Virus record (IMG/VR): IMGVR_UViG_3300042391_000634
Coordinates: 1-64,000 of that record
Source of the DNA: a virus
DNA: 64,000 bases
Strand: one strand, 5' to 3'
Shown: piece by piece, positions 1 to 64,000 of the stretch
How positions within the stretch are numbered: the stretch's first letter is position 1
Layout of the letters: the number at the start of each line of letters is the position of its first letter
Position numbers and translations under genes: made by a program
The notes under the pieces: model-generated
Told to the model about the DNA's origin: nothing
Databases searched by the model: none
What the model saw: the letters and a program-made list of their open reading frames with translations, nothing else

Positions 1-269
1 TACGTTATATAACTTGGACAGGAACAACATATACCCCAACATGGGTTGTAAATCCGAGTTATATAACGTATACTCAACCTAATTATACGATTACAACCAC
101 ACCTGGTACAGGAACTTATACAATACCTTACAACGGTACAATTAATACTGCGACAGGTTTTAGTTTAACAACATCAAATACAAACGGAACAACATATACA
201 ACAACAGGAACACTTAATACTTTAACAACGGGAACCGCATTATATTCAAGTAGTAGTTTTAAATTATGA
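1..269 (+). CDS. C-terminal fragment of a Thr-rich structural (tail-fibre-like) protein
   Basis: The frame is open from position 3 to a TGA at 267-269, so only the last ~88 residues are in the window. They are rich in Thr, Tyr, Gly and Asn with short TTxTxTG-like repeats, typical of beta-rich phage fibre or adhesin tips. The stop overlaps the next start (ATGA), so it is coupled to the sugar-type cluster that follows. The structural role is inferred from composition and position only. Confidence 0.6.
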   Translation, partial: RYITWTGTTYTPTWVVNPSYITYTQPNYTITTTPGTGTYTIPYNGTINTATGFSLTTSNTNGTTYTTTGTLNTLTTGTALYSSSSFKL

Positions 270-1099
270 TAATGAAAAAAATAATTAATTTCACACCAAC
301 AGGTACTCAAACTACTCGTGAAAATTCATACGCACCATTATTACCAAATGAGATAATTGAAGAGGTTCATGAGGCAAATGAATTAGGTATATCTATAGTT
401 CATTTACATGCGAGAGATAAAGAAACATTAAAGAATACATATAAGAAAGAAGTTTACTCTCAAATTATTGAGGGGATAAAAAAACATTGTCCTGAATTAT
501 TAATTTGCGTCTCATTAACCGGTAGAAACTTTTCTGAGTTGGAGAAAAGAACTGAGATTCTACAATTACATCCTGATATGGGATCATTAACGATGTCATC
601 ACTAAACTTCCCAACGGGTGCGTCAGTTAATGAACCAAATATGATTTTATCTTTGATTGAGGAAATGAATAAATATGGTGTGAGTCCTGAGATAGAATGT
701 TTTGATTCTGGTATGTTAAACTATACAAATTATTTAATATCAAAAAATATATTAAAAGGTCCACATTACATCAATGTGATATTGGGGAACATATACAATT
801 CACAATCTGATATTCACACTATTGCGTCTATTAAATCTTCATTACCTAATAATGCGAAAGTATGTTTCGGCGGTATTGGTTCACAACAATTGAGAAGTAA
901 TGTCTATGGGTTACTTGAAGCGGACGGAGTTAGGGTTGGGTTGGAAGATAATTTATATTATAAAGATAAGGAGAAAGCAACCAATATACAATTATTAAAA
1001 AGAATTCATAACATTATGAATGAAATGGAATTAAAAATTTTATCATCAAAAGAACTAAGAGAATTAGGATATGGAAACAGACATAGTAATATTAGGTAA
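266..1099 (+). CDS. BKACE-type beta-keto acid cleavage enzyme (DUF849)
   Basis: About 277 aa, close to the usual length of the DUF849/BKACE family of Zn-dependent TIM-barrel enzymes that cleave beta-keto acids with acetyl-CoA. Seen: N-terminal NFTPTGTQT, the family signature SIVHLHARD near residue 45, an ExxxFDxGML segment and a C-terminal DGVRVGLEDN segment. The HLHARD motif supplies metal-binding histidines in characterised members. Start 272 is an alternative. It opens a coupled cluster with an acyltransferase, a DegT-like protein and a glycosyltransferase-like protein, an unusual setting for this family and for a virus. The substrate is not predictable from sequence. Confidence 0.8.
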   Translation: MIMKKIINFTPTGTQTTRENSYAPLLPNEIIEEVHEANELGISIVHLHARDKETLKNTYKKEVYSQIIEGIKKHCPELLICVSLTGRNFSELEKRTEILQLHPDMGSLTMSSLNFPTGASVNEPNMILSLIEEMNKYGVSPEIECFDSGMLNYTNYLISKNILKGPHYINVILGNIYNSQSDIHTIASIKSSLPNNAKVCFGGIGSQQLRSNVYGLLEADGVRVGLEDNLYYKDKEKATNIQLLKRIHNIMNEMELKILSSKELRELGYGNRHSNIR

Positions 1100-1706
1100 A
1101 GGGGATGCAATTGTTTGCATGATTTTAGATAATTTAGATTCCAATGGGATTTATGGTAATATATCAATATACAATAATTTGTCATTACCCATATTAAGAG
1201 AAATAAATCATCCCGATTTTAATTTAGATATTCGTGAAGAAATTGATATTAAACAATTTAAGAAATATGTTTTAGGTGTTTATGACCCTAAACATAAAAT
1301 TAAAATTATTGAAAAATTAAATCCTGAAATAGAAAAATTTCATACTCTATTATTTAATGATTTAATTATATCTAAAACATCTAAAATAGGTGATGGTTGT
1401 TTAATTCACGCCAATGTATCTATCGGGGCACACACTAATATTGAAAATTTTGTTTCAATAAATAGAAATGTTTCAATTGGTCACCATACTAATATTGGAA
1501 ATTTTGTTTCAATAAATCCTGGTTGTAATATTGCGGGTAATGTTAATATAGGTGAAGGGACATTAATTGGTATGGGAACAAATGTTTTAAACACAGTACA
1601 AATTGGTAAAAATACAATAATTGGTGCCGGTTCAAATGTAACAAGAGACATACCAGACAATGTAGTTGCTTATGGTAATCCATGTAAAATAATAAGAAAT
1701 AATTAA
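1071..1706 (+). CDS. NeuD-like sugar O-acyltransferase (left-handed beta helix)
   Basis: About 211 aa. The N-terminal ~80 residues look like the nucleotide/CoA-side domain of the NeuD/PglD group. From ~residue 100 there are imperfect hexapeptide repeats (IGDGCLIHANVSIGAHTNI and following) and the C-terminal signature DIPDNVVAYGNPCKII. Such enzymes acetylate amino sugars or nucleotide sugars. The gene overlaps the BKACE gene by 29 bases, implying translational coupling. Probably acts on the product of the cluster. Confidence 0.85.
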   Translation: METDIVILGKGDAIVCMILDNLDSNGIYGNISIYNNLSLPILREINHPDFNLDIREEIDIKQFKKYVLGVYDPKHKIKIIEKLNPEIEKFHTLLFNDLIISKTSKIGDGCLIHANVSIGAHTNIENFVSINRNVSIGHHTNIGNFVSINPGCNIAGNVNIGEGTLIGMGTNVLNTVQIGKNTIIGAGSNVTRDIPDNVVAYGNPCKIIRNN

Positions 1707-1707
1707 T

Positions 1708-2352
1708 ATGGCACAAGGGGCACATAAAATAACTGAGGACTTTGAAAACTTACTATGTGATTATACAGGATCACCTTATGCAATTGCTTTAGATAATATG
1801 AGTAATGCGTTGTTCTTATCATTATACTATGAAAAGAATATAAAGAAGAGTTTAACCACAACACATATTGATTGTCCATCTAACACATACCCATCGGTTC
1901 CTTGTGAAATTATTCATAATGGTTTTAAAGTAAATTTTATTCAATCAAACAGTGATAAAATAAAAGGACCATATACATTATATCCATCAAATGTAATTGA
2001 TTCCGCATTAAGATTCACGGCCGATATGTTCCAAAATGGAACACATATGTGTGTATCATTTACTGGCCCATATAAAACATTAAAATTAAGTAAAGGTGGT
2101 GCAATATTAACCGATGATTTTGATGCGATGATGTGGTTTAAACGAGCAAGATTTAGTGGTAGAAGAGAATGTTCATATCACGAAGATAATTTTGATATGT
2201 TGGGGTGGAACTTTTATATGATGCCAGAACTTGCTGCTAGAGGTATTTTAATGATGAGTCAATTCTATAATATAGACGGGACTAAAAAACATATTGAAGA
2301 TTTGGAATTAAGATATCCTGATTTATCTAAGTACGAAATATATAAACAATAA
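1708..2352 (+). CDS. Short DegT/DnrJ/EryC1-like aminotransferase-fold protein
   Basis: About 214 aa against ~360-400 for complete sugar aminotransferases. The start resembles the family N-terminus (ITEDFENLLCDYTGSPYAIA). A segment SFTGPYKTLKLSKGGAIL lines up with the region that carries the PLP lysine (SFxxxKxLxxGxGG). The C-terminal domain is missing or strongly reduced, so it may be a minimal or altered-function member. It starts two bases after the acyltransferase gene. Confidence 0.65.
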   Translation: MAQGAHKITEDFENLLCDYTGSPYAIALDNMSNALFLSLYYEKNIKKSLTTTHIDCPSNTYPSVPCEIIHNGFKVNFIQSNSDKIKGPYTLYPSNVIDSALRFTADMFQNGTHMCVSFTGPYKTLKLSKGGAILTDDFDAMMWFKRARFSGRRECSYHEDNFDMLGWNFYMMPELAARGILMMSQFYNIDGTKKHIEDLELRYPDLSKYEIYKQ

Positions 2353-3311
2353 TGAACGATTTAATTTTTATTACAGCATATTGTGAAACTCAAAAACAAG
2401 AAGAGGTTTTAGAACGTTGTGTTAATTCTGTCATAAAATGTGGATACCACATTGCTTTATTATCACATTCACACATATCATTACACATTCAAAAAAAATG
2501 TCAATATTATATGTATGATTATAATAATGACATTTCTAAAGATTATAATTTATTTGGATACACGACATTTCAAATTAATAATAAACAAATACAATCCAGA
2601 TTTTTTAACAAAACATTTTATGGTTTTGCAATATATAGAATGGTCACAATGGCTTGTCAAATTGCAATAAACTTTGGTTACAAAAACATCCATCATATTG
2701 AGTACGATTGTGAATTATTAAACTCAAATTTAATAATTGAAAATAGTAAATTATTAGAAGAATACGATTCGGTGATTTATACCGATAATGGAGATGAAAA
2801 TGGATTTTTATTTGGATCGTTTAAATCTTTTAAAGTTAGTTCATTACCTGAAAAATATAAAAATTACGATAGAGATTTTATCGATAGTGAGATGAGAAAA
2901 CTAAATAAAACGTATTTGGAATATCTAACTAAAAAATTATTTATTGAATCAGGTAATGTGTTATTTAAGAAAGAACCAACAAACGAGGAGTTTAAAAGAG
3001 GTGATTATTTTAATCATAGAAATTTACATTTTACATTATATTATAATCCAGAAGATAAAACTTTAAATATTTTTTACAATGCTTTAGATTTAGGAAAGTC
3101 GGAGGAAATTACCGTAATAATAAATAAAGAAAAAATAGTTAAAATAATAACAAAACCTGCATTTTGGACCACAAGAATTTTAGGTTTATTTAATGAAATA
3201 ATACACGTTAGGGTGGACAATAATAGTAAAATTATTTACGAAATATCTTTTGATAATAAGTTCAGAGAAATTTTTAAAAACAAATCTTATATTTTAAATA
3301 ATGAAAAGTAA
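2352..3311 (+). CDS. Glycosyltransferase-like protein
   Basis: About 319 aa. The N-terminus (LIFITAYCETQKQEEVLERC) resembles GT-A-type proteins that scan a sugar donor, and an acidic HIEYDCELLN segment near residue 117 may be the DxD-like site. No membrane segment is obvious. It shares one base with the upstream stop and is the last enzyme of the cluster. Donor and acceptor are unknown; assignment is by resemblance. Confidence 0.5.
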   Translation: MNDLIFITAYCETQKQEEVLERCVNSVIKCGYHIALLSHSHISLHIQKKCQYYMYDYNNDISKDYNLFGYTTFQINNKQIQSRFFNKTFYGFAIYRMVTMACQIAINFGYKNIHHIEYDCELLNSNLIIENSKLLEEYDSVIYTDNGDENGFLFGSFKSFKVSSLPEKYKNYDRDFIDSEMRKLNKTYLEYLTKKLFIESGNVLFKKEPTNEEFKRGDYFNHRNLHFTLYYNPEDKTLNIFYNALDLGKSEEITVIINKEKIVKIITKPAFWTTRILGLFNEIIHVRVDNNSKIIYEISFDNKFREIFKNKSYILNNEK

Positions 3312-3768
3312 ATTTAACTTTTTCAGGGGGTATGTTGGAACATTAGATATAATGGATGGACAAACATATGCAACAGCATCGTTATATAACCCACATACAC
3401 TTACAAATGACGAAAGAATAGCACAAATCAATAGACGTCTTCAAATAGACGAAGAAATGTGTAATCAAGAAATCATAACTCATGAACAATATATGAGAAA
3501 TAGAGACATGTTAATTGAACAAGAAAGAATAAGAAGATTAGGAATGATAAATCATTCAAGGGAAACCGATAACCAAATTAGATTGTTTCAAGCAACAACA
3601 ACTGTAACCGTAAATCCAACACTATGGACTAAGGTTAAGATATTTGGAACAAGAGTTAAATTGGTTTTAATTGAAACTTGGAAGTTGGAACCTATCGGTG
3701 TTGTGGTGATGACACTGTTAGTGTCAGTTGTTACATTCATAGGTGTAATGAAATTATTCGGAGCATGA
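3301..3768 (+). CDS. FKF-tag protein 1 with C-terminal membrane segment
   Basis: 155 aa, starting MKSKFNFFRG, the first member of the FKF-tag array. The body is charged and helical (residues ~35-95, Glu/Arg-rich) and ends in one hydrophobic segment (VVVMTLLVSVVTFIGVM), so it is probably membrane anchored with the tag in the cytoplasm. Its start overlaps the end of the upstream enzyme gene by 11 bases. Function unknown. Confidence 0.75.
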   Translation: MKSKFNFFRGYVGTLDIMDGQTYATASLYNPHTLTNDERIAQINRRLQIDEEMCNQEIITHEQYMRNRDMLIEQERIRRLGMINHSRETDNQIRLFQATTTVTVNPTLWTKVKIFGTRVKLVLIETWKLEPIGVVVMTLLVSVVTFIGVMKLFGA

Positions 3769-4037
3769 TAAAACCATTCAAATTTTTAACAAAATATGAA
3801 CATCATCGTTTTACTCCTTATTGTTGTTATGATAATGCAAAATTTATTATTGAAACTTTAATATCTACAGATGAATGGGAGACAACCATATTCCCAAAAG
3901 AATACCCACACGAAAATGGTGTATGGAGAGTTCTTTACATACAACGTGGAAGGAATAATTATCATTCCGTTGTTTGTCATGAACCAATAAATCCAGGATA
4001 CATAATTGAAAGATTTATAGTTAATATAGATTTATGA
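3765..4037 (+). CDS. FKF-tag small protein 2
   Basis: 90 aa, starting MIKPFKFLTK. ATG 3765 was chosen because it overlaps the upstream TGA (ATGA) and gives the array tag. The body has several Cys and His (YCCYDN, VVCHEP) but no clear metal motif. Function unknown. Confidence 0.75.
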   Translation: MIKPFKFLTKYEHHRFTPYCCYDNAKFIIETLISTDEWETTIFPKEYPHENGVWRVLYIQRGRNNYHSVVCHEPINPGYIIERFIVNIDL

Positions 4038-4357
4038 TTAGTAGATTCAAATTTTTGACGGATAATGATGAGGATGAAATTCCTGAAGGTTATATCAATT
4101 TAGAGAATGAAAACATTGCAACTTGGATTTGGGAAAGTTTAACACCACCATCAGACACATTATATTATATAGTTTCGGCAGATACTAATGGTATTATTGA
4201 ATTTTTAAGAATGTTTCCGTCAGAGATGATAGTCCCTGTGTGTTCCATTGTTGGTCCAAATGGTGTGGTTCATAACGGTGGAAACGAAGGAAATGGATGG
4301 GGATTTAATATTCAAACCGACCCAATTCACATAACATATTTAAGTTATAACCCATAA
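4034..4357 (+). CDS. FKF-tag small protein 3
   Basis: 107 aa, starting MISRFKFLTD, ATGA-coupled to the previous gene. The body is acidic near the tag (DNDEDEIPEG) and Gly/Asn-rich near the end. No recognised domain. Confidence 0.75.
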   Translation: MISRFKFLTDNDEDEIPEGYINLENENIATWIWESLTPPSDTLYYIVSADTNGIIEFLRMFPSEMIVPVCSIVGPNGVVHNGGNEGNGWGFNIQTDPIHITYLSYNP

Positions 4358-4365
4358 TATTTATA
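4356..4365 (+). promoter_or_regulatory. Late-type motif AATATTTATA
   Basis: AATATTTATA lies 12 bases before ATG 4378. The spacer ATAAAACAAAA resembles those at 50682 and 55635. Confidence 0.5.
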
Positions 4366-4377
4366 AATAAAACAAAA

Positions 4378-4500
4378 ATGTCATCAAAATTTTTTAACAA
4401 TTCACAACAACCTAAAGTGGCTAAAGGAGATAAAAAACCAATACCAACTAAACCAATTAAGAACAATACTCAAATTAAGAAGACGGGAAGAGGTAAATAG
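4378..4500 (+). CDS. 40-aa basic peptide
   Basis: ATG 4378 to TAG 4498-4500 encodes 40 residues starting MSSKFFNNSQQ and ending IKKTGRGK, with 10 Lys. It lies directly behind a late-type motif and directly ahead of a second one. The SKFF start loosely resembles the FKF tag. The Lys-rich, low-complexity make-up would fit a DNA- or head-associated peptide, but that is a guess. Confidence 0.6.
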   Translation: MSSKFFNNSQQPKVAKGDKKPIPTKPIKNNTQIKKTGRGK

Positions 4501-4510
4501 GATATTTATA
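4501..4510 (+). promoter_or_regulatory. Late-type motif GATATTTATA
   Basis: Exact GATATTTATA, 4 bases before ATG 4515. Confidence 0.6.
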
Positions 4511-4514
4511 TCTA

Positions 4515-5357
4515 ATGAGCGGATTAACAACAATTAAATTAAGTAGTGAAGATTTAAAGAAGGAACAAGAACGCCAAAGGAAACGAGGTAAATTGATACT
4601 TAAACAACTAAAAAAAGGTAAGGTTAAGGTTGTTGTTGGTCTATATGATGAAGATGGAACGGTTCCCGATATTATATTTCAATATCAAATACATGATGCG
4701 GAAGTTAAATCAATTGTTGATTATGCCAATGGAGATGTAAATTGTTTAATTATTTGTTTTTATGATGACATTGATATTTTTAACGAAGATGGTAGTGAAA
4801 TAACAGAAAAATTACCTCTTTGGTTAGTTTCAGAAATTGAGAACAAACTTGAAAAAAAGTTTGAACAATTCAATATTGAACTTAGATTTAACCAACAATC
4901 AGGCGGAGGGAAGAAACATATAGTTAATGAAGAAGTGAATGACGACGACCAAAGACTAATTAACAAAACTAGAGTTATTTATAAATTACTCAAAAAAGGT
5001 GGTAAAATGGGGTTCGACTCTGCACCATATTACCACGAAGTACATTGGACATTACCCAATAAATTTTACGTTAAAATTAAACATCATGATAAAAAGGATG
5101 CTGAACGTTATCAATTAAAAGTTGATAGTTATCCTATTTTATTGTTGAACACTGAAACTATAAATTACACCAAAACCAATGATAAACCATTGAGAAATGG
5201 TGAAAAACATTTAATTGCAGGTGAGATTACAACTCAATTTAAAAAATATGGAATAACTGTTTATTGGGGAGGAGAAGTTCCAAAATATTCTATTTTTAGT
5301 CCAAGATCAATATCTCCCGATGAAACGTATACTGAAGTAGACATCACTCCAAAATAA
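4515..5357 (+). CDS. Two-copy KALxKG-domain protein
   Basis: 280 aa. Two copies of a ~110-residue repeat that recurs through the window: a basic helix ending in LKKGK or LKKGG, beta strands with a YxLP-type turn, and a closing F(N/K)xFxI strand (FEQFNIELRF; FKKYGITVYW). Copy 1 spans ~20-125, copy 2 ~155-255. The linker has HIVNEEVNDDD, an (I/V)-N-E site like those in the paralogues. Unlike most relatives it lacks the MKLxDIxxE leader and starts MSGLTTIKLSSED. Function unknown; copies in eight proteins make it a lineage-specific expansion. Confidence 0.75.
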   Translation: MSGLTTIKLSSEDLKKEQERQRKRGKLILKQLKKGKVKVVVGLYDEDGTVPDIIFQYQIHDAEVKSIVDYANGDVNCLIICFYDDIDIFNEDGSEITEKLPLWLVSEIENKLEKKFEQFNIELRFNQQSGGGKKHIVNEEVNDDDQRLINKTRVIYKLLKKGGKMGFDSAPYYHEVHWTLPNKFYVKIKHHDKKDAERYQLKVDSYPILLLNTETINYTKTNDKPLRNGEKHLIAGEITTQFKKYGITVYWGGEVPKYSIFSPRSISPDETYTEVDITPK

Positions 5358-5358
5358 A

Positions 5359-5390
5359 TTTGGATATTCCAAATGGGGGTTGTATATTTG
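5359..5390 (+). promoter_or_regulatory. Bacteroidota-type promoter with GATATTCC element
   Basis: TTTG at 5359-5362, 20 bases, then TATATTTG at 5383-5390, four bases before ATG 5395, so the transcript would be essentially leaderless. The -33 box is part of the inverted repeat TTTGGATATTCCAAA. Confidence 0.75.
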
Positions 5391-5394
5391 TTCC

Positions 5395-5568
5395 ATGAAA
5401 GTAAAAATAACAATTAAATACCACATAGAGGTTGGTAATGAGGTCATTGAGTGTGATTCACTTGAACAGGCTGAACGTAAGATGAAACATATGTCAGATG
5501 TTGATAAGTTTCTTATTAAGACAGAATTAAAGGGTGATGAAGTATTAAATCAATTTTTAATTGGTTAA
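5395..5568 (+). CDS. Small early-type protein
   Basis: 57 aa, starting MKVKITIKYHIEVGNEV. The upstream in-frame TTG at 5380 lies inside the promoter, so ATG 5395 is the start. The sequence (beta strand, helix SLEQAERKMKHM, beta) suggests a small alpha/beta fold. Function unknown. Confidence 0.65.
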   Translation: MKVKITIKYHIEVGNEVIECDSLEQAERKMKHMSDVDKFLIKTELKGDEVLNQFLIG

Positions 5569-5571
5569 TAG

Positions 5572-5581
5572 GGTATTTATA
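5572..5581 (+). promoter_or_regulatory. Late-type motif GGTATTTATA
   Basis: GGTATTTATA, 4 bases before ATG 5586 of the HNH gene. Confidence 0.55.
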
Positions 5582-5585
5582 CCTA

Positions 5586-5909
5586 ATGAATAGAAAGGAG
5601 TATAGGAGACTATTACAGGACCCCAAATGGAAGATAAAGGCTTCCTTCATAAGAAAGAGAGATAACCACACCTGCGTCAGATGTGGGAAGAAATCAAATA
5701 GATTACAGGTTCACCATACCAAATACGAAGATGGTCTAATGCCTTGGGAGTATGATAATGATACTTTGGAGTCATTATGTTCTGGTTGTCACAAAAAAGA
5801 ACATAATATTAAACCTAAGAGAAAGTTTACACCAAGGAAGAAGAAAGAACCTAAATTACAAACAAGGGTTATTAAGATTAAACCGTTTGTTGATTCTCTT
5901 GTTCCCTAA
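5586..5909 (+). CDS. HNH endonuclease
   Basis: 107 aa. Complete compact HNH nuclease: CVRCGK near residue 30, LQVHHTKY (catalytic His pair), then LCSGCHKKEH, giving two CxxC zinc knuckles around a beta-beta-alpha metal site. The C-terminal ~30 residues are Lys/Arg-rich and suit DNA binding. Could be a free-standing homing nuclease or a packaging-associated HNH protein. Its 3' end overlaps the convergent FKF-tag gene by 32 bases. Confidence 0.9.
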   Translation: MNRKEYRRLLQDPKWKIKASFIRKRDNHTCVRCGKKSNRLQVHHTKYEDGLMPWEYDNDTLESLCSGCHKKEHNIKPKRKFTPRKKKEPKLQTRVIKIKPFVDSLVP

Positions 5910-6138
5910 CCCTCAATTCGGTTTTAAAAATTTCAATCCATTCTTGTTTGGATTTACCTTCATGAATTTCAGGTATTTCTATTAGTCCTATTCCTCTTAA
6001 ACAACCTAATGTGTTGATAATGTGACTAGTGGTCATCCAAAAAATAGGTGTGTGCCTGCCGGTTGCTGTTTTCCATACCGTATTGTGTCTATCGTAATTG
6101 ACATCTATTTCCGTTCCTTTAAAAAATTTAAAATTCAT
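5878..6138 (-). CDS. FKF-tag small protein on the minus strand
   Basis: 86 aa, starting MNFKFFKGTE. The only FKF-tag gene on the minus strand; it follows a lipoprotein gene by 8 bases and probably shares its promoter. The C-terminal half (HIINTLGCLRG ... SKQEWIEIFKTEL) resembles that of the gene at 12089 (YIKRIMKLLVTNG ... TATEWYIILDNEL), so the two are paralogues. Confidence 0.75.
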   Translation of the reverse strand: MNFKFFKGTEIDVNYDRHNTVWKTATGRHTPIFWMTTSHIINTLGCLRGIGLIEIPEIHEGKSKQEWIEIFKTELRVREQENQQTV

Positions 6139-6146
6139 ACATTGAA

Positions 6147-7499
6147 TTAATTAACGACAATTTCATTTATAGTTATTGTTCCATCTAAATTACCATTTAA
6201 CGCAAGGAAGGTTAGTTTATTATTAACCTTAAATACTTTTACATAAGCCGGTGTAATTTTAGGAATATCTAAACCTTTATTATAATCCCCCATAACACCA
6301 TTATTATTCTTCCAAAATAATTTATTAATGTTAAGTGAATTTCCAGTTTTTAAAAGTTTACCGGCCCATCCATGTAATATAATATCAGGATAACCATCCT
6401 TATCAAAATCGATAATATCAAATTCTCTGAATTGTAATTGGTCAAATGTATAATCTAATCTATTATTAGAAGGTGTAAAGTTTCCTTTACCGTCACTATA
6501 CCAAATTTCAATACCATTGTAATTTGTTCCCTCTGTTGCAATTGCCAAATCAATATTACCATCTTTATTAAAATCGGCGGCTTTAATTGATGTTGAACCT
6601 CTATCGTCTGTTTTAAATATACCAAGAGGACCTGGATCCTTATCTAATTTATATTTCCCAAGAGTTGAGTTATATGAAAAAATACTAACACTATATCTAT
6701 CGTTTGGTTTTTGAAATGTAGGATTAAAACCATAATCTCCTCTAACAATTTCAGGACGAGAATCTCCATATAAATCTTGAATTAAAACTGCACCGCCGGC
6801 TTTTCCACCATAGAAATCTGAAGGGTCAAATATGTTATTGTTTTCGGTAAATGAACCATTACTATTTTGTGTATATGAATGAAGACCAAGATAATTATTA
6901 CCTTTTGTTCCCATGTGTAACCCTATAACATCAATTAAACCATCATTATTAATATCACCTGAAGATACCGAATGATAAAAACTATTAACGGTTGATATGT
7001 TTGAAAATGAAACTTTACTCCCTTCTGTTTTCATTAAAATTAAATTACCAAATGGCCATGGTTGACCATTTAATTCAGGACCAGAATCTGAAAATACCCA
7101 ACTTTGTTTTGTGGTATCAATACAAGTGTAGTTTCTACCACAACCCATAGAAGCCTCAGGATAACTATTTTCATAAGACCAATTATTATTTGTTTTTGTT
7201 AAATGTAAAGTTGGTATTAATGGATATGTATAAAATAATGTTGCAGGTATAATCAAATGTTCAATGTTATCTTTTTGATATAAAATAACACCAGGTATTG
7301 CCAAATTAACACCTTTAGCCACTATGTCGTTTGTAAAGTTTGGAACATTAAAACCAGATATTACTGTGGTTGTTAATGTATAAGGTGAAGTAGGTGGGAT
7401 CACAACTACAGGAGGTTCAATAACTACAGGGGGGACTACAGATTCCTTCTTACAAGATATTATTAATAAAAATAATATAAAATATAGAGTTTTTTTCAT
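6147..7499 (-). CDS. Exported lipoprotein with FG-GAP/VCBS-type repeats
   Basis: 450 aa. Signal peptide MKKTLYFILFLLIISC ends in a lipobox Cys, followed by KKES and a Pro/Val-rich spacer, the layout of surface lipoproteins in Bacteroidota. At least three Ca-binding FG-GAP/VCBS loops are visible: DINNDGLIDVIG, DFNKDGNIDLAIA, DFDKDGYPDIIL. These build integrin-like beta-propellers. A phage-encoded host-surface lipoprotein could block superinfection or alter attachment; this role is inference. Confidence 0.85.
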   Translation of the reverse strand: MKKTLYFILFLLIISCKKESVVPPVVIEPPVVVIPPTSPYTLTTTVISGFNVPNFTNDIVAKGVNLAIPGVILYQKDNIEHLIIPATLFYTYPLIPTLHLTKTNNNWSYENSYPEASMGCGRNYTCIDTTKQSWVFSDSGPELNGQPWPFGNLILMKTEGSKVSFSNISTVNSFYHSVSSGDINNDGLIDVIGLHMGTKGNNYLGLHSYTQNSNGSFTENNNIFDPSDFYGGKAGGAVLIQDLYGDSRPEIVRGDYGFNPTFQKPNDRYSVSIFSYNSTLGKYKLDKDPGPLGIFKTDDRGSTSIKAADFNKDGNIDLAIATEGTNYNGIEIWYSDGKGNFTPSNNRLDYTFDQLQFREFDIIDFDKDGYPDIILHGWAGKLLKTGNSLNINKLFWKNNNGVMGDYNKGLDIPKITPAYVKVFKVNNKLTFLALNGNLDGTITINEIVVN

Positions 7500-7516
7500 T
7501 TTTTACATTTATAGGA

Positions 7517-7548
7517 CAAAAATAAGGATATTTTTTTGATATTCCAAA
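7517..7548 (-). promoter_or_regulatory. Bacteroidota-type promoter of the lipoprotein gene
   Basis: On the minus strand TTTG (7545-7548), 20 bases, TATTTTTG (7517-7524). GAATAT follows the -33 box. Confidence 0.75.
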
Positions 7549-7586
7549 TATATTTTATAATTTTAACAAAAAAATACTCTATAATA

Positions 7587-7618
7587 TTTGGAATATATTT
7601 AGTTTATACGTATATTTG
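7587..7618 (+). promoter_or_regulatory. Bacteroidota-type promoter
   Basis: TTTG (7587-7590), 20 bases, TATATTTG (7611-7618). The -33 box runs into GAATATAT. Divergent from the lipoprotein promoter about 40 bases away. Confidence 0.75.
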
Positions 7619-7648
7619 TGGTATATTAATTCTAAAACTTACATTACT

Positions 7649-7906
7649 ATGTTATTTAAATACAAAATTACTTTAGATGTGGAGGTTGAGTTTGATGCTC
7701 CATTGTTGGGAACTGATACAACTAAAAACAAAAGAAAACAGGTGGATAGTATTGCAAAAAAAGCACTACAAGAAATGATTAATTTTAAAACAACATCTTA
7801 TGTTGGTGTTAATAGAGAAATTAATGATGAAAATTTAAAAGGTAATTACAAAGGTGAAATTATATTAAGGAGTGCAAAAATGTTTGAAGAAGACAAAAAA
7901 AAATAA
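7649..7906 (+). CDS. Small early-type protein
   Basis: 85 aa, starting MLFKYKITLDVEVEFDAP. ATG 7649 was chosen over the in-frame TTG inside the promoter. Body is beta-rich with a central Lys-rich helix and a charged C-terminus (FEEDKKK). First gene of a rightward run of tiny genes. Function unknown. Confidence 0.65.
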   Translation: MLFKYKITLDVEVEFDAPLLGTDTTKNKRKQVDSIAKKALQEMINFKTTSYVGVNREINDENLKGNYKGEIILRSAKMFEEDKKK

Positions 7907-7907
7907 C

Positions 7908-8042
7908 ATGGCAAAAAGACTAATCCAAAAGAAAATTATCTATCTTAAAACTTTATTAACAGAAACAAAAGGTTTCTTTAAAAGATTACAAATAAAGTTT
8001 TGGATTCGTAATGAAGAATGTAAACTAAAAAAATATAAGTAA
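7908..8042 (+). CDS. 44-aa basic peptide
   Basis: MAKRLIQKKIIYLKTLL... ending ECKLKKYK: a highly basic, probably helical peptide. One base after the previous stop and one base before the next start, so it is in frame with the operon layout. Confidence 0.5.
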   Translation: MAKRLIQKKIIYLKTLLTETKGFFKRLQIKFWIRNEECKLKKYK

Positions 8043-8043
8043 C

Positions 8044-8127
8044 ATGATTGAAGTAATTGTAATTGGATTATACTATGTGTTAGTATTTTCATTATTAAGA
8101 TTTTTTCTAAAATTATTATCCAAATGA
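8044..8127 (+). CDS. 27-aa single-span membrane peptide
   Basis: MIEVIVIGLYYVLVFSLLRF followed by FLKLLSK: one hydrophobic span and a basic tail. Its TGA overlaps the next ATG (ATGA), supporting translation. Confidence 0.5.
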   Translation: MIEVIVIGLYYVLVFSLLRFFLKLLSK

Positions 8128-8375
8128 GTTACATTTTAATTTACATAATAGGATTTATCTTAACACTAACATTCTTAAAGTTATATGGTAAGAAAATGGA
8201 GATTGATTATGATCCACCACATGATGAGGATTATGATGACTATAAAAATAATGCTGAGGCCTATCTATTCTTTTCATTGAGTTGGTTTGTAACAGCACCA
8301 ATGTTTATTGTTGTTGCAACAATTCAGTTGTTATATAAATTCACCCAATGGTTTATGAAATACCCAAACGTATAA
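8124..8375 (+). CDS. Small two-span membrane protein
   Basis: 83 aa with hydrophobic spans at ~2-20 and ~48-70 separated by an acidic loop (YDPPHDEDYDDYKN). Coupled by ATGA to the upstream peptide. Function unknown. Confidence 0.65.
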   Translation: MSYILIYIIGFILTLTFLKLYGKKMEIDYDPPHDEDYDDYKNNAEAYLFFSLSWFVTAPMFIVVATIQLLYKFTQWFMKYPNV

Positions 8376-8376
8376 T

Positions 8377-8577
8377 ATGACACTATTTTTAATTTATTGG
8401 ATACTAACAACAATATACGGAGTATATTGGTTGGTTAAACACCCATCATCAAGACATGGAGATGACAATGATGAATTTACATTATTGGAAGTTATTGCTA
8501 AAATTTTTCCAGCTGGTTTAATAGCTTGGGCAATTGTTCCAATGTTATTATTACATCAGGTTAAATTCAAAAGATAA
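8377..8577 (+). CDS. Small two-span membrane protein
   Basis: 66 aa with spans at ~2-20 and ~43-60 and an acidic loop (RHGDDNDEF). Same topology as its neighbour; probably a diverged duplicate or partner. Confidence 0.65.
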   Translation: MTLFLIYWILTTIYGVYWLVKHPSSRHGDDNDEFTLLEVIAKIFPAGLIAWAIVPMLLLHQVKFKR

Positions 8578-9044
8578 TGACCGACGCACAAATAGTAATA
8601 TCAGTAATTTTTGCTGTGATATTTTTCGTAATTCTTATTTTTAATGTGGTATCATACCCAAACGTGGAGTTATATAAAAAGAAATATGATGAATTGAAAC
8701 GTGGAGTGTATAAGTATGAACCAGATTATGGTGAATCACATTATTTTTATCTATACAGTTACGATATTCATACTCTAACATTTACTCGCACAGATGTTGA
8801 TATCATATTCTTTCTTGATGGTGATATAAAACTATCACATAACTTATACATACACAAAAGTCATTTGTTTATGTCATTAGTTAGTTGGTATTATTGGAGA
8901 AAGTTTCAAAAGTTAAAAGATGAATTGATTAACCAACATAATTTTAATGAGGCATATGCAAGATATAGATTAGGTTATTTGGAATCGTTACAAGAACAAC
9001 CTAAGAAACAAAACAAACTTACCTTCAAATTTTTTAGAGGATGA
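8577..9044 (+). CDS. Membrane protein carrying the FKF tag at its C-terminus
   Basis: 155 aa. One N-terminal span (VISVIFAVIFFVILIFNVV), then a soluble domain with Tyr-rich stretches and a basic helix. The last residues are KLTFKFFRG, the motif that other array members carry at the N-terminus (compare KFRFFRG at 16740 and KFNFFRG at 3301). It overlaps the next FKF gene by ATGA. Confidence 0.7.
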   Translation: MTDAQIVISVIFAVIFFVILIFNVVSYPNVELYKKKYDELKRGVYKYEPDYGESHYFYLYSYDIHTLTFTRTDVDIIFFLDGDIKLSHNLYIHKSHLFMSLVSWYYWRKFQKLKDELINQHNFNEAYARYRLGYLESLQEQPKKQNKLTFKFFRG

Positions 9045-9424
9045 TAATACCATTTAAATTTTTTGTGGGGAAGGTTTATACCGATGAATTTGAATTTCCA
9101 AGAGTAAGGAGATCTCCAGAACATATAGGTAGAGGATATATTCAAACAATCTTACCGACCGAACCATATCTTGCAACACTACCAGAACCCAACTACGATG
9201 GATTTGTTATCAGTCGTGTAAGAACTAAAATGAGACGAAATATAAATTGGAGAGGATATGAAACTTCTATACAAGAAAGAAATGGTGAGGTAATAATATT
9301 AAAGATTGTAAGTGGTATAAACATTGGTGGAATGTTTCACATAGTTTATTTAATTACAAGAGACGGGAATACTGAAAATTATAGAGTAAGTGTCCCATTA
9401 GTCAATTTACAAAGAAGAGGATAA
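9041..9424 (+). CDS. FKF-tag small protein
   Basis: 127 aa, starting MIIPFKFFVG. The body is Arg-rich (SRVRTKMRRNINWRGYE) with later beta-type strands. ATGA-coupled upstream. Function unknown. Confidence 0.75.
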   Translation: MIIPFKFFVGKVYTDEFEFPRVRRSPEHIGRGYIQTILPTEPYLATLPEPNYDGFVISRVRTKMRRNINWRGYETSIQERNGEVIILKIVSGINIGGMFHIVYLITRDGNTENYRVSVPLVNLQRRG

Positions 9425-9425
9425 T

Positions 9426-9689
9426 ATGGCAAAAGCAAGAAAGATTTTATCAAACACTATAAGTGAATTGTTAAAAGAAACATCGTTGGAAACAAGAATT
9501 AAAATGTCATGTTGGTTTATGATTAACAATCTTATTCATGAATCAGGCGCAAGAGAAGAATCTGCGTGGGACGAAACAAATCCAAGAGATATTGAGATGA
9601 TGAAACTATTGGACGATAAAACAAAAGAACTAACGGAAACAATATTAAGAAACATTAAAGAATGGGAAGAAGATGGTAAACCAATTTAA
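9426..9689 (+). CDS. Small helical protein
   Basis: 87 aa, largely helical and charged (ISELLKETSLETRIKMSCW; LLDDKTKELTETIL). No FKF tag. Its last codons and stop lie inside the start of the next gene (17-base overlap). Confidence 0.65.
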   Translation: MAKARKILSNTISELLKETSLETRIKMSCWFMINNLIHESGAREESAWDETNPRDIEMMKLLDDKTKELTETILRNIKEWEEDGKPI

Positions 9690-10014
9690 ATTTTTTGAGG
9701 GGAGACCAAAAAGATTATATCACTACGACCTATTGGTTGGGGGTATGCCTGTTGAGGTAATAACTTCAAACGAACCACCAACACATTTTTTTTCTGGTCC
9801 CACACAACATCATAGTTTTTATGTGGGAGTTCAAAATACACAATTAGAATTAATTTATGATGGCGATATGGATGAATTATCCGTTAGAGCAATGGTAGAT
9901 GAATTAAAATATAGATATATAAATTATATATCAATTAATGAACAGGTAATTGGATTTATGGAAGATTTTTTAAATGAACATTTAGATGGAACATCAACAA
10001 TAAGATACATATGA
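9673..10014 (+). CDS. FKF-tag small protein
   Basis: 113 aa, starting MVNQFKFFEG. The upstream stop TAA is read out of frame from its Phe-Lys codons. Body unrelated to known families by eye. Confidence 0.75.
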   Translation: MVNQFKFFEGRPKRLYHYDLLVGGMPVEVITSNEPPTHFFSGPTQHHSFYVGVQNTQLELIYDGDMDELSVRAMVDELKYRYINYISINEQVIGFMEDFLNEHLDGTSTIRYI

Positions 10015-10541
10015 TAAAACCTTTTAAACTACTTAATGGATACACATATATAAATGAGTTGCATGAACCATATATTCCGTTGCAGATAACACATGCACCA
10101 CCATTTGGTATATCACATCGTCATTGGAATATGTTGCCACGGGATTTGAGAGGTGGAACCCTAATACATATGGAAATATACATTGAGGGGTGGGAAGCTG
10201 GTCGCAATAATATCACCATCAATCCATATGAAGGTATCATCAATGACCCTGTGGTTACTGAATGGATTGAGTTGTGGAATAGAGGACATTTGAGGTGGTC
10301 TGGTAGAACAGGAATGAATTATGTTAATGTAAATCCCGACCCACCAATAGATGAAAGATATCCGGAATTCTATAACACAGATGAATTAATATTCTTTGAT
10401 GTAACGGAAGAAAGATTAGGTATGCTTGACGGTGAACCATATAAAGTTATGTTGTTCAGACATATTGAAGAGGGAAATACAATAGAAGGAGATACAATAT
10501 ATCCCGAACATCCAATGTATAATTTTCCTGATATAATTTAA
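10011..10541 (+). CDS. FKF-tag protein with RMF-like motif
   Basis: 176 aa, starting MIKPFKLLNG (a FKLL variant of the tag). Residues ~57-95 contain YIEGWEAGRNNITINPY and, further on, a W(I)ELWNRG element, matching the G(Y/W)xAG...NPY...WxxG pattern of ribosome modulation factor. The C-terminal half is acidic and Pro-rich. A ribosome-directed role is inferred from this motif only. Confidence 0.7.
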   Translation: MIKPFKLLNGYTYINELHEPYIPLQITHAPPFGISHRHWNMLPRDLRGGTLIHMEIYIEGWEAGRNNITINPYEGIINDPVVTEWIELWNRGHLRWSGRTGMNYVNVNPDPPIDERYPEFYNTDELIFFDVTEERLGMLDGEPYKVMLFRHIEEGNTIEGDTIYPEHPMYNFPDII

Positions 10542-10554
10542 AAAACAAAATAAT

Positions 10555-10719
10555 ATGAGATTAAACGTAGAATTACTTGCAATTGATTTTTACAGAGTAG
10601 GAAGAAGTTGGATTTCTATTTTAGAAATCAATTATGGTCACCCATTATTTTATATAGAATGGGGACAAGGTATGAAAATACAAATCAGTTTTTTATTTGG
10701 ACTAATTAAAAATTATTAA
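10555..10719 (+). CDS. 54-aa small protein
   Basis: Starts MRLNVELLAIDFYRV and ends LFGLIKNY; mixed hydrophobic and aromatic. One base before the next start. No recognised family, but similar short beta-type proteins are common in phages. Confidence 0.55.
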   Translation: MRLNVELLAIDFYRVGRSWISILEINYGHPLFYIEWGQGMKIQISFLFGLIKNY

Positions 10720-10720
10720 T

Positions 10721-10951
10721 ATGAAATTTGAAGAAGCGGAAGAAAAATCATTAACTGTAAAATGGGAAATAAGAACTTGCTCGCAAGGAGAAAAATGTTG
10801 GTGTAGAACAATCAAACCTATTGAACCCATACTTTTTGATGACGGGGGTCAAGATGAATATTGGATAGTTGGGTCTGGTGAGTTACATAAAAATATTGCA
10901 GAGTATTTTGTTGAACTCCATAATAAAAATATTGAAAATAAAATTAAATAA
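10721..10951 (+). CDS. Small acidic protein with Cys motif
   Basis: 76 aa, with CSQGEKCWC near residue 20 and an acidic DDGGQDEY segment. The clustered Cys could bind metal. Function unknown. Confidence 0.6.
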   Translation: MKFEEAEEKSLTVKWEIRTCSQGEKCWCRTIKPIEPILFDDGGQDEYWIVGSGELHKNIAEYFVELHNKNIENKIK

Positions 10952-10952
10952 T

Positions 10953-11132
10953 ATGAAATTCAGAAAAACACTCACAGATAAACGTCTTGAAGAATTGTCT
11001 GATAAGGTAAGAAGAGGAACCCCAATCTTAATGAGTGAGGCGATTGAGGTAGTGGAATATCAAGAGATGTTAAAGAAGAATAAACTACCTTTCACAGATA
11101 GAATGCTTAATTTCTTTAAAATAAAAAAATAA
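10953..11132 (+). CDS. 59-aa helical protein
   Basis: Starts MKFRKTLTDKRLEEL; charged and helical, ending MLNFFKIKK. ATG 10953 follows the upstream stop by one base. Confidence 0.6.
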   Translation: MKFRKTLTDKRLEELSDKVRRGTPILMSEAIEVVEYQEMLKKNKLPFTDRMLNFFKIKK

Positions 11133-11133
11133 T

Positions 11134-11328
11134 ATGAATATCATTTCAAACCCAAGCGATTTATTAAAACACTTATCCTTCTGGCATAACAAAACAGATG
11201 ACGAGTGTATTGAAATGGCAACAGGTGAATTTGGCGTTGATGCTGAACGAGCATTAATTAATATACTTGAAAGAGATTTCTGCACCAATATTAATAATAA
11301 TGTAATTGAAAAATTAAAAACATTATGA
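11134..11328 (+). CDS. 64-aa small protein
   Basis: Starts MNIISNPSDLLKHLSFW; helical and acidic. Its stop overlaps ATG 11325 of the next peptide (ATGA). Function unknown. Confidence 0.6.
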   Translation: MNIISNPSDLLKHLSFWHNKTDDECIEMATGEFGVDAERALINILERDFCTNINNNVIEKLKTL

Positions 11329-11471
11329 CACCAAGAGAAAGAAAATATCACATAAACAAACGTCTTCGTAAATTACTTTGGGAAGAAATAACAAGAGTAA
11401 TTGATGAGGACATTGAAAATCAATTAAATGGTGGCAAACCTAATCTAGACATTCAACCAATGACAATATGA
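11325..11471 (+). CDS. 48-aa helical peptide
   Basis: Starts MTPRERKYHINKRLRKLLW and ends LDIQPMTI. Basic N-terminal half, acidic middle. Linked at both ends by ATGA overlaps (11325, 11468), which is good evidence that it is translated. Confidence 0.6.
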   Translation: MTPRERKYHINKRLRKLLWEEITRVIDEDIENQLNGGKPNLDIQPMTI

Positions 11472-11701
11472 AAACATTTAAGTTCCTCTCAAAGAAACAA
11501 ATACAAGTTCCTATACCCAATAGATATAGTAGTTTAAGTCCTGAGGATAGAAACATATACACAAAAGGATATTATGATGCATTTGATTGTTATAATCATA
11601 GTCGTTCGTTAGAATCACCATACAATCCACTTGTGGAAGAATATGAGTATGAATTATGGAGAGAGGGAGTTACGATGTATGAACGAAATAATAATGCATA
11701 A
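11468..11701 (+). CDS. FKF-tag protein with RMF-like motif
   Basis: 77 aa, starting MKTFKFLSK. Body has YTKGYYDAFDCYNHSRS, then SPYNP and later ELWREGV, the Gly-aromatic...PY...W..G pattern of RMF-type proteins. Nearly the whole body is this motif, so it is effectively a tagged RMF-like domain. Confidence 0.7.
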   Translation: MKTFKFLSKKQIQVPIPNRYSSLSPEDRNIYTKGYYDAFDCYNHSRSLESPYNPLVEEYEYELWREGVTMYERNNNA

Positions 11702-12099
11702 TGATTAAGGACTTCAAATTTTTTCAAGGTAAAAAAGAAAGAATAAATTGGCAACTAACCGGTTTATTAGATGATGCAACAAATGTTCCATTATTGATTG
11801 GTGTATTGGACATCACATACAAATATATTCAGGATAATAATTTAATAGATAATAATAGGGTTAATAATATATTGATTATTGTTATGACCAAATTATACAG
11901 AGACAAATATAATTCTTATAGTGATTATGATATTAGACGTAAGATTGATGAGGTTGCGGTTCATACCAATAGTGTAACAATAAGAAGATACATACAAGAA
12001 CTTGAAGAGGGTGCTTGGATGAGTATTGATGTTGAAGCGGAGATTAATCATATTATTTATGAAAAATGTAAATGGGAAGAACATGACTATGGATTTTAA
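11701..12099 (+). CDS. FKF-tag helical protein
   Basis: 132 aa, starting MIKDFKFFQG. The body is mostly helical (LLIGVLDITYKYIQ; IRRYIQELEEG). Its stop lies inside the tag codons of the next gene (ending YGF). Confidence 0.75.
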   Translation: MIKDFKFFQGKKERINWQLTGLLDDATNVPLLIGVLDITYKYIQDNNLIDNNRVNNILIIVMTKLYRDKYNSYSDYDIRRKIDEVAVHTNSVTIRRYIQELEEGAWMSIDVEAEINHIIYEKCKWEEHDYGF

Positions 12100-12301
12100 A
12101 TTTTTTAAAGGGACACCTCCACCTAAATGGAGAACATACGGTGGATTGATGCATCCATTGGAAACCATAAGCACAAATTATATCAAACGAATAATGAAAC
12201 TTTTGGTAACTAATGGTACATTGCCTAATCAAAAAGATGGGAGAACGGCAACCGAGTGGTATATTATATTAGATAATGAATTAAAAAGAAGAAATGATTA
12301 A
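12089..12301 (+). CDS. FKF-tag small protein
   Basis: 70 aa from ATG 12089 (MDFKFFKGTPP); ATG 12083 would add two residues. 12089 is preferred by analogy with 14250 and the minus-strand gene at 6138. Paralogue of the latter: both have a FKFFKGT start and a (Q/T)EWxxxxxxEL end. Confidence 0.7.
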   Translation: MDFKFFKGTPPPKWRTYGGLMHPLETISTNYIKRIMKLLVTNGTLPNQKDGRTATEWYIILDNELKRRND

Positions 12302-12641
12302 ACCATTTAAATTCTTTTCAGGGATAAAAATACAATATATTCTAATAATCACCAAGGATACCGATACAACGTACAGCATCCCATTAGATATGTATGGACA
12401 TATAATGGAAGTTGCGGTGGGTTTACACAGGGAGAATATGATATTATTTTCACCAGTAGAGTATAGAGTAGAAAACGAAATTGGTGAGGGAGTAACTTAT
12501 TTCTATATGATAAATAATATTGTACCATATTTTAATATAACTAATAGAATAATGATAGAATATAGTGTAAAGTTTCCTGATACAGAATATTATTGTGATT
12601 TTACCACTCAAGAAAATATATCCTTATATGAAACCATTTAA
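12294..12641 (+). CDS. FKF-tag beta-rich protein
   Basis: 115 aa, starting MIKPFKFFSG. Body of alternating hydrophobic strands. Ends YETI, where the ETI-stop is read out of frame from the next gene's MKPFK codons. Confidence 0.75.
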   Translation: MIKPFKFFSGIKIQYILIITKDTDTTYSIPLDMYGHIMEVAVGLHRENMILFSPVEYRVENEIGEGVTYFYMINNIVPYFNITNRIMIEYSVKFPDTEYYCDFTTQENISLYETI

Positions 12642-12993
12642 GTTCTTCCAAAATAATATAAAAAGAAAATGGTATTTAAGGAGTGACCACCTCGGTCAAA
12701 TACAATGGATGTATAGACCTGTGGGGGTAATATTCTATATGGAAAATAGATGGGATGGAAATTTTTATACAGAGGAGATGAAGACAATGACGGTGACGGC
12801 TACAAGTAGATATATGTACTCATACAATCAGTTTATGGAAATGAATAGGGATAATATTATATTTGCATATGAATTCGTGGACAATGCAGATATAAGTAAT
12901 ATGATACATTATAACGAAGATAATTTTGATGATATGCCAAGGGATAGACGACTAATATTTAGAGGAGTAATAAGAAATAATGAAACCATTTAA
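12628..12993 (+). CDS. FKF-tag small protein
   Basis: 121 aa, starting MKPFKFFQNN. ATG 12628 was chosen for the tag; 14-base overlap with the upstream gene. Met- and Asn-rich body, ending NNETI for the same overlap reason. Function unknown. Confidence 0.75.
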   Translation: MKPFKFFQNNIKRKWYLRSDHLGQIQWMYRPVGVIFYMENRWDGNFYTEEMKTMTVTATSRYMYSYNQFMEMNRDNIIFAYEFVDNADISNMIHYNEDNFDDMPRDRRLIFRGVIRNNETI

Positions 12994-13453
12994 GTTCTTC
13001 CAAAAAGAAGATTATTTTCTTTCAATAGCAAGAAGAGGTGCGGGGAGAACCATCGCTCAAGACCTTGTGCCGGTTCAACCATTGGGCTCACCTGATAATG
13101 ACCTTCATATTCTTAGGAATTCACTATACGGTGCACTGCGTACAAGAGAATGTGCGGTAATTGCATCATCCATCCGAAATTTTAATAATTGGAGAAATGA
13201 AACATTTGACAGAAGTAGTGTTTTCATTATAACCAATAGAGATTTCACACATACTAATGGAAATAACAATCAAACCACAAGATACAGGGCAATAACGCGA
13301 ATTGATGATTGTTATGGACTAATGTTCGATGATTATATTTTAACGGATAGAATCCACGATATATTATCAAGCGGATATAATGAAACTATAGACCATATTC
13401 ACCAACTAGTTGATGAGGTTAACCTACACACAAGAAACAATGAAACCATTTAA
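12980..13453 (+). CDS. FKF-tag small protein
   Basis: 157 aa, starting MKPFKFFQKE. Body contains an Arg/Ala-rich helix and a NRDFTHTNGNNNQTTRYRAI stretch. Ends NNETI inside the next tag. Its first ~22 bases are nearly identical to those of the gene at 12628. Confidence 0.75.
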   Translation: MKPFKFFQKEDYFLSIARRGAGRTIAQDLVPVQPLGSPDNDLHILRNSLYGALRTRECAVIASSIRNFNNWRNETFDRSSVFIITNRDFTHTNGNNNQTTRYRAITRIDDCYGLMFDDYILTDRIHDILSSGYNETIDHIHQLVDEVNLHTRNNETI

Positions 13454-13745
13454 ATTTTTTAGAACCCCTTTTAACCCAAGACAATACGATCTTGATTCAT
13501 TTACATTCATCGGTGTTAGTCCCATTAAAACTCATGAAGATGTTCAAGGAAGGTATAGAACAATGATTTTTATGAATAATGATACACGTCTACCACTCAC
13601 TGGAAATTTAATACACGAACACGAGGAAGCATTCCATATGGCGGACATAATTGAAATAAGGGGAAATCAAATATTCCAATTACCAAGACAAGAGGCGGAA
13701 TATATAAACGTAACATTAACATTCACACCAAATGAAACCATTTAA
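13440..13745 (+). CDS. FKF-tag small protein
   Basis: 101 aa, starting MKPFKFFRTP. Mixed alpha/beta body, ending NETI inside the next tag. Function unknown. Confidence 0.75.
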   Translation: MKPFKFFRTPFNPRQYDLDSFTFIGVSPIKTHEDVQGRYRTMIFMNNDTRLPLTGNLIHEHEEAFHMADIIEIRGNQIFQLPRQEAEYINVTLTFTPNETI

Positions 13746-14037
13746 GTTCCTAACCAAACCAAATACAATCAATTACGAAGGTGAGTGGTCACGACATGTT
13801 ATTGGAATAGTTTATGATTATATTAACAATAGATATAGAGACACATATATATCAGAAACATTTGATGCTAAATATATTATTACCGAAACAACATATGAAC
13901 TCGGACAATTATCACGTGCTGTTGTTAAAGTATATCCTAATAGAGATACTAACATGATAATAACATATTGGGTAACCGTGGTAAACACATTTGCATTCAT
14001 AACACAACATAATGTTGAACACTATGCGACCATTTAA
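13732..14037 (+). CDS. FKF-tag beta-rich protein
   Basis: 101 aa, starting MKPFKFLTKPNTINYEGEW. Paralogue of the gene at 17167 (FKFLTKNDTINFHG start, same strand order, both with a YPxxxxNxMxTY segment). Ends YATI inside the next tag. Confidence 0.75.
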   Translation: MKPFKFLTKPNTINYEGEWSRHVIGIVYDYINNRYRDTYISETFDAKYIITETTYELGQLSRAVVKVYPNRDTNMIITYWVTVVNTFAFITQHNVEHYATI

Positions 14038-14260
14038 ATTCCTAAACGATAATAAGAAAGATGATTTTCTTATCCCAACGATGGATGAAATTGCTAACGC
14101 ATTAATTGTTGGAAGAGAAGCATATCTAAATGGACATCCGGTAGAATATAATCCTTTTTTAAGACAACAAACATTTGACGCATTTGACGAGGGATGGGAA
14201 TTAGAACATTCATATGATATATTAAGAGACGCACAACAAAGAGCAAACAATGGACTTTAA
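14024..14260 (+). CDS. FKF-tag protein with RMF-like motif
   Basis: 78 aa, starting MRPFKFLNDN. Body: LIVGREAYLNGHPVEYNPF followed by FDEGWELEHS, an RMF-type G..A...G....NPF...GW arrangement. The stop is read from the MDFKFF codons of the next gene. Confidence 0.7.
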   Translation: MRPFKFLNDNKKDDFLIPTMDEIANALIVGREAYLNGHPVEYNPFLRQQTFDAFDEGWELEHSYDILRDAQQRANNGL

Positions 14261-14582
14261 ATTCTTTCAAAAACCAAAACCAATACAACCACCAGGTAAT
14301 ATGTATCTGATGTTTAATATGGATGATGCTCTAATCAATGTGATAAGATGGTTACAATATCATAATTGGGAAATATTAAATAGTGAAACATATATGTCTC
14401 AGGTGAATGTACCAATCAATAATTGTTTTATAAGGATAACGAGTTGGAGAAGACATATTAATCCACCAATAAGAGTTCAAATAAAATATAGTGTGTTTGA
14501 AGCAAACACATTTTCAAGAAATTTCACATTTATTATGAATGAAGAAGAATTTTTAAGAAGAATAGATATAACAGGAATATGA
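14250..14582 (+). CDS. FKF-tag small protein
   Basis: 110 aa, starting MDFKFFQKPK, followed by a Pro-rich linker and an alpha/beta body with aromatic residues. ATGA overlap with the next gene. Confidence 0.75.
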   Translation: MDFKFFQKPKPIQPPGNMYLMFNMDDALINVIRWLQYHNWEILNSETYMSQVNVPINNCFIRITSWRRHINPPIRVQIKYSVFEANTFSRNFTFIMNEEEFLRRIDITGI

Positions 14583-14812
14583 TAAAAGAGTTTAAATTTT
14601 TAAGTAATAACAAATCAATAGGAACTAATACTATTCCATATCCTGATGATTTAGTATGTCCTTTAATGAGAGAGGTATATAAGGCTGGTTATTTATGTGC
14701 AATGGTGGGAAATCAGATAAGTGATAATCGTTACGCAAATACACAATATGCTTATATGTGGAATAGAGGTTGGATTGATTACCAAATGCAAACTGTAAAT
14801 GAGAGAGTTTAA
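14579..14812 (+). CDS. FKF-tag protein with RMF-like motif
   Basis: 77 aa, starting MIKEFKFLSN. Body: YKAGYLCAMVGNQISDNRY then MWNRGWIDYQ, matching RMF-type spacing. The stop lies in the next gene's REFKFL codons. Confidence 0.7.
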   Translation: MIKEFKFLSNNKSIGTNTIPYPDDLVCPLMREVYKAGYLCAMVGNQISDNRYANTQYAYMWNRGWIDYQMQTVNERV

Positions 14813-15122
14813 GTTCCTAAGAAATCCTTTATTAGTTACCATTGATGGGAAATCAATCTATCCGGGGACATTATTCTATAGTATGAATAAGATATGTATA
14901 ATATTACCAAGGAAGATAACACCCAAATATACAATAGTAACAAGATGTATCCATCCAATTTATAAGGATGTATTCAAACCTGATTACGATACATTAATGT
15001 ATTTCAGCACAAAAGAATCTGCCGAGTTCTATAAGAGTAGATTAATACATTGGGATGAACACGTTATTGGTGGTGAGGTATTCCATAACAACGCTGACAT
15101 AACATTAACATTTAGAAGATGA
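14799..15122 (+). CDS. FKF-tag small protein
   Basis: 107 aa, starting MREFKFLRNP. Beta-rich first half, then a FSTKESAEFYKSRL helix. ATGA-coupled to the next gene. Confidence 0.75.
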   Translation: MREFKFLRNPLLVTIDGKSIYPGTLFYSMNKICIILPRKITPKYTIVTRCIHPIYKDVFKPDYDTLMYFSTKESAEFYKSRLIHWDEHVIGGEVFHNNADITLTFRR

Positions 15123-15511
15123 TAAGACAATTTAAATTTTTATCGGGAGTGAAATCCATGTTGGATATGTATGGTAGAGAAATCAACTCAAATAACTATA
15201 GAACCATCAGTATAACCGGCAATATTCGTTTTCTAAAAGAATACCATAGAAGATTGGATTGTATTTATATTTCACATTATAATATGTTTAATGAATATCA
15301 TCCATTATTTAATGAATCGGTAGATTTATATAATAGAACGGTTGGATTTATAGAAGGAGGTCACATAACAACCCACGAAGAGATAAGGAGATTTGTTCAT
15401 AGCGCCTATTCAGATATGGTATATGGGATATTTGACCAGTATGAAATAGGTGGGGCAACAAATCAGGAGATATTAGTTGATACATATAACTTTATAAACC
15501 CAAGACGATGA
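15119..15511 (+). CDS. FKF-tag helical protein
   Basis: 130 aa, starting MIRQFKFLSG. Helical body with many Tyr and His. Last gene of the main FKF run. No known family recognised. Confidence 0.75.
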   Translation: MIRQFKFLSGVKSMLDMYGREINSNNYRTISITGNIRFLKEYHRRLDCIYISHYNMFNEYHPLFNESVDLYNRTVGFIEGGHITTHEEIRRFVHSAYSDMVYGIFDQYEIGGATNQEILVDTYNFINPRR

Positions 15512-15535
15512 TAAAGATTTTAAATACCTGAAGAT

Positions 15536-15545
15536 GATATTTATA
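15536..15545 (+). promoter_or_regulatory. Late-type motif GATATTTATA
   Basis: Exact motif, 4 bases before ATG 15550. Confidence 0.6.
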
Positions 15546-15549
15546 TAGG

Positions 15550-16395
15550 ATGAAATTAATGGATATATTATTAGAGGATTGGGAAGATGATTACCGAAAT
15601 GTATCTCATAAGCTTAAACTTATGTATAAATTACTTAGAGTAGGGTCGGTTAAAATTAGTAAATTAATACCTGATTTTGAGACACCATTTTGGACAGGAT
15701 TTGATTGGATTGAAGATGGTGATGCATTGATAACATATGAACTACCAAGCGAATATCATTTAATACCTGGTAGTATAACTAGCATATATAGAATAGTAAT
15801 AAGAGGTATAACTATTAATTGTGAAAAATATCCAGCGTTAGCTGATGACATAGATATTAGGGAAGATTTATTAAGATATATTTTACGTAGAATTGAAAAT
15901 TATCTAATACCTACACTCCAAGAGGGAGACGAAATTGAGTTTAGTATAAGAAAAAAACATGAAGAGAATATTATGTTTAAGAATGTCGTAAATGAAAGTG
16001 TTGTTGATGATAAAGAAAATGATTATGATACCGTTGTTAAAAAGGCACCAACAATTTTCAAAGCACTCAAGAAAGGTAAGATAACAATGGAGGTTGATGC
16101 AATAAGATTATTTTATCGAGGTGCAACGGACCCACAAAAATACACATTTGATTATGATTTAGGAGATGTATACATTGTTGAAACAGATCCATTTGAAAAT
16201 AACTACAATGTTAAAGTTTTAATACCGGCAATTAAAATTAACTGTGACGAAAACCCAAATTTAAATAATATTCAAACAATTAAAATGGACATTCTTAATA
16301 TTGTTAAGAAAAAATTTAACAACTTTGGATTGAACATTATTCTTAGAGCAACAAAATTTCGTTTAAAACATAATGGAAAGTGGATTATACCTTAA
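15550..16395 (+). CDS. Leader-bearing two-copy KALxKG-domain protein
   Basis: 281 aa. Leader MKLMDILLE then D, with L-L-E at residues 7-9. Copy 1 (~18-140) is divergent (YKLLRVGS ... YELPSEYHL). Copy 2 (~165-275) is typical (TIFKALKKGKI ... FNNFGLNIIL). The linker has FKNVVNESVVDD, a V-N-E site. Both leader and linker fit a T4-like (I/L/V)-x-E protease rule, so the product may be cut into two domains during head maturation (inference). Confidence 0.75.
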   Translation: MKLMDILLEDWEDDYRNVSHKLKLMYKLLRVGSVKISKLIPDFETPFWTGFDWIEDGDALITYELPSEYHLIPGSITSIYRIVIRGITINCEKYPALADDIDIREDLLRYILRRIENYLIPTLQEGDEIEFSIRKKHEENIMFKNVVNESVVDDKENDYDTVVKKAPTIFKALKKGKITMEVDAIRLFYRGATDPQKYTFDYDLGDVYIVETDPFENNYNVKVLIPAIKINCDENPNLNNIQTIKMDILNIVKKKFNNFGLNIILRATKFRLKHNGKWIIP

Positions 16396-16639
16396 TATAT
16401 AAATCCTCAGGTTTAGGTGGTTTTATTTCAAACACAACTGGTCTTTTCTTTTCCCATTTCTCTAAAATCTGTTGAGCCAAGGACACCATAGCCCTTTCAT
16501 AGTATTCCTCACCATATATTGGGACGATTATACTTTTATACATGTCTAATGTATCTGAAATGTTGAGACTATCAACTTTCTTTTTAACCGTGATGGTTTC
16601 ACTAAAATACTTATACGATAATGAGATTGGTATATTCAT
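16385..16639 (-). CDS. Small early-type protein
   Basis: 84 aa, starting MNIPISLSYKYFSETITV. Beta-type N-terminus, then a helix (ERAMVSLAQQILEKWEKK) and Pro-rich end. Expressed from its own leaderless host-type promoter against the direction of its neighbours. Function unknown. Confidence 0.7.
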   Translation of the reverse strand: MNIPISLSYKYFSETITVKKKVDSLNISDTLDMYKSIIVPIYGEEYYERAMVSLAQQILEKWEKKRPVVFEIKPPKPEDLYIKV

Positions 16640-16643
16640 TCCA

Positions 16644-16676
16644 CAAATATACTAGAATATTCTAGAATATCACAAA
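16644..16676 (-). promoter_or_regulatory. Bacteroidota-type promoter
   Basis: On the minus strand TTTG (16673-16676), 21 bases containing TTCTAGAATATTCTAG, TATATTTG (16644-16651), ending four bases before ATG 16639. Confidence 0.7.
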
Positions 16677-16681
16677 TAAAG

Positions 16682-16690
16682 TTATCCACA
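16682..16690 (+). promoter_or_regulatory. DnaA-box sequence TTATCCACA
   Basis: Perfect match to the classical DnaA box, just upstream of the -33 box of the minus-strand promoter at 16644-16676. Confidence 0.5.
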
Positions 16691-16739
16691 TTTAAAATCG
16701 TGTTTTTAAATCTCGAATATTTTTATTATATTTAATGAT

Positions 16740-17162
16740 ATGTTGTCTAAATTTAGATTTTTCAGGGGTATAGTTAGTGCAAGGATTGTCAGTATTGATG
16801 GTGCTTTAGAAAGACTAACAAGGACACCTGTTAGTCATATTCCAATACCCGATACTCTTACAACCTTAGTAGAGATACAACAATTTAGGGCAGGATGGAG
16901 ATCGTGTGAGTTTGGAAGAAACATATACGATAATCCATATAGTAATAGAGAAGCTCTAATATATTCATTACATAGAGCATGGGAATATGGATTTACTGAA
17001 TGTTTTAATAATAGAAGAGTTAATAGAGATGAAGAGGTTTATTTAGAAGGATGGGCGACAGCTCAATTAGGGTTACCATTAAATGAAAACCCACACACAT
17101 ATGGTTCAAACCAATTTAATATGTGGTATATAGGATGGAATGACTTTGTTGATAATCATTAA
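16740..17162 (+). CDS. FKF-tag protein with two RMF-like motifs
   Basis: 140 aa, starting MLSKFRFFRG. Two RMF-type units: FRAGWRSCEFGRNIYDNPY...AWEYGF (~45-85) and YLEGWATAQLGLPLNENPH...WYIGW (~100-135). A tandem tagged RMF-like protein is not something I know from described phages. Confidence 0.7.
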   Translation: MLSKFRFFRGIVSARIVSIDGALERLTRTPVSHIPIPDTLTTLVEIQQFRAGWRSCEFGRNIYDNPYSNREALIYSLHRAWEYGFTECFNNRRVNRDEEVYLEGWATAQLGLPLNENPHTYGSNQFNMWYIGWNDFVDNH

Positions 17163-17166
17163 AAAT

Positions 17167-17493
17167 ATGCGAGACTTCAAATTTCTTACCAAGAACGATA
17201 CAATAAACTTTCATGGACAAATGTCCATTGAAGCGCTCGGATATTTTGATGATTACGTTAATCGTATAATTAGATATGAAATCACAACAACAACCGCAAC
17301 ATATAAGATAGCAGATTACACTTATGGTGAAGGTAACGTTGTGGCGGGAACCGTCAACGCATATCCATTAGATGCTCCCAATATCATGGTCACCTACACT
17401 ATAAGGGGTGGAGAGATTACATCACATACAATACATATAGATTATTGGAATACGATGGGGCAATTGATAAATACAATAAGACGAGAGGATTAG
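17167..17493 (+). CDS. FKF-tag beta-rich protein
   Basis: 108 aa, starting MRDFKFLTKNDTINFHG; paralogue of the protein at 13732. ATG 17167 was chosen for the tag. Beta-rich body with a TATYKIADYTYG stretch. Confidence 0.75.
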   Translation: MRDFKFLTKNDTINFHGQMSIEALGYFDDYVNRIIRYEITTTTATYKIADYTYGEGNVVAGTVNAYPLDAPNIMVTYTIRGGEITSHTIHIDYWNTMGQLINTIRRED

Positions 17494-17532
17494 TCGGTAG
17501 CAATACTATAATACAATTCACCACGTTTATAA

Positions 17533-17542
17533 GATATTTATG
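17533..17542 (+). promoter_or_regulatory. Late-type motif GATATTTATG
   Basis: One mismatch to GATATTTATA, 3 bases before ATG 17546. Confidence 0.55.
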
Positions 17543-17545
17543 TAG

Positions 17546-18229
17546 ATGAAAATACAAGCATTATTCATCAGTGATGTCCACTTAGGTTCTAAAGGTTCAA
17601 ATGCAGAACAAGTCTTAGATTTACTCAAACAATATCAACCCGAATATCTATTCTTAGTTGGTGATATAATAGATGGATGGTTACTTAAACGTAGGTTCCG
17701 TTGGCCTCAATCACATACAAATGTATTAAGAAAGATAATGTCATATTCAAAGAACGGAACCAAAGTAATTTATATACCAGGAAATCACGATGAGTTCTTA
17801 AGAGAGTATGGTGAGTTTTCTTTCGGCAATATAGAAATACACAATGAATATGTATGGAATAATACTTTTATTACACACGGAGATTTATATGATGGTGTGG
17901 TTAAACTTAAATGGTTGGGTATCTTAGGGTCAATAGGTTATGATATGGCAATAACAATAGATAGAAAATTAAAGAAATTGGGAATGAAACGTTCTTTATC
18001 TAAGTTCTTAAAAGATAAGGTAAAGGAAGCTGTTAAATTCATTACACAATTTGAGGTGGAGTTAACCAGACAAGCAAAGAAACATCACTGTACATCCGTT
18101 ATATGTGGTCATATTCATCATCCTGAGGATAGAGATATTGATGGAATAAGATATTTAAATTGTGGGGATTGGATTGAGAACAATAGTTATATCATATACA
18201 ACAACAATGAATACACAGTCATTAAGTAA
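17546..18229 (+). CDS. LpxH-like metallophosphoesterase
   Basis: 227 aa, complete calcineurin-like phosphoesterase: ISDVHLGS (~9-16), VGDIIDGW, PGNHDE, THGDLYDG and CGHIHHPED, providing the two-metal ligands. The long helical insert after THGD matches the UDP-2,3-diacylglucosamine pyrophosphatase-like group found in Bacteroidota. Followed by an overlapping glycosyltransferase, so a lipid or cell-surface sugar substrate is plausible. No leader sequence. Confidence 0.85.
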   Translation: MKIQALFISDVHLGSKGSNAEQVLDLLKQYQPEYLFLVGDIIDGWLLKRRFRWPQSHTNVLRKIMSYSKNGTKVIYIPGNHDEFLREYGEFSFGNIEIHNEYVWNNTFITHGDLYDGVVKLKWLGILGSIGYDMAITIDRKLKKLGMKRSLSKFLKDKVKEAVKFITQFEVELTRQAKKHHCTSVICGHIHHPEDRDIDGIRYLNCGDWIENNSYIIYNNNEYTVIK

Positions 18230-18923
18230 TCAATTAACAATAGTCATTCCATCAAAGAATGAAAATAGAACGTTATATGATTGTATCTATAACATATCTA
18301 AACAAACCAACATTGCAGGGATAAAGATAATAATAGCAGATGTATCAGATGAAGAAGAATCTATATGGTATTTATGGAAATTACAATCGGACTTTAAATA
18401 TTCATTAAACATAGAGGTAATAGAAGGGGGATATCCATCTCAGGGAAGACTTAACGGATCAAAACTTGTAACAACCCCATATATGTTATTCTTGGATGCA
18501 GATATATTCTTAACCAATAAGGATATAATCGTGGAGTGTATGAAATATAAGAAGGACTTAATTACGGTCCCGTTTTATACGGATAAACCATACAGATGGG
18601 TATTCAGATTATTTGATATGTTCCAATCAATATCCTCGTTATTGGGAACTCCATTTGCTGTAGGAGGATTTCAGTTATGGAACACAAAGACGTATTGGGA
18701 AATAGGAGGATACAATCCAGAGGAGTTATTCGCAGAGGACTATTCGTTATCAAAGATGGTTATGTCAAAGAACTTTAAGGTGGTTAATATAAAAGGAACA
18801 TACACATCACCAAGACGATTTAAATCTAAGGGTGTATTATGGATGTTCAATATAATGATTAAATCTTATCTCAATAGAAACAACCCATCCTTTTTTAAAC
18901 AGACCCACAACTATTGGACATAA
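18207..18923 (+). CDS. Family 2 glycosyltransferase
   Basis: 238 aa from ATG 18207, overlapping the phosphoesterase gene by 23 bases. GT-A fold: LTIVIPSKNENRTL start, FLDADIFLT (DxD) near residue 85, and GGYNPEELFAEDYSLS (ED acceptor motif). No long membrane segment. Probably modifies host surface or virion glycans together with the upstream enzyme. Confidence 0.85.
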   Translation: MNTQSLSNQLTIVIPSKNENRTLYDCIYNISKQTNIAGIKIIIADVSDEEESIWYLWKLQSDFKYSLNIEVIEGGYPSQGRLNGSKLVTTPYMLFLDADIFLTNKDIIVECMKYKKDLITVPFYTDKPYRWVFRLFDMFQSISSLLGTPFAVGGFQLWNTKTYWEIGGYNPEELFAEDYSLSKMVMSKNFKVVNIKGTYTSPRRFKSKGVLWMFNIMIKSYLNRNNPSFFKQTHNYWT

Positions 18924-18934
18924 CTATTTCATGG

Positions 18935-18944
18935 GATATTTATA
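18935..18944 (+). promoter_or_regulatory. Late-type motif GATATTTATA
   Basis: Exact motif, 6 bases before ATG 18951. Confidence 0.6.
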
Positions 18945-18950
18945 AAGGTA

Positions 18951-19784
18951 ATGAAATTATTAGATATTATAAAAGAAGATGTGAGGTACTTTAAGAAAGA
19001 AGAACCTAGTGAGGAAAAGAGGGTAAAAACCATTTTCAAAGCACTTAGAAATGGTATTGTAAAGGTTCCACACCCAAGGACAAACAACATCATCAAGTTT
19101 AGATATCATATAAGTGATAATGTATTTTATAGATGGGAAAATTATATGAGTGAGAAGTGCCTTACTATCATTACCAGCAACTTCCCTGAAGAAGGTATAA
19201 CCATTTACTGTGATGATAAAGATGTGATAGATATGTGTACAAATAACACAGAATCTATCTCAAAGAACCCAACTGGTATTCATCTAAGGGAAATGTTCAT
19301 GAATAAACTTAAAAATAGATTCAATAAATTTCAGGTTAGTTTTTATGTTAATAAACAAGGTATGAAGTTTGTTTTAGAAGAACCAACCGAACTAATCAAT
19401 GAGAATGAAGAGGACGATAGAATAATAAAAAAGGTAGGGGTAATATTCAAAGCTCTTAATAAAAAAATGTATCGTGAGAACAAAGATTTTAAGTTTTATT
19501 TTGTTCTTCCCGATAAATTTAAGGTTTTATTAAATGATACCCCCGAAATAGAACGGCACAGACAAATTAGAAGAGAATATGGTTTTTTATATGTTCAGGT
19601 GGGAAATGATGGTGAAAACAATGATGTTAAATTCTACTATAAAAAAGAAGGTGATTATGAATTAAATAGATTAAATATCAATACAAATGATCAGTATAAT
19701 TATAACCTGTTTATTGTTAACGAAAAGTTTAAACCATTTAATATAAAACTAATATATAAAAATAGAGCAGGCAAGTGGGAATAA
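18951..19784 (+). CDS. Leader-bearing two-copy KALxKG-domain protein
   Basis: 277 aa. Leader MKLLDIIKE then D (I-K-E). Copy 1 (~25-135): TIFKALRNGIV ... FNKFQVSFYV. Copy 2 (~160-270): VIFKALNKKMY ... FKPFNIKLIY. The linker has ELINENEEDD (I-N-E). Last codon overlaps the next gene's start, another KALxKG protein. Confidence 0.75.
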   Translation: MKLLDIIKEDVRYFKKEEPSEEKRVKTIFKALRNGIVKVPHPRTNNIIKFRYHISDNVFYRWENYMSEKCLTIITSNFPEEGITIYCDDKDVIDMCTNNTESISKNPTGIHLREMFMNKLKNRFNKFQVSFYVNKQGMKFVLEEPTELINENEEDDRIIKKVGVIFKALNKKMYRENKDFKFYFVLPDKFKVLLNDTPEIERHRQIRREYGFLYVQVGNDGENNDVKFYYKKEGDYELNRLNINTNDQYNYNLFIVNEKFKPFNIKLIYKNRAGKWE

Positions 19785-20830
19785 TGAAATTAATAGACAC
19801 ACTTAGTGAGGATGAGGAGAAAAAATTAATCAAGAAGGCCAAGTTAATTTTTTCTATATTAAAGAAGGGAACAATCACTCGTAGAGATGGTGTGTCATTT
19901 AGTTATGAGCTCAAGGATAATATGGTCCCAAGAATCGTAAAAGGTGAGGTAGAGATAAGTGCGTTCATTACCGAGATCATAGAAAGAACCTACTGTCCTA
20001 TCAATGAACATGCGATGAAAGATTTAATTATGGACAAATTCAATCACTTCAATATTAATGCAAATTTATATTATACTTCCAATAGTCATGTAGAGAAATA
20101 CAAAGGAAAGAAACCGTGGGAAGAACAAAGGGAACTAAACGAATCCAAAGAGGATAACGAAAAACTTATAAAGAAGGTTAAGACCATTTATAAAGCCATA
20201 AGTGGTAGTATTATTCGTAAAGGACATTTCGGTAATATTACATATGAATTACCTCGTGAATATGATATTCAAATAGATGTAAATGACGATCCTTTTGTAA
20301 AGGTCGGTAGGAATGGGACAGACAATGAGATTAAATTCTATTATGTCGATGGTACAAGTGGTGAAGTTAAACAATATAGGTTAAACAACCACGAATATCA
20401 TTTATTTGTAAGAGAGATAGAAAGACGTAAGTTTAAACCGTTTAATATTGTATTATGGTATGAACCAAATGAGAACGTGATTCAACCTATAAATGAGGCT
20501 CTAATGAGGTATACAGAAGATGATTTAACCGACAAGGACAGGAAGAAAGTTAAACTTATATATGATTTATTTAAAACGGGGAGGTATATAGATGATGATA
20601 CGAAATATGAATATGTTCTTCCTGATGAGTATTATGTATCCATAGATGATGAAACGGGAATGCCTGTTGTTGTATTAACGATGAATCCGTCACAGACATT
20701 AGATTTATATATGGTTTTAACCAATACATATATTCCTAAGGTAGATAAAGAATACAATAACTTATATAAGGATACAAAGAGAAGAATTAAAGAGAAGTTT
20801 AATAATTTTAACATAGATATTATATTTTAA
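19784..20830 (+). CDS. Leader-bearing three-copy KALxKG-domain protein
   Basis: 348 aa. Leader MKLIDTLSE then D (L-S-E). Three copies at ~15-110, ~130-230 and ~250-348, each ending in F(N/K)xFNI. Both linkers carry a predicted site: RELNESKEDN (L-N-E) and QPINEALMRY (I-N-E). This is the clearest polyprotein-like case. The third copy is the most divergent (LIYDLFKTGRY). Confidence 0.75.
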   Translation: MKLIDTLSEDEEKKLIKKAKLIFSILKKGTITRRDGVSFSYELKDNMVPRIVKGEVEISAFITEIIERTYCPINEHAMKDLIMDKFNHFNINANLYYTSNSHVEKYKGKKPWEEQRELNESKEDNEKLIKKVKTIYKAISGSIIRKGHFGNITYELPREYDIQIDVNDDPFVKVGRNGTDNEIKFYYVDGTSGEVKQYRLNNHEYHLFVREIERRKFKPFNIVLWYEPNENVIQPINEALMRYTEDDLTDKDRKKVKLIYDLFKTGRYIDDDTKYEYVLPDEYYVSIDDETGMPVVVLTMNPSQTLDLYMVLTNTYIPKVDKEYNNLYKDTKRRIKEKFNNFNIDIIF

Positions 20831-20858
20831 TGTAAAGATTTATGTGTATATTATACAA

Positions 20859-21473
20859 ATGAGAGTTTTAATCCTAACACACCCAAGAAGCGGGGGAATG
20901 TCCTTAATGAATTATATTCAGAAAGAATTAGATTACAATCAATATCATGAACCATTTTTCGACAATCTAAGTCACGGTTTAACTGATGAAGATATCAATA
21001 CAAAATTATTAGTAGAAGATAACATAGTGGTTAAAGACTTTCCATTTCTTATTAAAGAAAGGGGGTATGATATTAATGATGTGATATCTAAATTCGATAA
21101 GGTAATTATTCACCATAGAGGTAATCATAGAGATGTGGCAATTAGTTTAACCTATTTTCAATATGGATATGGTAGTAATTTACATGAAACATATAAAGTA
21201 ACGGACGAATGGATAAAGGATAATGAGGATAAGATAGAACAAATGATGGTGAATACGAATGAAATGTTCAATACAATTGAAAATATGAAGAATGAGGGGT
21301 GTCTAAGAACAAGTTACGATGGGATATATAACGATAAATCAGATGTACCAAGACTATTAAAGTATCTAAACATATATAGCCCGATTTATTTAGACATATT
21401 AGATAAAAGACACAAATTACAAAATGGGGAGGTAGGAATGGGTAATGTTAAGATTAGACCAAAATTAATATGA
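20859..21473 (+). CDS. Sulfotransferase-like protein
   Basis: 204 aa from ATG 20859. Begins RVLILTHPRSGGMSLMNYI, the P-loop-like PAPS 5'-phosphosulfate signature of sulfotransferases, and has IIHHRGNHRDVAIS resembling the 3'-phosphate motif (R...S). Shorter than typical enzymes (~250-300 aa). Substrate unknown; perhaps a glycan. Confidence 0.6.
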   Translation: MRVLILTHPRSGGMSLMNYIQKELDYNQYHEPFFDNLSHGLTDEDINTKLLVEDNIVVKDFPFLIKERGYDINDVISKFDKVIIHHRGNHRDVAISLTYFQYGYGSNLHETYKVTDEWIKDNEDKIEQMMVNTNEMFNTIENMKNEGCLRTSYDGIYNDKSDVPRLLKYLNIYSPIYLDILDKRHKLQNGEVGMGNVKIRPKLI

Positions 21474-21483
21474 TATTTTTGAT

Positions 21484-21492
21484 ATATTTATA
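21484..21492 (+). promoter_or_regulatory. Late-type motif ATATTTATA
   Basis: GATATATTTATA, a form with two extra bases, 5 bases before ATG 21498. Confidence 0.5.
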
Positions 21493-21497
21493 AAGAC

Positions 21498-21947
21498 ATG
21501 AAGTTATTAGATATAGTAAGAGAAGAGGAAGATAAACAGAATTATCTTATTAAACAAAGAAAAAAGGTTAGACATATACACTCAGCACTAAAAAGGGGTA
21601 AAATTACTATAGATAATATACAATATAACTATGTTCTTGGTAATGATTTTGATATTGATGTTATATATCGTAACGGGTATGAGGAAACAGAGGTTAGGTT
21701 TAAGGAAGAAATGTTAACACCAAAATATAGAGATAAGATTTTAAAATTATATAAGGTTAATCCTGATGGGGAGGAAGAATATGTTCCTTATGGACATACT
21801 ATGAAGTCTTATAAAGAATATTATCATGCTATGAAATTTGATAATCCAACATATGAATCTGCGTGGGATATAATTAAAGATAAGTTTAAAAATTTTAGAA
21901 TACGTATATATCCTTTTAACGTTACTCAAACTAACCTTGATTTATAA
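21498..21947 (+). CDS. Leader-bearing single KALxKG-domain protein
   Basis: 149 aa. Leader MKLLDIVRE then E (V-R-E), followed by one domain (HIHSALKRGKI ... FKNFRIRIYP). Start follows a late-type motif. Confidence 0.7.
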   Translation: MKLLDIVREEEDKQNYLIKQRKKVRHIHSALKRGKITIDNIQYNYVLGNDFDIDVIYRNGYEETEVRFKEEMLTPKYRDKILKLYKVNPDGEEEYVPYGHTMKSYKEYYHAMKFDNPTYESAWDIIKDKFKNFRIRIYPFNVTQTNLDL

Positions 21948-21951
21948 AGAC

Positions 21952-22311
21952 ATGAAACTATTAGATATACTTAACGAGGATGCTGAGGTGGACGTTCCAA
22001 AAGAGAAACGTAGGGTTAAAACCGTATTCAAGGCATTAAGGAAAGGGGTTATGTTTGTTCCATTTCTCGGATATAAGATTAAATATGAACTTAATAACGA
22101 CTACCAATTAAGTGTAGGGATAGGTAAAAGTCATAATGACACCATTTTATTTGTTCCATCAGATGATAAGACACCAAAGATAAAGTTATATGAGATTGGT
22201 TCTGACGGGGTGGAAAGATATTTCGAGGTAAATGGATATGACTCCATATATCAACTGATGTGGCAAAAAATATCAGAGAGATTCAAACATTTCCACATAC
22301 ATCTAAGATAA
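21952..22311 (+). CDS. Leader-bearing single KALxKG-domain protein
   Basis: 119 aa from ATG 21952. Leader MKLLDILNE then D (L-N-E). One domain: TVFKALRKGVM ... YELNNDYQL ... FKHFHIHLR. Preceded by the weak late-type motif TGATTTATA. Confidence 0.7.
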   Translation: MKLLDILNEDAEVDVPKEKRRVKTVFKALRKGVMFVPFLGYKIKYELNNDYQLSVGIGKSHNDTILFVPSDDKTPKIKLYEIGSDGVERYFEVNGYDSIYQLMWQKISERFKHFHIHLR

Positions 22312-22332
22312 GTGGGATAACTTATTTAAGGA

Positions 22333-22968
22333 TTAAATAAGTTGTTTGGCATGTGTTTTCATTTGTCCCATAACGTAATCACATATGTTTTCCTGAACTC
22401 CACGTGTATAATGACACTCCTCTTGTTTATGATATTCATTATCGTTCAACCATGTATCGAAATCCGTGGGGAAGGTAATCTTTGTTCCATACTCTAAAAG
22501 GGAATTAGACCATTCATTCTCAACAATAAAGATATAGTATATATGAACCCCCATAAGATGTAATTGTTTGAAGATGATATCAAACTGATGAAAGAGTCTC
22601 CTATTGTAATCTTCGTTATAATCTAACTGATGGGTTATGATATCCATAATATAATCTTTTCTAAAATTACGTGTATTGTTTAACTCTCTATCATTGTAGT
22701 AACGATTGGTTGACATCACCTTATTTTTTTCCCTATCGTAATAGGAACCTCTAACAAAGAAGGATAAGTTAAAGAATAAGATATCACCCTTTTTAATGTC
22801 CGTTACGCAGGATAATAGTTTGTTGAGTATCATCTCATTAGACCCACCAGATATTACTCCACGTGAATTGAATTTGTATTTAATCCTTTCAGATATAAGA
22901 CCAACAAAGTGTGTGTCTTCTTTACCCACCGTACCGTAACTATCCCCAAAATGATATATTGTCCCCAT
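22333..22968 (-). CDS. SGNH/GDSL-like hydrolase
   Basis: 211 aa. Starts MGTIYHFGDSYGTVG, with GDS as the block I nucleophile, and SRGVISGGSNEMILN as block II (Gly, Asn). Resembles the protein at 54832 in layout (FGCSYSNG ... NGSSNNLIMN). SGNH enzymes remove acyl groups from sugars or lipids; here a role with surface glycans is inferred. Confidence 0.6.
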   Translation of the reverse strand: MGTIYHFGDSYGTVGKEDTHFVGLISERIKYKFNSRGVISGGSNEMILNKLLSCVTDIKKGDILFFNLSFFVRGSYYDREKNKVMSTNRYYNDRELNNTRNFRKDYIMDIITHQLDYNEDYNRRLFHQFDIIFKQLHLMGVHIYYIFIVENEWSNSLLEYGTKITFPTDFDTWLNDNEYHKQEECHYTRGVQENICDYVMGQMKTHAKQLI

Positions 22969-23012
22969 ATGTATAAGTAGTTGTAACTCACAAAAATGAC
23001 CCCAATCACGAA

Positions 23013-23021
23013 TGTGGATAA
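23013..23021 (-). promoter_or_regulatory. DnaA-box sequence (minus-strand TTATCCACA)
   Basis: Plus strand TGTGGATAA followed by CTTTAT, 16 bases upstream of the -33 region of the promoter at 23037-23068. Confidence 0.5.
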
Positions 23022-23036
23022 CTTTATGAGGAATAA

Positions 23037-23068
23037 TTTAGAATATACGGAAATATTTCATACATTTG
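23037..23068 (+). promoter_or_regulatory. Bacteroidota-type promoter
   Basis: TTTA (23037-23040) running into GAATATACGG, 20 bases, TACATTTG (23061-23068), 20 bases before ATG 23089. Confidence 0.6.
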
Positions 23069-23088
23069 TAAAAACAATATAAAATATT

Positions 23089-23373
23089 ATGAAATACGGT
23101 TCATTAACAAAGAAAAACAAACCAACAAGGTTATCAGTGGAATTATTTTTAAAATACTTCGAACTCGGGGGTAATCCAACTGACACAAAGATTAATCCTC
23201 TAATAGGGGAAAGAATACAAGAGATGATGGGATGGAAAAAAGGCGAAGGATTAATATGTCTTCATTGGGGATTACATCCAAATGCAAGGAACAGTAAGAA
23301 ACATACTTATCATATCCCAATGACCGAAGCAAAGAATATGGCTTGGGATTTATATAGTAAATGTTCTAAGTAG
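23089..23373 (+). CDS. Small early-type protein
   Basis: 94 aa, starting MKYGSLTKKNKPTRLSVELF; basic, with a GLHPNARNSKKHTYHIP stretch. No recognised family. A terminator follows. Confidence 0.65.
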   Translation: MKYGSLTKKNKPTRLSVELFLKYFELGGNPTDTKINPLIGERIQEMMGWKKGEGLICLHWGLHPNARNSKKHTYHIPMTEAKNMAWDLYSKCSK

Positions 23374-23393
23374 ATTAACCATAAAACAAATAT

Positions 23394-23419
23394 AAGGGGA
23401 CTTAACTGTCCCTTTTTTT
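23394..23419 (+). terminator. Rho-independent terminator
   Basis: GGGGAC-TTAACT-GTCCC stem followed by TTTTTTT. Confidence 0.75.
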
Positions 23420-23672
23420 ATGACCTCAACCACCGTGAATGGGACTTCCGGCGTCGGAGAACAACCACCAAAACCGGCATACGACAACTATATGTATTTA
23501 CATATAAATCCCATTATAATATCTTTATTATATCCAAATAGATATAATCTCTAAAGCGACTGGAGTTCCTCAGTCCGTTAGTGGTATTATATTTTTTAGG
23601 ATATATTTTGAATTTTGGATGGAATTCTTTATATTAAACATTAAAGACCTACATGTAGGGGTAAAGTAATAT
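23420..23672. other. Non-coding gap
   Basis: About 250 bases without a gene. Holds TTCCGGCGTCGGA at 23446, whose reverse complement recurs near 43990, and an imperfect hairpin GACTG...CAGTC near 23560-23577. No clear promoter box for the following HNH gene. Confidence 0.5.
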
Positions 23673-24773
23673 ATGGATAATAAACAATTCAAAGAACTAA
23701 AATCTCAGGGGAAACACAAATGTACACACTGTAAAGAAATAAAACCTATAAGTGAGTATTATGTTAATAAGAATTATAACACAATAAAGGGTCCGTGTAA
23801 GAAGTGTTATGTCTCATATAATAAAAGATTCAAAAAACATAAGGAAAAGGGAACCAAATGGTTATTGTCTTTAAGGGATAATGGAACAAAGAGATGTTAT
23901 AGTTGTATGGAGATATTACCATTTGATAAGTTTGGTAAGAATAAGAAGTCTATTGATGGACATATGCCATCATGTAAAGTATGTAAGAGTAGGATTGATA
24001 AGGAATATAGGGATTGTGATAAGAATAGACAAAAACTATTGGATAAGAAGAAGGAATACTATCAAAAGATTAAAGGTACGGAAATACATCGTATTAATCA
24101 GAAGAAGAGTAATGAAAAGAGAGATTATAAGGACGAATATAAAAAGTTAAGGAGTAACGAATGGAGAAGAGCAAAGGATGATTTGAGAAAATTAATTACT
24201 TCGTCATTTAAGAAAAGGGAATGGGTTCAGAAGGATACAAAGACCGAACAACTATTAGGTGCTGATTACTTCACCGTAAAAGGATATATTGAAAGACAGT
24301 TTCTTAAAGGAATGACTTGGGAGAATCATGGTGAATGGCATTTGGATCACATTATACCTTTGGACTCTGCGGGTAAAGATAAGGATATATTATATAGATT
24401 GTTTTATTATAAGAATTTATGTCCCGTATGGTGGAAAGATAATTTACAAAAGAGTTACAAAATACCTGAAGTGTGTACACTATGGAGTAATCCCATAGTT
24501 CCCTATAAAGAATTTAATCAGATATTTGAACCTACCCATAAGGGTAATGTTGGATCTAAACTATTCATTGAGAATGGAACAAGATTTGGAAGATTAATTA
24601 CATTGGAAGAATCTGAACCCGTTATATTAAACTCAGGTTGGAATAGAAGGATGTTTAAATGTCTATGTGATTGTGGTGTTGAAAAGGTCATTAGTATGCA
24701 GTCTTTAAGGTCTAAAAAAACGGTATCTTGTGGTTGTTACCATAAGGAAGTTATTAAAGGTAAGAGGAAATAA
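23673..24773 (+). CDS. HNH homing-type endonuclease with zinc fingers
   Basis: 366 aa. Three Cys-rich treble-clef or zinc-ribbon units in the first 110 residues (CTHCKEIKP...CKKC; CYSCMEILP...CKVC), a basic helical linker, the HNH core GEWHLDHIIPLDSAG (~225-240) with LFYYKNLCPVWW...NLQKS, and a C-terminal zinc element (CLCDCG...CGC). The HxDHIIP motif is typical of phage free-standing HNH nucleases. It lies beside the non-coding island at 24.8-25.6 kb. Confidence 0.85.
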   Translation: MDNKQFKELKSQGKHKCTHCKEIKPISEYYVNKNYNTIKGPCKKCYVSYNKRFKKHKEKGTKWLLSLRDNGTKRCYSCMEILPFDKFGKNKKSIDGHMPSCKVCKSRIDKEYRDCDKNRQKLLDKKKEYYQKIKGTEIHRINQKKSNEKRDYKDEYKKLRSNEWRRAKDDLRKLITSSFKKREWVQKDTKTEQLLGADYFTVKGYIERQFLKGMTWENHGEWHLDHIIPLDSAGKDKDILYRLFYYKNLCPVWWKDNLQKSYKIPEVCTLWSNPIVPYKEFNQIFEPTHKGNVGSKLFIENGTRFGRLITLEESEPVILNSGWNRRMFKCLCDCGVEKVISMQSLRSKKTVSCGCYHKEVIKGKRK

Positions 24774-24781
24774 ACCCTGAA

Positions 24782-24798
24782 GGGGACCAAAGGTCCCC
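24782..24798 (+). terminator. GC-rich hairpin (GGGGACC family, copy 1)
   Basis: GGGGACC-AAA-GGTCCCC, right after the HNH gene. No T-run, so termination is uncertain. Confidence 0.55.
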
Positions 24799-24802
24799 GC
24801 AA

Positions 24803-24868
24803 ACTTCCGAGATTGTCACCATTTTACTTCCGAGATTGTCCACGTTTTACTTCCCACTATGTCTCCGA
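24803..24868 (+). repeat. 23-base tandem repeat, ~2.8 units
   Basis: Units start at 24803, 24826 and 24849 with ACTTCCGAGATTGTC; the third is diverged (ACTTCCCACTATGTC). Confidence 0.7.
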
Positions 24869-25191
24869 CATCCGTGTCGGGAACACCCCCGATTTCCCAC
24901 TCGACCTAATTTTACTACGTTGTTTTCAGGAATAAAATCCCACCTGTAGACCCCTGAAATTTACCCCCATTTTATCCCCGTTATTGACCCTGTTAGAGGG
25001 GTTTTATTTACATGTTTTTATCGTAGGTTGTAAATCGGTATAATAATCCCACTTTTAGTGATATTTATTGATTGTGTATATACCAGCGTCATTTTGGGGA
25101 GAAAGTGGGGAAAAGTGGTAAGTTGTGGGGATTGACCCTTCCGTCAATCGAGACCCATATTCTAAAAATTTCAGATATATAACTGTATTAC

Positions 25192-25208
25192 GGGGTCCTT
25201 CGGACCCC
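25192..25208 (+). repeat. GC-rich hairpin (GGGGACC family, inverted copy)
   Basis: GGGGTCC-TTC-GGACCCC followed by CTTCAGG, the inverse of the edge copies. Confidence 0.6.
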
Positions 25209-25388
25209 TTCAGGTGTGTCATAGTGTCATACAATGGTATATATGTATATATAATAGGATATGTAATACGTTCATTATTAAGGGACTAATTTCTATTTAA
25301 CATAATACCTGTTATAGGTTCACAAGTTATTAACATTGTCATACACCCTGACGACCGACCGAAGGGAGGGAGGAAACTTACTAACAAC

Positions 25389-25397
25389 TTATCCACA
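25389..25397 (+). promoter_or_regulatory. DnaA-box sequence TTATCCACA
   Basis: Perfect nine-base match inside the non-coding island. Confidence 0.45.
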
Positions 25398-25543
25398 TTC
25401 CGTAATACGTCACTTTGCCAGACAATATCACGTTGATAGAATACCCGTTCACAAAACTTGCCAAACAATATTAGAGAACTTTTGGGCCAAACACATTTGT
25501 CCGTCATACATTCGTTCCACTACGGTAATACATAAAACCTGAA

Positions 25544-25562
25544 GGGGACCCATAGGGTCCCC
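25544..25562 (+). terminator. GC-rich hairpin (GGGGACC family, copy 3)
   Basis: GGGGACCC-ATA-GGGTCCCC, preceded by CCTGAA as in copy 1. It could serve the minus-strand gene ending at 25590, but no T-run follows. Confidence 0.5.
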
Positions 25563-25589
25563 GTAATTATGATTAATGTGTAATACGTA

Positions 25590-26513
25590 TTAATAATCTA
25601 TACCGAAGTTCCCGAAACGAGTTCTTAGAAATGAACGGAATTCTGATTGTTCTTCTTCAGACAGAGGTGAATCCGAAGGAGAGTTCTTTTTACCATCAAC
25701 TATCTCCCACCCAAAATTGGCTGCAACCGTGAACTCAGGATGTAATACTTTGTCTTGTTTGTTGTATGAATTATAATCTTGATGAACAATAAACCCTGCC
25801 TTTTTAACGTCGTAATCACTCAACTCATATGTATGACCTTTCCAAGTTCCCTTTCTAAGAGCTAGAAATACTGTATGGGCTTTCTTAAGTAACTTCTTCA
25901 TATATGGTCCATAGTCATCCGAGAAGGTTGGAAGGTCTGTTGGGGATAATTTATATGTTGATAACAATAGTGACCTTGAAAATAATATATTACCAAGTGG
26001 ACGTGGAGCCGAAACCTTTGTGTTCCATATGTGGTTCTCCATCATGTCCTTTAAGTGAAATATACCCCTCAATGGAAATACATTGATACGTTGTATCTTA
26101 ATGTCATACATGTCCAACAAACTTGTTGGAAAGATAGACGGTTTATCCCTAAGGTCAGGATTAATCTTTATCAAACTATCCACAAAGTCCTCCATACATA
26201 TTGTTAACAAATTTGTTGGGATGACTGGTGTTGAATCCATGTTTGGCATAAAGTCAATATCACATGTAATCTCCCCCAGTACACCTTCTTTGAATCTTTC
26301 TGGTGTGAATGGTATCTCTTCTATACGGATTGAATTATGAATCTCACCCTCGGGAACGATTAGGGTCTTCCAAAAGATATGGTCACTTCTATATTTCTTC
26401 AGGGTCTGAACCAATTTCTCGTTGGACCTTCTTTCAGATTTGAGCTCATCGTTATCGGATGGGATATCTGAAGGTATTGTTTCGTCCTGTTCTCTTAGTT
26501 TACTTAATTTCAT
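25590..26513 (-). CDS. Leader-bearing protein with C-terminal KALxKG domain
   Basis: 307 aa from ATG 26513, chosen because the late-type motif lies just upstream. Leader MKLSKLREQDE (L-R-E) is a variant. Residues ~10-190 are unrelated to the repeat family. The C-terminal ~110 residues form one KALxKG domain (VFLALRKGTW ... YELSDYDV ... FGNFGIDY). Suggests the domain is a movable module joined to other bodies. Confidence 0.65.
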   Translation of the reverse strand: MKLSKLREQDETIPSDIPSDNDELKSERRSNEKLVQTLKKYRSDHIFWKTLIVPEGEIHNSIRIEEIPFTPERFKEGVLGEITCDIDFMPNMDSTPVIPTNLLTICMEDFVDSLIKINPDLRDKPSIFPTSLLDMYDIKIQRINVFPLRGIFHLKDMMENHIWNTKVSAPRPLGNILFSRSLLLSTYKLSPTDLPTFSDDYGPYMKKLLKKAHTVFLALRKGTWKGHTYELSDYDVKKAGFIVHQDYNSYNKQDKVLHPEFTVAANFGWEIVDGKKNSPSDSPLSEEEQSEFRSFLRTRFGNFGIDY

Positions 26514-26516
26514 GTA

Positions 26517-26526
26517 TATAAATATT
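26517..26526 (-). promoter_or_regulatory. Late-type motif AATATTTATA (minus strand)
   Basis: Read on the minus strand, 3 bases before ATG 26513. Confidence 0.55.
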
Positions 26527-26635
26527 GCCAAACAATATTGACAGTGGATTCCTCCTCAAGGTTTATTTTTTTGCCAAACAATATTCGAGTCATCGTCTTC
26601 TGAGTTACTTTACTATTGACTGTCTACTGTAAACA

Positions 26636-26661
26636 ATAAACCCCCCACAATAGTGGAGGGC
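26636..26661 (-). terminator. Terminator of the AP2-like gene
   Basis: On the minus strand CCCTCCAC-TATT-GTGGGGGG, then TTTATT. Confidence 0.65.
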
Positions 26662-26687
26662 TTACTATTGTCGTCCTATTGGGACAA

Positions 26688-26891
26688 TTACGCCGCTAAC
26701 AATTGGTTACGGTATGTAATTGCTGTTCTCTTGTTAGAGAAGTTCTTGCTGTGTTTAGTTCCTTCTACTGATACACGAACACGGTAGCTGTTACCATCAA
26801 AGTATACATTGTTAGAAACTGGCACATAAGTTGTCTTGGTGCGACGGGTTGTTTTTGTTGTTTTCATCTTACTGAATTTAAATTTTAACAT
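26688..26891 (-). CDS. Small AP2-like DNA-binding protein
   Basis: 67 aa. After a Thr/Lys/Arg-rich start comes a three-strand plus helix unit: NNVYFDGNSYRVRV ... KHSKNFSNKRTAITYRNQLL, resembling AP2/integrase-type arm domains. The start may be the second Met (26867), which would remove the FKF-like MLKFKFSK. Possible regulator of the repeat-rich block next to it. Confidence 0.6.
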   Translation of the reverse strand: MLKFKFSKMKTTKTTRRTKTTYVPVSNNVYFDGNSYRVRVSVEGTKHSKNFSNKRTAITYRNQLLAA

Positions 26892-27008
26892 TATTGATTA
26901 TATTAAAATATAAAAAAATAAATCCGTAAAAAAAAATAAACGGCAACTATTTTTTCTTTTTCCCAGTAATTGTTTTGCCAAACAACATCCCGAATCCACA
27001 GTGGAACC

Positions 27009-27155
27009 TTAACTTCTTCTTATATAATCATACCACTCCTCACCCCATCTCTCCTCCATATAGATGAAGTGACCTTTTCTTTCCTCAGTATTAAACATTA
27101 AATACCCTTTAAAGTAATCCTTATACCACCGTAGTTTTCTTTTAAACCTTATCAT
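27009..27155 (-). CDS. 48-aa basic aromatic protein
   Basis: Starts MIRFKRKLRWYKDYF and ends WYDYIRRS. Overlaps the upstream gene's end by 14 bases. Aromatic and charged; function unknown. Confidence 0.5.
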   Translation of the reverse strand: MIRFKRKLRWYKDYFKGYLMFNTEERKGHFIYMEERWGEEWYDYIRRS

Positions 27156-27324
27156 GGTATGTTACATTTACGGTTACCTCATCTAATTTAAATGTATCAT
27201 AGAACTTCTCTAAGACATCTATCTTAGCAAGACCTGTTTCTTCAGGTTCTTGGTAGTAGTGGATGTGTTTCTTAATCTTCTTAATCTCATCCGTAATCCA
27301 TAGTTTAACAAATTGGTCATTCAT
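27142..27324 (-). CDS. 60-aa small protein
   Basis: Starts MNDQFVKLWITDEIKK; helix then beta strands (EVTVNVTYHDKV). Overlaps neighbours at both ends, so it is part of a coupled run. Confidence 0.6.
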   Translation of the reverse strand: MNDQFVKLWITDEIKKIKKHIHYYQEPEETGLAKIDVLEKFYDTFKLDEVTVNVTYHDKV

Positions 27325-27643
27325 TTTCTAATAGTTTATATTGTTTATCACCAATAGTATCCAAGATATATGCCACCTCTACTATATCTTCCAAGTCGTA
27401 AGTGGATAGGTCATCGAACTCATCACCATATGGTGTGGTACCTGTTAAGTATTGTCCATCAGACATTGTCTTAACTATGTATGGGACCTTGACCATTGAC
27501 GCGTCGTAGGTATTCTCCTCCGTTACATACACTGTGAACGGGTTGGTAAACTCTATGGTTTCATCAAGTTTGAATAGATTCTCTATCTCATTGCAGAACT
27601 TGGTCTTCAGGTTCTTTACTTCTTCCCTTGAGTTGTAGTTCAT
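27317..27643 (-). CDS. Small acidic protein
   Basis: 108 aa from ATG 27643, one base after the upstream stop. Acidic C-terminal half (EFDDLSTYDLEDIVEVAY). Function unknown. Confidence 0.65.
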   Translation of the reverse strand: MNYNSREEVKNLKTKFCNEIENLFKLDETIEFTNPFTVYVTEENTYDASMVKVPYIVKTMSDGQYLTGTTPYGDEFDDLSTYDLEDIVEVAYILDTIGDKQYKLLENE

Positions 27644-27644
27644 A

Positions 27645-28016
27645 TTATTTAATATTAAGTTTGTGGTCAATTGAATATATTTCTTTTATCTTGGACCCAT
27701 CCATATTCACACCATCCTTATTCCAAAACGGTAGGACTCTTGGATTATACTTCACCTGTTGTCCATTGTCGGGGATGAAGTCCTCAGTTCTAATATCGAT
27801 GGTGTCACATAGAACCCACGCACATACCACCTTGTGTTCCCCATTTAATATCTTCATTGCTGTGGTCCTACTATTCTTAAGGACACAATCCTTCATTACC
27901 AACTGAACATCATATGGACTGTAGTATTTGGTATATCCATTTAGGTATTGGACCTTCCACTTCATATAGTTCTCACCTCTCCCGAGGTTGAACCTAACCT
28001 TGATTTTCTTTCCCAT
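27645..28016 (-). CDS. Small protein of the early-type block
   Basis: 123 aa from ATG 28016, starting MGKKIKVRFNLGRGENYMKW. Beta-rich with KYYSPYDVQLVMKDC. Resembles small hypothetical phage proteins built on a 'YxxPxxxxLxxxxCxL' core. No function known to me. Confidence 0.6.
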   Translation of the reverse strand: MGKKIKVRFNLGRGENYMKWKVQYLNGYTKYYSPYDVQLVMKDCVLKNSRTTAMKILNGEHKVVCAWVLCDTIDIRTEDFIPDNGQQVKYNPRVLPFWNKDGVNMDGSKIKEIYSIDHKLNIK

Positions 28017-28017
28017 A

Positions 28018-28659
28018 TTAATCTTCAGTTTCTTCGTCACAACAATAAACACATTCCCCATCTTCTTCTAAGTCACCTCCACATACTCCACATACATCAC
28101 TCTCGTCCTCATCTTCATCTAAGAGGTCTCTGTCGGAGTTACCAAGATAAGTTATCCTGATTCCTACAATCTTTTCTTTATCCATCATAACCTCCATAGG
28201 ATATTGTCCATCTCCAATACCTGATGAGGTTACCACACCCGTGTCATACGAACCAAATTGGTCCTTATGTATTGTGAACTGACACATCTTCTCATACCAC
28301 TTATCACCACCATCTCTAAAAGGTATTTCGAACGGTTGGTCAAGTGTGGGTGTTGTAATACCTTCTGCTATTTCATCGTTACGGTAACTTGTCATACAGA
28401 AGATTCCACACTGACCTGAGTCAACACCACATTCACTGTGGTCTTCCCACTCAAGTGATACACCATCGTCGGTTATGGATTCGTGAAGTATTGTAATACC
28501 TGATACACGAACACCCCAACCTGTTCCTTCGTCGGACTTTTCAACTTCGACATTGTAGAGACCGGGTAATACATTATCTAATTTGGTTTGACACCAAGTA
28601 TCCAATGAGTAACAAGGATCGGATACCATTACATTTTCGGAGAGAGTAATTTGATTCAT
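28018..28659 (-). CDS. DUF4241-like protein with C-terminal zinc ribbon
   Basis: 213 aa. VMVSDPCYSLDTWC near the start and GVDSGQCGIFC near residue 95 resemble a family of phage and bacterial proteins of unknown function. The C-terminus, after an acidic stretch, is a zinc ribbon (CGVCGGDL...CVYCC). First gene of its operon. Confidence 0.65.
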   Translation of the reverse strand: MNQITLSENVMVSDPCYSLDTWCQTKLDNVLPGLYNVEVEKSDEGTGWGVRVSGITILHESITDDGVSLEWEDHSECGVDSGQCGIFCMTSYRNDEIAEGITTPTLDQPFEIPFRDGGDKWYEKMCQFTIHKDQFGSYDTGVVTSSGIGDGQYPMEVMMDKEKIVGIRITYLGNSDRDLLDEDEDESDVCGVCGGDLEEDGECVYCCDEETED

Positions 28660-28677
28660 AGTTTTAAGTTTAGGATG

Positions 28678-28708
28678 TAAAGTTAATAAAGATTTAGAAT
28701 ATCACAAA
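28678..28708 (-). promoter_or_regulatory. Bacteroidota-type promoter
   Basis: Minus strand TTTG (28705-28708) running into TGATATTC, 19 bases, TAACTTTA (28678-28685). Confidence 0.65.
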
Positions 28709-28709
28709 T

Positions 28710-29210
28710 TTATTTGGAATATATTTTCTTATAGTTATCCACATTTTCTTCTATCTCATATCTCATTACTGTGGATATCTTGTCATACACTCGGTCCATG
28801 AATAACTCATTGCCAGACAATATCGTCACGTCTGCTGTTCCTTCGGGGAAGTATAAATCTATTGGGTCTATAAGAACCCTTACTTCATTAATATCATTAT
28901 CCGACCTGAAGAATGGACAACGACCATACACATAAGTGTTCCTAACAGTGTAGAGTTTAACACACTCTTTCATGTTAGTTAAAGCTCTAATCTGCATAAT
29001 GATTACTTCTAAGTTAGCCAACTGTTGAATGTCCATCTTATGTTTCGAAACCTTGGTTCTATATTCTGTTACAAAGTCTGCCAAACAATATTCGCCTGGC
29101 CCGTCTGTGTTATCACTTCTTGTTATGAACTGGTCATAGGAACTCCTTTCTTTAGAGGTCCCTACAATATTTACAAATACTCCTTCGGTGGTTTTATTTA
29201 CCCTACCCAT
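28710..29210 (-). CDS. Hypothetical early-type protein
   Basis: 166 aa, starting MGRVNKTTEGVFVNIVG. Two interspersed-repeat copies (28809 and 29079) fall inside the reading frame as TILSGNELF and EYCLADFV. No recognised family. Confidence 0.65.
   Translation of the reverse strand: MGRVNKTTEGVFVNIVGTSKERSSYDQFITRSDNTDGPGEYCLADFVTEYRTKVSKHKMDIQQLANLEVIIMQIRALTNMKECVKLYTVRNTYVYGRCPFFRSDNDINEVRVLIDPIDLYFPEGTADVTILSGNELFMDRVYDKISTVMRYEIEENVDNYKKIYSK
28735..28743 (+). promoter_or_regulatory. DnaA-box sequence TTATCCACA
   Basis: Perfect match upstream of the promoter at 28678-28708, as at 16682 and 40255. It lies within the 3' end of the gene at 28710. Confidence 0.5.
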
Positions 29211-29437
29211 GTTTTCTTATTTAAAATGTTAAAAAATGCTTCAGTTATTTTGCCAAACCAATTCGACCTGGAGACTCTGGCTGGTCGACCAGAAAAAACC
29301 CTGGTGTTAAAATCGTTCCCTCCATAGTATGGAGTTGGTTTTCTATATGCACTTGCCACACCATATTGGCGGCACCACTCGTCTTGAGGTGGTTGTTTTT
29401 CAGGGTAAGTAGTCTTACTCACTTTAGGATTCGACAT
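29198..29437 (-). CDS. Small Arg/Pro-rich protein
   Basis: 79 aa, starting MSNPKVSKTTYPEKQPPQ. Basic, with Tyr/Gly-rich middle. Overlaps both neighbours (13-14 bases). Function unknown. Confidence 0.6.
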   Translation of the reverse strand: MSNPKVSKTTYPEKQPPQDEWCRQYGVASAYRKPTPYYGGNDFNTRVFSGRPARVSRSNWFGKITEAFFNILNKKTWVG

Positions 29438-30035
29438 TGCTTTCTTTTGTTTCGTTATATAATCTTGTTAATTCTTTCTTGTCTTCGTATGATACGAACA
29501 TATATTGGTTAAGGAAGTCTTCTAATGACATCTCTTCGCCCGAGATACTATCTAAACTATAGTCCACTTCAGACCAAAACTCATCTTTAGATAAAATATA
29601 CATTCCCTCAAGGAAACCAAACTCTTGGTCAAAGACATCCAACTCACCATCTTGCCAAGTAAATGTTGTCTCACCTGTAAATCCTACCCCACCTTCAGAG
29701 TAGTAGATGTGTCCATTCACCTGATACATTTTGCACAGATTCTCCATAAAAGGAATGGGAGGACTCCAAGCTGTTTCACAACTAAAAGATATTTCATCTT
29801 TGTTTAATGTAAATGCGTGTCTATCATATGAGATATCCCATTTAGTTCCAAACCAATTTACATTAGTATCATACCATTTCTCTTTGTAATCACCTTCAGA
29901 CATATAGGATGGAATACCTATTAGAGATTTAAACACATCATCATTCTCCTTAAGATTCTTAAGAACAGCGGTGAGGGCTTTAATAGTTCCCTCATTACCG
30001 CTGATTGTAATATTGTTATTGCACCAATTTGGCAT
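29424..30035 (-). CDS. Api92/YubB-like ferredoxin-fold protein (DUF1281-type)
   Basis: 203 aa from ATG 30035. MPNWCNNNITISGNEGTIK is the hallmark start of this phage and plasmid family; WFGTKWDISYD and SFSCETAWSPPIPFMENLC follow in the expected order. Function unknown even in characterised phages. Start chosen by the family N-terminus. Confidence 0.8.
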   Translation of the reverse strand: MPNWCNNNITISGNEGTIKALTAVLKNLKENDDVFKSLIGIPSYMSEGDYKEKWYDTNVNWFGTKWDISYDRHAFTLNKDEISFSCETAWSPPIPFMENLCKMYQVNGHIYYSEGGVGFTGETTFTWQDGELDVFDQEFGFLEGMYILSKDEFWSEVDYSLDSISGEEMSLEDFLNQYMFVSYEDKKELTRLYNETKESNVES

Positions 30036-30036
30036 A

Positions 30037-30285
30037 TTATAAGAATTTAGTTTTATCGTAGAAGTTATTGTCGAGAGCTTTCTTAATCCCACTAATTAAA
30101 TGACATCTTGGTTCGGTGTCATACACTTCAGGATATTTAACCTTAATTTTCTCTCTTGCGGTATCAAACATAGTTTCGATTACTTCGGGAGTAACTCCTT
30201 TACCTTTTTCAATAAACTTCACAATTTTATTTAATTGTGTTTGACAAGCTGTATCACCAGCTTTACTATACATTTCAAAACTCAT
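30037..30285 (-). CDS. Small helical protein
   Basis: 82 aa, starting MSFEMYSKAGDTACQTQLNK; helical throughout. Lies one base upstream of the Api92-like gene in the same operon. Confidence 0.65.
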   Translation of the reverse strand: MSFEMYSKAGDTACQTQLNKIVKFIEKGKGVTPEVIETMFDTAREKIKVKYPEVYDTEPRCHLISGIKKALDNNFYDKTKFL

Positions 30286-30291
30286 AGTATT

Positions 30292-30888
30292 TTAGTTTTC
30301 TTGTTCTTGTTTAAAATCATTTAGGAACTCACTCTCTAATGGTAAGTTATTCAAATCATATTTCTTTATCAACTTGATTGGATAATACTCACTTTCTTTA
30401 TCGGTTAGATTAAAGAACCTGTCCTCTATGGTTAATGGATTTTTATTAAAACCCTCGTAAACCTCTAATACATTCTTATCCAAATCTACAAGATATGCCC
30501 ACTCACAGAATAAACTATCACCTGCGAAGTCGGTGCTATCAGTAATCCATATCTCATCTTCTTCACCATTCATAATCATTTCAAGAATTTTAGCTCCATT
30601 GTCTCTTGTTAGATAAGGATACTTTTCCTGATACAATTTTGACTGGTCTCCATCCATCCAACCATTCTCACATCCAATAGACTTTAGCCACTTGCTAATT
30701 TCTTTTTCTTTACTACCATTCATAAACTTGACCTTACTTAATTTCTTCTTGAAGTCGTCCAAGTTGTTTGTTGATAAAAAGTCTAATACGACAACACCAT
30801 TACCTGATGGGTATCCATCCCATTGTCCGTATTGAGCTACCTTTGTTTCTCCATTGGAGATTACCATTGTTAAGTTTCTTGTTCCCAT
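30292..30888 (-). CDS. Conserved phage-type protein (MGTRNLT family)
   Basis: 198 aa from ATG 30888. The start MGTRNLTMVISNGETKVAQ followed by YGQWDGYPSGNG is a recurrent signature of phage and bacterial hypothetical proteins. Contains an acidic DSTDFAGDSLFCEWAYLVDL segment. Biochemical role unknown. Confidence 0.75.
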   Translation of the reverse strand: MGTRNLTMVISNGETKVAQYGQWDGYPSGNGVVVLDFLSTNNLDDFKKKLSKVKFMNGSKEKEISKWLKSIGCENGWMDGDQSKLYQEKYPYLTRDNGAKILEMIMNGEEDEIWITDSTDFAGDSLFCEWAYLVDLDKNVLEVYEGFNKNPLTIEDRFFNLTDKESEYYPIKLIKKYDLNNLPLESEFLNDFKQEQEN

Positions 30889-30906
30889 TTTTATAAGTTT
30901 AGGATA

Positions 30907-30937
30907 CAAAGATAATCATTATATCATTACACACAAA
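30907..30937 (-). promoter_or_regulatory. Bacteroidota-type promoter
   Basis: Minus strand TTTG (30934-30937), 19 bases, TATCTTTG (30907-30914). Confidence 0.75.
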
Positions 30938-31187
30938 CTTTTTTTGTTAAAATTTTGCTAAAGGATTTTAAATTTCTCACAGACATGCATCTGGTTGATA
31001 TTGTTTGGCAACGTTTGCGCTGGTAAATGCTGCAAATGCGCTCAGGGGGTATTTGTTTGGCAAAATCTTGGTATTGATAATCAATGAGTTATGTTTTGCC
31101 AAACAATATCTGTCTGGTGTGCCTGGTGATTTTTCTGGTAAAACTGGTGAATTGGCTGGTGCGAAGCAACATTGGCACATGCGAAGC
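30938..31187. repeat. Intergenic repeat module 1
   Basis: GTTAAAATTTTGCTA (30946), GATATTGTTTGGCA (30997), TTTGTTTGGCAAAA (31052) and TTTTGCCAAACAATATC (31094), separated by divergent GC-richer segments, including CTGGTG-rich stretches and two GCGAAGCAA. Confidence 0.65.
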
Positions 31188-31217
31188 AAAAAAAATCCCC
31201 CGTATTTCTACGAGGGA
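31187..31217 (-). terminator. Terminator of the gene at 31252
   Basis: Minus strand CCCTCGTA-GAAA-TACGGGGG, then a T-run. Nearly the same sequence ends the genes at 33932 and 37306. Confidence 0.8.
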
Positions 31218-31251
31218 CTGAACTAAACTTACGAACCCACCTATCTAAAAC

Positions 31252-31428
31252 TTACTTACTTTGTAATACGTCTTTTAATAATCTGAAAGAACCTTTGATT
31301 ATAGTTGTCTCTTTAATTGCATCATCTATTGATTTAAAACTCTTGTGTAATACGAAAGTCTTACCATCATTAGAATACCAAACATCGTATGTGTTTTTAC
31401 TTTGGGATAAAATAATCTTCGTTGTCAT
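31252..31428 (-). CDS. 58-aa small protein
   Basis: Starts MTTKIILSQSKNTYDVWYS; a small beta-beta-alpha protein (SFKSIDDAIKETTII). Two TGTAATACG repeats fall in frame (as VLH and VLQ), so repeats and coding sequence overlap. Confidence 0.6.
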   Translation of the reverse strand: MTTKIILSQSKNTYDVWYSNDGKTFVLHKSFKSIDDAIKETTIIKGSFRLLKDVLQSK

Positions 31429-31451
31429 AATAATACGGATTGATTAAGATG

Positions 31452-31482
31452 TAAAGGTAATACATTTTATATTACAAACAAA
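31452..31482 (-). promoter_or_regulatory. Bacteroidota-type promoter
   Basis: Minus strand TTTG (31479-31482), 19 bases, TACCTTTA (31452-31459). Confidence 0.6.
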
Positions 31483-31566
31483 AAAATTTAATTATAAACA
31501 TTATTTTTCCACATTTATTTTTGCCAGACAACATCCCTCAGGGGCCTTACATCTTGTCATACAGCA

Positions 31567-31600
31567 AATAAAAATGGGTATCATTTCTGACACCCATTCT
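31567..31600 (-). terminator. Terminator of the 31641-32956 operon
   Basis: Minus strand AATGGGTGTCAGAAATGATACCCATT followed by TTTATT. Confidence 0.7.
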
Positions 31601-31640
31601 ATAACAAACACTACTATATTGAACACTTCTATATAATATA

Positions 31641-31925
31641 CTAAATATTTTCCACTTTATCAACTTTGTTGGAATAAACCTCCAATACATCACCCAACTG
31701 ATTCATATTGTATATTTCAGCCGTCGACTCTCCACCATTTTCACTTGGGTCTAATGTTTCTTTGACACCATCTATTTCTTCCCAACTGATTTCATCGAGG
31801 TCTCCCGATTCATACATTTCTTTGGCAATCTTCACGGCTTGGTTTAAGTCCTCAGCTTTAACTTCAAAGTCGGTTCTCATCCACGTGGTAATCTTTTGGT
31901 CTATAAAGAATTCAAATGTTTTCAT
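31641..31925 (-). CDS. Small acidic protein
   Basis: 94 aa, starting MKTFEFFIDQKITTWM, then an acidic helical body. Resembles the common small 'F-x-V-x-A-x-x-x-x-A' phage proteins. The MKTFEFF start is only superficially like the FKF tag (Glu instead of Lys). Confidence 0.65.
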   Translation of the reverse strand: MKTFEFFIDQKITTWMRTDFEVKAEDLNQAVKIAKEMYESGDLDEISWEEIDGVKETLDPSENGGESTAEIYNMNQLGDVLEVYSNKVDKVENI

Positions 31926-31927
31926 TG

Positions 31928-32110
31928 TTACTTATTTAATTCGTTAATTAATGTGATATCAGCTTCGGACATTTCATCTACCATTACTTTACTTAACTCG
32001 TCGAGATGTTTGCCAGAGAATTTGTCATACCCACCCATTTGGTATTTGGGATAAACAATTTTTGTTTCGGTGTCGATTACAGATGCAACTGATTTTAATT
32101 CTACTATCAT
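31928..32110 (-). CDS. 60-aa small protein
   Basis: Starts MIVELKSVASVIDTETKIVY; Asp/Glu-rich helix at the end (LSKVMVDEMSEADITLINEL). Two bases from its downstream partner. Function unknown. Confidence 0.65.
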   Translation of the reverse strand: MIVELKSVASVIDTETKIVYPKYQMGGYDKFSGKHLDELSKVMVDEMSEADITLINELNK

Positions 32111-32115
32111 GTTAA

Positions 32116-32316
32116 TTAATTTAATTTTCTTATTGACATATAATTTTCTAATTCATCCAAAGAAATACGACCATCGTTAGAACTATAATAACCTTGTAGT
32201 TCGTATCGTTTTTTCCATTTATCAAATGCCTCAAATGCTTTTTTCTTTGAGGGGTAATATGGTTTATCGAACTCAATCGTAAACCCGTCGGGGGATAATA
32301 CTTGATACTTTATCAT
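32116..32316 (-). CDS. 66-aa small protein
   Basis: Starts MIKYQVLSPDGFTIEF, then KKKAFEAFDKWKKRYELQGY and a short EF-like end. Similar one-domain proteins are frequent in phage early regions. Start overlaps the upstream stop. Confidence 0.65.
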   Translation of the reverse strand: MIKYQVLSPDGFTIEFDKPYYPSKKKAFEAFDKWKKRYELQGYYSSNDGRISLDELENYMSIRKLN

Positions 32317-32645
32317 AGTCCTGCGTTTTTAATTATACAATCTAATTTATATTCAAACTCTTGGGTCATACCCTCAATGTCATACACCCTTTTAGTTTCA
32401 TCGTCGTCGGGATGATAAAATGAGATGTCCACTTTAATTACATTTTCATTGGTTTTTTTAACCATTGTTTGTGAATATTCGGTTTCGTGTTTAGTGTCCA
32501 TATGTTGAGAACCACTAAATCTATTTTGTGAATGAACAACTACAACTTGGTGAGGACCTACCGGTTCCCAACCATCGTTAATTTTATTACCAACTACTAC
32601 TGAAAGTCCTTCGGGACTACTTGATGCTACGATTTTATATTCCAT
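32313..32645 (-). CDS. DUF1737-like protein
   Basis: 110 aa. YKIVASSSPEGLSVVVGNKI followed by DGWEPVGPHQV and later YSQTMVK is the DUF1737 pattern (a small beta-alpha-beta unit that usually ends in 'YxQAMVK'). The C-terminal ~40 residues are an extension. Confidence 0.75.
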   Translation of the reverse strand: MEYKIVASSSPEGLSVVVGNKINDGWEPVGPHQVVVVHSQNRFSGSQHMDTKHETEYSQTMVKKTNENVIKVDISFYHPDDDETKRVYDIEGMTQEFEYKLDCIIKNAGL

Positions 32646-32650
32646 TTGAT

Positions 32651-32956
32651 TTAATTCATCATTAAGTTAAAAAATTTGATACCTAACTCTTGTAATTCTT
32701 TACACTTTCTTTTTTTTACTACTTCATCACGAACGTACATTGACTTATCGGATGTAATACCTAAGTCCATCATAGAAAAGAAGTGTTCCCACTTACCACC
32801 AACGAATAACTCACCTGTAAATCTTTCAAGTGCATTGTAACATTCGTAGGTCATTTTTAATTTAACCCCATTAACTTTCGGTTCTTGTATTACTAACACA
32901 TCGTGGGATGTATCCCTTGTGTGTGATTTACTTTCGTAGATTACTTTATTTTTCAT
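32651..32956 (-). CDS. Small early-type protein
   Basis: 101 aa, starting MKNKVIYESKSHTRDTSH. Beta-rich first half with a WEHFFSMMDLGI segment. A -7-like TATCTTTG lies at 32986-32993 on the minus strand; the -33 box is weak. Confidence 0.65.
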   Translation of the reverse strand: MKNKVIYESKSHTRDTSHDVLVIQEPKVNGVKLKMTYECYNALERFTGELFVGGKWEHFFSMMDLGITSDKSMYVRDEVVKKRKCKELQELGIKFFNLMMN

Positions 32957-33025
32957 TTGTGATAGTTTTAAATTGATTTAGATTACAAAGATAATTTAAT
33001 ATTGTGTTAGGGAAATGTTAAAGTG

Positions 33026-33244
33026 TTAACGATATAAGGTAACATAATCACCAAAATACTTTTCAAAAACATTTAATAAGTTTTCGTAATCACCTTTCAT
33101 CATTTCAGATTGAATTACTTTACCATCCAAACCTAATTGTTTTGCAAACTTGGATGCCATACCAATTAATACAAATGCGTTTCCATCGGGACCAGTTAGG
33201 TCGATTTCAATTCCTGATTTTTTTTCGTTGATTGACTTTATCAT
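33026..33244 (-). CDS. 72-aa conserved small phage-type protein
   Basis: Starts MIKSINEKKSGIEIDLTGPD, then GNAFVLIGMASKFAKQLGL and GDYENLLNVFEKYFGDYV. This GNAF...GDYxxLL arrangement recurs in many large phages. Function unknown. Confidence 0.7.
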   Translation of the reverse strand: MIKSINEKKSGIEIDLTGPDGNAFVLIGMASKFAKQLGLDGKVIQSEMMKGDYENLLNVFEKYFGDYVTLYR

Positions 33245-33247
33245 AAC

Positions 33248-33577
33248 TTAATTTTTATTTTTGTTTATAATTTTTTTCTCAAACCATTGTTTCATTGTTA
33301 ATGGTGTTAGGGCATCGGATAAATCAGTTAGAATATATTCTCCTGATTTAATTTTAGTTTCAGTTTCTTTTTTCGATTCCCCCAAAAATTGATTCCTATA
33401 CTTTCCCGTTGTCTTGGAATAATTCCAATAGGTCTCATCCAAATAAACTCTCCCGTCTTCAATCTTTACAATAATACTTTCGTAGGACTGAAAGATTCTT
33501 AAACTTTCGTTTCTAATTACAATCTGATTGGGAACTTTGTTCCCGTTCGAACTTGTTAAATTTCTAATTGTTGTCAT
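33248..33577 (-). CDS. Small conserved phage-type protein
   Basis: 109 aa from ATG 33577. Contains IFQSYESIIVKIEDGRVYLD and WNYSKTTGKYRNQFLG, a pattern recurrent in phage hypothetical proteins. The start was chosen because the upstream in-frame Met lies in the promoter. Confidence 0.7.
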   Translation of the reverse strand: MTTIRNLTSSNGNKVPNQIVIRNESLRIFQSYESIIVKIEDGRVYLDETYWNYSKTTGKYRNQFLGESKKETETKIKSGEYILTDLSDALTPLTMKQWFEKKIINKNKN

Positions 33578-33595
33578 ATTATTTGATTTAGGATA

Positions 33596-33627
33596 CAAAG
33601 ATAATTCATTTTAAATTATACTACAAA
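33596..33627 (-). promoter_or_regulatory. Bacteroidota-type promoter
   Basis: Minus strand TTTG (33624-33627), 20 bases, TATCTTTG (33596-33603). Confidence 0.75.
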
Positions 33628-33884
33628 CTATTTTATGTTAAAACTTTGTTAAGATGTAATACGAATGTTTCACCTGTCGTCCGAGCTATGATATTGTTTG
33701 GCATTGTAATACGTTTGCCAAACAACTTTGGATGTCATCGGAACATGTGGGACTTCGGGAACATCAGGAACATCTTTTTGGGAACATTGGGAACATTGGG
33801 AACATGCGCACTGTGAATATCTTCTGGCAAATGCCAAACAATATTCATAGCTCACCAGGTGCTAGTATTTCCTATCGGACAATA
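33628..33884. repeat. Intergenic repeat module 2
   Basis: Order: GTTAAAACTTTGTTAA (33637), TGTAATACGA (33655), GATATTGTTTGGCA (33690), TGTAATACG with TTTGCCAAACAAC (33705), tandem GGGAACATT units (33779-33805), CTGGCAAATGCCAAACAATA (33824). Confidence 0.7.
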
Positions 33885-33909
33885 AAAAACCCCCGTATTT
33901 CTACGAGGG
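33884..33909 (-). terminator. Terminator of the DUF932 gene
   Basis: Minus strand CCCTCGTA-GAAA-TACGGGGG followed by TTTTTTATT. Confidence 0.8.
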
Positions 33910-33931
33910 TTCGGGGGACAAACAATAACCA

Positions 33932-34777
33932 TTAAACCATATGAACCAAATCTGAAAATATCTCTTGTTCTACTTGACCGATACCACCGAACATTTTTGC
34001 CTCGGTATTATCGTTCTTACTATAAGAGTGTGTTGTGTATTTTGTTACACCACTAAACAAACCCCAAAGGTTATCACCTTTACCTTGAATCTCACCATTT
34101 AAGTCAATATAGAATCTACTTAAATTGTTTTTAGTTCTTGTAGATAATTCATCACTATCTAAACTAAATTCAGGTTTGATGCCAAACAACTTTCGTGTCA
34201 CCTTCTCCTTCAACAAATCGTCAAAACGTGTTTCACTCAATTCAGTAATGAATCTGAATGTTTCTTTTTCTTCTTCCAATACAACGTCTAATCTTCTACA
34301 AATGTCTTCCACTTTTAAAGACATAGACTTTGTGTGTCGAACTTTGTTTTGAAGTCCACTCATCACTCTAAAGAATGTGTTCATACAACTGATAGTCGTA
34401 TTAGAATGACCGAATGCTAATGATGTAGAACCATCAAAAGAATTCACACCTGTTAAATAACCCTCAATTCGGTCGTTACCCAATTTAAGGTCGTTACCTT
34501 TTAATTGAACGTAAATACGTCCACCACCTTTGAACTCACCACCACGATGAATTTCTAAACCTGTTCTACCTGATACTTGATGTAATAAGTCCATCAACTC
34601 ATGGTTCTGATAAGGAACATAACCATCAGAGTGTAAACCCACAATATCTTGTGTGTCGTTTCTAACGATTGCTTTTTTGTTTGGAATACTAATACCACTA
34701 ATGGTTTGTAATTCCTCCTGACGTACCGTCCAATTAAGGTTGGTCTTGTCTAATAATGTTTTTACTTGTTCGTTCAT
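33932..34777 (-). CDS. DUF932 phage/plasmid-like protein
   Basis: 281 aa from ATG 34777. Matches the DUF932 (TIGR03299-type) layout: VGLHSDGYVPYQNHELMDL near residue 45, GGRIYVQLKG, then GSTSLAFGHSNTTISCMNTF near 120, and a long helical region. Widespread on phages and plasmids; function unknown, often beside early or anti-defence genes. Monocistronic, with its own promoter and terminator. Confidence 0.8.
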   Translation of the reverse strand: MNEQVKTLLDKTNLNWTVRQEELQTISGISIPNKKAIVRNDTQDIVGLHSDGYVPYQNHELMDLLHQVSGRTGLEIHRGGEFKGGGRIYVQLKGNDLKLGNDRIEGYLTGVNSFDGSTSLAFGHSNTTISCMNTFFRVMSGLQNKVRHTKSMSLKVEDICRRLDVVLEEEKETFRFITELSETRFDDLLKEKVTRKLFGIKPEFSLDSDELSTRTKNNLSRFYIDLNGEIQGKGDNLWGLFSGVTKYTTHSYSKNDNTEAKMFGGIGQVEQEIFSDLVHMV

Positions 34778-34795
34778 ATAAATTAATTTAGAGTG

Positions 34796-34826
34796 TAAAG
34801 GTAGGTCTTTTATATTACCCACCAAA
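34796..34826 (-). promoter_or_regulatory. Bacteroidota-type promoter
   Basis: Minus strand TTTG (34823-34826), 19 bases, TACCTTTA (34796-34803). Confidence 0.7.
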
Positions 34827-35034
34827 TAATATTTGTTAACACTTTGTTAAAGAATATGTAATACGAATGGGATCCACTGTGCCATCTGAATATTGATTGG
34901 CAATTGCCAAACAAATTGTCTACGGTGCCCTGAACCAAGTCGTGTTGTCCTGTTTTTTATATAATAAAGTGGACAAGTGTAATACGTTTGCCAAACAATA
35001 TATTTGCATGCATGATGCAGGAAAGTTTGGACAT
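34827..35034. repeat. Intergenic repeat module 3
   Basis: GTTAACACTTTGTTAA (34835), TGTAATACGA (34857), palindrome TTGGCAATTGCCAA (34897) and TGTAATACG joined to TTTGCCAAACAATAT (34978). Divergent segments between them contain GGATCC and GCATGC. Confidence 0.75.
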
Positions 35035-35066
35035 AAAAAAAGGGATTGTCATACGACAACCCCCTC
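35034..35066 (-). terminator. Terminator of the ParB-like gene
   Basis: Minus strand GGGGTTGTCGTATGACAATCCC, then TTTTTTT. Confidence 0.75.
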
Positions 35067-35089
35067 TTACTTTATCACTACTAACCCTC

Positions 35090-35836
35090 TTAAATGTTTC
35101 TCAAATTAATTCTACTTTCTTTGTTTCTACTAAAATTATAGATTTCTTCTATCATTTTAATATATTCATCTACACTACCACAAAAGTGAATATTAGTTGG
35201 TCTTAACTTTACCTTACGAACAAACTCACTAAAAGAAAAGTCTTTACATCTTGTTAAAGTTTTGATAATCGCTCTTACGAATGTTGAACGATTATAACCC
35301 TCAAACAAAGGTTTCAATTCCATAATGTTCATCGCCCATTCAATCGCCTTATCCATATTCTTTGTAACAAACTTACCACTCTCAAAGTTCTCTCTATCAC
35401 AACCACTTAACGAATTCGTACATAACATCATACATTCAGTTGGTCTTAATTCGGGATATTGTTTCATAAAGTTATTTAACTTAATGTAGTGTGGATTTCC
35501 CTCTACAACAAACCCGTGAATATGGTCGGTTATCGCCCAATTCTTTTGACGACTATTTAAACTTCTAATTGTTTCAAAACCTGCGGTCGTTTCTAAAATA
35601 TAAGAAATAGGAACCCCTACTTCCATAGCGGCGGTTACTCTATGTTGTCCATCAATGATTTCACCTTTCTTGTTGATAACAACATAAGAACCTCTTTCCC
35701 AACCACGAACTTTCATATTGTTTACAATATTCTTTACGTGGGATTTGTTAATAACTCTATTGTCACTTCTAAATGTGAAAATAGAATAATCTTTTGTTTG
35801 GTAAACTTCGTTTACTTTTTTTCCGTTACGTATCAT
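35090..35836 (-). CDS. ParB/Srx-fold nuclease-like protein
   Basis: 248 aa. N-terminal ParB-like domain with SHVKNIVNNMK, GSYVVINKKGEIIDGQHRVT and AAMEVGVPISYIL; the GQHR motif is the conserved catalytic or nucleotide-binding segment. No obvious HTH follows, so it is not a plain plasmid ParB. It may be a ParB-type NTPase or DNA-binding regulator of the early block. Confidence 0.8.
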   Translation of the reverse strand: MIRNGKKVNEVYQTKDYSIFTFRSDNRVINKSHVKNIVNNMKVRGWERGSYVVINKKGEIIDGQHRVTAAMEVGVPISYILETTAGFETIRSLNSRQKNWAITDHIHGFVVEGNPHYIKLNNFMKQYPELRPTECMMLCTNSLSGCDRENFESGKFVTKNMDKAIEWAMNIMELKPLFEGYNRSTFVRAIIKTLTRCKDFSFSEFVRKVKLRPTNIHFCGSVDEYIKMIEEIYNFSRNKESRINLRNI

Positions 35837-35891
35837 TTTTATTTTTGTTCAGATTTTATCCTGTCCCCGAGATTGATTAATAATGATAGAA

Positions 35892-35923
35892 CAAAGATAT
35901 GTTGTATATTATTATATTCCAAG
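35892..35923 (-). promoter_or_regulatory. Bacteroidota-type promoter
   Basis: Minus strand CTTG (35920-35923) running into GAATAT, 20 bases, TATCTTTG (35892-35899). Leader of about 55 bases before ATG 35836. Confidence 0.7.
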
Positions 35924-35939
35924 TATTATTTAGAATATT

Positions 35940-36167
35940 TTAGTTAAGAATATGTTAAAGTGTAATACGAAGATTTCCCCGCTGTTGCTGCAGTACGATA
36001 TTGATTGGCAAATTTTTGACCAGTGTTGATGCAGCTCAGGACCAGTGACGATATTGATTGGCAAATGCCAAACAAGTTTCAGCGCATGCGTTGTGGGACT
36101 CGACTAAGTGTAATACGTTTGCCAAACAATATTCCCTGAACTTCACAGTGCCGCTGAATTTGATAAA
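35940..36167. repeat. Intergenic repeat module 4
   Basis: GTTAAGAATATGTTAA (35943), TGTAATACGA (35961), GATATTGATTGGCA (35997), GATATTGATTGGCAAATGCC with AAACAA (36050), TGTAATACG joined to TTTGCCAAACAATATT (36109). Confidence 0.75.
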
Positions 36168-36169
36168 CA

Positions 36170-36196
36170 AAAAAAAGGATAGTCTTTCGACTACCC
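36170..36196 (-). terminator. Terminator of the gene at 36226
   Basis: Minus strand GGGTAGTC-GAAA-GACTATCC followed by a T-run. Confidence 0.75.
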
Positions 36197-36225
36197 TTCT
36201 TCACCTTTTCCAACCTTATGTATTT

Positions 36226-36771
36226 CTACACAAGTTCTTTTTCCAAGTGTTGTAATACGGACTTACCTTCACTTTCACATTCTTCTTCACCAAAATATCC
36301 ACCACAACTTTCAACTAATGTTTTATGTTCGTGTCCTTTATCACAAGTTTCTATTTCATATACTTCATAACAATAAACTTCACCCGTTAGATACTTATCG
36401 TAAGTTTCAATTTCACCTTTAAGGTATTCTTCAACTTTAGTTTCATCAATACCTTCTTTCTTTATCTTATGTTTAGATACAAAGATAAAACCAACCTGTC
36501 CACTATCCCAACGACAATCAAACGGACTTGTTGATATAGTTATACCCGAGTGGTCATATAGATACAAAGGTAAGATAACAACTTCACCTTCATTAGTAAT
36601 AATACCTTCTTTTAATTCGTCCCAACTATCATAATCTTCAGTTCGATAATCAGTCTTGTCACCAAGTTCATACCTTTTGTGAAAACATACCATCGTTCCC
36701 AAGTTATCCCAATCGGTTCGAGGGTTCATTGGGTTTGTGTCTTGTTCAATTTTTAATTCAAATTTTTTCAT
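36226..36771 (-). CDS. Conserved phage-type hypothetical protein
   Basis: 181 aa from ATG 36771. NPRTDWDNLGTMVCFHKRY, ILPLYLYDHSGITISTSPF and WDSGQVGFIFVSK form a signature common to hypothetical proteins in phages and mobile elements. The Asp/His/Cys-rich motifs suggest a conserved active site, but no activity is known to me. Confidence 0.8.
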   Translation of the reverse strand: MKKFELKIEQDTNPMNPRTDWDNLGTMVCFHKRYELGDKTDYRTEDYDSWDELKEGIITNEGEVVILPLYLYDHSGITISTSPFDCRWDSGQVGFIFVSKHKIKKEGIDETKVEEYLKGEIETYDKYLTGEVYCYEVYEIETCDKGHEHKTLVESCGGYFGEEECESEGKSVLQHLEKELV

Positions 36772-36789
36772 ATTGTTTGTTTTAGAGTA

Positions 36790-36820
36790 TAAAGGTAAGT
36801 CTTTTATATAACATACCAAA
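36790..36820 (-). promoter_or_regulatory. Bacteroidota-type promoter
   Basis: Minus strand TTTG (36817-36820), 19 bases, TACCTTTA (36790-36797). Confidence 0.7.
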
Positions 36821-37248
36821 ATATTATCGTTAAGACTTTGTTAAAGAATATATCACCTGTTGGGACCGGCATCGATTGAATATTGGTTGGCAATTGCCAA
36901 ACAAATAGCAGCGCGCGCTGCTTTTCACGGGGTATTGTAATACGTTTGCCAAACAATAACCGCACAGGCCTGTGGCGCATGGTCTACAGCATTTCTTGTT
37001 CATTAATTCTTCTTGTTCACGTTCCGTGAACATAGGTAATACGTGAACACTTTTGCCAGACAATATTTCCTGAATTCGAACCGTCGGGGTGTATTCCCTC
37101 CACTATGTATTACGAAAGTCAATGGTAGTAAGGGTTTAATAATTCTTTAGAGAACTTTTAGTAAGTTTTTAGCAAATATTGTAGCAAATAGTGTGAAACT
37201 TGCCAAACAACTTGTCTACAGCGCGCACCCGGTAGATTCTCTACCAAA
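36821..37248. repeat. Intergenic repeat module 5 (longest)
   Basis: GTTAAGACTTTGTTAA (36829), palindrome TTGGCAATTGCCAA (36887), TGTAATACG joined to TTTGCCAAACAATAA (36936), TTTTGCCAGACAATATT (37051), TTGCCAAACAACTT (37200). Divergent segments include GCGCGCGC and AGGCCT. No gene seen in its 430 bases. Confidence 0.7.
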
Positions 37249-37276
37249 TAAAAACCCCCCGTATTTCTACGAGGGG
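37249..37276 (-). terminator. Terminator of the 37306-37898 operon
   Basis: Minus strand CCCTCGTA-GAAA-TACGGGGGG followed by TTTTTATT. Confidence 0.8.
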
Positions 37277-37305
37277 AACACAATATAAATCACAAACAGA
37301 ACAAA

Positions 37306-37509
37306 CTAATCTACCATATCATATTTCCAATCCATTTTTTCCATAACCTTCTCAATCTTGTCATACACTTTGGAATCTTCTACTCGGTTGAACATTTCAT
37401 CAAACACAAGTATAGAACTCGGGTCACAAAAATAGGTGTTTGTTTCTTTAACAACAACAACGTTGTATTCATCAACATTATACCAATTACCAACTCTTTG
37501 TAATTTCAT
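37306..37509 (-). CDS. 67-aa small protein
   Basis: Starts MKLQRVGNWYNVDEYNVVVV; beta strands then a helix (VYDKIEKVMEKMDW). Despite the MKL start it lacks the late-type leader pattern. Function unknown. Confidence 0.65.
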   Translation of the reverse strand: MKLQRVGNWYNVDEYNVVVVKETNTYFCDPSSILVFDEMFNRVEDSKVYDKIEKVMEKMDWKYDMVD

Positions 37510-37514
37510 ATCAA

Positions 37515-37679
37515 TTAATTTTTAGGGTTTAAGTAGATTTCCATTCTCGCGGGAACGACTTTTGCCAGATTACATTCATCACAACATTCGTCATCTTCAT
37601 TTTTAGTTTCTAACGGGTGTGGGTCATTACCATAACCTTCTACTTCTTTGTCACAAAGACAACAGATAAACTTTTCCAT
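37515..37679 (-). CDS. 54-aa zinc-ribbon-like protein
   Basis: Starts MEKFICCLCDKEVEGYGNDP and ends ARMEIYLNPKN; Cys pairs CCLC and CCDEC suit one zinc site. Close to a recurrent phage mini-protein (CxxCxKxxxGxGNxPxPL...CCDxCN). Lies between two operon genes. Confidence 0.7.
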   Translation of the reverse strand: MEKFICCLCDKEVEGYGNDPHPLETKNEDDECCDECNLAKVVPARMEIYLNPKN

Positions 37680-37685
37680 TTTTAT

Positions 37686-37898
37686 TTAATTTAATACTTG
37701 AAAAATATCCTTACCAATAATCAATCCTAATGTTCTTCCGTTATCCCATTTAACATTGACAACATCAAAACCAACATTATACACAACTCCTTCACGACCA
37801 ACTAAAATTGGTTGTGGGTCATCTTCCATTGGTTCAATAAGTTTAACTCTTTTACCCATAAGTAATTGTGGGTTTACAAGGAAATCATTTACTATCAT
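37686..37898 (-). CDS. DUF4314-like protein
   Basis: 70 aa. GKRVKLIEPMEDDPQPILVG followed by REGVVYNVG and KWDNGRTLGLIIGKDIFQV is the DUF4314 pattern, a small beta-barrel-type unit found in many phages and mobile elements. First gene of its operon. Confidence 0.85.
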   Translation of the reverse strand: MIVNDFLVNPQLLMGKRVKLIEPMEDDPQPILVGREGVVYNVGFDVVNVKWDNGRTLGLIIGKDIFQVLN

Positions 37899-37916
37899 AG
37901 TGTTTGTTTTAGAGTG

Positions 37917-37948
37917 TAAAGATAAGTGTAATACTTTTATATTACAAA
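37917..37948 (-). promoter_or_regulatory. Bacteroidota-type promoter
   Basis: Minus strand TTTG (37945-37948), 20 bases, TATCTTTA (37917-37924). Confidence 0.7.
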
Positions 37949-38217
37949 CTCATTTAGTTAAAACTATGTTAATGTGTAATACGACCAAACCCGTGGAGGA
38001 AGACCGGATAATTTATTGTTTGGCAAAATGTAAAGTAAAACCCCCACAATATGTAATACGAATTCACCCGTGGGACGAGTTTACTCAGGAGATATTGATT
38101 GGCAACCTTGTTACCTTTTTATATAAAACCATAACATAAGTCAAGTTTTTGAATCAATAAACTTGACATCTGCCAAACAATATCCGGATGGAGACGACAG
38201 GTGAGAGGTGTGGAAAT
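37949..38217. repeat. Intergenic repeat module 6
   Basis: GTTAAAACTATGTTAA (37957), TGTAATACGA (37975 and 38052), TTTATTGTTTGGCA (38012), GATATTGATTGGCAA (38092), TGCCAAACAATATCC (38171). Confidence 0.7.
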
Positions 38218-38243
38218 AAAAAACCCCCTACTTTCGTAGAGGG
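38218..38243 (-). terminator. Terminator of the gene at 38266
   Basis: Minus strand CCCTCTAC-GAAA-GTAGGGGG followed by TTTTTTATT. Confidence 0.8.
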
Positions 38244-38265
38244 TCTTGGTCTTTGGGAGGAATAA

Positions 38266-38532
38266 TTAATTCAATGGAATTTCTTTACCAATACCATACT
38301 CACAAATTTTGTGTAGTAAGGGTAAAACTCTACTACCGATAATCTCATTCAAATACTCATCTCTGTCAAATTCATCATCGGTGTCATCTTCAATGTTTTT
38401 ACCCGTTTGGTCAAAATACATATCACCAATCATTTCAAGAAATTCGTTATCACTCATTTCTTCAATCAATTGTGTTAATCGGTCAGTAATAACTCCATTA
38501 ACAATTTCTAATACTTTTTCTTTTTTGTTCAT
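38266..38532 (-). CDS. Small acidic helical protein
   Basis: 88 aa from ATG 38532, starting MNKKEKVLEIVNGVITDRLT. Mid-section rich in Asp (EDDTDDEFDRDEYL). Its own promoter and terminator. Function unknown. Confidence 0.65.
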   Translation of the reverse strand: MNKKEKVLEIVNGVITDRLTQLIEEMSDNEFLEMIGDMYFDQTGKNIEDDTDDEFDRDEYLNEIIGSRVLPLLHKICEYGIGKEIPLN

Positions 38533-38550
38533 TTTATTTGTTTTAGAGTG

Positions 38551-38581
38551 TAAAGGTAATACAATTATAGGACATACCAAA
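38551..38581 (-). promoter_or_regulatory. Bacteroidota-type promoter
   Basis: Minus strand TTTG (38578-38581), 19 bases, TACCTTTA (38551-38558). Confidence 0.7.
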
Positions 38582-38804
38582 ATTCATCAGTTAAAACTTT
38601 GTTAATGTAATACGTTTTCACCCGGGTGTAACTGATTGTTGTGTGGCAATTGCCAAACAAGTTCACCGATGGGATCCACGGTGTGTGTCGTAATACGAAT
38701 CTTTGCCAAACAATAGTTCGGATACTTCACGGGGAAGTGTTCCTTCATTAGAATAATTGCCACACAACATCTTAGCGGAACCCTGACTCAAGTCCGTTGT
38801 GGAC
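38582..38804. repeat. Intergenic repeat module 7
   Basis: GTTAAAACTTTGTTAA (38590), TGTAATACG (38606), GTGTGGCAATTGCCAAACAA (38641), CGTAATACG with TTTGCCAAACAATAG (38690), ATTGCCACACAACAT (38756). CCCGGG and GGATCC palindromes in between. Confidence 0.75.
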
Positions 38805-38805
38805 A

Positions 38806-38836
38806 TAAAAAACCCCCACCATAGAAATGATGAGGG
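38806..38836 (-). terminator. Terminator of the membrane-protein genes
   Basis: Minus strand CCCTCATCATTTCTATGGTG followed by GGGG and TTTTTTAT. Confidence 0.7.
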
Positions 38837-38862
38837 TAAATCTAAAATGAAAACACAGACAA

Positions 38863-39069
38863 TTACATATAAGACCATTTACGACCAAGAATATTGTTTA
38901 CCATTACACGAAACGATTTTTTATACAAACGATACATTCTATCCTCTCCCGTTGAAGTTCCAATTTTATCACTGAACTTAAAAGTCCATATAAAACGAAC
39001 AATAAAGAAAGGAGTTAAAATAAACACGATAATGATAGTTTGCCAAAGAAATTTCAATAGATACTTCAT
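38863..39069 (-). CDS. Small membrane protein
   Basis: 68 aa. One N-terminal span (IIIVFILTPFFIVRFIW) after a short basic start, then a basic tail with many Arg/Lys. Co-transcribed with the 28-aa membrane peptide upstream. Confidence 0.6.
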   Translation of the reverse strand: MKYLLKFLWQTIIIVFILTPFFIVRFIWTFKFSDKIGTSTGEDRMYRLYKKSFRVMVNNILGRKWSYM

Positions 39070-39098
39070 AATTTTAAAATTTTAAATGAGTTTTTAAA

Positions 39099-39185
39099 TT
39101 ACCCTACAAGGACAATGTAGGACATAAAATAGGTTAATGAGAAACTGAACATTAGTAGTCCGTAGATTTTGATTTTCTTTTCCAT
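39099..39185 (-). CDS. 28-aa single-span membrane peptide
   Basis: MEKKIKIYGLLMFSF then SLTYFMSYIVLVG: basic start and one span. A -7-like TATCTTTG lies at 39207-39214 on the minus strand. Short, so confidence is limited. Confidence 0.5.
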   Translation of the reverse strand: MEKKIKIYGLLMFSFSLTYFMSYIVLVG

Positions 39186-39214
39186 TTGATTAAGTAGTTT
39201 AGGACACAAAGATA

Positions 39215-39581
39215 ATACTTTTATCTTTATATTTTCTTATCTATTAAGAATTGGTCGTTAAAATTATGTTAATGTAATACCAAGTGGTGAGGAGTTACGA
39301 AGACACAGGAGAATATTGTGTGGCAAATCGGATATGGTTACGAATATTAACGGATATATACGGATATTGCCAATCAATATCACATTCTACAAGGAATCCA
39401 ACATTCGTTGTATGACAATTGCCAAACCATATTATTTTCTACAACCGAGATCCCTTCCATTTTTATTGTTAAACCTATGTTAAAGGTTTGCCAAACAACA
39501 ATTCGGATTTGGATTCTGTGTTCGGTGTTATGTATGACAATTGCCAAACAATAGTTCGGATTACTTCGTAAGGTTCGGGTC
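39215..39581. repeat. Intergenic repeat module 8
   Basis: GTTAAAATTATGTTAA (39257), GAATATTGTGTGGCA (39311), GATATTGCCAATCAATATC (39363), GACAATTGCCAAACCATATT (39414), TTTGCCAAACAACAATT (39487), GACAATTGCCAAACAATAG (39536). Confidence 0.7.
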
Positions 39582-39610
39582 AAAAAAAAACCACTCCTTT
39601 CGGAGTGGTC
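39582..39610 (-). terminator. Terminator of the gene at 39631
   Basis: Minus strand ACCACTCC-GAAA-GGAGTGGT followed by TTTTTTTT. Confidence 0.85.
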
Positions 39611-39630
39611 GGTTTGTAGGGGAACAAACC

Positions 39631-40185
39631 TTAAAGAATTGTGTATTCTTGTTTAAGAATTTTAATTCTTTTAATGTGGTCTAAACTCATTACCTTATAG
39701 TTTAAGGTATTGTCTAAACCATTTTGATACTTTGAGTAGTCCGTTTTCGTATCAATAAGGTATTGAGTGAACATTACCTTTTCAATACTATTACCCTCAA
39801 ACACATACTTTGTATCAAGGTAAGAACTATCGTGGTCTTGGTAACGAAAGTAAAATTTCGTTGGGTCGGACTTTAATACTACCAAACTTTTTGATACTAA
39901 CTGATAAGGACTTTCTTTCTTATCCTCGTTTACGATAGGGGTAATTCCTTCGGTCTTATACTTTCTACCTAATTGACCTTCGTAATCAAAACCCGTTTGG
40001 ATATTTGATAACTTTTGTTCAATCAAAACTAAATCGTAATAAGGGTTAGGGTTACTTTTACCACTTACTTTGAAGTCAAGATATTTGTTCATCTTAACTT
40101 TTTTTAATGTTGTCAATCCCACATTAGGGACAAAGATATCTATACCTGATAGTATATCTTTTAGTTCTGTTTTTGTAATGTTCAT
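39631..40185 (-). CDS. Hypothetical early-type protein
   Basis: 184 aa from ATG 40185, starting MNITKTELKDILSGIDIF. Alpha/beta with a Lys-rich end (LDHIKRIKILKQEY). No recognised family. Expressed from a -7-like TATCTTTG at 40208-40215 next to a DnaA-box pair. Confidence 0.65.
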   Translation of the reverse strand: MNITKTELKDILSGIDIFVPNVGLTTLKKVKMNKYLDFKVSGKSNPNPYYDLVLIEQKLSNIQTGFDYEGQLGRKYKTEGITPIVNEDKKESPYQLVSKSLVVLKSDPTKFYFRYQDHDSSYLDTKYVFEGNSIEKVMFTQYLIDTKTDYSKYQNGLDNTLNYKVMSLDHIKRIKILKQEYTIL

Positions 40186-40254
40186 ATATCTTATTGTTTT
40201 GTTCCCACAAAGATATAGTATATTCCAATACAAAGTTAGAATATTCTAATAAAG

Positions 40255-40278
40255 TTATCCACATTCCGTTGTGGATAA
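40255..40278. promoter_or_regulatory. Inverted pair of DnaA-box sequences
   Basis: TTATCCACA (40255-40263), 6 bases, TGTGGATAA (40270-40278): two perfect boxes facing each other, upstream of the minus-strand promoter region at 40208-40215. Confidence 0.55.
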
Positions 40279-40609
40279 AGTGTTGATATCGTGGGGGTTC
40301 ACCTTCGGGAACAAAGTTGTTTGGCAGTGGGGTGTATAGGGGTGTAGGTAGTGGTAGGGGGGGTCCCCCCTCCCGTATCCCCCCTTTATATAGTCATTTT
40401 GGGGGGGTCTAAACAGGGGGTCAATGCCACGACTGAAATTTTTCCAGAAATTTTTGGGAACATTTAAGGTTTTTTACTGCTCACATTTAAGACTGAAAAT
40501 TAGAACTATATTTCTAATCCATATAATAACTCTTATTATTCGGGGGGTAAAACCTGTAATTGGAAATATATGTCTAAAAACTGAAAAAAAAATTCCAGAA
40601 AATTTTTGG
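40279..40609. other. Non-coding gap with G/C tracts
   Basis: About 330 bases without a gene, at the switch between minus-strand and plus-strand blocks. Holds a repeat copy TTGTTTGGCA near 40318, a G-rich stretch with palindrome GGGGGGTCCCCCC (40358-40372) and CCCCCC and GGGGGGG runs to ~40410. Confidence 0.5.
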
Positions 40610-40619
40610 GATATTTATA
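40610..40619 (+). promoter_or_regulatory. Late-type motif GATATTTATA
   Basis: Exact motif, 3 bases before ATG 40623. Confidence 0.6.
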
Positions 40620-40622
40620 CAT

Positions 40623-41168
40623 ATGAACTTACAAGAAGATATACAAAGGATTAAGGAGGTGATGGGGATTAATGAATTAAGAAACCCGTGGTTCAATTAT
40701 GTGCAATCCAAAACAAAAGAGATTACCGGACAAGATTGGCCTAACTATGTATTAAAAGATTGGTTATATAGTTTCACCAAAAAATATGAGAATAGTGATT
40801 CTCCTGAAGTTTATAAAAACATTGTTAAGTCCTTTGTGGAAAGTTTTGTAGAAGGACACGGTAAGGGTAATTGGGAACATAAGGTATTAGATGTTAGTAT
40901 GAATATTTTTATCCCATCAACACAAGAGAATTTAAAAAAGAAGATAGAAGGTGATATTAACAAAGATATACCCAAAGATGAAGAAAGACATAATGTACAA
41001 CAATCTAAATTAGATAAGGTGGGAGTTTCTCCTGAACCTATTATTGTTCTACAGAAAAAAGACGGTATTGAATTATTGGAAGGTTGGCACAGAACCACAT
41101 CTGCCCTTAATAAATTTGGTACCTATAAACAAAATGCTTGGGTATATGTACCTGATATATTAAAATAA
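40623..41168 (+). CDS. Leader-bearing protein with ParB-like C-terminal segment
   Basis: 181 aa. Leader-like start MNLQEDIQRIKEVMGINEL, with I-N-E at ~16-18. Helical middle, then PIIVLQKKDGIELLEGWHRT and TSALNKFGTYKQNAWV, resembling the 'DGxxRxxAL' segment of ParB/Srx-fold proteins. A protein-modifying or nucleotide-binding role is possible but unproven. Confidence 0.6.
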   Translation: MNLQEDIQRIKEVMGINELRNPWFNYVQSKTKEITGQDWPNYVLKDWLYSFTKKYENSDSPEVYKNIVKSFVESFVEGHGKGNWEHKVLDVSMNIFIPSTQENLKKKIEGDINKDIPKDEERHNVQQSKLDKVGVSPEPIIVLQKKDGIELLEGWHRTTSALNKFGTYKQNAWVYVPDILK

Positions 41169-41169
41169 T

Positions 41170-41718
41170 ATGAAATTAGTGTCGGTCTTAAATGAAGTTT
41201 TGAATATAGGGAGTGGAGAGAGAATACATGTCTCTAACAACCCTATGCAGGAACTACGTGACCTAACCGCACAGAACGGTGTTCCTTCTGATAATAGACC
41301 TATAGGTAAACCTGATGGGTTTTGGTATGCATTCGGTGATAGTTGGTTATATTGGACATCTATGAATATGTCAACTAAAAATTACGAACATGCATATAAG
41401 GTTATTGTTGATAGGTCCAAAATAGTATCCATACGTAATCAGGATATGTTAGATGATTTTAACCGTGAATTTACATATGAAACGGATAGTAAATATATGC
41501 CGTATTTAGTAGATTGGGTTAAGGTATCTCAAAAATATTCAGGGTTTGAAATTCCAGCTTATGATGACCTTGAAATTAGTGGAGATAGATATATCATACG
41601 AAATAGATGGTTATTAAATTGGGACATTCCCTCAGGTGTTATATGGAACCCCAATGCTGTATTGAAACTAAAACCATTGGGTAATCCTAATACACTCAAA
41701 CAACCAAGAAAGAATTAA
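41170..41718 (+). CDS. Leader-bearing ADP-ribosyltransferase-like protein
   Basis: 182 aa. Leader MKLVSVLNE then V (L-N-E). The body has KPDGFWYAFGDSWLYWTSM, a YKVIVDRSKIVSI strand, VDWVKVSQKYSGFEIPAYDD and WDIPSGVIWNPNAV, matching a widespread phage and bacterial family that resembles ADP-ribosyltransferase folds. One base after the previous stop. T4 packages ADP-ribosyltransferase Alt by a similar type of leader, so virion delivery is plausible. Confidence 0.6.
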   Translation: MKLVSVLNEVLNIGSGERIHVSNNPMQELRDLTAQNGVPSDNRPIGKPDGFWYAFGDSWLYWTSMNMSTKNYEHAYKVIVDRSKIVSIRNQDMLDDFNREFTYETDSKYMPYLVDWVKVSQKYSGFEIPAYDDLEISGDRYIIRNRWLLNWDIPSGVIWNPNAVLKLKPLGNPNTLKQPRKN

Positions 41719-41730
41719 TAACATAATTAA

Positions 41731-41740
41731 GATATTTATA
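41731..41740 (+). promoter_or_regulatory. Late-type motif GATATTTATA
   Basis: Exact motif, 4 bases before ATG 41745. Confidence 0.6.
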
Positions 41741-41744
41741 TAAC

Positions 41745-42389
41745 ATGTATAAGAATTTCAATATTACAGAGTCAGAGAAAGAACAAATCTTAAATAGACT
41801 CAAAGAGAATGGTTACAGACAACCGACAAATAAAAAAGTTATATCTGAACAAGGTGAACCAGAAGGTGAATTGGAACAAAATCCAATAGGAGAATTAAGA
41901 AATGATTTTCATATTGCAAGTAAAGATGAATATGGAATATTATACCTTTTACGTAATAAAAGAGGTGGGGAATATGGTGTGTTCAATAAATCAAAGATGG
42001 ATTGGGAACATGGATATCAACCAAGTTTTACTGAATCGGATATAAAATTATACGAAACACAAACAGGAGAGTCTGTACTTATACAAAAATATATGGGAAT
42101 TGGTGATAAAGTATTCTATACCCTATATAAAATAGATGGAGACGATTCGATGACATCTACGGTGAAATTTTTAAATACAAGAGAACATGTTGACGTTGTA
42201 AAAAATCTAAAACCTATTGATACTGACGAACCTGTTAATAATGGTGGTTTTGATGAGAAATACACCGATAGTGTATATGAGGAAGATGAGACAATGGATA
42301 AGGAAGACTACATGGTAAAACATGGTCAAAATCCAATGAACGAAGGTAAAGAGATATTAAAGGACGTATTTAAGAAATTAATCAAATAA
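41745..42389 (+). CDS. Leader-bearing hypothetical protein
   Basis: 214 aa, starting MYKNFNITESEKEQILNRLK, then ENGYR, a form of the ITExxxxxI leader with a further VISEQ (I-S-E) near residue 33. Body is acidic and ends in a helix EILKDVFKKLIK. Possibly a virion structural protein; family unknown. Confidence 0.65.
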   Translation: MYKNFNITESEKEQILNRLKENGYRQPTNKKVISEQGEPEGELEQNPIGELRNDFHIASKDEYGILYLLRNKRGGEYGVFNKSKMDWEHGYQPSFTESDIKLYETQTGESVLIQKYMGIGDKVFYTLYKIDGDDSMTSTVKFLNTREHVDVVKNLKPIDTDEPVNNGGFDEKYTDSVYEEDETMDKEDYMVKHGQNPMNEGKEILKDVFKKLIK

Positions 42390-42394
42390 AGATA

Positions 42395-42478
42395 CCCAGG
42401 GTTTGAAGACCCTGCTTAGGACCGGGACTAGTTACTAATCCCGTTGGGATATGAATTCGCTACTCATATCCCTTTTTT
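42395..42478 (+). ncRNA. Triple-hairpin element ending in a terminator
   Basis: Three consecutive stems: CAGGGT...ACCCTG (42397-42414), CGGGA...TCCCG (42423-42443), GGGATATGA...TCATATCCC (42446-42472) followed by TTTTTT. The last is a strong rho-independent terminator. Together they may be a stable 3' end or a small RNA. Confidence 0.5.
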
Positions 42479-42480
42479 AT

Positions 42481-42490
42481 TGTATTTATA
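42481..42490 (+). promoter_or_regulatory. Late-type motif TGTATTTATA
   Basis: 3 bases before ATG 42494, directly behind the terminator. Confidence 0.55.
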
Positions 42491-42493
42491 CAT

Positions 42494-42937
42494 ATGAAAC
42501 TAATGGACCTGTTAACTGAGAATACTAATGAACCAAGAGTTGTATATTTTAATACTCCCGATGGTTATAGTGGTTCACCGGAAGACCATAAGATGATTAA
42601 GAAGATGAAAACCATCTATAAGGCCCTATCTAAGGGTCGTGGTGAGGTTCAGGTACATCATGGTGATAATTACCCTCCCCTTGATTTATCCTACGAATTA
42701 CCCCCTTTAAACACCGTTGCAATCCTTATTGACTATCCCACTAAGAAACAACTTAAGAATGGTGCCGAAATTGCTTATACGTTTGATGTTGTCGGTAAGG
42801 TGAAATACACCCTCCATAACTTTGAAACACAACGAGATACCGATATTGATAGATTTATGATGCATAAGGGACATGAAATATCGTTTGTCTATAAAAAGAG
42901 ATTTGAAGACTTTGATATTGGTATCACCAGTTCTTAA
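42494..42937 (+). CDS. Leader-bearing single KALxKG-domain protein
   Basis: 147 aa. Leader MKLMDLLTE then N (L-T-E). One domain: TIYKALSKGRGEV ... YELPPLNTV ... FEDFDIGITS. A ~25-residue spacer separates leader and domain. Distant from the main KALxKG cluster at 15-22 kb. Confidence 0.7.
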   Translation: MKLMDLLTENTNEPRVVYFNTPDGYSGSPEDHKMIKKMKTIYKALSKGRGEVQVHHGDNYPPLDLSYELPPLNTVAILIDYPTKKQLKNGAEIAYTFDVVGKVKYTLHNFETQRDTDIDRFMMHKGHEISFVYKKRFEDFDIGITSS

Positions 42938-42965
42938 ACCACCCGAGGAACTCTTGGTTTACAAT

Positions 42966-42974
42966 ATATTTATA
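42966..42974 (+). promoter_or_regulatory. Late-type motif ATATTTATA
   Basis: 4 bases before ATG 42979. Confidence 0.55.
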
Positions 42975-42978
42975 TAAC

Positions 42979-43965
42979 ATGAAAGTATTAATCTCAGAAC
43001 AACAACTAAAACGTATTATAACGGAACAATCATCAGGTGGTTTAATACCATCATTAGGTTATAAAATAATAAATGATATTGAACATACCTATTCATTCAC
43101 CACTTCTGATGGAAAGGTTAGTGGTGGAAATTACAATGGAAAAGAAAAAGAAAGTAATATAAGTGAATATATCAATAATACCATCGGGTTAGATAGTTGG
43201 AATAAATTAAACGATTTATTTAAAGTGCAATTATACTCCTACATGTATCAACACGATTCTGGTGATGGTGGAATGAGAATGTGGTGGATTGCCGGTCTTG
43301 CACAAGCAATTGATTCTAATATTAAAAGACCCCTAATCGGTAAAAAACCTTTGACCGATCCTAACGTGGTTAATGCAATTAAAATAATTAAAGATGCTTG
43401 TAAAAATAACACCATTAATTCATATTATAAACAATGGTTAACTGTTGTCGACAATCAAATGAGTGGTACTGGTAGTCAACACCCCGATAACTATAAAAAC
43501 GTTTGGAAGAATAGACCGAGAGCTATTGAACGTCTAATGAGTGGAGAAAAATGGGATGTGGTTAAAAAAGAATTTAATTCTACAGTTATAAGTGAACCTA
43601 AAAAATCTGTAGATGTTAAAACAACTCCTGTTGACAAACCTAATAATACCCCTATAATCAATTCTAAGACCATTTCTATTAAGTCAGTAGATTTATCTAC
43701 ATTCTTAACCGATATTAAGACAGAAACCCTTAATAAGACACTTGATTTGAATTCTGCAGTTATTGATGTGGATAATCTCTCATTGACCGTTAAATCATCC
43801 GATAAGGGTGTGTTGGTTAAAAAGTTGGTTCTTACCCTATCTACACAGGCAGATGGTAATACTGCGGCCGATAATGTCTTGGGTAAAAATCCTGGTTCTA
43901 AGGTTGTCTCTAAAGGTAAGTTTGAAAGTGGTAAAAGAACATACCATTTGATTGCAATAATCTAA
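42979..43965 (+). CDS. Leader-bearing protein, possible virion enzyme
   Basis: 328 aa. Leader MKVLISEQQLKRIITEQSS (I-T-E). Residues ~30-200 form a helical domain (WNKLNDLFKVQLYSYMYQHD ... MWWIAGLAQAID ... WKNRPRAIERLMSGEKW) that recalls phage lysozyme-like domains but without a clear catalytic signature. The C-terminal part (~240-328) is beta-rich with a LSTQADGNTAADN stretch. Confidence 0.5.
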   Translation: MKVLISEQQLKRIITEQSSGGLIPSLGYKIINDIEHTYSFTTSDGKVSGGNYNGKEKESNISEYINNTIGLDSWNKLNDLFKVQLYSYMYQHDSGDGGMRMWWIAGLAQAIDSNIKRPLIGKKPLTDPNVVNAIKIIKDACKNNTINSYYKQWLTVVDNQMSGTGSQHPDNYKNVWKNRPRAIERLMSGEKWDVVKKEFNSTVISEPKKSVDVKTTPVDKPNNTPIINSKTISIKSVDLSTFLTDIKTETLNKTLDLNSAVIDVDNLSLTVKSSDKGVLVKKLVLTLSTQADGNTAADNVLGKNPGSKVVSKGKFESGKRTYHLIAII

Positions 43966-44052
43966 CCTCGTATACCCCCGTTCACAAGTTTCCGACGCCG
44001 GAACCCCCATTGAAATTTGTCCCTCTCTTTTTGTGTCCGTTAATAATAGTGG

Positions 44053-44062
44053 GATATTTATA
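44053..44062 (+). promoter_or_regulatory. Late-type motif GATATTTATA
   Basis: Exact motif, 7 bases before ATG 44070; it decides the start of the nuclease gene. Confidence 0.65.
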
Positions 44063-44069
44063 TGTGTAT

Positions 44070-45380
44070 ATGAAATTAATTGATATTATATTTGAGAGTG
44101 TTGTTGATTTATCTGAAGTAGTAACTAAAGATGAGTTTATTAAAAGGGCACAACAAGTTCATAAGGATGAAAACGGTAATCCAAAATATAGATATAACAA
44201 TGTTATTTATAAGAACACTAGAGTTCCTATAACTGTTACATGTCCAAAACATGGAGACTTTACGGTGTCTCCTGATAATCACACAAGAGGTAGAGGTTGT
44301 AAAATGTGTGGATATGAAAGTACATCTAAAAAGAAAAGAATGACAAAAGATGAGTTTGTTAAAAAAGCACAACAAGTTCATAAGGATGAAAACGGAAACC
44401 CTTCATACAATTACGATAAGGTAAATTATACAACAGGTAGAGTAAAAGTTCCTATCACATGCCCAATACACGGAGATTTTCTTATTGCACCTAATAGTCA
44501 TTTAGCCAATCATGGATGTCCAAAATGTGGATGGAAAAGGTTGGCACTAGTTAAATCTGATACTAAAGACAATTTCGTTAAAAAAGCGGAACAAATTCAT
44601 AAAGATGAGAATGGAAACCCCATGTATGTTTATAATGACGTAACTTATAAAAATGCCATGACAAAGGTCGATATTACTTGTCCAATACATGGAAATTTTA
44701 ATATGAGTCCAAATGCACATTTAGTGGGTCAAAAATGTCCAAAGTGTTCATTAATCAATAGGTCTAATTTAAGGAGATTCACAAAAGATGAGTTTATTAA
44801 AAGAGCACAACAATCAAATAAAGACGATAATGGAAATCCACTATACACATATGATAATGTAAATTATCATAATACTACTGAGAAAGTGAATATTACTTGT
44901 CCTATACACGGAGATTTTCTAATGTCACCTCAATCTCACTTAATAGGTTCAGGATGTTCTAAATGTAGTGAATCAAAAGGGGAGAAATCAATTAGAAAAC
45001 ATTTAAAAGAAATGAATATCACATTTAACTCACAAGAGAGATTTGGTAGTTGTTTTTCTGTAGGAGAAAAAAGTAAAAGATGTTATAAACTTCCTTTTGA
45101 CTTTTTCATACCAAACATAAAAACCGCAATTGAGGTCGATGGTACTCCACATTTCCAACCTAAATTCGGAGAGGAACAACTTAACTCAACAATATTCAAC
45201 GATAAAATAAAAAATAAATTTGTTAAATCGTCTAATCAAATTAATAAATTAATTAGGTTATATTATGATGGAAAAAATATGGATGAATTAATTTCAGAAT
45301 TAAATCGTCTTCTCAAAGAAAAAACATCTAACAAAATAGTTTTATCTAAAGGTTACCCTAAAGGGGGTTGGAACAAATAA
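44070..45380 (+). CDS. Leader-bearing nuclease with four zinc-finger repeats
   Basis: 436 aa from ATG 44070. Leader MKLIDIIFE then S (I-F-E). Four ~65-residue repeats follow, each with a T(K)DEFI(K)KAQQVHKDENGNP-type start and a C-x-x-HGDF...GCxxC treble clef (DUF723-like). The C-terminal domain has FDFFIPNIKTAIEVDGTPHF, a Vsr/PD-(D/E)XK core (D...E-x-D-G). The layout matches homing-type nucleases; the leader suggests loading into the capsid. Confidence 0.8.
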   Translation: MKLIDIIFESVVDLSEVVTKDEFIKRAQQVHKDENGNPKYRYNNVIYKNTRVPITVTCPKHGDFTVSPDNHTRGRGCKMCGYESTSKKKRMTKDEFVKKAQQVHKDENGNPSYNYDKVNYTTGRVKVPITCPIHGDFLIAPNSHLANHGCPKCGWKRLALVKSDTKDNFVKKAEQIHKDENGNPMYVYNDVTYKNAMTKVDITCPIHGNFNMSPNAHLVGQKCPKCSLINRSNLRRFTKDEFIKRAQQSNKDDNGNPLYTYDNVNYHNTTEKVNITCPIHGDFLMSPQSHLIGSGCSKCSESKGEKSIRKHLKEMNITFNSQERFGSCFSVGEKSKRCYKLPFDFFIPNIKTAIEVDGTPHFQPKFGEEQLNSTIFNDKIKNKFVKSSNQINKLIRLYYDGKNMDELISELNRLLKEKTSNKIVLSKGYPKGGWNK

Positions 45381-45662
45381 TTAACCAATACTAATACTCT
45401 TAATATCTCTAATTGAGATATTCTTTAATTTTAATGTTCCGTGAGCAAATGGAATGAACTTACCTGACTGTTGAAAGTGCATAAAGACGTAATAGAGGTA
45501 TTGTGGGTCCAAGACATCAGTTTGTATTACCTTAACCCCGATACGTTCAGAATCGAACTCTTTTACAGGCATACCGACGGTTTTATCCGATCCCTTTCTA
45601 ACCAACCAAAAATCCGCTTCGGGAAAGTTGATTTTAAATTCACATAAATCTCCTAATGTCAT
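45381..45662 (-). CDS. HsdS-like specificity (TRD) protein
   Basis: 93 aa from ATG 45662; 45668 would put the start codon inside the late-type motif. Starts MTLGDLCEFKINFPEADFW and has LDPQYLYYVFMHFQQSGKFI, then AHGTLKLKNISIRDIKSISI, the pattern of a type I restriction S-subunit target-recognition unit, but only half of one. No HsdR or HsdM is in the window. Could act as a decoy or DNA-binding protein. Confidence 0.65.
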   Translation of the reverse strand: MTLGDLCEFKINFPEADFWLVRKGSDKTVGMPVKEFDSERIGVKVIQTDVLDPQYLYYVFMHFQQSGKFIPFAHGTLKLKNISIRDIKSISIG

Positions 45663-45666
45663 AATC

Positions 45667-45675
45667 ATAAATATC
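45667..45675 (-). promoter_or_regulatory. Late-type motif GATATTTAT (minus strand)
   Basis: 4 bases before ATG 45662 on the minus strand, back to back with the plus-strand motif at 45677. Confidence 0.55.
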
Positions 45676-45676
45676 T

Positions 45677-45686
45677 GGTATTTATA
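45677..45686 (+). promoter_or_regulatory. Late-type motif GGTATTTATA
   Basis: 6 bases before ATG 45693. Confidence 0.55.
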
Positions 45687-45692
45687 TACAGT

Positions 45693-46784
45693 ATGAAAAT
45701 TATTATAACGGAGGAACAACTTAACAATATAATATCTGAACACGGATATGGTAGTAAACCTTTACCACAAGAAGAGGTGGATAAAAGATTATTGAAAGCA
45801 AAGAAGGTCGCCGTTAAATTTCCAAACCCAAGACAATTCTCATTAAAATACCCCAACTTATGGAATTTTCTTAGAAGTAAAGGATTACTTGATGATGTGT
45901 TCCCTAATAGAAAATTATACAAAAATGATGGTTATTGGACCCCCGAGACGATATCACAAGAAGCAAGTAAGTATAACACTAAAACTGAATTTTTGAGGTC
46001 TAATCAAGTTGCATATAAAAAGGCGGTTGAGTTAGGTATATTAAACGATTTAATACCTATAGATGGTAGATATGGTTCGTCTGGTAATAAAAAGAAATGG
46101 ACATTGGAAAAATCAATTCAGGTTGCAAAAGAATTTGAAGGGACAAAGACAGAATTTTGGAAAAAACATCCAGCAGCAACATTGGAGTTGAGAAGAAACA
46201 ATTTATTGAAATCTATATTTCCTGACGATAAACGAAAAGGTGATGATGATATATTGATAAATCAAGCAAAAGAATATGAAAATAGATCGGTATTAAGACG
46301 TGATAATCCATCTTTATATAGTAAGTTAGTGATTAGAGGGATGTTATATGATGTATTTCCAAAAGTAGAAATGACCGCCGATGAGATTATTACAAAGGCT
46401 AAAGAATATGAAACACCAACTGAATTATCAAAAGGTAATCAAAATTTATATTTAAAATTAAAAAAAATACCGAATGGTTATGAATTGGCGTTCGGTAAAG
46501 AATATAAATACAAAAAATTATTTGACATTGCGAAACAATACCAAAACAAATATGAATTACTTAAGGGTAATGCGTATGTATATAATAATTTGGAAAAATT
46601 GGGATTATTAAATAAAGCATATGGTATTGAACCAATTGAAAAATTATCCTTAACAAACACATTTAATAAAATTAATCCTGAACCAAAACGAAAGGATAAA
46701 ACAAATAGTAAAATAAAATCATATGAGGATAAAACTACAAAAGAAAAAATGGAATTAATAAGACAATTACGTAGTAAAAATTAA
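45693..46784 (+). CDS. Leader-bearing repeat protein related to nuclease DNA-binding repeats
   Basis: 363 aa. Leader MKIIITEEQLNNIISEHGYG (I-S-E). The body is at least five ~45-residue helical repeats of the type 'A-x-x-Y-x-(N/T)-x-x-E-(F/L)-x-(K/R)-x-(N/H)-x-x-x-Y-x-x-(A/L)-x-x-x-G-(L/I)-L'. Similar repeats occur in the GIY-YIG gene at 46935. No catalytic domain is visible, so this is either a DNA-binding protein or a nuclease that lost its catalytic part. Confidence 0.6.
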   Translation: MKIIITEEQLNNIISEHGYGSKPLPQEEVDKRLLKAKKVAVKFPNPRQFSLKYPNLWNFLRSKGLLDDVFPNRKLYKNDGYWTPETISQEASKYNTKTEFLRSNQVAYKKAVELGILNDLIPIDGRYGSSGNKKKWTLEKSIQVAKEFEGTKTEFWKKHPAATLELRRNNLLKSIFPDDKRKGDDDILINQAKEYENRSVLRRDNPSLYSKLVIRGMLYDVFPKVEMTADEIITKAKEYETPTELSKGNQNLYLKLKKIPNGYELAFGKEYKYKKLFDIAKQYQNKYELLKGNAYVYNNLEKLGLLNKAYGIEPIEKLSLTNTFNKINPEPKRKDKTNSKIKSYEDKTTKEKMELIRQLRSKN

Positions 46785-46917
46785 ATAGTTTTTCTATAAA
46801 AATTAGATATTTATTAATATACTAGTATTAAATAACTAGATATAAAGAATTAGAATACCAGTTTATACTGGGTAAAACCAATCCTCTCCGTTGAGAGGTT
46901 TTTTTATTTATATAATC
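46785..46917. other. Short non-coding region with terminator
   Basis: Contains a small hairpin CCAG-TTTATA-CTGG (46858-46871) just before the terminator at 46883. The AT-rich part holds a further TATTTATTAATAT, not followed by a gene. Confidence 0.5.
46883..46905 (+). terminator. Rho-independent terminator
   Basis: CCTCTC-CGTT-GAGAGG followed by TTTTTTT. Confidence 0.85.
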
Positions 46918-46927
46918 GATATTTATA
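46918..46927 (+). promoter_or_regulatory. Late-type motif GATATTTATA
   Basis: Exact motif, 7 bases before ATG 46935; sequence from motif to start is almost identical to that at 44053-44072. Confidence 0.65.
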
Positions 46928-46934
46928 TGTGTAT

Positions 46935-48152
46935 ATGAAATTATTAGACATTATATTTGAAAATAAACCTCGTAATGAAAAATCAGATGAAGATTTAAAA
47001 AGAGAGTTGATAAGTAGTCCGAATACAACTGGATTAACATTTGATAATGCTAAATTTATATATAACTCACAACAAAAAAGATATCAAATAACAAATTATT
47101 CTTGTAAATCACACCCCACGTGGTTCAAAGATGGATGGTCCAGAGTAAGTCAAGTTATGGATGGTAGAGCCACATGTGCGGAATGTGCGAAATTAAAACA
47201 AAGGAACAGGCTTGATAAAGAAAGATTAGAAAAAAATGAATTAATAAAAAAATTAGCAGAAAAATACGGTGACCAATTTAAAGAAAAAGAACCCTTATTA
47301 TATGCTGACGGTATTGCAAATAAAATTATTGAACCAAAAAGAAAAAGACCAGGTGAATGGACGGCGAAGGAGATTGAGGATATTGCAGATAACTACACAG
47401 ACTTAAACGATTTTTTTAATAAAGAAAATGCGGCGTATCAAATGGCAGTTAAAATGGGAATAAAAGACCATATAGTTGCACATATGAGTCTTAAAAGACG
47501 TAATTTATCATTTGAAGATATACAAAAAATGGCCGAACCTTTTAAACATAAAATTGAATTTTCAAGAAACGATCCTGCGGCCTATAGAACGGCATATGAC
47601 AATGGGTGGATTGATAAAATTAAAGAGTGGATACCATTAGGTAATAAAGAAAAAAGAATGGTTTACGCTTATGAATTTTATGATAAAAAAGGAAATCCAT
47701 TAGCGATATATGTTGGTTTAACATTAAATGAAGATAGAAGAGGTAAAGAACATAGGGGTCAATGGGTTTCCCGTTCTGGAAAAGAATCTCCGGTTTATAG
47801 ATATATTATAGATAATAAGTTAAAACCAATTTATAAAGTATTGTCAAATGGATACATTCCTTACAAAGAAGCCATTGATATGGAATGTTATTATCAAAAT
47901 GATTTTTATAAAAAAGACAAACACGAAGATGGTTCTTTAGTTTGGAAACCTTTACATAGTGTAAAATGTGGTGGTCTCGGAGGATTCATAAAATGGACTG
48001 AAGAAAAATTAAGAAAGGAAGTGTCAAAATATGAAACACTAAAAGATTTTACCAAATATTCTGGTGGAGCCCCAAGTGCAGCAAAACGATTGGGTATATA
48101 TTATGATTTAATAAAAAATTTAAGTAGAAGGGGAAATATTAATATAAAATAA
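46935..48152 (+). CDS. Leader-bearing GIY-YIG-like endonuclease
   Basis: 405 aa from ATG 46935. Leader MKLLDIIFE then N (I-F-E). N-terminal Cys pair region (CKSHPTW ... CAECAK), helical 'AAYxxAxxxGxx' repeats, then from ~240 a GIY-YIG-type core: MVYAYEFYDKKGNPLAIYVG with LTLNEDRRGKEHRG (Arg, His) and a later Glu/Tyr region (DMECYYQND). The C-terminus returns to the repeat type. Homing-nuclease architecture plus a capsid-type leader. Confidence 0.75.
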   Translation: MKLLDIIFENKPRNEKSDEDLKRELISSPNTTGLTFDNAKFIYNSQQKRYQITNYSCKSHPTWFKDGWSRVSQVMDGRATCAECAKLKQRNRLDKERLEKNELIKKLAEKYGDQFKEKEPLLYADGIANKIIEPKRKRPGEWTAKEIEDIADNYTDLNDFFNKENAAYQMAVKMGIKDHIVAHMSLKRRNLSFEDIQKMAEPFKHKIEFSRNDPAAYRTAYDNGWIDKIKEWIPLGNKEKRMVYAYEFYDKKGNPLAIYVGLTLNEDRRGKEHRGQWVSRSGKESPVYRYIIDNKLKPIYKVLSNGYIPYKEAIDMECYYQNDFYKKDKHEDGSLVWKPLHSVKCGGLGGFIKWTEEKLRKEVSKYETLKDFTKYSGGAPSAAKRLGIYYDLIKNLSRRGNINIK

Positions 48153-48154
48153 TA

Positions 48155-48676
48155 ATGAAACTACAAGACATATTATTAGAGAAGTTAAGGGACATGGTGT
48201 CAATCCCAATCTACCATCATACCACAGAAGAACGTGCTTTAGGTATTATGAATAGTAATATGTTGACAGGGTCAAAACAATATGAGGAGGTTTTAAATTT
48301 AGATAGGGTATTAAAACAATCCAAACATAAAACAATGGTTTCTTTTACTCGTGATAAGAACTTTATACCGGATGGGTCTATTGGCAATTCTGGTGACGGT
48401 CCTCGTATTAAACCCGATATGTTGAACGTAATCTTTGTTGCAGATAGAAGTCGTCTTAAAACACGTTATAGAGTGGTTCCATTTGATTATGGAACAATTG
48501 CAAATAAAGCATGGATGGACGAAATACCTCGTAGTCGTAAAAATCCAGAAGTGGAGGAAAGAGTATTAACTGATAGAATATATCCATTAAGACAATATCT
48601 TACAAACATCATTTATACAGGTCAAGATCCTGAGGTACAAAAGAAGATAGATGAATATCTATCTGGAATTAAGTAA
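48155..48676 (+). CDS. Leader-bearing ADP-ribosyltransferase-like protein
   Basis: 173 aa. Leader MKLQDILLE then K (L-L-E). IYHHTTEERALGIMNSNMLT, VSFTRDKNF, LNVIFVADRSRLK and EVEERVLTDRIYPL appear in the order expected of ART-fold proteins (His/Arg, S-x-T/R, Glu). Two bases after the GIY-YIG gene and probably co-expressed. Activity and target unknown. Confidence 0.6.
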   Translation: MKLQDILLEKLRDMVSIPIYHHTTEERALGIMNSNMLTGSKQYEEVLNLDRVLKQSKHKTMVSFTRDKNFIPDGSIGNSGDGPRIKPDMLNVIFVADRSRLKTRYRVVPFDYGTIANKAWMDEIPRSRKNPEVEERVLTDRIYPLRQYLTNIIYTGQDPEVQKKIDEYLSGIK

Positions 48677-48684
48677 TATTTATA
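48675..48684 (+). promoter_or_regulatory. Late-type motif AATATTTATA
   Basis: 4 bases before ATG 48689. Confidence 0.6.
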
Positions 48685-48688
48685 TCTA

Positions 48689-50101
48689 ATGAAGCTTCAG
48701 GTAACAGAATCACAATTAAAACTTATTGAACAACAACAGTTAAATGAACTGAAGTGGTTGGGTGATATTAAATCACACATTCATAGATTAGACATACCTT
48801 TAACTCCGTCCTTTGTAAATTATATTTGGGGTAAACAAAGAGTCACAACGTTTCATATTGGAGATGTTAACGGTATAGATAAGGTGGGTGAAATGGTCGG
48901 AACAAGAAAATCATTATCCACATTTAGATTTATGGAAAAGTATATGTTGAAGGACATTAAAGGTATACAGACTGAAGGTGGAATTATATATCAAATAGAA
49001 GGAGATTTACAATTTGATGCTCCAACTGACATTATGAGTACGCCAGACGAATCGGGAAGAAGATGGATTACAATACACACATTACCAATTGAATTTGTTG
49101 AAAAATTTTATGGTGAATTTAAAAAACACAATAAGTTTAATTATATAAACGAACCAAAAGATTTAATTAGTTATTATAGGTGGATTGATGGATTTATTAG
49201 GGACCACGCAAAAGAAATTCGAGAACATTTTACCGACATCAAGAAAAATAGAGGAGATAGAGAAAGTACGTGGAACGAGACAGTTGTAAATAATATCCAA
49301 ATTAAAGATATTCTTTGGAGAGAATCAATTGTTGCATTTTTAGAAACATGGGAGACTACAGAACAAAAAATAAAAGTAATACAAGAGATTGGAACCAAAT
49401 TAAGTTCAATTGCCACCGGAGATGTTTATTTATCTGATGGTAAAGGAACGTTTGGTTTTAGAGATATTAACCCCATAAAATGGGTTGAACGAAGGGGAGG
49501 GTTAACCGATTTTAAAAAATACGTTAAAAAATTCCACGTAGATAGGGAACCAAGAACTATACATATTAACGAAGATAAACCAAACCCAAACAATCCACCA
49601 TTTGAGAAACGAATTGAGGGGGGTATTTTAAGTACACCCGATAAACCTGTTGATAATACTGCTTGTGTTATTTTTGGTGGAGTTAGTTATGCGACACCTA
49701 AATGGATGTTAAGTCAAATGCCACAAGAACTAAAAGATAAAAAAACAATTTTAGTATTACCATATACAAGTGATATAACACAAGCAAAAAGAATATTGGG
49801 TAAAACGTCCATAAAATCTGTTTTAGGTTTTAGTCAAGGTGGACTTAAAGCGTGGCCAGCAAGTGGTGAATATGAGTTTGTTGGGTTAATTGATCCAACA
49901 ACAAAAGAAGATTCACTTAGATACCACATTAATGATAAAAGGGTTCATATGATTTATAACCCGTCTGGTTGGGGATTTCCTGAAGTTGTTAAATGTCAGA
50001 AAAAAGCGGCAAAAATAATGTTAGGTAATGCAATATTACTTAATATAGGACATAGTGAAATGCCGGCTGAATTCTTTAAAAGATTTGGAAATTACCTTTA
50101 A
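48689..50101 (+). CDS. Leader-bearing two-domain protein with alpha/beta hydrolase end
   Basis: 470 aa. Leader MKLQVTESQLKLIEQQQLNE. Domain 1 (~25-280) contains GTRKSLSTFRFMEKYM and STPDESGRRWITIHTL, resembling a recurrent phage domain of possible ADP-ribosyltransferase type. A linker at ~294 reads IHINEDKPN (I-N-E). Domain 2 (~310-470) is a hydrolase: GFSQGG nucleophile elbow (~380), GLIDPT acid, NIGHSEMP histidine near the end. If the linker is cut, an esterase-like enzyme would be released. Confidence 0.65.
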   Translation: MKLQVTESQLKLIEQQQLNELKWLGDIKSHIHRLDIPLTPSFVNYIWGKQRVTTFHIGDVNGIDKVGEMVGTRKSLSTFRFMEKYMLKDIKGIQTEGGIIYQIEGDLQFDAPTDIMSTPDESGRRWITIHTLPIEFVEKFYGEFKKHNKFNYINEPKDLISYYRWIDGFIRDHAKEIREHFTDIKKNRGDRESTWNETVVNNIQIKDILWRESIVAFLETWETTEQKIKVIQEIGTKLSSIATGDVYLSDGKGTFGFRDINPIKWVERRGGLTDFKKYVKKFHVDREPRTIHINEDKPNPNNPPFEKRIEGGILSTPDKPVDNTACVIFGGVSYATPKWMLSQMPQELKDKKTILVLPYTSDITQAKRILGKTSIKSVLGFSQGGLKAWPASGEYEFVGLIDPTTKEDSLRYHINDKRVHMIYNPSGWGFPEVVKCQKKAAKIMLGNAILLNIGHSEMPAEFFKRFGNYL

Positions 50102-50643
50102 CTAAGAGAACTTAATGCTCTTGATAATAAACTCTTAACTTTTTTTGCGTAATTGTTTGTTCCACAAGATGGTGGTATACAATAGATACGATTTAACTTG
50201 GCAACGTATTGGTCTTTAGACAAATTAGATAACTTATTGTAATCTTGCCACATTTTATAGTCTTTTACCGAATCTTGCCAATTATCGAAACTAGCATGAC
50301 CCCTATTCGGACCTTTAGATAATGTCTGTCTTTGTCTTGGATGTTTCATCCCAAACAGGTTGTTATTATCTAAAAATATACCACTTTTAAAATATCCAGT
50401 TTCCAACATAGATTGAGCCATTGCAACATCTGGATACATAACTCCTTGATTTTTAAGTTCTTGTCCTAAGTTTTTCTCAGAAAATGGTAAAGGACCTTCT
50501 TCGGTTTTCTTCTGTTTCTTTTGTTCAGGAGAGGTTAGTTCCTTATATTTATCATAAACATACTTACCAATTTGAATTGGATTAACGATTTGTTCATTAA
50601 TCATCTTTTCAAGGTCTTTTTGTTTAATTTTAATAATTTTCAT
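50098..50643 (-). CDS. Leader-bearing glucosaminidase (virion-type lysin)
   Basis: 181 aa. Leader MKIIKIKQKDLEKMINEQIV (I-N-E). The domain from ~60 is FlgJ/LytG-type endo-beta-N-acetylglucosaminidase: MYPDVAMAQSMLETGYFKSG (catalytic Glu), NNLFGMKHPR, FDNWQDSVKDY. It would cut peptidoglycan glycan strands, either at entry from the virion or at release. The leader favours a virion enzyme. Ends 4 bases into the convergent hydrolase gene. Confidence 0.85.
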   Translation of the reverse strand: MKIIKIKQKDLEKMINEQIVNPIQIGKYVYDKYKELTSPEQKKQKKTEEGPLPFSEKNLGQELKNQGVMYPDVAMAQSMLETGYFKSGIFLDNNNLFGMKHPRQRQTLSKGPNRGHASFDNWQDSVKDYKMWQDYNKLSNLSKDQYVAKLNRIYCIPPSCGTNNYAKKVKSLLSRALSSLS

Positions 50644-50649
50644 CTATTT

Positions 50650-50660
50650 TATAAATATTC
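50650..50660 (-). promoter_or_regulatory. Late-type motif GAATATTTATA (minus strand)
   Basis: 6 bases before ATG 50643 on the minus strand. Confidence 0.55.
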
Positions 50661-50671
50661 ACAAAATGTTC

Positions 50672-50681
50672 GATATTTATA
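50672..50681 (+). promoter_or_regulatory. Late-type motif GATATTTATA
   Basis: 16 bases before ATG 50698; the spacer TATAAAAACACAAAAA is shared with 55635-55647. Confidence 0.6.
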
Positions 50682-50697
50682 TAAAAACACAAAAACA

Positions 50698-50895
50698 ATG
50701 GAAGAGAAAACATTTATTGCAATTACCTTACCTGGAGAAAGTACCCCAGCTATTGGAACTGAACACATTACAAATAGAGAAGATGCAATTGCTTGGTTGG
50801 AAACACACCAAGAATTCATTCCTAACGCCGAAGGTTCAGAACTTGAAGCAAGTAGCAAGTATATTCTTTTAGAGAGACACGCACCAACGGCTTAA
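50698..50895 (+). CDS. 65-aa small protein
   Basis: Starts MEEKTFIAITLPGESTPAIG; a small beta-alpha-beta protein (REDAIAWLETHQEFIP). No leader. ATG 50698 was chosen because of the upstream late-type motif and spacer. Function unknown. Confidence 0.65.
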   Translation: MEEKTFIAITLPGESTPAIGTEHITNREDAIAWLETHQEFIPNAEGSELEASSKYILLERHAPTA

Positions 50896-50926
50896 TTTAG
50901 ATAATATATTAAAAAATTATAATAAG

Positions 50927-50950
50927 AACCCTCTCCTGAGGGTTTTTTTT
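50927..50950 (+). terminator. Rho-independent terminator
   Basis: AACCCTC-TCCT-GAGGGTT followed by T6. Confidence 0.85.
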
Positions 50951-50961
50951 GTAAAAATATT

Positions 50962-50992
50962 TTTGAAATATTCTAAAATATACATATCTTTG
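50962..50992 (+). promoter_or_regulatory. Bacteroidota-type promoter
   Basis: TTTG (50962-50965), 19 bases containing AAATATTC, TATCTTTG (50985-50992), 20 bases before ATG 51013. Confidence 0.75.
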
Positions 50993-51012
50993 TTCTATCA
51001 AATTAAAAATAT

Positions 51013-52530
51013 ATGAAAAAGTTTTGTCTTGGTTTTATTTTATTAATTATAATTTCTTGTAATAAACAAGTTGATTATAGTAAAGATATAAATGAATTAA
51101 AATCACAAATTTCTTTATTACAAGGACAAATTGGTGGGTTACGTAAAACTACCGATTCATTAACGAATGAGTTAAAGGGGATTAATTCCCAAGTAAGTGA
51201 AGTATCTCGTAAAGTTGATTCTATATTAAATAGAATAACAGTCATTAATACACAGTTAATTGATTTGAATAGTCAATTAACAAAAAATAGTGCAGACATT
51301 GATGGTCTCCTAAAAAAAATTGAGGATTTACAGATTGAGTTAGTTAACTTAACTAAACTAATCCAAGATTTAAAATATCAACAAGTTGCAACTTCTGGTT
51401 ATGAAATTATTTCAGTTGACCCAAGATTAAAATCAAACGGAAAGGGAGTAATAAACGTACCCGTTGTTATTGTGAATTATCTACCTACGTCTGACGGTAC
51501 TTATCTTGATAGATGGAAAACTTACGACTCAAGAGTAGTAAAACAACAAAAAGATATATTAACACTTAAAAGAGCAAATGAAAAAATATTAAGTGAAAAA
51601 ATAATTGAAAAATTAAGTATTGAAGAGGGTTCAAGATTTAGAGATTATGGTAAAAATATAACAAGACCTTACGTTAATATAAATGTTGTGGCATATATAA
51701 ATGTTTATGATATAAAATTAATAAAGATTGGAACTAAAATTATTGATACCACAACTAACGACAGTGATGACGGTATAGATAATCCTGTAACAATAGATAG
51801 ACATTTTATAGATTTTAATGATTTATTTAATAGAGTAGACATTAAAAATTACGTAAATAATATGGGAGTAAAAGAGGTATGGTTTACATCATTTACAAAG
51901 GAGGTTGGTTCAAATAGTTATAATGTTTTTGAGTCAAGTATGTCTCCATCTATAAATTCTACAAACACTGCGAATATTTCAAATGGAGGTGGAGATTTAA
52001 AAGATTTACCAAGATTCAATAGTACATATATCGTATATGGTTTTAATGGATGGAGAGGAGTCGATACTGACTTACATAATAGAGGACATCAAATAGAAAG
52101 ACAATTAGAATATGTTGATTTTGAAAAATTTTATTATGGTAATTTTGCTAAGGATAGAAACACTATTGGTGGGTATACACATACTCCGGTAAACACAACA
52201 AAGCAATATGATTATAATAACACATCAGTTGTCTCTTCTGATATTACAACGTGGAAACCTTCAAGAGGAATTGGTATACCAACAAATAACTTATCTTGGT
52301 TAAATATTACTTATACTTTTAGTAATCAAATGATTGCACCAAATTCATTTGCAATTGGTAATGATGATTGGAATAAAAATGCTGAAGTTAAGTGGCATAT
52401 CTATTGGTGGCAATCACTTGCGGGATATAATAATAATATTGAGGATAATGGTAAAAAAGTTACAAATTGGTGGGATATAATTTATAATTGGGATGACGCG
52501 ATTAGAAATAAAACAAAACTAGTTTACTAA
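51013..52530 (+). CDS. Coiled-coil lipoprotein with a large C-terminal domain
   Basis: 505 aa. Lipoprotein signal MKKFCLGFILLIIISC, then a long coiled coil (~25-125, heptads rich in L, I, S and N). The C-terminal ~370 residues form a Tyr/Asn-rich globular domain with YGFNGWRGVDTDLHNRGHQI and WHIYWWQSLAGYNNNI. Probably attached to a membrane and projecting outward. Role not known; superinfection exclusion is one option. Confidence 0.75.
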   Translation: MKKFCLGFILLIIISCNKQVDYSKDINELKSQISLLQGQIGGLRKTTDSLTNELKGINSQVSEVSRKVDSILNRITVINTQLIDLNSQLTKNSADIDGLLKKIEDLQIELVNLTKLIQDLKYQQVATSGYEIISVDPRLKSNGKGVINVPVVIVNYLPTSDGTYLDRWKTYDSRVVKQQKDILTLKRANEKILSEKIIEKLSIEEGSRFRDYGKNITRPYVNINVVAYINVYDIKLIKIGTKIIDTTTNDSDDGIDNPVTIDRHFIDFNDLFNRVDIKNYVNNMGVKEVWFTSFTKEVGSNSYNVFESSMSPSINSTNTANISNGGGDLKDLPRFNSTYIVYGFNGWRGVDTDLHNRGHQIERQLEYVDFEKFYYGNFAKDRNTIGGYTHTPVNTTKQYDYNNTSVVSSDITTWKPSRGIGIPTNNLSWLNITYTFSNQMIAPNSFAIGNDDWNKNAEVKWHIYWWQSLAGYNNNIEDNGKKVTNWWDIIYNWDDAIRNKTKLVY

Positions 52531-53328
52531 AAAAGTTAAATAATCCTCTAATCCTTTTTCTAAATTGAATTCAGGTTCCCAACCAATCATCCAATTGTCA
52601 GAATTACTTTTAGTATGAAATTGATATCCTTTTGGTATATCTTTTTCATTATGGTAGGTGTAATTAATTTTTAAAATATCTAAAACATCTTCAAAGGTTC
52701 TATCCTCACCACTACCCACTTCATACCATTCACCCATGTTTTTTTCAAAGTTTTCCATAGCATATAAGTTTGCACTTACAACATCTTTAACATAAACAAA
52801 ATCCCTTTGTGGTTTATTGGGGAATAACTTGATTTCCTGACCTTCTTTTTGTTTTTCCAACATTTGATATGCAACTGATGCCATCTTCCCTTTTTGGTCC
52901 TCTAATGGACCGTAAACGTTAAAATAACGTAAACCAATACCACCACATTTAACAACGTATTGTTCCGCAACATATTTGCTCCACCCATAAAGATTAGATG
53001 GATATTCTTCATTTGTCCCAAAGTTAGCCGCCGATGAGGAGTAAATAAACTTTTTACCTAACAATTGACACCACTCAGCAACTCTACGAGTAAATTCAAA
53101 GTTCCTTGTCATCATATAATTTACATCGGTTTCCAAAGTGTCTGAACAAGCGCCAACGTGAAACACCACCTCTGGATTGAATTTATTTAATTTATAATAT
53201 ATTTCATTATACCAATCCTCAATATCAAAAATATCTTCGTTTATTTCTAATATATCGTGTTTATCTTTTAACTCATTTAAAAGATTTTTTCCAATAAAAC
53301 CATTTGTCCCTGTTATTAAAATTCTCAT
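52519..53328 (-). CDS. HldD-like nucleotide-sugar epimerase (NDP-heptose type)
   Basis: 269 aa. Extended SDR fold: ILITGTNGFIGKNLLNEL (NAD-binding GxxGxxG), SSSAANFG, YGWSKYVAEQYV (catalytic YxxxK), GLRYFNVYGP and DFVYVKDVV. The 'GACSDT' segment and the order of motifs match ADP-glyceromanno-heptose 6-epimerase. Last gene of the operon with both halves of a HldE-type enzyme. Ends 12 bases into the convergent lipoprotein gene. Confidence 0.85.
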   Translation of the reverse strand: MRILITGTNGFIGKNLLNELKDKHDILEINEDIFDIEDWYNEIYYKLNKFNPEVVFHVGACSDTLETDVNYMMTRNFEFTRRVAEWCQLLGKKFIYSSSAANFGTNEEYPSNLYGWSKYVAEQYVVKCGGIGLRYFNVYGPLEDQKGKMASVAYQMLEKQKEGQEIKLFPNKPQRDFVYVKDVVSANLYAMENFEKNMGEWYEVGSGEDRTFEDVLDILKINYTYHNEKDIPKGYQFHTKSNSDNWMIGWEPEFNLEKGLEDYLTFLVN

Positions 53329-53330
53329 AA

Positions 53331-54095
53331 CTATTTTTTTTGTCTCGTTATTGGTACACTCACCCCTCTTTTTTGAACAACAATAGATGACATTTCATTT
53401 GCGTATATTATTGATTCCTCAATGTTTTTTGTTTCCAAATATTTTACAGTAAATGATGCGGTAAAAGTATCGCCAGCACCACTAACATCAATTGTTTCAC
53501 GAGGATCGGGTGACGGATATATGGTATCCATATACTTTGCACCTTTTGAACCTAACGTTACAATTAATTTGTTTGGATATTGTTTCTTAATATCATCACT
53601 AAAATTACTATACTCGTGTTCGTTTAATTTTATAAAATTAAAACTGGCCACAAGGTTAGGTGAAATTTGTTTCTTTGTATCCATAACAATAAAACGAGAA
53701 TGATATGCGACTTCTAATAATATTTTTTCATTCAAATATCCCTTATTGTAATCACTTACAATAATTGCATCAGATTCTTTTATTCCATCAATTACACTAT
53801 CGGTCAATTCCAAAGGTGTAATTGTTTCCTCACCCTCGTCAACCCTAATAAACATATGGTTAGATTTATCATCCACATATCTTGTTTTTTTAATTGGTTG
53901 AAATTGATGTAAATGTTTAATTGTCACATCTTGGTCTAGTGACTTCAAATTTTCAACTACGTTTCCCGCCATTCCAAAATTTCTTTCTATATATAACGGA
54001 TTAAAAACTGGCACAGGAGCCTCAGGACTTAATCTCTTTGTTTCACCATATACAAATATATCCGTACAAAACTCACCTATTACTGTTATTTTCAT
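53331..54095 (-). CDS. HldE kinase-half (PfkB family heptose kinase-like)
   Basis: 254 aa. PfkB/ribokinase fold: GEFCTDIFVYGETKRLSPEA and PVPVFNP are characteristic of D-glycero-beta-D-manno-heptose-7-phosphate kinase. GGNxAN-equivalent is FGMAGNVVENL; the catalytic anion hole and base are in VSGAGDTFTASF. In E. coli this domain is fused to the nucleotidyltransferase; here they are separate overlapping genes. Confidence 0.85.
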   Translation of the reverse strand: MKITVIGEFCTDIFVYGETKRLSPEAPVPVFNPLYIERNFGMAGNVVENLKSLDQDVTIKHLHQFQPIKKTRYVDDKSNHMFIRVDEGEETITPLELTDSVIDGIKESDAIIVSDYNKGYLNEKILLEVAYHSRFIVMDTKKQISPNLVASFNFIKLNEHEYSNFSDDIKKQYPNKLIVTLGSKGAKYMDTIYPSPDPRETIDVSGAGDTFTASFTVKYLETKNIEESIIYANEMSSIVVQKRGVSVPITRQKK

Positions 54096-54471
54096 GTTTT
54101 AAAATCTTTGTTGTTGATTTATTTTCTATCTTATCAAAAAATGATATTCTATCCACTAATTCGTTACCTATAATTTCGTGGTATTTGTAATCATCACCAA
54201 TTACCATAATTTCAGTATCCCATTCCATAATACATTTTTCAAGTTCTTCATCGGTACCAAAACTGACAACACTATCAACATACTTTATTGATTTCATAAA
54301 ATCAATTCTATCTTGTAATGTGTTTACAGGTCTATTAGAACCTTTTTTTAGTTTAACCCTTTCATCGGTATCTAAACCAACTCTAACAACCCCCAGACTA
54401 CTGGCGTGTTCTAATAATTTAATGTGTCCAACGTGCATTACATCAAACGTTCCATTAACCCAAATTTTCAT
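54073..54471 (-). CDS. HldE nucleotidyltransferase-half
   Basis: 132 aa from ATG 54471, which overlaps the upstream TGA. Cytidylyltransferase-like fold: NGTFDVMHVGHIKLLEHA (HxGH) and later DRISFFDKIENKSTTKIL (the STT motif that binds the nucleotide). Would join a nucleotide to heptose-1-phosphate. Overlaps the kinase gene by 23 bases. Confidence 0.85.
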   Translation of the reverse strand: MKIWVNGTFDVMHVGHIKLLEHASSLGVVRVGLDTDERVKLKKGSNRPVNTLQDRIDFMKSIKYVDSVVSFGTDEELEKCIMEWDTEIMVIGDDYKYHEIIGNELVDRISFFDKIENKSTTKILKHENNSNR

Positions 54472-54854
54472 TTTTGTGAATCTCCTTTCCATACTCTATA
54501 TGAATCTGTATCTTTATGTTCTGTTGATACTTCAAATACCACCCCATCAGTTAGTGCCTCTAATTGATGTGGTTGACCCGGTCTTTGTCTAACAGTATCC
54601 CCAACTTTTAATTTTTGTTCAATTGTTTCTGCGGTTTCTGTATCTATCCATCTATAGATAAATTCACCATTATCTACATACCACGTCTCATCCTTAATCA
54701 TGTGGTAATGCATTGAAAATTTAGCACCTTGTTTAAACCTTAAAAGTTTACCACAATACATTTCATTATTTTCAATTATAATTTCATCACCCCAACCTTT
54801 TGGAACGCAACAACCTTCAGTTTCTAAAGCATTAATTACTATTGGTTTTTCCAT
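54468..54854 (-). CDS. Cupin sugar isomerase-like protein
   Basis: 128 aa. Single cupin: GWGDEIIIENNEMYCGKLLR, then KFSMHYHMIKDETWYVDNGE (metal His and Glu) and RPGQPHQLEAL (His). Resembles type II mannose-6-phosphate isomerase cupins. May supply or modify the sugar for the heptose pathway. Confidence 0.75.
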   Translation of the reverse strand: MEKPIVINALETEGCCVPKGWGDEIIIENNEMYCGKLLRFKQGAKFSMHYHMIKDETWYVDNGEFIYRWIDTETAETIEQKLKVGDTVRQRPGQPHQLEALTDGVVFEVSTEHKDTDSYRVWKGDSQK

Positions 54855-55590
54855 ATTTTTCTTTTATATCGTTATACATTTCTAAACACCACCACTCTAA
54901 AAATTTAGGATTTGGGTGACCGTCATTTATATCTTCATATAATGGATGAATTTTCATTAGGGTTCTCATGTCGCCTAATTTATTAAAAAAACACTTATCA
55001 TTTAATATTTTTAATTTAAATTCATCTGACAATAGATATATATCGTTGTGACCCGATACGTGTTGTTTATTTGGGTAGAACATATCTAATATAGAACCTA
55101 ACCCCTCAAACATAACATAATCAATATTTTTATTGTCAAGGTAATTCTTGGTTAAAATCATTGATTGGATTGTTCTTAAAATATTTTCTTTATAGTCAAA
55201 CCATAGTGAAATAAAAAAATCTTGGTTATCTCTAAAAAAATATAATTCGGGCGAATCGTTCTTCATTAATTCAAGTTGTTCTAATGATGGAACATTAAAT
55301 GACTTATATTTCATTTCAGACTCAACCCAAAATTCACGCCGACTCCATTCACTCCATTGTATCCCCAAACACACATTATTAGTGTCATTGGACTCACAAA
55401 ATTTAACCACGTTGTTCATTATAAGGTTATTTGATGACCCGTTAAACCCATAATTATAATGTTCACAATTAAGTAATTTTGATAGGTGATACCCCCATGA
55501 CCCCACTTCTCCTATTTTATGACCATTTGAATAAGAACAACCAAAGGTAACAAATCTATCATATTTCTTATTTGAATCAATTAATGACAT
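54832..55590 (-). CDS. SGNH-like hydrolase
   Basis: 252 aa. FVTFGCSYSNGHKIGEVGSW (Ser nucleophile in a GxSxxxG context) and YGFNGSSNNLIMNNV (Asn/Gly block), with DGHPNPKFLEWW near the end supplying a D..H pair. First gene of the heptose operon. Likely an acyl-ester hydrolase or a glycan-modifying enzyme. Confidence 0.65.
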   Translation of the reverse strand: MSLIDSNKKYDRFVTFGCSYSNGHKIGEVGSWGYHLSKLLNCEHYNYGFNGSSNNLIMNNVVKFCESNDTNNVCLGIQWSEWSRREFWVESEMKYKSFNVPSLEQLELMKNDSPELYFFRDNQDFFISLWFDYKENILRTIQSMILTKNYLDNKNIDYVMFEGLGSILDMFYPNKQHVSGHNDIYLLSDEFKLKILNDKCFFNKLGDMRTLMKIHPLYEDINDGHPNPKFLEWWCLEMYNDIKEKYGKTNSN

Positions 55591-55624
55591 ACATATAATA
55601 TAATCAATTTATTTCTAAATTACA

Positions 55625-55634
55625 AGTATTTATA
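55625..55634 (+). promoter_or_regulatory. Late-type motif AGTATTTATA
   Basis: 13 bases before ATG 55648 with the TATAAAAACACAAAA spacer type. Confidence 0.55.
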
Positions 55635-55647
55635 TAAAAACACAAAA

Positions 55648-55839
55648 ATGGGAAAGAAGTTTAAAATCACAGAAGACCAATTAAAAAGATTGGTAGAAAA
55701 TAAAGATAAGTTCCAAGAAGAACCAGTTGAATCAACAGAAGAAGAAACTATAGATTTACCTGAAGAGGAAGAAACCGAGGATAACCAAATCAACGAGGCG
55801 GTAGAAAAGATTAAATCACAATTCAAGAGATTTATGTAA
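55648..55839 (+). CDS. Leader-like acidic small protein
   Basis: 63 aa: MGKKFKITEDQLKRLVENKD, then a Glu-rich middle (TEEETIDLPEEEETED), then NQINEAVEKIKSQFKRFM. The ITExQL leader is followed by an I-N-E site and a basic helix, so it could be little more than two signals around an acidic core, as in small scaffold-like or internal peptides. Confidence 0.65.
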   Translation: MGKKFKITEDQLKRLVENKDKFQEEPVESTEEETIDLPEEEETEDNQINEAVEKIKSQFKRFM

Positions 55840-55857
55840 TCTCATAAAACTTATAGG

Positions 55858-55886
55858 AAAACCCTTCAGAAATGAGGGGTTTTTTA
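55858..55886 (+). terminator. Rho-independent terminator
   Basis: AAAACCC...GGGGTTTTTT hairpin with an 11-base loop. Confidence 0.65.
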
Positions 55887-55899
55887 TTAAAAATATAAG

Positions 55900-55909
55900 G
55901 ATATTTATA
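55900..55909 (+). promoter_or_regulatory. Late-type motif GATATTTATA
   Basis: Exact motif, 4 bases before ATG 55914. Confidence 0.6.
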
Positions 55910-55913
55910 TATA

Positions 55914-57779
55914 ATGAATTTTAACGCCCTATTAGAAGAATTACTACTTGAGTTAAGTGGAACGGAAATATACCAAAAGTATTATTCCAAAATACCATAT
56001 GAGACTTTTGTGGAGATAGTAATGGCCGACCCAAAGTCAAATATAGACGGTGTTGGTAATTTACAATCATTAGGAAAATACTCAAAACTACTTTTATCGT
56101 TTTATCAAAAGGGAACATTACAAATTGAGGATTTAGTTAAGGCCAAAGAATATCTTGGGTATGTCTATCAACATAGAATTTCTTTGGATATTAATAGTTT
56201 AAGGAGTTTGGCTGACTTATATAAAGTGGTTCAGAAATATATTATTGAGGATACGTTAGATTTTAAGGAAATTATAAATGCACTAACGATAGACGTTGAT
56301 TATAAGTTATTACACGAAGGTGAGGATTGGTCCTTCTACCAACCTTTAACAGAAAAGGGTGCATCTTATTTAGGTTTTGGAACTGAGTGGTGCACAACGT
56401 GGGGAAAACATTGTTTAAATAAAAAACATAGAGATAGAGATAATTATTTCCAAACACATCACAACAAAGGTCCTTTGTTTATTATTATGAACAAAATAAA
56501 CCCAATCGACAAATACCAATTTCATTTCGAATCAAATCAATATATGGATAAAATGGATAGGAGAATTAATCTATCTGAATTTTGGTTTGGTAAAGATGAG
56601 GTTAAGTTTTATTTTTTCCCTTCATTGGTAAGAGAAACATCAAAAGAAGAGGTTGAAAGTGAAGTAAAAAGAATATCAATATTACCCGACGAAGATGGAA
56701 TGGAAATCATAAAAAAATCTATTGGTGTTATTAATAATCCGTTGGTTAATGCGATATTAACTAACGATGAAGATGCGTTAGAAGATTTAATTGTAGATGA
56801 TAGTAGAGATGGTTCGGTTTATATTAATAACGGAAGACTTATTATACAGGTTGATAAATTATCAGGTGACGCTGAGGGGGTTGAAAAGTCAATTGACCAA
56901 TATAGATATGAAGGAAGTAATGGTTGGGAATTTGTTCATAGTGATATAGAAAACAAATATTATGAACAAGAAGATTACGTATTAGATATAGAAGGGATTT
57001 TTACAAATTACTACAATAACAATAAAAGTGAATTGAGTGAGGATTTAGGTGTTATATCATATGAACAATTTAAAGATGATTATTTTGATAATTACGTTAA
57101 TGATGAAAACCTAAAAGATTATTATGTCGATGATGTAACTGATTTATCTTACGGAAGTTACCAACAAGAAAATGATAAAGAGGCTGACGAAATTGAAAAA
57201 TACTTATCATTTGGTAGTAGGAGTGATGAACTTAATTTTTCCGTTGTATTCTTTGTTCGATTTTTAATTAAAAAAGGAATATCTCGTATTGATTACAATT
57301 CGGATAATGATAATGGACTTACATTACAAGATGTAACGGACATGTATATCAGTAATTACAGATTAACGGTAGAAATTGAAGAGCCTGTTTATAATTTTGA
57401 AATAACATACCCAAAATACGGAGATGGTAATTATATCACAAAACGCACAGATGAATATTTTAATAAATTAATTGGTGACCCTGAAAATAACAAAAATTGT
57501 ATTGAACTAAGAAAAAAATTAAATAACATTATTAATAAATTCTTTAATGGAGGATATGGAACAAATATGTTTGATAATAAACATGTTCGTGTTCAACTTA
57601 AATCACAAAATATTGATTGTAACACTGGTTCGATTAAAATAGATTATGAGAATAAAGATAATGAACAAAATTTTTATAACAAATCAGTTAAAATAGATAA
57701 TTTAGTTTCATATCTAACTAATTATCAATTAAATTTGAATGAATCTAAATTGAATTTAACCTCTTTGATTTCCAAGTAA
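55914..57779 (+). CDS. Large hypothetical phage protein with WCTT domain
   Basis: 621 aa. Starts MNFNALLEELLLELSG (several L-x-E sites). Residues ~135-220 contain GEDWSFYQPLTEKGASYLGF, TEWCTTW and QFHFESNQYMDKMDRRINL, a recurrent domain in large phages (usually 'xxWCTA...F..Y...GPLY'). The rest is acidic, Asp/Tyr/Asn-rich and without recognised domains. Possibly a virion protein. Confidence 0.6.
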   Translation: MNFNALLEELLLELSGTEIYQKYYSKIPYETFVEIVMADPKSNIDGVGNLQSLGKYSKLLLSFYQKGTLQIEDLVKAKEYLGYVYQHRISLDINSLRSLADLYKVVQKYIIEDTLDFKEIINALTIDVDYKLLHEGEDWSFYQPLTEKGASYLGFGTEWCTTWGKHCLNKKHRDRDNYFQTHHNKGPLFIIMNKINPIDKYQFHFESNQYMDKMDRRINLSEFWFGKDEVKFYFFPSLVRETSKEEVESEVKRISILPDEDGMEIIKKSIGVINNPLVNAILTNDEDALEDLIVDDSRDGSVYINNGRLIIQVDKLSGDAEGVEKSIDQYRYEGSNGWEFVHSDIENKYYEQEDYVLDIEGIFTNYYNNNKSELSEDLGVISYEQFKDDYFDNYVNDENLKDYYVDDVTDLSYGSYQQENDKEADEIEKYLSFGSRSDELNFSVVFFVRFLIKKGISRIDYNSDNDNGLTLQDVTDMYISNYRLTVEIEEPVYNFEITYPKYGDGNYITKRTDEYFNKLIGDPENNKNCIELRKKLNNIINKFFNGGYGTNMFDNKHVRVQLKSQNIDCNTGSIKIDYENKDNEQNFYNKSVKIDNLVSYLTNYQLNLNESKLNLTSLISK

Positions 57780-57798
57780 TTTTTCATATATTACGATA

Positions 57799-59133
57799 AT
57801 GAAAATTGTATATGGTTATGATATAATGACCTTTAATGGCCCATTACCAAATTGTCTTAATCCAAAATTTATACCAACAATTTACGAAGGTTCTAAATAT
57901 GACTATCGTAAATCATACCACTATTTTAATGAAAAATGGAAATGTGATTTTGCGGTTTTTAATAGTCACGATTACAATAAAATTATAGATTATAAATCAG
58001 TTTATGAAATTGTAAAAGATAGAAATAATAACAATGACTATAAATGGTTTTACATTGTTGAACCTCATTCAGGATTAGATCTATTTTTTGGACAACACTC
58101 AACACATAATGAATTTGCTTTAAATTTTATATCGGATAATGTTATAGATGAAATTGTTAATTATAACGGTAACTTATTAATTAATTATACCGTTGACGGA
58201 GGACTTGGAATTAATTTAAAGAACTTTCAAAAAATAGTTGATTTTACAAGAGGAAAAAATATACCTGACGAAAAGGTTTATTTTATTTTTGCGGATTATA
58301 AACTCAAAAGAAATTTTGAAAAAATAAATGTTGGATATAAGGTATTAGATTTTAATTTTTATTTAATTTTTAAATCGCACGAATTTAATCACATTTATAA
58401 TCAATCTGTTGTTCAACCAGATGATTATATAAACCACATTAAGGAAGATAAGAAAGATTTCTTGATGTTAACCAGACATTGGAAACAACATAGAGTATTC
58501 TTAATCAATAAATTACATCGTTTAGGTTTAGATAAAAGTTTAATATCTTGGGAAAAATCATACTATGATGATAGAATGATAAATGAACTATTCAAATATG
58601 ATGAAAATAAAGAACTTGCAAATTTATTAAAAACAGAATCAAGACATGTTGATGTGGCAGATTTGGTAAACGTATCAGGATATGGTTTTGAAAATAAAGA
58701 AATGTATTTGAACACCTATATTAGTATTGTCACCGAATCTATATTTTTTCAAAATGATAATATAGATTTTTTAACGGGGTTTCTATCTGAAAAAATATGG
58801 AAACCAATAGGTCACTGCCAACCTTTTATTTTGGCCGCTCCGTCAAAATCATTAGAATATATAAAAAATAGATTTGGGTTTAAAACATTTCATCCTTTTA
58901 TTGATGAAACATACGATACGGTTAATGATGACATGGAAAGATTAAATCTGATACAAAGTGAAATTGATAGATTCTCTAAAAAAACAAAAGAAGAGAAAGT
59001 TCAATTTTTAAATGATGTAAAAGACATATGTATTTACAATCAAAAACTATTTTTAAAATACGGTAAAAATTACGAATTACCGTTAGATGAAAATGTAGAG
59101 TTAAAGAAGGTCTACGATTTCCTTTCTACTTAG
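57799..59133 (+). CDS. Glycosyltransferase-like protein
   Basis: 444 aa. The C-terminal half has ISIVTESIFFQNDNIDFLTG, FLSEKIWKPIGHCQPFILA and FKTFHPFIDETYD, the pattern of a phage- and bacteria-borne family related to fucosyltransferase-type (GT-B) enzymes (TEKxxKPIxxxxPF). The N-terminal half lacks a clear motif. Probably transfers a sugar, perhaps the heptose made nearby. Confidence 0.65.
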   Translation: MKIVYGYDIMTFNGPLPNCLNPKFIPTIYEGSKYDYRKSYHYFNEKWKCDFAVFNSHDYNKIIDYKSVYEIVKDRNNNNDYKWFYIVEPHSGLDLFFGQHSTHNEFALNFISDNVIDEIVNYNGNLLINYTVDGGLGINLKNFQKIVDFTRGKNIPDEKVYFIFADYKLKRNFEKINVGYKVLDFNFYLIFKSHEFNHIYNQSVVQPDDYINHIKEDKKDFLMLTRHWKQHRVFLINKLHRLGLDKSLISWEKSYYDDRMINELFKYDENKELANLLKTESRHVDVADLVNVSGYGFENKEMYLNTYISIVTESIFFQNDNIDFLTGFLSEKIWKPIGHCQPFILAAPSKSLEYIKNRFGFKTFHPFIDETYDTVNDDMERLNLIQSEIDRFSKKTKEEKVQFLNDVKDICIYNQKLFLKYGKNYELPLDENVELKKVYDFLST

Positions 59134-59142
59134 ATATTTATA
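59133..59142 (+). promoter_or_regulatory. Late-type motif GATATTTATA
   Basis: Exact motif, 13 bases before GTG 59156; supports the non-ATG start. Confidence 0.55.
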
Positions 59143-59155
59143 ATAAACAAGTTTT

Positions 59156-59584
59156 GTGAGAATATTAATATCAGAAGGTCAATTAGAGAATTTAAAGAAA
59201 TCGGTTAAGAAAATACATTGTTCTGAATGTGGGTGGGAATGGGATTTATCTGATAGTGGAAATGACCCTTACACTTGTCACAAATGTGGTCATGTTAATG
59301 AAGAACAAGAGGTTGACGAAAGAAGTCGTAGTTTTGCATTTACAAGAAAAAAACGATTATTTAGTAAACCAGAAAGAATGTCCAATCCTTTAAGATATAA
59401 ACTTGCAGATAGACTTGAGGAATATAGACCACTTACCGATATACAAATTAAAAGTATTGAGGACCTTAATAAGGATGCCAAATTCCTAACTTGTAAGAAT
59501 TGTAGAAAGAAATTTACCCAAACAACATACAAAAAGAAGAAGTCTTTACCTATATGTCCTTATTGTGGGACACATAACAAATAG
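59156..59584 (+). CDS. Leader-like protein with two zinc ribbons
   Basis: 142 aa from GTG 59156. Starts MRILISEGQLENLKK (S-E form of the ITExQL leader). First zinc ribbon CSECGWEWDLSDSGNDPYTC with HKCGH (~22-48); second CKNCRKKFTQ...CPYCG near the end. A Ser/Arg-rich central part (RSRSFAFTRKKRLF). Similar double-ribbon proteins occur in large phages; role unknown. Confidence 0.65.
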   Translation: MRILISEGQLENLKKSVKKIHCSECGWEWDLSDSGNDPYTCHKCGHVNEEQEVDERSRSFAFTRKKRLFSKPERMSNPLRYKLADRLEEYRPLTDIQIKSIEDLNKDAKFLTCKNCRKKFTQTTYKKKKSLPICPYCGTHNK

Positions 59585-59624
59585 TATAATTAAAATAAAA
59601 TTATACAAATATTTTTTTATTTTT

Positions 59625-59655
59625 TTTGGATATTCCAATAATATCCATATCTTTG
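59625..59655 (+). promoter_or_regulatory. Bacteroidota-type promoter with GATATTCC element
   Basis: TTTG (59625-59628), then GATATTCC, 19 bases in total, TATCTTTG (59648-59655). Confidence 0.8.
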
Positions 59656-59673
59656 TGTTCTAAATTAAAAATT

Positions 59674-60084
59674 ATGAAAAAATCAACACTTAGTTTATTG
59701 ATGTTATTGTTATTTGGGAACTTATTTTCCCAAACTTATGTTATTAATGTTAAAAATGTTCAAAAGTTTGAACATTCAATGATGGAGACAAATAAGGCCA
59801 TTGTGGAAGATAAAGTAACATACAAAGAATCGGGCACCGCCAATTCTAAATATATTTTTGATTTAAATAAAATGAAATTATTCAGAAATATGAACGGATT
59901 GGAGGGTGAATTTGATATTGTAGAAAAAAAGTCAGATAATTCAATATTCAATATTTGGGTTAAGTTTCCTAATGATGTATACGTGAATTATGTCTTTCAA
60001 AAAGAGGACGATAATTTTAAAACTTTATTCTGTAGATGGTCTAAAGAAGATAAAATTGTTGGGTGGTTTGATAGAACACTATAA
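59674..60084 (+). CDS. Exported small protein
   Basis: 136 aa from ATG 59674. Signal peptide MKKSTLSLLMLLLFGNLFSQ with a likely signal peptidase I site after FSQ. Beta-rich mature part. Paired in style with the exported protein at 60781 (near-identical promoter and leader). Function unknown. Confidence 0.7.
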   Translation: MKKSTLSLLMLLLFGNLFSQTYVINVKNVQKFEHSMMETNKAIVEDKVTYKESGTANSKYIFDLNKMKLFRNMNGLEGEFDIVEKKSDNSIFNIWVKFPNDVYVNYVFQKEDDNFKTLFCRWSKEDKIVGWFDRTL

Positions 60085-60115
60085 TAAAAAAAAGGAGTCA
60101 ATTGACTCCTTTTTT
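60084..60115. terminator. Bidirectional terminator
   Basis: GGAGTCAATTGACTCC with A-run and T-run on either side, between convergent genes. Confidence 0.85.
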
Positions 60116-60119
60116 AATT

Positions 60120-60686
60120 CTAACCATTTGTCATTTTACCTTTTTGATAATCTAATAATTTACTTAATGATACCCAATATTGATCCATTGTTATATTTAA
60201 AACCTCTACATTAAAAAGTCTATGTAATGTATTTGTATAATCTTTATTAATATCTCTTTCATCCATTTTTTGTAAAAGTCTTGCTGACATTCCTTTAATT
60301 GCTTTAGATGGTAGGTTATATTGTGCCGCAACGTCCAAGAAAGCCCAAATAGAACCAAGAATATATTTGAAGTTATTTGGTTTGGTTGGGTCTTTTTGCA
60401 TTTGAGCGTTAGCTTCTTGAGCTAAACCTGTTAAATCTAAACCCATAGATTTTAAAACTACCTCAGGTCTACTTCCCGTTTGGAAATTTATAAACTTATT
60501 AATATCCTCATTACTTTTTATAAGTGGTAACCTATAAACTTTACCTTGTTGGTCTTTAAAAAGTTGTTCATCAGGGGTTTGTTGAGGTGCTGCCGGTTTT
60601 GCCACAGGAGCCGTTTGTTCTTTTATAACCTTATTGATCATTAGTTTTAACTGTGATTCGGTTAATCTTACTATTTTTTTGGACAT
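60120..60686 (-). CDS. Leader-bearing hypothetical protein
   Basis: 188 aa from ATG 60686, where a late-type motif lies upstream. Leader MSKKIVRLTESQLKLMINKV then IKEQ (I-K-E), followed by a Pro/Ala linker (APVAKPAAPQQTPDEQ) and a helical body. Leader nearly the same as that at 62181. Possibly a virion protein. Confidence 0.65.
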   Translation of the reverse strand: MSKKIVRLTESQLKLMINKVIKEQTAPVAKPAAPQQTPDEQLFKDQQGKVYRLPLIKSNEDINKFINFQTGSRPEVVLKSMGLDLTGLAQEANAQMQKDPTKPNNFKYILGSIWAFLDVAAQYNLPSKAIKGMSARLLQKMDERDINKDYTNTLHRLFNVEVLNITMDQYWVSLSKLLDYQKGKMTNG

Positions 60687-60697
60687 AAATCTTTTAA

Positions 60698-60705
60698 TAT
60701 AAATA
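60698..60705 (-). promoter_or_regulatory. Late-type motif TATTTATA (minus strand)
   Basis: 11 bases before ATG 60686 on the minus strand. Confidence 0.5.
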
Positions 60706-60731
60706 GTTAATATTTTAAAAAAAAACATTTT

Positions 60732-60762
60732 TTTGGATATTCCAAATATATTATTACCTTTG
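60732..60762 (+). promoter_or_regulatory. Bacteroidota-type promoter with GATATTCC element
   Basis: TTTG (60732-60735), then GATATTCC, 19 bases in total, TACCTTTG (60755-60762). Part of the inverted repeat TTTGGATATTCCAAA. Confidence 0.8.
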
Positions 60763-60780
60763 TGTCCTAAATTAAAAATT

Positions 60781-61113
60781 ATGAAAAAAGTATTTCTATT
60801 ATTGTTTTTAAGTTTTTCTATAATTAGTTGTTTTTCACAGACCATTAGTGAGAATGACATTGGGAAATGTATGGATAGTATTTTCAAATGTCACATTACT
60901 ATGTGGGTAACAGAAATTCAACCAAACGGTGAAAAAAAATTAATTTGGATTAGTTACTATAAGTTTGAAAACAACAAATTACTCACATTATTTGCAGATG
61001 AAAAGGAACTACAAAAAATATTACTTACAATCAAGAGCAACCCTCCATCTGGTTGCCCCATTAGGACTGACGTTGATAACTTTAATCGTATCAAGACCAT
61101 TTATTTTTGGTAA
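60781..61113 (+). CDS. Exported small protein
   Basis: 110 aa from ATG 60781. Signal MKKVFLLLFLSFSIISCFSQ; the Cys could make it a lipoprotein, or FSQ a cleaved secreted protein. Mature part has two Cys. Its 3' end overlaps the convergent gene at 61021 by 93 bases, which is unusual. Confidence 0.65.
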   Translation: MKKVFLLLFLSFSIISCFSQTISENDIGKCMDSIFKCHITMWVTEIQPNGEKKLIWISYYKFENNKLLTLFADEKELQKILLTIKSNPPSGCPIRTDVDNFNRIKTIYFW

Positions 61114-62181
61114 TTCAAATTTTTGATAGGTTTTACCTATTTTAGATGTTAGATATCCCCATTTAAAATCTGTACCTAACGATTTTAATAATTTTCTAAT
61201 ATTTTTTCCTTTTGTATCAAAAGTATTAAATGCATCCATATATTCTTGATTAGGGGAATGTCCTATGGGTCCAAATGTATTTTTAAATGATTCATTTAAT
61301 CCCCATTCTTCATTTTTTAGTGCAGACATTAATCTTGGGTCATTTAATTGTATTTGTTCAAATGTTGTATCATAAAAATAATCCGGTAATGTTCCACCAG
61401 AACCGAATTTATTTAATAATGCGGTTCCTATTAACATTCTTATATCATCATCACCACCCTCTCCTGAGAATCCTTTATATCCGTATATTTTATTATTATA
61501 CTCAGCAATTAAAATATCAGGCATTGTAATGGAATGTAAAGATATGTTCGCCATACCCTCACCTCTTCCAATGTTGTATTCTAAAACTTGGGTAAAATTA
61601 TTAATCGACGACGCGTAGGCACCGTCTGCTTCTATTGGTTTTGCGTTACAGTATTCTTTTACATCATATTTCTTTTCTTCTTTTTGTCCTAATCCGGATA
61701 ATTTTAATATAACATACTGCCATTTAGTGTATTTTTCATCTTTAGAATTACCATTTTCAGCATCCCATTCGTCTCCCTGACTCCCCATATCTTTTGGTTG
61801 AAAAGTCACATTTTGAGGTAATTTTCCTTTTAAATATGTTATTGTATTATTTATTCTATATTTTGATAAATCACCAGGATTTAAACCGACACCTCTATTT
61901 GGAACTTTAGATTCCGACCCTTCAACATAAACCACAAATTTTTGATTTTGAGGATAATCCTTAATATCGTTTTTAATTGAGCTTATTGCATTATCAATTT
62001 CTGAAGTATTTGTTAGTTTATATTGACCACTTTCAAAAGAGTTAGTTATGTTATAATTTTTAGTAGATGAGTTGGTAATTACAGATGGTAATTCTGTTTT
62101 AACAATTCGTTGCTCCTTAATGATTCTTTTAACCATTAACTTCAACTGAGACTCCTTAATTCTTATTACTTTTTTGGACAT
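61021..62181 (-). CDS. Leader-bearing protein with OmpA-like segment
   Basis: 386 aa. Leader MSKKVIRIKESQLKLMVKRI then IKEQ (I-K-E). Residues ~80-155 include FVVYVEGSESKVPN...LNPGDLSKYRINNTITYLKG, resembling an OmpA-type peptidoglycan-binding domain (VxGxxS...LSxxRAxxVxxYL). The remaining ~200 residues are unassigned. Could bind the cell wall from the virion. Confidence 0.55.
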   Translation of the reverse strand: MSKKVIRIKESQLKLMVKRIIKEQRIVKTELPSVITNSSTKNYNITNSFESGQYKLTNTSEIDNAISSIKNDIKDYPQNQKFVVYVEGSESKVPNRGVGLNPGDLSKYRINNTITYLKGKLPQNVTFQPKDMGSQGDEWDAENGNSKDEKYTKWQYVILKLSGLGQKEEKKYDVKEYCNAKPIEADGAYASSINNFTQVLEYNIGRGEGMANISLHSITMPDILIAEYNNKIYGYKGFSGEGGDDDIRMLIGTALLNKFGSGGTLPDYFYDTTFEQIQLNDPRLMSALKNEEWGLNESFKNTFGPIGHSPNQEYMDAFNTFDTKGKNIRKLLKSLGTDFKWGYLTSKIGKTYQKFELPKINGLDTIKVINVSPNGATRWRVALDCK

Positions 62182-62192
62182 AAAACTTTATA

Positions 62193-62200
62193 TATAAATA
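62193..62200 (-). promoter_or_regulatory. Late-type motif TATTTATA (minus strand)
   Basis: 11 bases before ATG 62181 on the minus strand. Confidence 0.5.
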
Positions 62201-62216
62201 CTATTGTTTTTATAAT

Positions 62217-62226
62217 GGTATTTATA
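62217..62226 (+). promoter_or_regulatory. Late-type motif GGTATTTATA
   Basis: 14 bases before ATG 62241 of the endolysin gene. Confidence 0.6.
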
Positions 62227-62240
62227 ATAAAAGAAAGACT

Positions 62241-63083
62241 ATGTTACTAAAATTAGGATCTGAAGGAGAAGACGTTAAAAAACTCCAAATTAAGTTAGGG
62301 GTTGACCCAATAGGTAAGTTCGGACCAAAGACTGAATCTGCAGTAAAATCATTTCAAACAAAACATGGAATAACGCCCGACGGTATTGTGGGTGACGGAA
62401 CGTGGTCTAAAATGTTCACAGAAGGGACAGTAAGTGCACCTACGGTAATTACAGAACCAGCACCAATTAAGAGTGTGGGTGGTTTAAAATTAGAGGGATT
62501 AAGGGGTCATATACCTGATGCGGTAATTGCTCAAATTCCCGATACGGCGGCCAAATTTGAAATCAATACCCCATTAAGACTTGCACATTTCTTGGCTCAA
62601 TGTGGTCACGAAAGTGGTGGATTTAGACTTACAAAAGAAAATTTAAATTATTCGGCAAAAGGATTAAACGGGACATTTAAAAAGTATTTCCCAACACTTG
62701 AGTCAGCAACACCTTACGAAAGAAAACCAGAAAAGATTGCAAATAAGGTATATGGTGGAAGAATGGGAAATGGTCCTGAATCTTCAGGAGACGGTGCTAA
62801 ATTCTGTGGTCGTGGTTATATTCAATTAACAGGTAAAGACAACTACACTGCATTTGGTAAGTCAATCAATGAAGATATGTCGGCCAATCCCGATAAAGTG
62901 GCATCATCTTATGCTTTATTATCGGCGGCTTGGTTCTTTAATAAGAACGGATTACATAAAATGGCCGATGGTGGGGCAACTGATGCGGTTGTAACATCTA
63001 TCACCAAACGAGTTAATGGTGGAACAATTGGTTTACCTGACCGTATTAAACACTTTAAAGAATACTATTCATTGTTATCATAA
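62241..63083 (+). CDS. Endolysin: PG-binding plus GH19 lysozyme/chitinase
   Basis: 280 aa. N-terminal PG_binding_1 domain (1-58: VKKLQIKLGV...KFGPKTESAVKSFQ...DGIVGDGTW), short linker, GH19 domain from ~85. Seen: HFLAQCGHESGGF with the catalytic Glu at ~124, RMGNGPESSGDGAKFCGRGY and IQLTGKDNY. Cuts peptidoglycan for host lysis. No signal peptide, so a holin or membrane partner is expected outside the window. No leader, unlike the glucosaminidase. Confidence 0.95.
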   Translation: MLLKLGSEGEDVKKLQIKLGVDPIGKFGPKTESAVKSFQTKHGITPDGIVGDGTWSKMFTEGTVSAPTVITEPAPIKSVGGLKLEGLRGHIPDAVIAQIPDTAAKFEINTPLRLAHFLAQCGHESGGFRLTKENLNYSAKGLNGTFKKYFPTLESATPYERKPEKIANKVYGGRMGNGPESSGDGAKFCGRGYIQLTGKDNYTAFGKSINEDMSANPDKVASSYALLSAAWFFNKNGLHKMADGGATDAVVTSITKRVNGGTIGLPDRIKHFKEYYSLLS

Positions 63084-63111
63084 AAAAAGGGACCATTACG
63101 GTCCCTTTTTC
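63082..63111. terminator. Bidirectional terminator
   Basis: GGGACC-ATTAC-GGTCCC with A7 and T5 flanks between convergent genes. Confidence 0.85.
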
Positions 63112-63113
63112 AT

Positions 63114-64000
63114 TTAGTATGTTTCTCTTATATCTACATCCGTTTCAGGATTAAAATCTGTAATTCTTTGTGTATCATTATCCTCATCATCATTTTTTGG
63201 GTGCATTTTACTACTTAATTCATCCCATTTTTTTGCACCAATAAAATGACCTTTACCTAATTCATTTTCATCATTAACGGGATATACACAATAAAGTGTC
63301 GTATTATCAATATCACCGTTATTTTTTACATATGATTCAACCAAATAATCTTTACCTTGGTCGTCAACATAAAGTAATGTGTTATTTTCATTATATGGAG
63401 GTTCAAATGTGATACCATCATGAATAACCCAATTGTTTTTACCAAAATGATATAAACCAAAACTTTTTTTATTCACTTTACTGTTAAGTAATTGAATTAG
63501 AGGATTATCAATACTGGATCTGGCAACAATGAATTCCTCTCTCATCAAATGTTGATAGATAATACCAACACCCAAATCGGACATATTTTGGTTTACAATT
63601 CTACCATTTTCGTCTAATCTTGAACCTAAAGATTTTATATGTTTATTTAATAAATTAAACTCACTACCAATCATTTTTATAGTTTTCATTAATTCATATG
63701 ATTGGAATTTATCAATAACGTCTCTTGATGTTGTTGTTAAAATATAAAGTTCTCTTAAGTCGAGGTCCATACTTAACCAAGACCTTTCGGTTTTAATTGT
63801 ACCGCCTCTTTCAATATAAGCCTTTTTAATTTCTCTTCTTGCTGCTGCGAATTCGTTTCTTCCTGGTGTTTCAGAAATTCTACTTATTGTGTCTTTATTT
63901 AACAATTCACCTTCATCATATTTAATGTATGTCTCAAATTTCTCTCTATGTTCCGACAACTGAGGATATAATTGAACTACTTGTTCCCATGTTTTTGTAT
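63114..64000 (-). CDS. Hypothetical protein, 5' end beyond the window
   Basis: At least 295 aa. The frame stays open to the window edge (TKTWEQVVQLYPQLSEHREK lies upstream of an internal TTG), so the N-terminus is missing. Helical first half, then a beta-type part with YHFGKNNWVIHDGITFEPPY. Acidic C-terminus (NDDEDNDTQ). Possibly structural; no family recognised. Confidence 0.65.
   Translation of the reverse strand, partial: TKTWEQVVQLYPQLSEHREKFETYIKYDEGELLNKDTISRISETPGRNEFAAARREIKKAYIERGGTIKTERSWLSMDLDLRELYILTTTSRDVIDKFQSYELMKTIKMIGSEFNLLNKHIKSLGSRLDENGRIVNQNMSDLGVGIIYQHLMREEFIVARSSIDNPLIQLLNSKVNKKSFGLYHFGKNNWVIHDGITFEPPYNENNTLLYVDDQGKDYLVESYVKNNGDIDNTTLYCVYPVNDENELGKGHFIGAKKWDELSSKMHPKNDDEDNDTQRITDFNPETDVDIRETY

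Follow-up and report, generated by a model that had tools for sequence, protein, structure and literature searches.

A shared terminal FKF(F/L) peptide as a candidate docking tag on diverse small proteins of a giant phage with a T4-type capsid protein

Near the start of the 335,630-base virus record IMGVR_UViG_3300042391_000634 (IMG/VR), many small genes encode proteins that mostly differ from one another and nevertheless begin with nearly the same few residues, which raises the question of what this peptide is for. Here we report an analysis of the first 64 kb of the record (the window, 64,000 nucleotides) and of related contigs. The consensus, FKF(F/L)-x-(G/K/N), is a short peptide common to the ends of these proteins. 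We give a probability of about 0.55 to its being a terminal docking peptide, a short linear motif that would plug many different bodies onto one shared partner.

Tagged genes and the peptide they share

All 22 open reading frames (ORFs) listed as tagged by an earlier, sequence-only reading exist and carry the tag at their start, with the variants FNFF at 3301, FKLL at 10011 and FRFF at 16740 (genes are named by their start coordinates). The array that this reading described is present as a set of genes, but not as an unbroken run: about 15 untagged ORFs interrupt it. An HNH endonuclease gene also sits within the array. Beyond the window, two further locations (303 kb and 323 kb) carry tagged genes, and because the contig ends repeat each other, the array probably continues across them. 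The tagged genes in the window are listed below with the tagged terminus of each product.

3301..3768, + strand: MKSKFNFFRG; C-terminal hydrophobic segment near residue 132 (tail-anchored type); 13-member family
3765..4037, + strand: MIKPFKFLTK
4034..4357, + strand: MISRFKFLTD; AlphaFold residues 1-15 with pLDDT <50, confident beta-rich body
5878..6138, - strand: MNFKFFKG; body related to that of 12089
8577..9044, + strand: N-terminal membrane anchor and C-terminal tag, ...KLTFKFFRG*
9041..9424, + strand: MIIPFKFFVG; AlphaFold residues 1-48 with pLDDT <50, body confident; linker swapped among relatives
9673..10014, + strand: MVNQFKFFEG
10011..10541, + strand: MIKPFKLLNG; RMF-like segment; linker EPYIPLQIT tentatively similar to YAPYVPLQLT of the capsid protein
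11468..11701, + strand: MKTFKFLSK; RMF-like motif
11701..12099, + strand: MIKDFKFFQG; relatives include chimaeras with the C-terminal end of 14799
12089..12301, + strand: MDFKFFKG; body related to that of 5878
12294..12641, + strand: MIKPFKFFSG
12628..12993, + strand: MKPFKFFQN
12980..13453, + strand: MKPFKFFQK; residues ~13-58 similar to T4-type major capsid protein (own capsid protein ~72-127, Gol-like region)
13440..13745, + strand: MKPFKFFRT
13732..14037, + strand: MKPFKFLTK; related to 17167
14024..14260, + strand: MRPFKFLND; RMF-like motif
14250..14582, + strand: MDFKFFQK
14579..14812, + strand: MIKEFKFLSN; RMF-like motif
14799..15122, + strand: MREFKFLRN
15119..15511, + strand: MIRQFKFLSG; linker YGREINSNNY similar to a linker on the 10011 body in contig G001
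16740..17162, + strand: MLSKFRFFRG; two RMF-like segments
17167..17493, + strand: MRDFKFLTK; related to 13732

Among the window ORFs of at least 60 aa, 21 of 111 start with M-(0-3)-F[KRN]F[FL], compared with an expectation of 0.028 (binomial P=6e-54). Past residue 9, the motif occurs once in the window ORFs (1.1 expected), and this lone copy is terminal too. The synonymous variation of the tag codons, already noticed from the window, was borne out in 158 genes, which contain 40 distinct 12-mers and use the same codons in the tag as in the bodies. In family pairs with a body identity below 70%, identity is about 90% in the tag, about 41% in the body and about 30% in the linker, and codon changes in F-K-F comprise 362 synonymous and 121 non-synonymous cases. 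What is kept is the tag peptide, not the DNA. An explanation at the level of DNA or of translation start was ruled out by the ordinary codon usage of the tag and by the existence of C-terminal tags.

The tag might also be a functionless by-product of gene birth, in which a 5' end prone to recombination, consisting of start codon and tag, spreads through duplication and captures fragments. Linker shuffling, chimaeras, capsid fragments and the HNH endonuclease gene within the array would all fit such a process, but the peptide is kept while its codons drift, even in families with a body identity below 50%, and it also occurs at C-termini; we regard this explanation as improbable.

Linkers, separability and position of the tag

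In family alignments, the tag is followed by a hypervariable linker and then by a conserved body. One and the same linker occurs on several bodies, as with the GYVYxDEY-type linker on the 9041, 10011, 3301 and 12980 bodies and the REINS-type linker on the 15119 and 10011 bodies, and one body may carry differing linkers in different family members; linker sharing was judged by inspection, most of the short matches lying below BLAST significance. In AlphaFold models of two families (4034 and 9041), tag and linker have pLDDT values below 50 beside a confident body. Both are probably disordered in these models, which were built from shallow alignments (10 and 7 sequences) that can by themselves depress the confidence of a tail. 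A Foldseek comparison of both models with the PDB gave no match at E<=1e-3.

A search with tag-stripped bodies yielded, as intact homologues without the tag or a close variant of it (MEYKFFHG, MRKFRMFRG), the capsid protein and one untagged paralogue; the remaining untagged matches were ended by contig edges or came from chance tag-like ORFs. The body family of this paralogue has 36 tagged and 24 untagged members, the latter in other phages. A tagged capsid-fragment gene comes after 33 of the 36 tagged members and after none of the 24 untagged relatives, some of which adjoin dUTPase- or clamp-loader-like genes (named by eye). Family membership was first recruited by the tag, a bias that is partly corrected by the tag-stripped and untagged-relative searches.

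Several phages have C-terminal tags, mostly on membrane proteins with an N-terminal hydrophobic segment (the 8577 family and others); in the 3301 family the order is reversed, with the tag N-terminal and the hydrophobic segment last. Two small C-terminally tagged ORFs of G001 (L077) have no obvious anchor. The neighbours 8577 and 9041 carry a C-terminal and then an N-terminal tag, encoded 29 nt apart, an arrangement that is kept in other phages. Since tags occur also at C-termini, their action is not confined to the nascent N-terminus.

A peptide that is conserved, combined with swapped linkers, separable from its bodies and present at both termini is better explained as a portable docking peptide than by common descent. 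Together with the variable, predicted-disordered tail on which the tag sits, this partly supports the proposal that the tag directs diverse cargo to one place or partner; its virion version fares less well (see below). Descent from one ancient family, with the tag as its best-kept part, appears very improbable. Some bodies are related and a similar beta strand closes several of them, but the tag is found alike on helical RMF-like, capsid-derived, beta and membrane-protein bodies, a non-conserved linker lies between conserved tag and conserved body, the tag is outside the fold in the AlphaFold models, and one family has untagged relatives.

With a motif so short, self-association could take the place of docking. 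Tags would then stick to each other as a short beta-zipper, and the tagged proteins would co-assemble into a body or fibre in which the partner is the tag itself, by analogy with amyloid signalling motifs, which are short shared motifs (PMC8086366). The alternating F-K-F-F pattern and the facing tags of the 8577/9041 pair would suit such an assembly. The tag has just about 4-7 residues, however, and described amyloid signalling motifs are longer, which makes homotypic assembly doubtful.

For a docking peptide, each protein would consist of the tag, a compact body and, between them, a disordered linker whose length varies and which is exchanged among family members; the free tag would plug into one common cytoplasmic partner. 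In the membrane members, where the tag is at the end opposite the anchor, it could hold the partner or its complex at the membrane.

Identity of the bodies

The view that the bodies are unrelated was too strong: 5878 is related to 12089, 13732 to 17167, and the members of an RMF-like group (10011, 11468, 14024, 14579 and 16740) to one another, and two families are pieces of the capsid protein. The RMF-like motif is common to several families, in all cases below the Pfam cut-off; the best match to PF04957 (RMF) is a relative of 16740 (L087:11198-11644) with 4.5e-5 and 23.9 bits (cut-off 27.9).

The major capsid protein of the phage (start 124971, 591 aa) is of the T4 type (PF07068, 1.8e-63), and a prohead protease is also encoded (PF03420, 5e-21). 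Among annotated capsid proteins, those of Microcystis phage Mel-JY01 and Flavobacterium phage immuto come closest, and the best match overall is in an unannotated 484-kb uncultured phage. Judged by profile comparison, two body families derive from parts of a major capsid protein of the T4 type (PF07068, Gp23). The body of 302925 corresponds to residues 348-407 of the phage's own capsid protein (hhalign 6.5e-19; Pfam PF07068 1.6e-13) and that of 12980 to residues ~72-127 (hhalign 4.4e-6, 87%; Pfam PF07068 0.0011, under the cut-off); no shuffled or reversed decoy reached 0.01. The full-length capsid fold is absent from both 302925 and 12980, whose matching segments span only ~60 and ~45 residues, respectively. 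A third candidate segment, the YAPYVPLQLT-like linker of the 10011 family, is tentative only (hhalign probability 16%). An origin of bodies from other virion proteins was rejected: when all bodies were compared with 200 ORFs of the same genome using phmmer, only the capsid protein and 302925 itself, a fragment of it, scored above reversed decoys. Searches of Pfam, PHROGs, NCBIfam and PADLOC gave nothing useful other than the Gp23 and RMF/CrpP-like signals.

The Gol segment of T4 gp23, 29 residues long, binds EF-Tu and has been singled out as the best-conserved part of that protein (PMC3014915). The capsid segment of 12980 overlaps the N-terminal gp23 region with Gol, whose borders are taken here as approximate. 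While the 12980 body resembles T4 gp23 Gol in matching this part of gp23, it differs in belonging to a separate tagged small protein, known here from its sequence. Bacterial immunity is known to be triggered by capsid proteins (PMC9712102), so the tagged capsid fragments might be decoys or competitors, and they offer a concrete lead.

Bodies may have been gained by adding the tag to anything useful, such as capsid pieces and RMF-like domains; the protein found untagged in replication or nucleotide gene neighbourhoods of other phages would be another acquired body. The jobs of the bodies would be varied, most likely in host takeover or counter-defence. A more elaborate version seems rather unlikely as a whole: a modular toolkit of one plug, shuffled tethers and changing bodies, including capsid pieces (in one case with overlap of the Gol region, which binds EF-Tu), expressed separately from the structural genes. 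Its members would be decoys or competitors for host sensors of phage proteins and would dock to a common hub, where whatever they bind would be sequestered or destroyed.

Destination and spread of the tag

Loading into the prohead for injection into the next host, as by the T4 capsid targeting sequence, is an unlikely function of the tag, although it is the most probable of the alternatives considered here. That sequence is all that the diverse internal proteins of T4 have in common (PMC3012670), the present phage encodes both a T4-type capsid protein and a prohead protease, and its capsid protein is the source of two tagged bodies. Propeptides of T4-type and giant phages are cleaved after X-X-E (PMC5694885), and [AILS]xE is depleted in residues 4-22 of the tagged N-termini (33 observed, 52 expected). 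In contrast, two other N-terminal motif classes of the genome (MKLLDIIxE and ITExQLxxIIxE) show the X-X-E signature and are frequently preceded by a TATTTATA box; of their 18 N-termini in the window, all contain an xxE site and 17 contain [AILS]xE. The TATTTATA box, located 3-7 nt ahead of the start in these classes as in several structural genes, is presumed to be a late promoter and could be a translation signal. It precedes none of 27 of the phage's own tagged genes and 19 of 56 other window ORFs (P=2e-4), a comparison that is weak for operon-internal genes. The tags on membrane proteins and at C-termini also argue against virion cargo. Because prohead-protease-type sites are depleted and the box is missing, a virion address, one of the destinations put forward earlier, is disfavoured by the sequence. 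The tagged proteins may be made apart from the presumed late gene set with the box, perhaps early or in the middle of infection.

The statement that no described system has such a tag was too strong, since the capsid targeting sequence carried by the various internal proteins of T4 is the nearest known kind. Like the tagged proteins, IPI, IPII, IPIII and Alt are small and diverse and share only a short N-terminal targeting peptide, and their bodies act in counter-defence (PMC3012670), a role to which the proposed one of the tagged bodies can be likened. Unlike them, the tagged proteins have neither a prohead-protease site after the tag nor a box of the structural-gene type, and they include C-terminally tagged and membrane proteins, far more members and shuffled linkers. 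In giant phage SPN3US, the head paralogues gp53 and gp54 likewise have a common N-terminus on diverged bodies (PMC5694885), but their propeptides are identical, with cleavage motifs ending in E, and belong to virion proteins, in which the tag differs.

A sliding-clamp binding peptide would have a matching layout, as the C-terminal epitopes of T4 gp43, gp55 and gp33 are conserved, follow a divergent linker and are interchangeable among unrelated proteins (PMC2988020). Those epitopes are hydrophobic and acidic, whereas the tag is basic-aromatic, and FKFF is absent from the C-termini of the phage's own DNA polymerase B (146785) and of the 133469 protein (gp55-like by eye); we consider this explanation highly improbable.

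Scanning IMG/VR with the tag pattern and with the proteins revealed two or more tagged ORFs in each of at least 16 other contigs, of which some have 16-17. Tagged proteins number about 170 across 17 or more contigs and fall into about 25 body families plus singletons. Should the tag dock to a single partner, identifying it would assign all these otherwise unannotated small proteins to a function class, the tag could be used for finding more of them, and a phage would be shown to build host-takeover proteins as plug-in modules.

Near DNA matches among named phages were not found, protein searches with 13732 and 12980 gave weak matches only, and a genome-contig search with the 10011 family gave none. 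A scan of related phages had been suggested from the window, and the tag is indeed enriched in a clade of relatives: a start-anchored DNA pattern matches dozens of times in 12 contigs that carry the array and never in the control. The array is mostly absent from 19 phages with 74-87% identical capsid proteins, where pattern counts equal the control; one of them (G011) has only two true tagged genes, which form one pair.

N-terminal motifs and the TATTTATA box

A second N-terminal motif family in the window, MK(L)(L/M)D(I/L)(I/L)xE(D/N), is carried by larger proteins, many of which contain repeated 'KALKKGxxxYELPDEY' domains; these N-termini are candidate capsid-targeting sequences. The third family, (I/V)xI(T/S)ExQLxx(I/M)IxE, is joined to unrelated bodies.

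15550, 18951, 19784, 21498, 21952, 26510(-), 42494, 44070, 46935, 48155: second-family proteins
42979, 45693, 48689, 50098(-), 59156, 60120(-), 61021(-): third-family proteins

Across the genome, a TATTTATA box was seen 3-7 nt upstream of the start in several structural genes and in members of the motif classes (e.g. upstream of 119593, 122913, 145003 and 159575, and of 15550 and 42494 in the window). It looks like either a late promoter whose transcripts have next to no leader or a signal for translation. The box lies immediately upstream of most second-family genes, and is frequent, together with an xxE site (prohead-protease-type cleavage signature), in third-family genes.

Capsid-fragment gene pair

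A VEFCFQF protein and a 60-aa capsid-protein fragment, both carrying the FKF(F/L) tag, form a conserved two-gene unit, which in several relatives is located in a sugar-nucleotide/glycosyltransferase region.

302925-303399(-), beyond the window (G000): the unit
L107, L108, L109, L233, L237-L288 (related IMG/VR contigs or loci): the unit in relatives

Strand switch and record ends

30977-38878(-): strand switch in the window

Many ORFs here have common leader-like text upstream of their likely starts (e.g. MVCxIxxLPLxSKxNxM), which suggests a repeated promoter or leader element. The virus record is probably complete or circular, because the same tagged gene (MKKFLFFRGYV...) occurs at both contig ends (window 3-269 and genome 335395-335630).

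Follow-up and report, generated by a model that had tools for sequence, protein, structure and literature searches.

Tandem copies of a small domain separated by prohead protease-like sites suggest head-targeted polyproteins in a T4-type giant phage

Introduction

Why would a tailed DNA phage repeat one small domain in tandem, and why do the junctions between the copies end in the same short motif? This question is raised by a gene family in the first 64,000 bases (1–64000; the window, meaning the whole stretch that was analyzed) of a 335,630-base IMG/VR virus record of a T4-type giant phage. An initial annotation of the window had counted about 13 copies of a ~110-residue domain in eight proteins and proposed that one protease removes their leader and separates the domains. 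Herein, the domain, its linkers, the candidate protease and the relatives of the family are described. The best explanation, and quite probably the correct one, is that these proteins are head-targeted polyproteins, which the prohead protease would cut into cargo that is ejected with the DNA.

Architecture of the repeated domain

The domain spans ~105 residues and occurs in 13 copies (12 firm, one weak) in eight proteins, as determined by an HMM and a leave-one-out HMM search, which bears out the initial count; the same searches found no copy outside these eight proteins in the 335.6-kb record. The proteins are named by the lower coordinate of their gene, and the arrow marks the predicted cut.

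4515..5357, + strand: candidate two-domain polyprotein without MKLLDI leader; domain 1, 4566–4898; site IVNE↓E, ends 4931; domain 2, 4947–5282
15550..16395, + strand: candidate two-domain polyprotein; leader MKLMDILLE, 15550–15576; weak domain 1, 15592–15933; site VVNE↓S, codon ends 15996; domain 2, 16024–16359
18951..19784, + strand: candidate two-domain polyprotein; leader MKLLDIIKE, 18951–18977; domain 1, 19002–19358; site LINE↓N, ends 19403; domain 2, 19413–19766
19784..20830, + strand: candidate three-domain polyprotein; leader MKLIDTLSE, 19784–19810; domain 1, 19817–20083; site ELNE↓S, ends 20143; domain 2, 20156–20476; site PINE↓A, ends 20497; domain 3, 20528–20827
21498..21947, + strand: single-domain protein; leader MKLLDIVRE, 21498–21524; domain, 21546–21929
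21952..22311, + strand: single-domain protein with a relative at 84% identity in L022; leader MKLLDILNE, 21952–21978; domain, 21994–22308
25590..26531, − strand: larger protein with one C-terminal copy, 25593–25901 (leave-one-out E 6e-5); leader-like N-terminal start MKLSKLRE near 26490–26513
42494..42937, + strand: single-domain protein, the family member most closely kept in relatives; leader MKLMDLLTE, 42494–42520; domain, 42584–42934

A profile of candidate segments scored the eight proteins far above the rest of the phage's ORF set. Because this first profile contained its own targets, the search was repeated with each protein and its near relatives removed from the profile, and all eight were recovered (E 4e-34 to 6e-5), with the best outsider at ~0.01 or worse. 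The weak copy is copy 1 of the 15550 protein, with a leave-one-out domain E of 0.1. The N-terminal half of the 25590 protein may be a further degenerate copy of uncertain homology, a call that is not independent, because the first model already contained this half.

Twenty-nine copies taken from four phage records were aligned, with low identity between copies (mostly 20–30%), and the alignment served as input to an AlphaFold model. For domain 3 of the 19784 protein, the prediction is confident (pLDDT 91, pTM 0.81) and shows a helix, six strands, a long helix and a strand. For the whole three-domain protein, domain 2 and the linkers are poorly resolved, and the linkers are not to be judged from that model. 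A Foldseek search with the pLDDT 91 model against PDB and BFVD gave no match at E<=0.001; matches to PriB/SSB-type folds in the PDB (E >0.5, query TM <0.3) were not significant and were discarded. The eight proteins have no match at E<=1e-3 in Pfam and PHROG, the PDB sequence search with the domain returned no match and no family, and no homology was found between the mature parts and known internal head protein families in Pfam, PHROG and PDB sequences. Likewise, the initial annotation had not recognized the domain. According to the model, it is a real folded unit outside the recognized families of the libraries searched.

Sites between the domains

[ILV]-N-E is present in each of the five window linkers, namely HIVNE↓E, NVVNE↓S, ELINE↓N, RELNE↓S and QPINE↓A. 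Over three phages, the motif is found in 10 of 11 linkers, of which about seven are independent and three sets are homologous; the remaining linker has LSE, and [LIV]xE is present in 11/11. The genome-wide rate predicts [ILV]NE in 0.47 of 11 linkers. Inside the domains, it occurs three times in 3,171 residues (linkers versus domains, Fisher p 1.8e-8); the two in the window are CPINE in domain 1 of the 19784 protein, also kept in G002, and FIVNE in domain 2 of the 18951 protein. When each linker's own residues were shuffled 20,000 times, 5/5 or 10/11 was never reached, and the window's five linkers alone have a chance of ~5e-6 by shuffles. Chance and composition as the source of the motif are ruled out by these within-linker shuffles. 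The sites are kept in related phages though the surrounding linker sequence differs.

The initial annotation had described the linkers as V/I/L-N-E followed by a small or acidic residue and as having the form of the leader end ILNE. The motif itself holds in every window linker, and the following residue is small or acidic in four of the five, with N in the 18951 protein. ILNE ends only one leader, that of the 21952 protein; the other leaders end in ILLE, IIKE, TLSE, IVRE and LLTE, and what leaders and linkers share is [ILV]-x-E. The codons of the sites vary synonymously, which indicates that the constraint acts on the protein; a DNA recombination site was dropped as an explanation for the same reason.

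The prohead protease and the capsid maturation site

The head genes lie in a block at 117–133 kb of the record:

117763: large terminase-like protein, presumed from its sequence
119593: portal-like protein, likewise presumed from its sequence
122913–123596: S77 (T4 gp21-type) prohead protease (PF03420, E 5e-21, above the cut-off)
124028: scaffold-like protein, named by position and make-up
124971–126746: gp23-family capsid protein (PF07068, E 2e-63)
127141–127536: capsid-adjacent protein

The capsid protein reads ASYLINE↓AAVADASG at residue 60, and 81/81 capsid proteins of the clade show LINE↓A/S where maturation cleavage is expected. The predicted propeptide thus has 60 residues versus 65 in T4, where gp21, which cleaves after L/I-X-E, shortens gp23 by 65 residues (PMC9026906). 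The capsid-adjacent protein shows L-N/V/Q/I-E↓A in 64/65 sequences, and in the scaffold of the clade, [IMLV]-x-E is conserved at several sites, in most of them with N before E. From their position and from what is known of T4, we infer that these motifs are cut points. Since an S77 gene is present and the capsid site is LINE↓A/S in all 81 proteins, the prohead protease is the natural candidate for the linkers, which look like the clade's own prohead protease sites, including the N before E. The residue after the linker site is often D/E/N/Q and at the capsid site A/S.

The same motif would also arise if the domains stayed joined like beads on a string and [ILV]NE were the leader remnant of a tandem gene fusion. 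The obvious way for the tandem proteins to arise is by fusion of genes that carry leaders, adjacent genes overlap or abut, and fused and stand-alone forms coexist. However, the linkers retain the final three residues only and never MKLLDI, despite sequence loss elsewhere, and the site persists in homologous linkers whose surrounding residues have diverged (RELNE/EEVNE/WELSE; ELINE/EPINE). Moreover, position P2 is free in the leaders (L, K, S, R, N, T; mostly without N), whereas it is N in 10/11 linkers, as at the capsid site. An uncut chain is, hence, unlikely, though it is the most serious competitor of cleavage in the prohead.

Leader sequences

Leaders that begin with MK and end in [ILV]xE are found on seven of the eight family proteins, that of the 25590 protein being divergent; the 4515 protein has none. 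An exact-pattern scan of IMG/VR for MKLxDIxNE gave 89 stretches, and the 60 complete proteins among them form 29 families without similarity past the leader. The window itself holds such leaders on unrelated proteins, one of them of the HNH-endonuclease family and others that fall into no family:

41170..41718, + strand: leader MKLVSVLNE
44064..45380 (also 44010–45380), + strand: leader MYMKLIDIIFE; DUF723 repeats; four treble-clef-like repeats; similarity to HNH endonucleases (HNH-endonuclease family phrog_559, E 5e-67)
46929..48152, + strand: leader MYMKLLDIIFE
48155..48676, + strand: leader MKLQDILLE

The capsid-targeting sequence (CTS) of T4 is a 10-residue leader that starts with MK, has a hydrophobic-x-E end and is sufficient to pack foreign proteins into heads. 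Because the leader described here sits on unrelated bodies and resembles the T4 CTS, MKLLDIxxE is best read, by functional analogy, as a capsid-targeting sequence. This resemblance bears on a further alternative, namely that a host protease or another phage protease cuts the motif after synthesis and that the proteins act in the infected cell and not in the head. The distance of the family genes (in the window) from the head block at 117–133 kb fits such a scenario, but the site has the same form as the maturation site of this phage's capsid protein, which is found in 81/81 relatives, and the position, length and ending of the leader are those of the T4 CTS; we regard it as very improbable. 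That one protease acts on both leader and linkers, as initially proposed, is supported at the sequence level by the encoded S77 protease, the match between capsid site and linkers, the conservation of the linker sites and the equivalence of leader and linker described below.

Several further features were observed. The leader-bearing 48155 protein has an HHTTEERA stretch and a sub-threshold resemblance to an ADP-ribosyltransferase (Tox-ART-HYD1, E 0.05); in T4, an ADP-ribosyltransferase (Alt) is packed in the head. Leaders of a second type, ITESQLKxIIxE, are found on many unrelated proteins (window 42979, 45693, 48689, 50098(−), 59156, 60120(−) and 61021(−); record 127536(−) and 219153). The body of the 69751 protein (LTYHHFVVKLPYY) has the first-type leader MIKFSDLLVE here in G000 and the ITESQLK type in its G036 relative, as if the leader types had been swapped. 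A zinc-ribbon stretch, CGWxWxxSxxGxxPYxCHKCG, lies between leader and body in the protein at 59156–59584 and in G026 (241598, 244498) and is missing in relatives; in the 59156 protein it ends with VNE and resembles a further cuttable module.

In addition, ~25 small proteins with mostly unrelated bodies share only an N-terminal M..FKF(F/L).(G/K), which is probably a third kind of N-terminal tag. They are encoded in the window at 3678–17493 (~21 ORFs), where their genes are interleaved with those of the domain family, elsewhere in the record (300400–303399, 323393) and in G002. One FKFF-type protein (L018; record 302925–303215(−)) has a piece of the major capsid protein as its body (57 residues matching capsid residues 349–405, E 3e-15). 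A similar capsid-piece protein is present in G026 (8682–9068), and window 12980–13453 weakly resembles another capsid stretch.

Exchange of modules and spread among relatives

Two related records (L021/G001 and L022/G002) encode four-domain proteins. Domain 2 of the 19784 protein, which is internal and follows RELNE, shares 61% identity with a G001 protein that stands alone and starts with MKLMDILLE. Domain 1 of the 18951 protein, which follows the leader MKLLDIIKE, shares 67.5% identity with domain 2 of the G002 four-domain protein; the latter domain sits behind WELSE. At both junctions, the similarity has a z of 22–24 directly after the E and ~0 before it. Because the similarity halts at the site, the modules look as if they were exchanged from cut site to cut site, and because homologous domains follow a leader in one phage but a linker in another, the two contexts appear to be treated as equivalent. 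In the 19784 protein and its G001 and G002 counterparts, the first domain and first linker correspond and are followed by three different second domains, which suggests that a module extends between two successive sites.

The domain was found in six contigs only. It was not found in 45/48 related records searched, some of them 233–288 kb in size and most of them fragments, and therefore looks lineage-restricted. No relative was found in GTDB genomes or in a GenBank phage set, and strict-pattern scans of IMG/VR, with single domains and whole proteins, yielded few relatives; the pattern match L024 from IMG/VR belongs to an unrelated phage and was set aside.

These features also bear on whether the cut pieces are cargo at all. 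Leaders and domains could be scaffold-like parts that are cut, but then degraded or released from the prohead, as in T4, where gp22, gp67 and gp68 have many such cut sites and mostly exit the head; several sites are also present in the clade's scaffold protein. Unlike scaffold, the domains are folded and almost free of sites, and unlike assembly genes, the family is narrow, fast-changing and shuffled. In addition, the same leader is carried by nuclease-like and other proteins. A scaffold-like fate is, accordingly, improbable.

Proposed mechanism

From the domains, the sites and their conservation, the exchange and the presence of the protease, all read from sequence, we infer packaging, cleavage, ejection and a role in the host as follows. 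The 9-residue N-terminal leader MKLLDIxxE would carry the precursor into the core of the assembling prohead. The S77 prohead protease, once mature, would cut after [LIV]-x-E and take off the leader; in multi-domain precursors, the [ILV]-N-E linkers would be cut as well, giving separate domains. The computed site-bounded pieces have 107–146 residues (12.6–17.1 kDa), and these freed domains would be packed with the DNA and then ejected into the host. By fusion, one leader could import between two and four distinct domains at equal copy number, which would save tags and fix ratios. The unit of gain, loss and transfer between phages would be the module that runs between two cut sites. The placement of the sites between domains and the module exchange fit such a precursor. 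The in-domain motifs CPINE and FIVNE, the permissive residue after the predicted cut, the LSE linker and the 4515 protein, which has no leader, speak against it.

That the family is narrowly spread and shuffled, with copies of low identity, points to a role under rapid change, e.g. in takeover or anti-defense, as for IPI of T4. By this analogy with T4 internal proteins, the domains may be diversifying takeover or anti-defense factors in a new host, a tentative assignment to which we give slightly less than an even chance. It seems reasonably likely that the phage is a DNA phage with true head-cargo polyproteins, combining one tag, interchangeable effector modules, cutting in the prohead and trade of cassettes. 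If so, one address tag delivers several interchangeable proteins together; polyprotein logic would operate in a tailed DNA phage, with delivery in a fixed ratio, and would explain the diversification of cargo. The form of the leader and the [LIV]NE ends would then provide sequence rules that predict which uncharacterized proteins of giant phages travel in the head.

Comparison with known systems

Internal head proteins tagged singly with a CTS in T4-type phages, propeptides removed by prohead proteases and head paralog families of giant phages are already known. Tandem copies split by protease sites and site-to-site exchange of modules were not found in the literature searched: the open-access literature gave no precedent for a prohead protease that cleaves phage polyproteins, and a precedent elsewhere is possible.

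Like IPI, IPII, IPIII and Alt of T4, the proteins described here have an MK-leader of ~10 residues that ends in hydrophobic-x-E and is common to unrelated cargo. They also resemble the T4 internal proteins in being small and poorly conserved and in the (here predicted) removal of the leader by a gp21-type protease. In contrast, the leader sequence is MKLLDIxxE, the domain is without Pfam match, and several copies with cut sites between them are fused per precursor, an arrangement that the literature searched does not describe for the T4 internal proteins.

The head paralogs of phiKZ and SPN3US (SPN3US gp53/gp54; the 20-member family B) represent a similar expansion in giant phages with plastic numbers, and some of them lose propeptides to the prohead protease, also via several cuts. 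However, their propeptides are mostly long (111–254 residues), the site is A-X-E and a single mature protein results from each gene; no match by sequence was found between the domain and these paralogs. T4 gp22, gp67 and gp68 have several L/I-x-E sites for the prohead protease, as predicted here, but are cut to peptides that mostly leave the head, whereas whole folded domains lie between the sites described here.

Finally, polyvalent proteins of phages and conjugative elements likewise contain several domains per polypeptide and are believed to be carried along with the DNA and, in some cases, to undergo processing (PMC5512222). They combine different domains, and an internal peptidase domain is credited with the processing (PMC5512222). 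In the present family, by contrast, one type of domain is repeated, and the candidate for the processing is the protease of the capsid.
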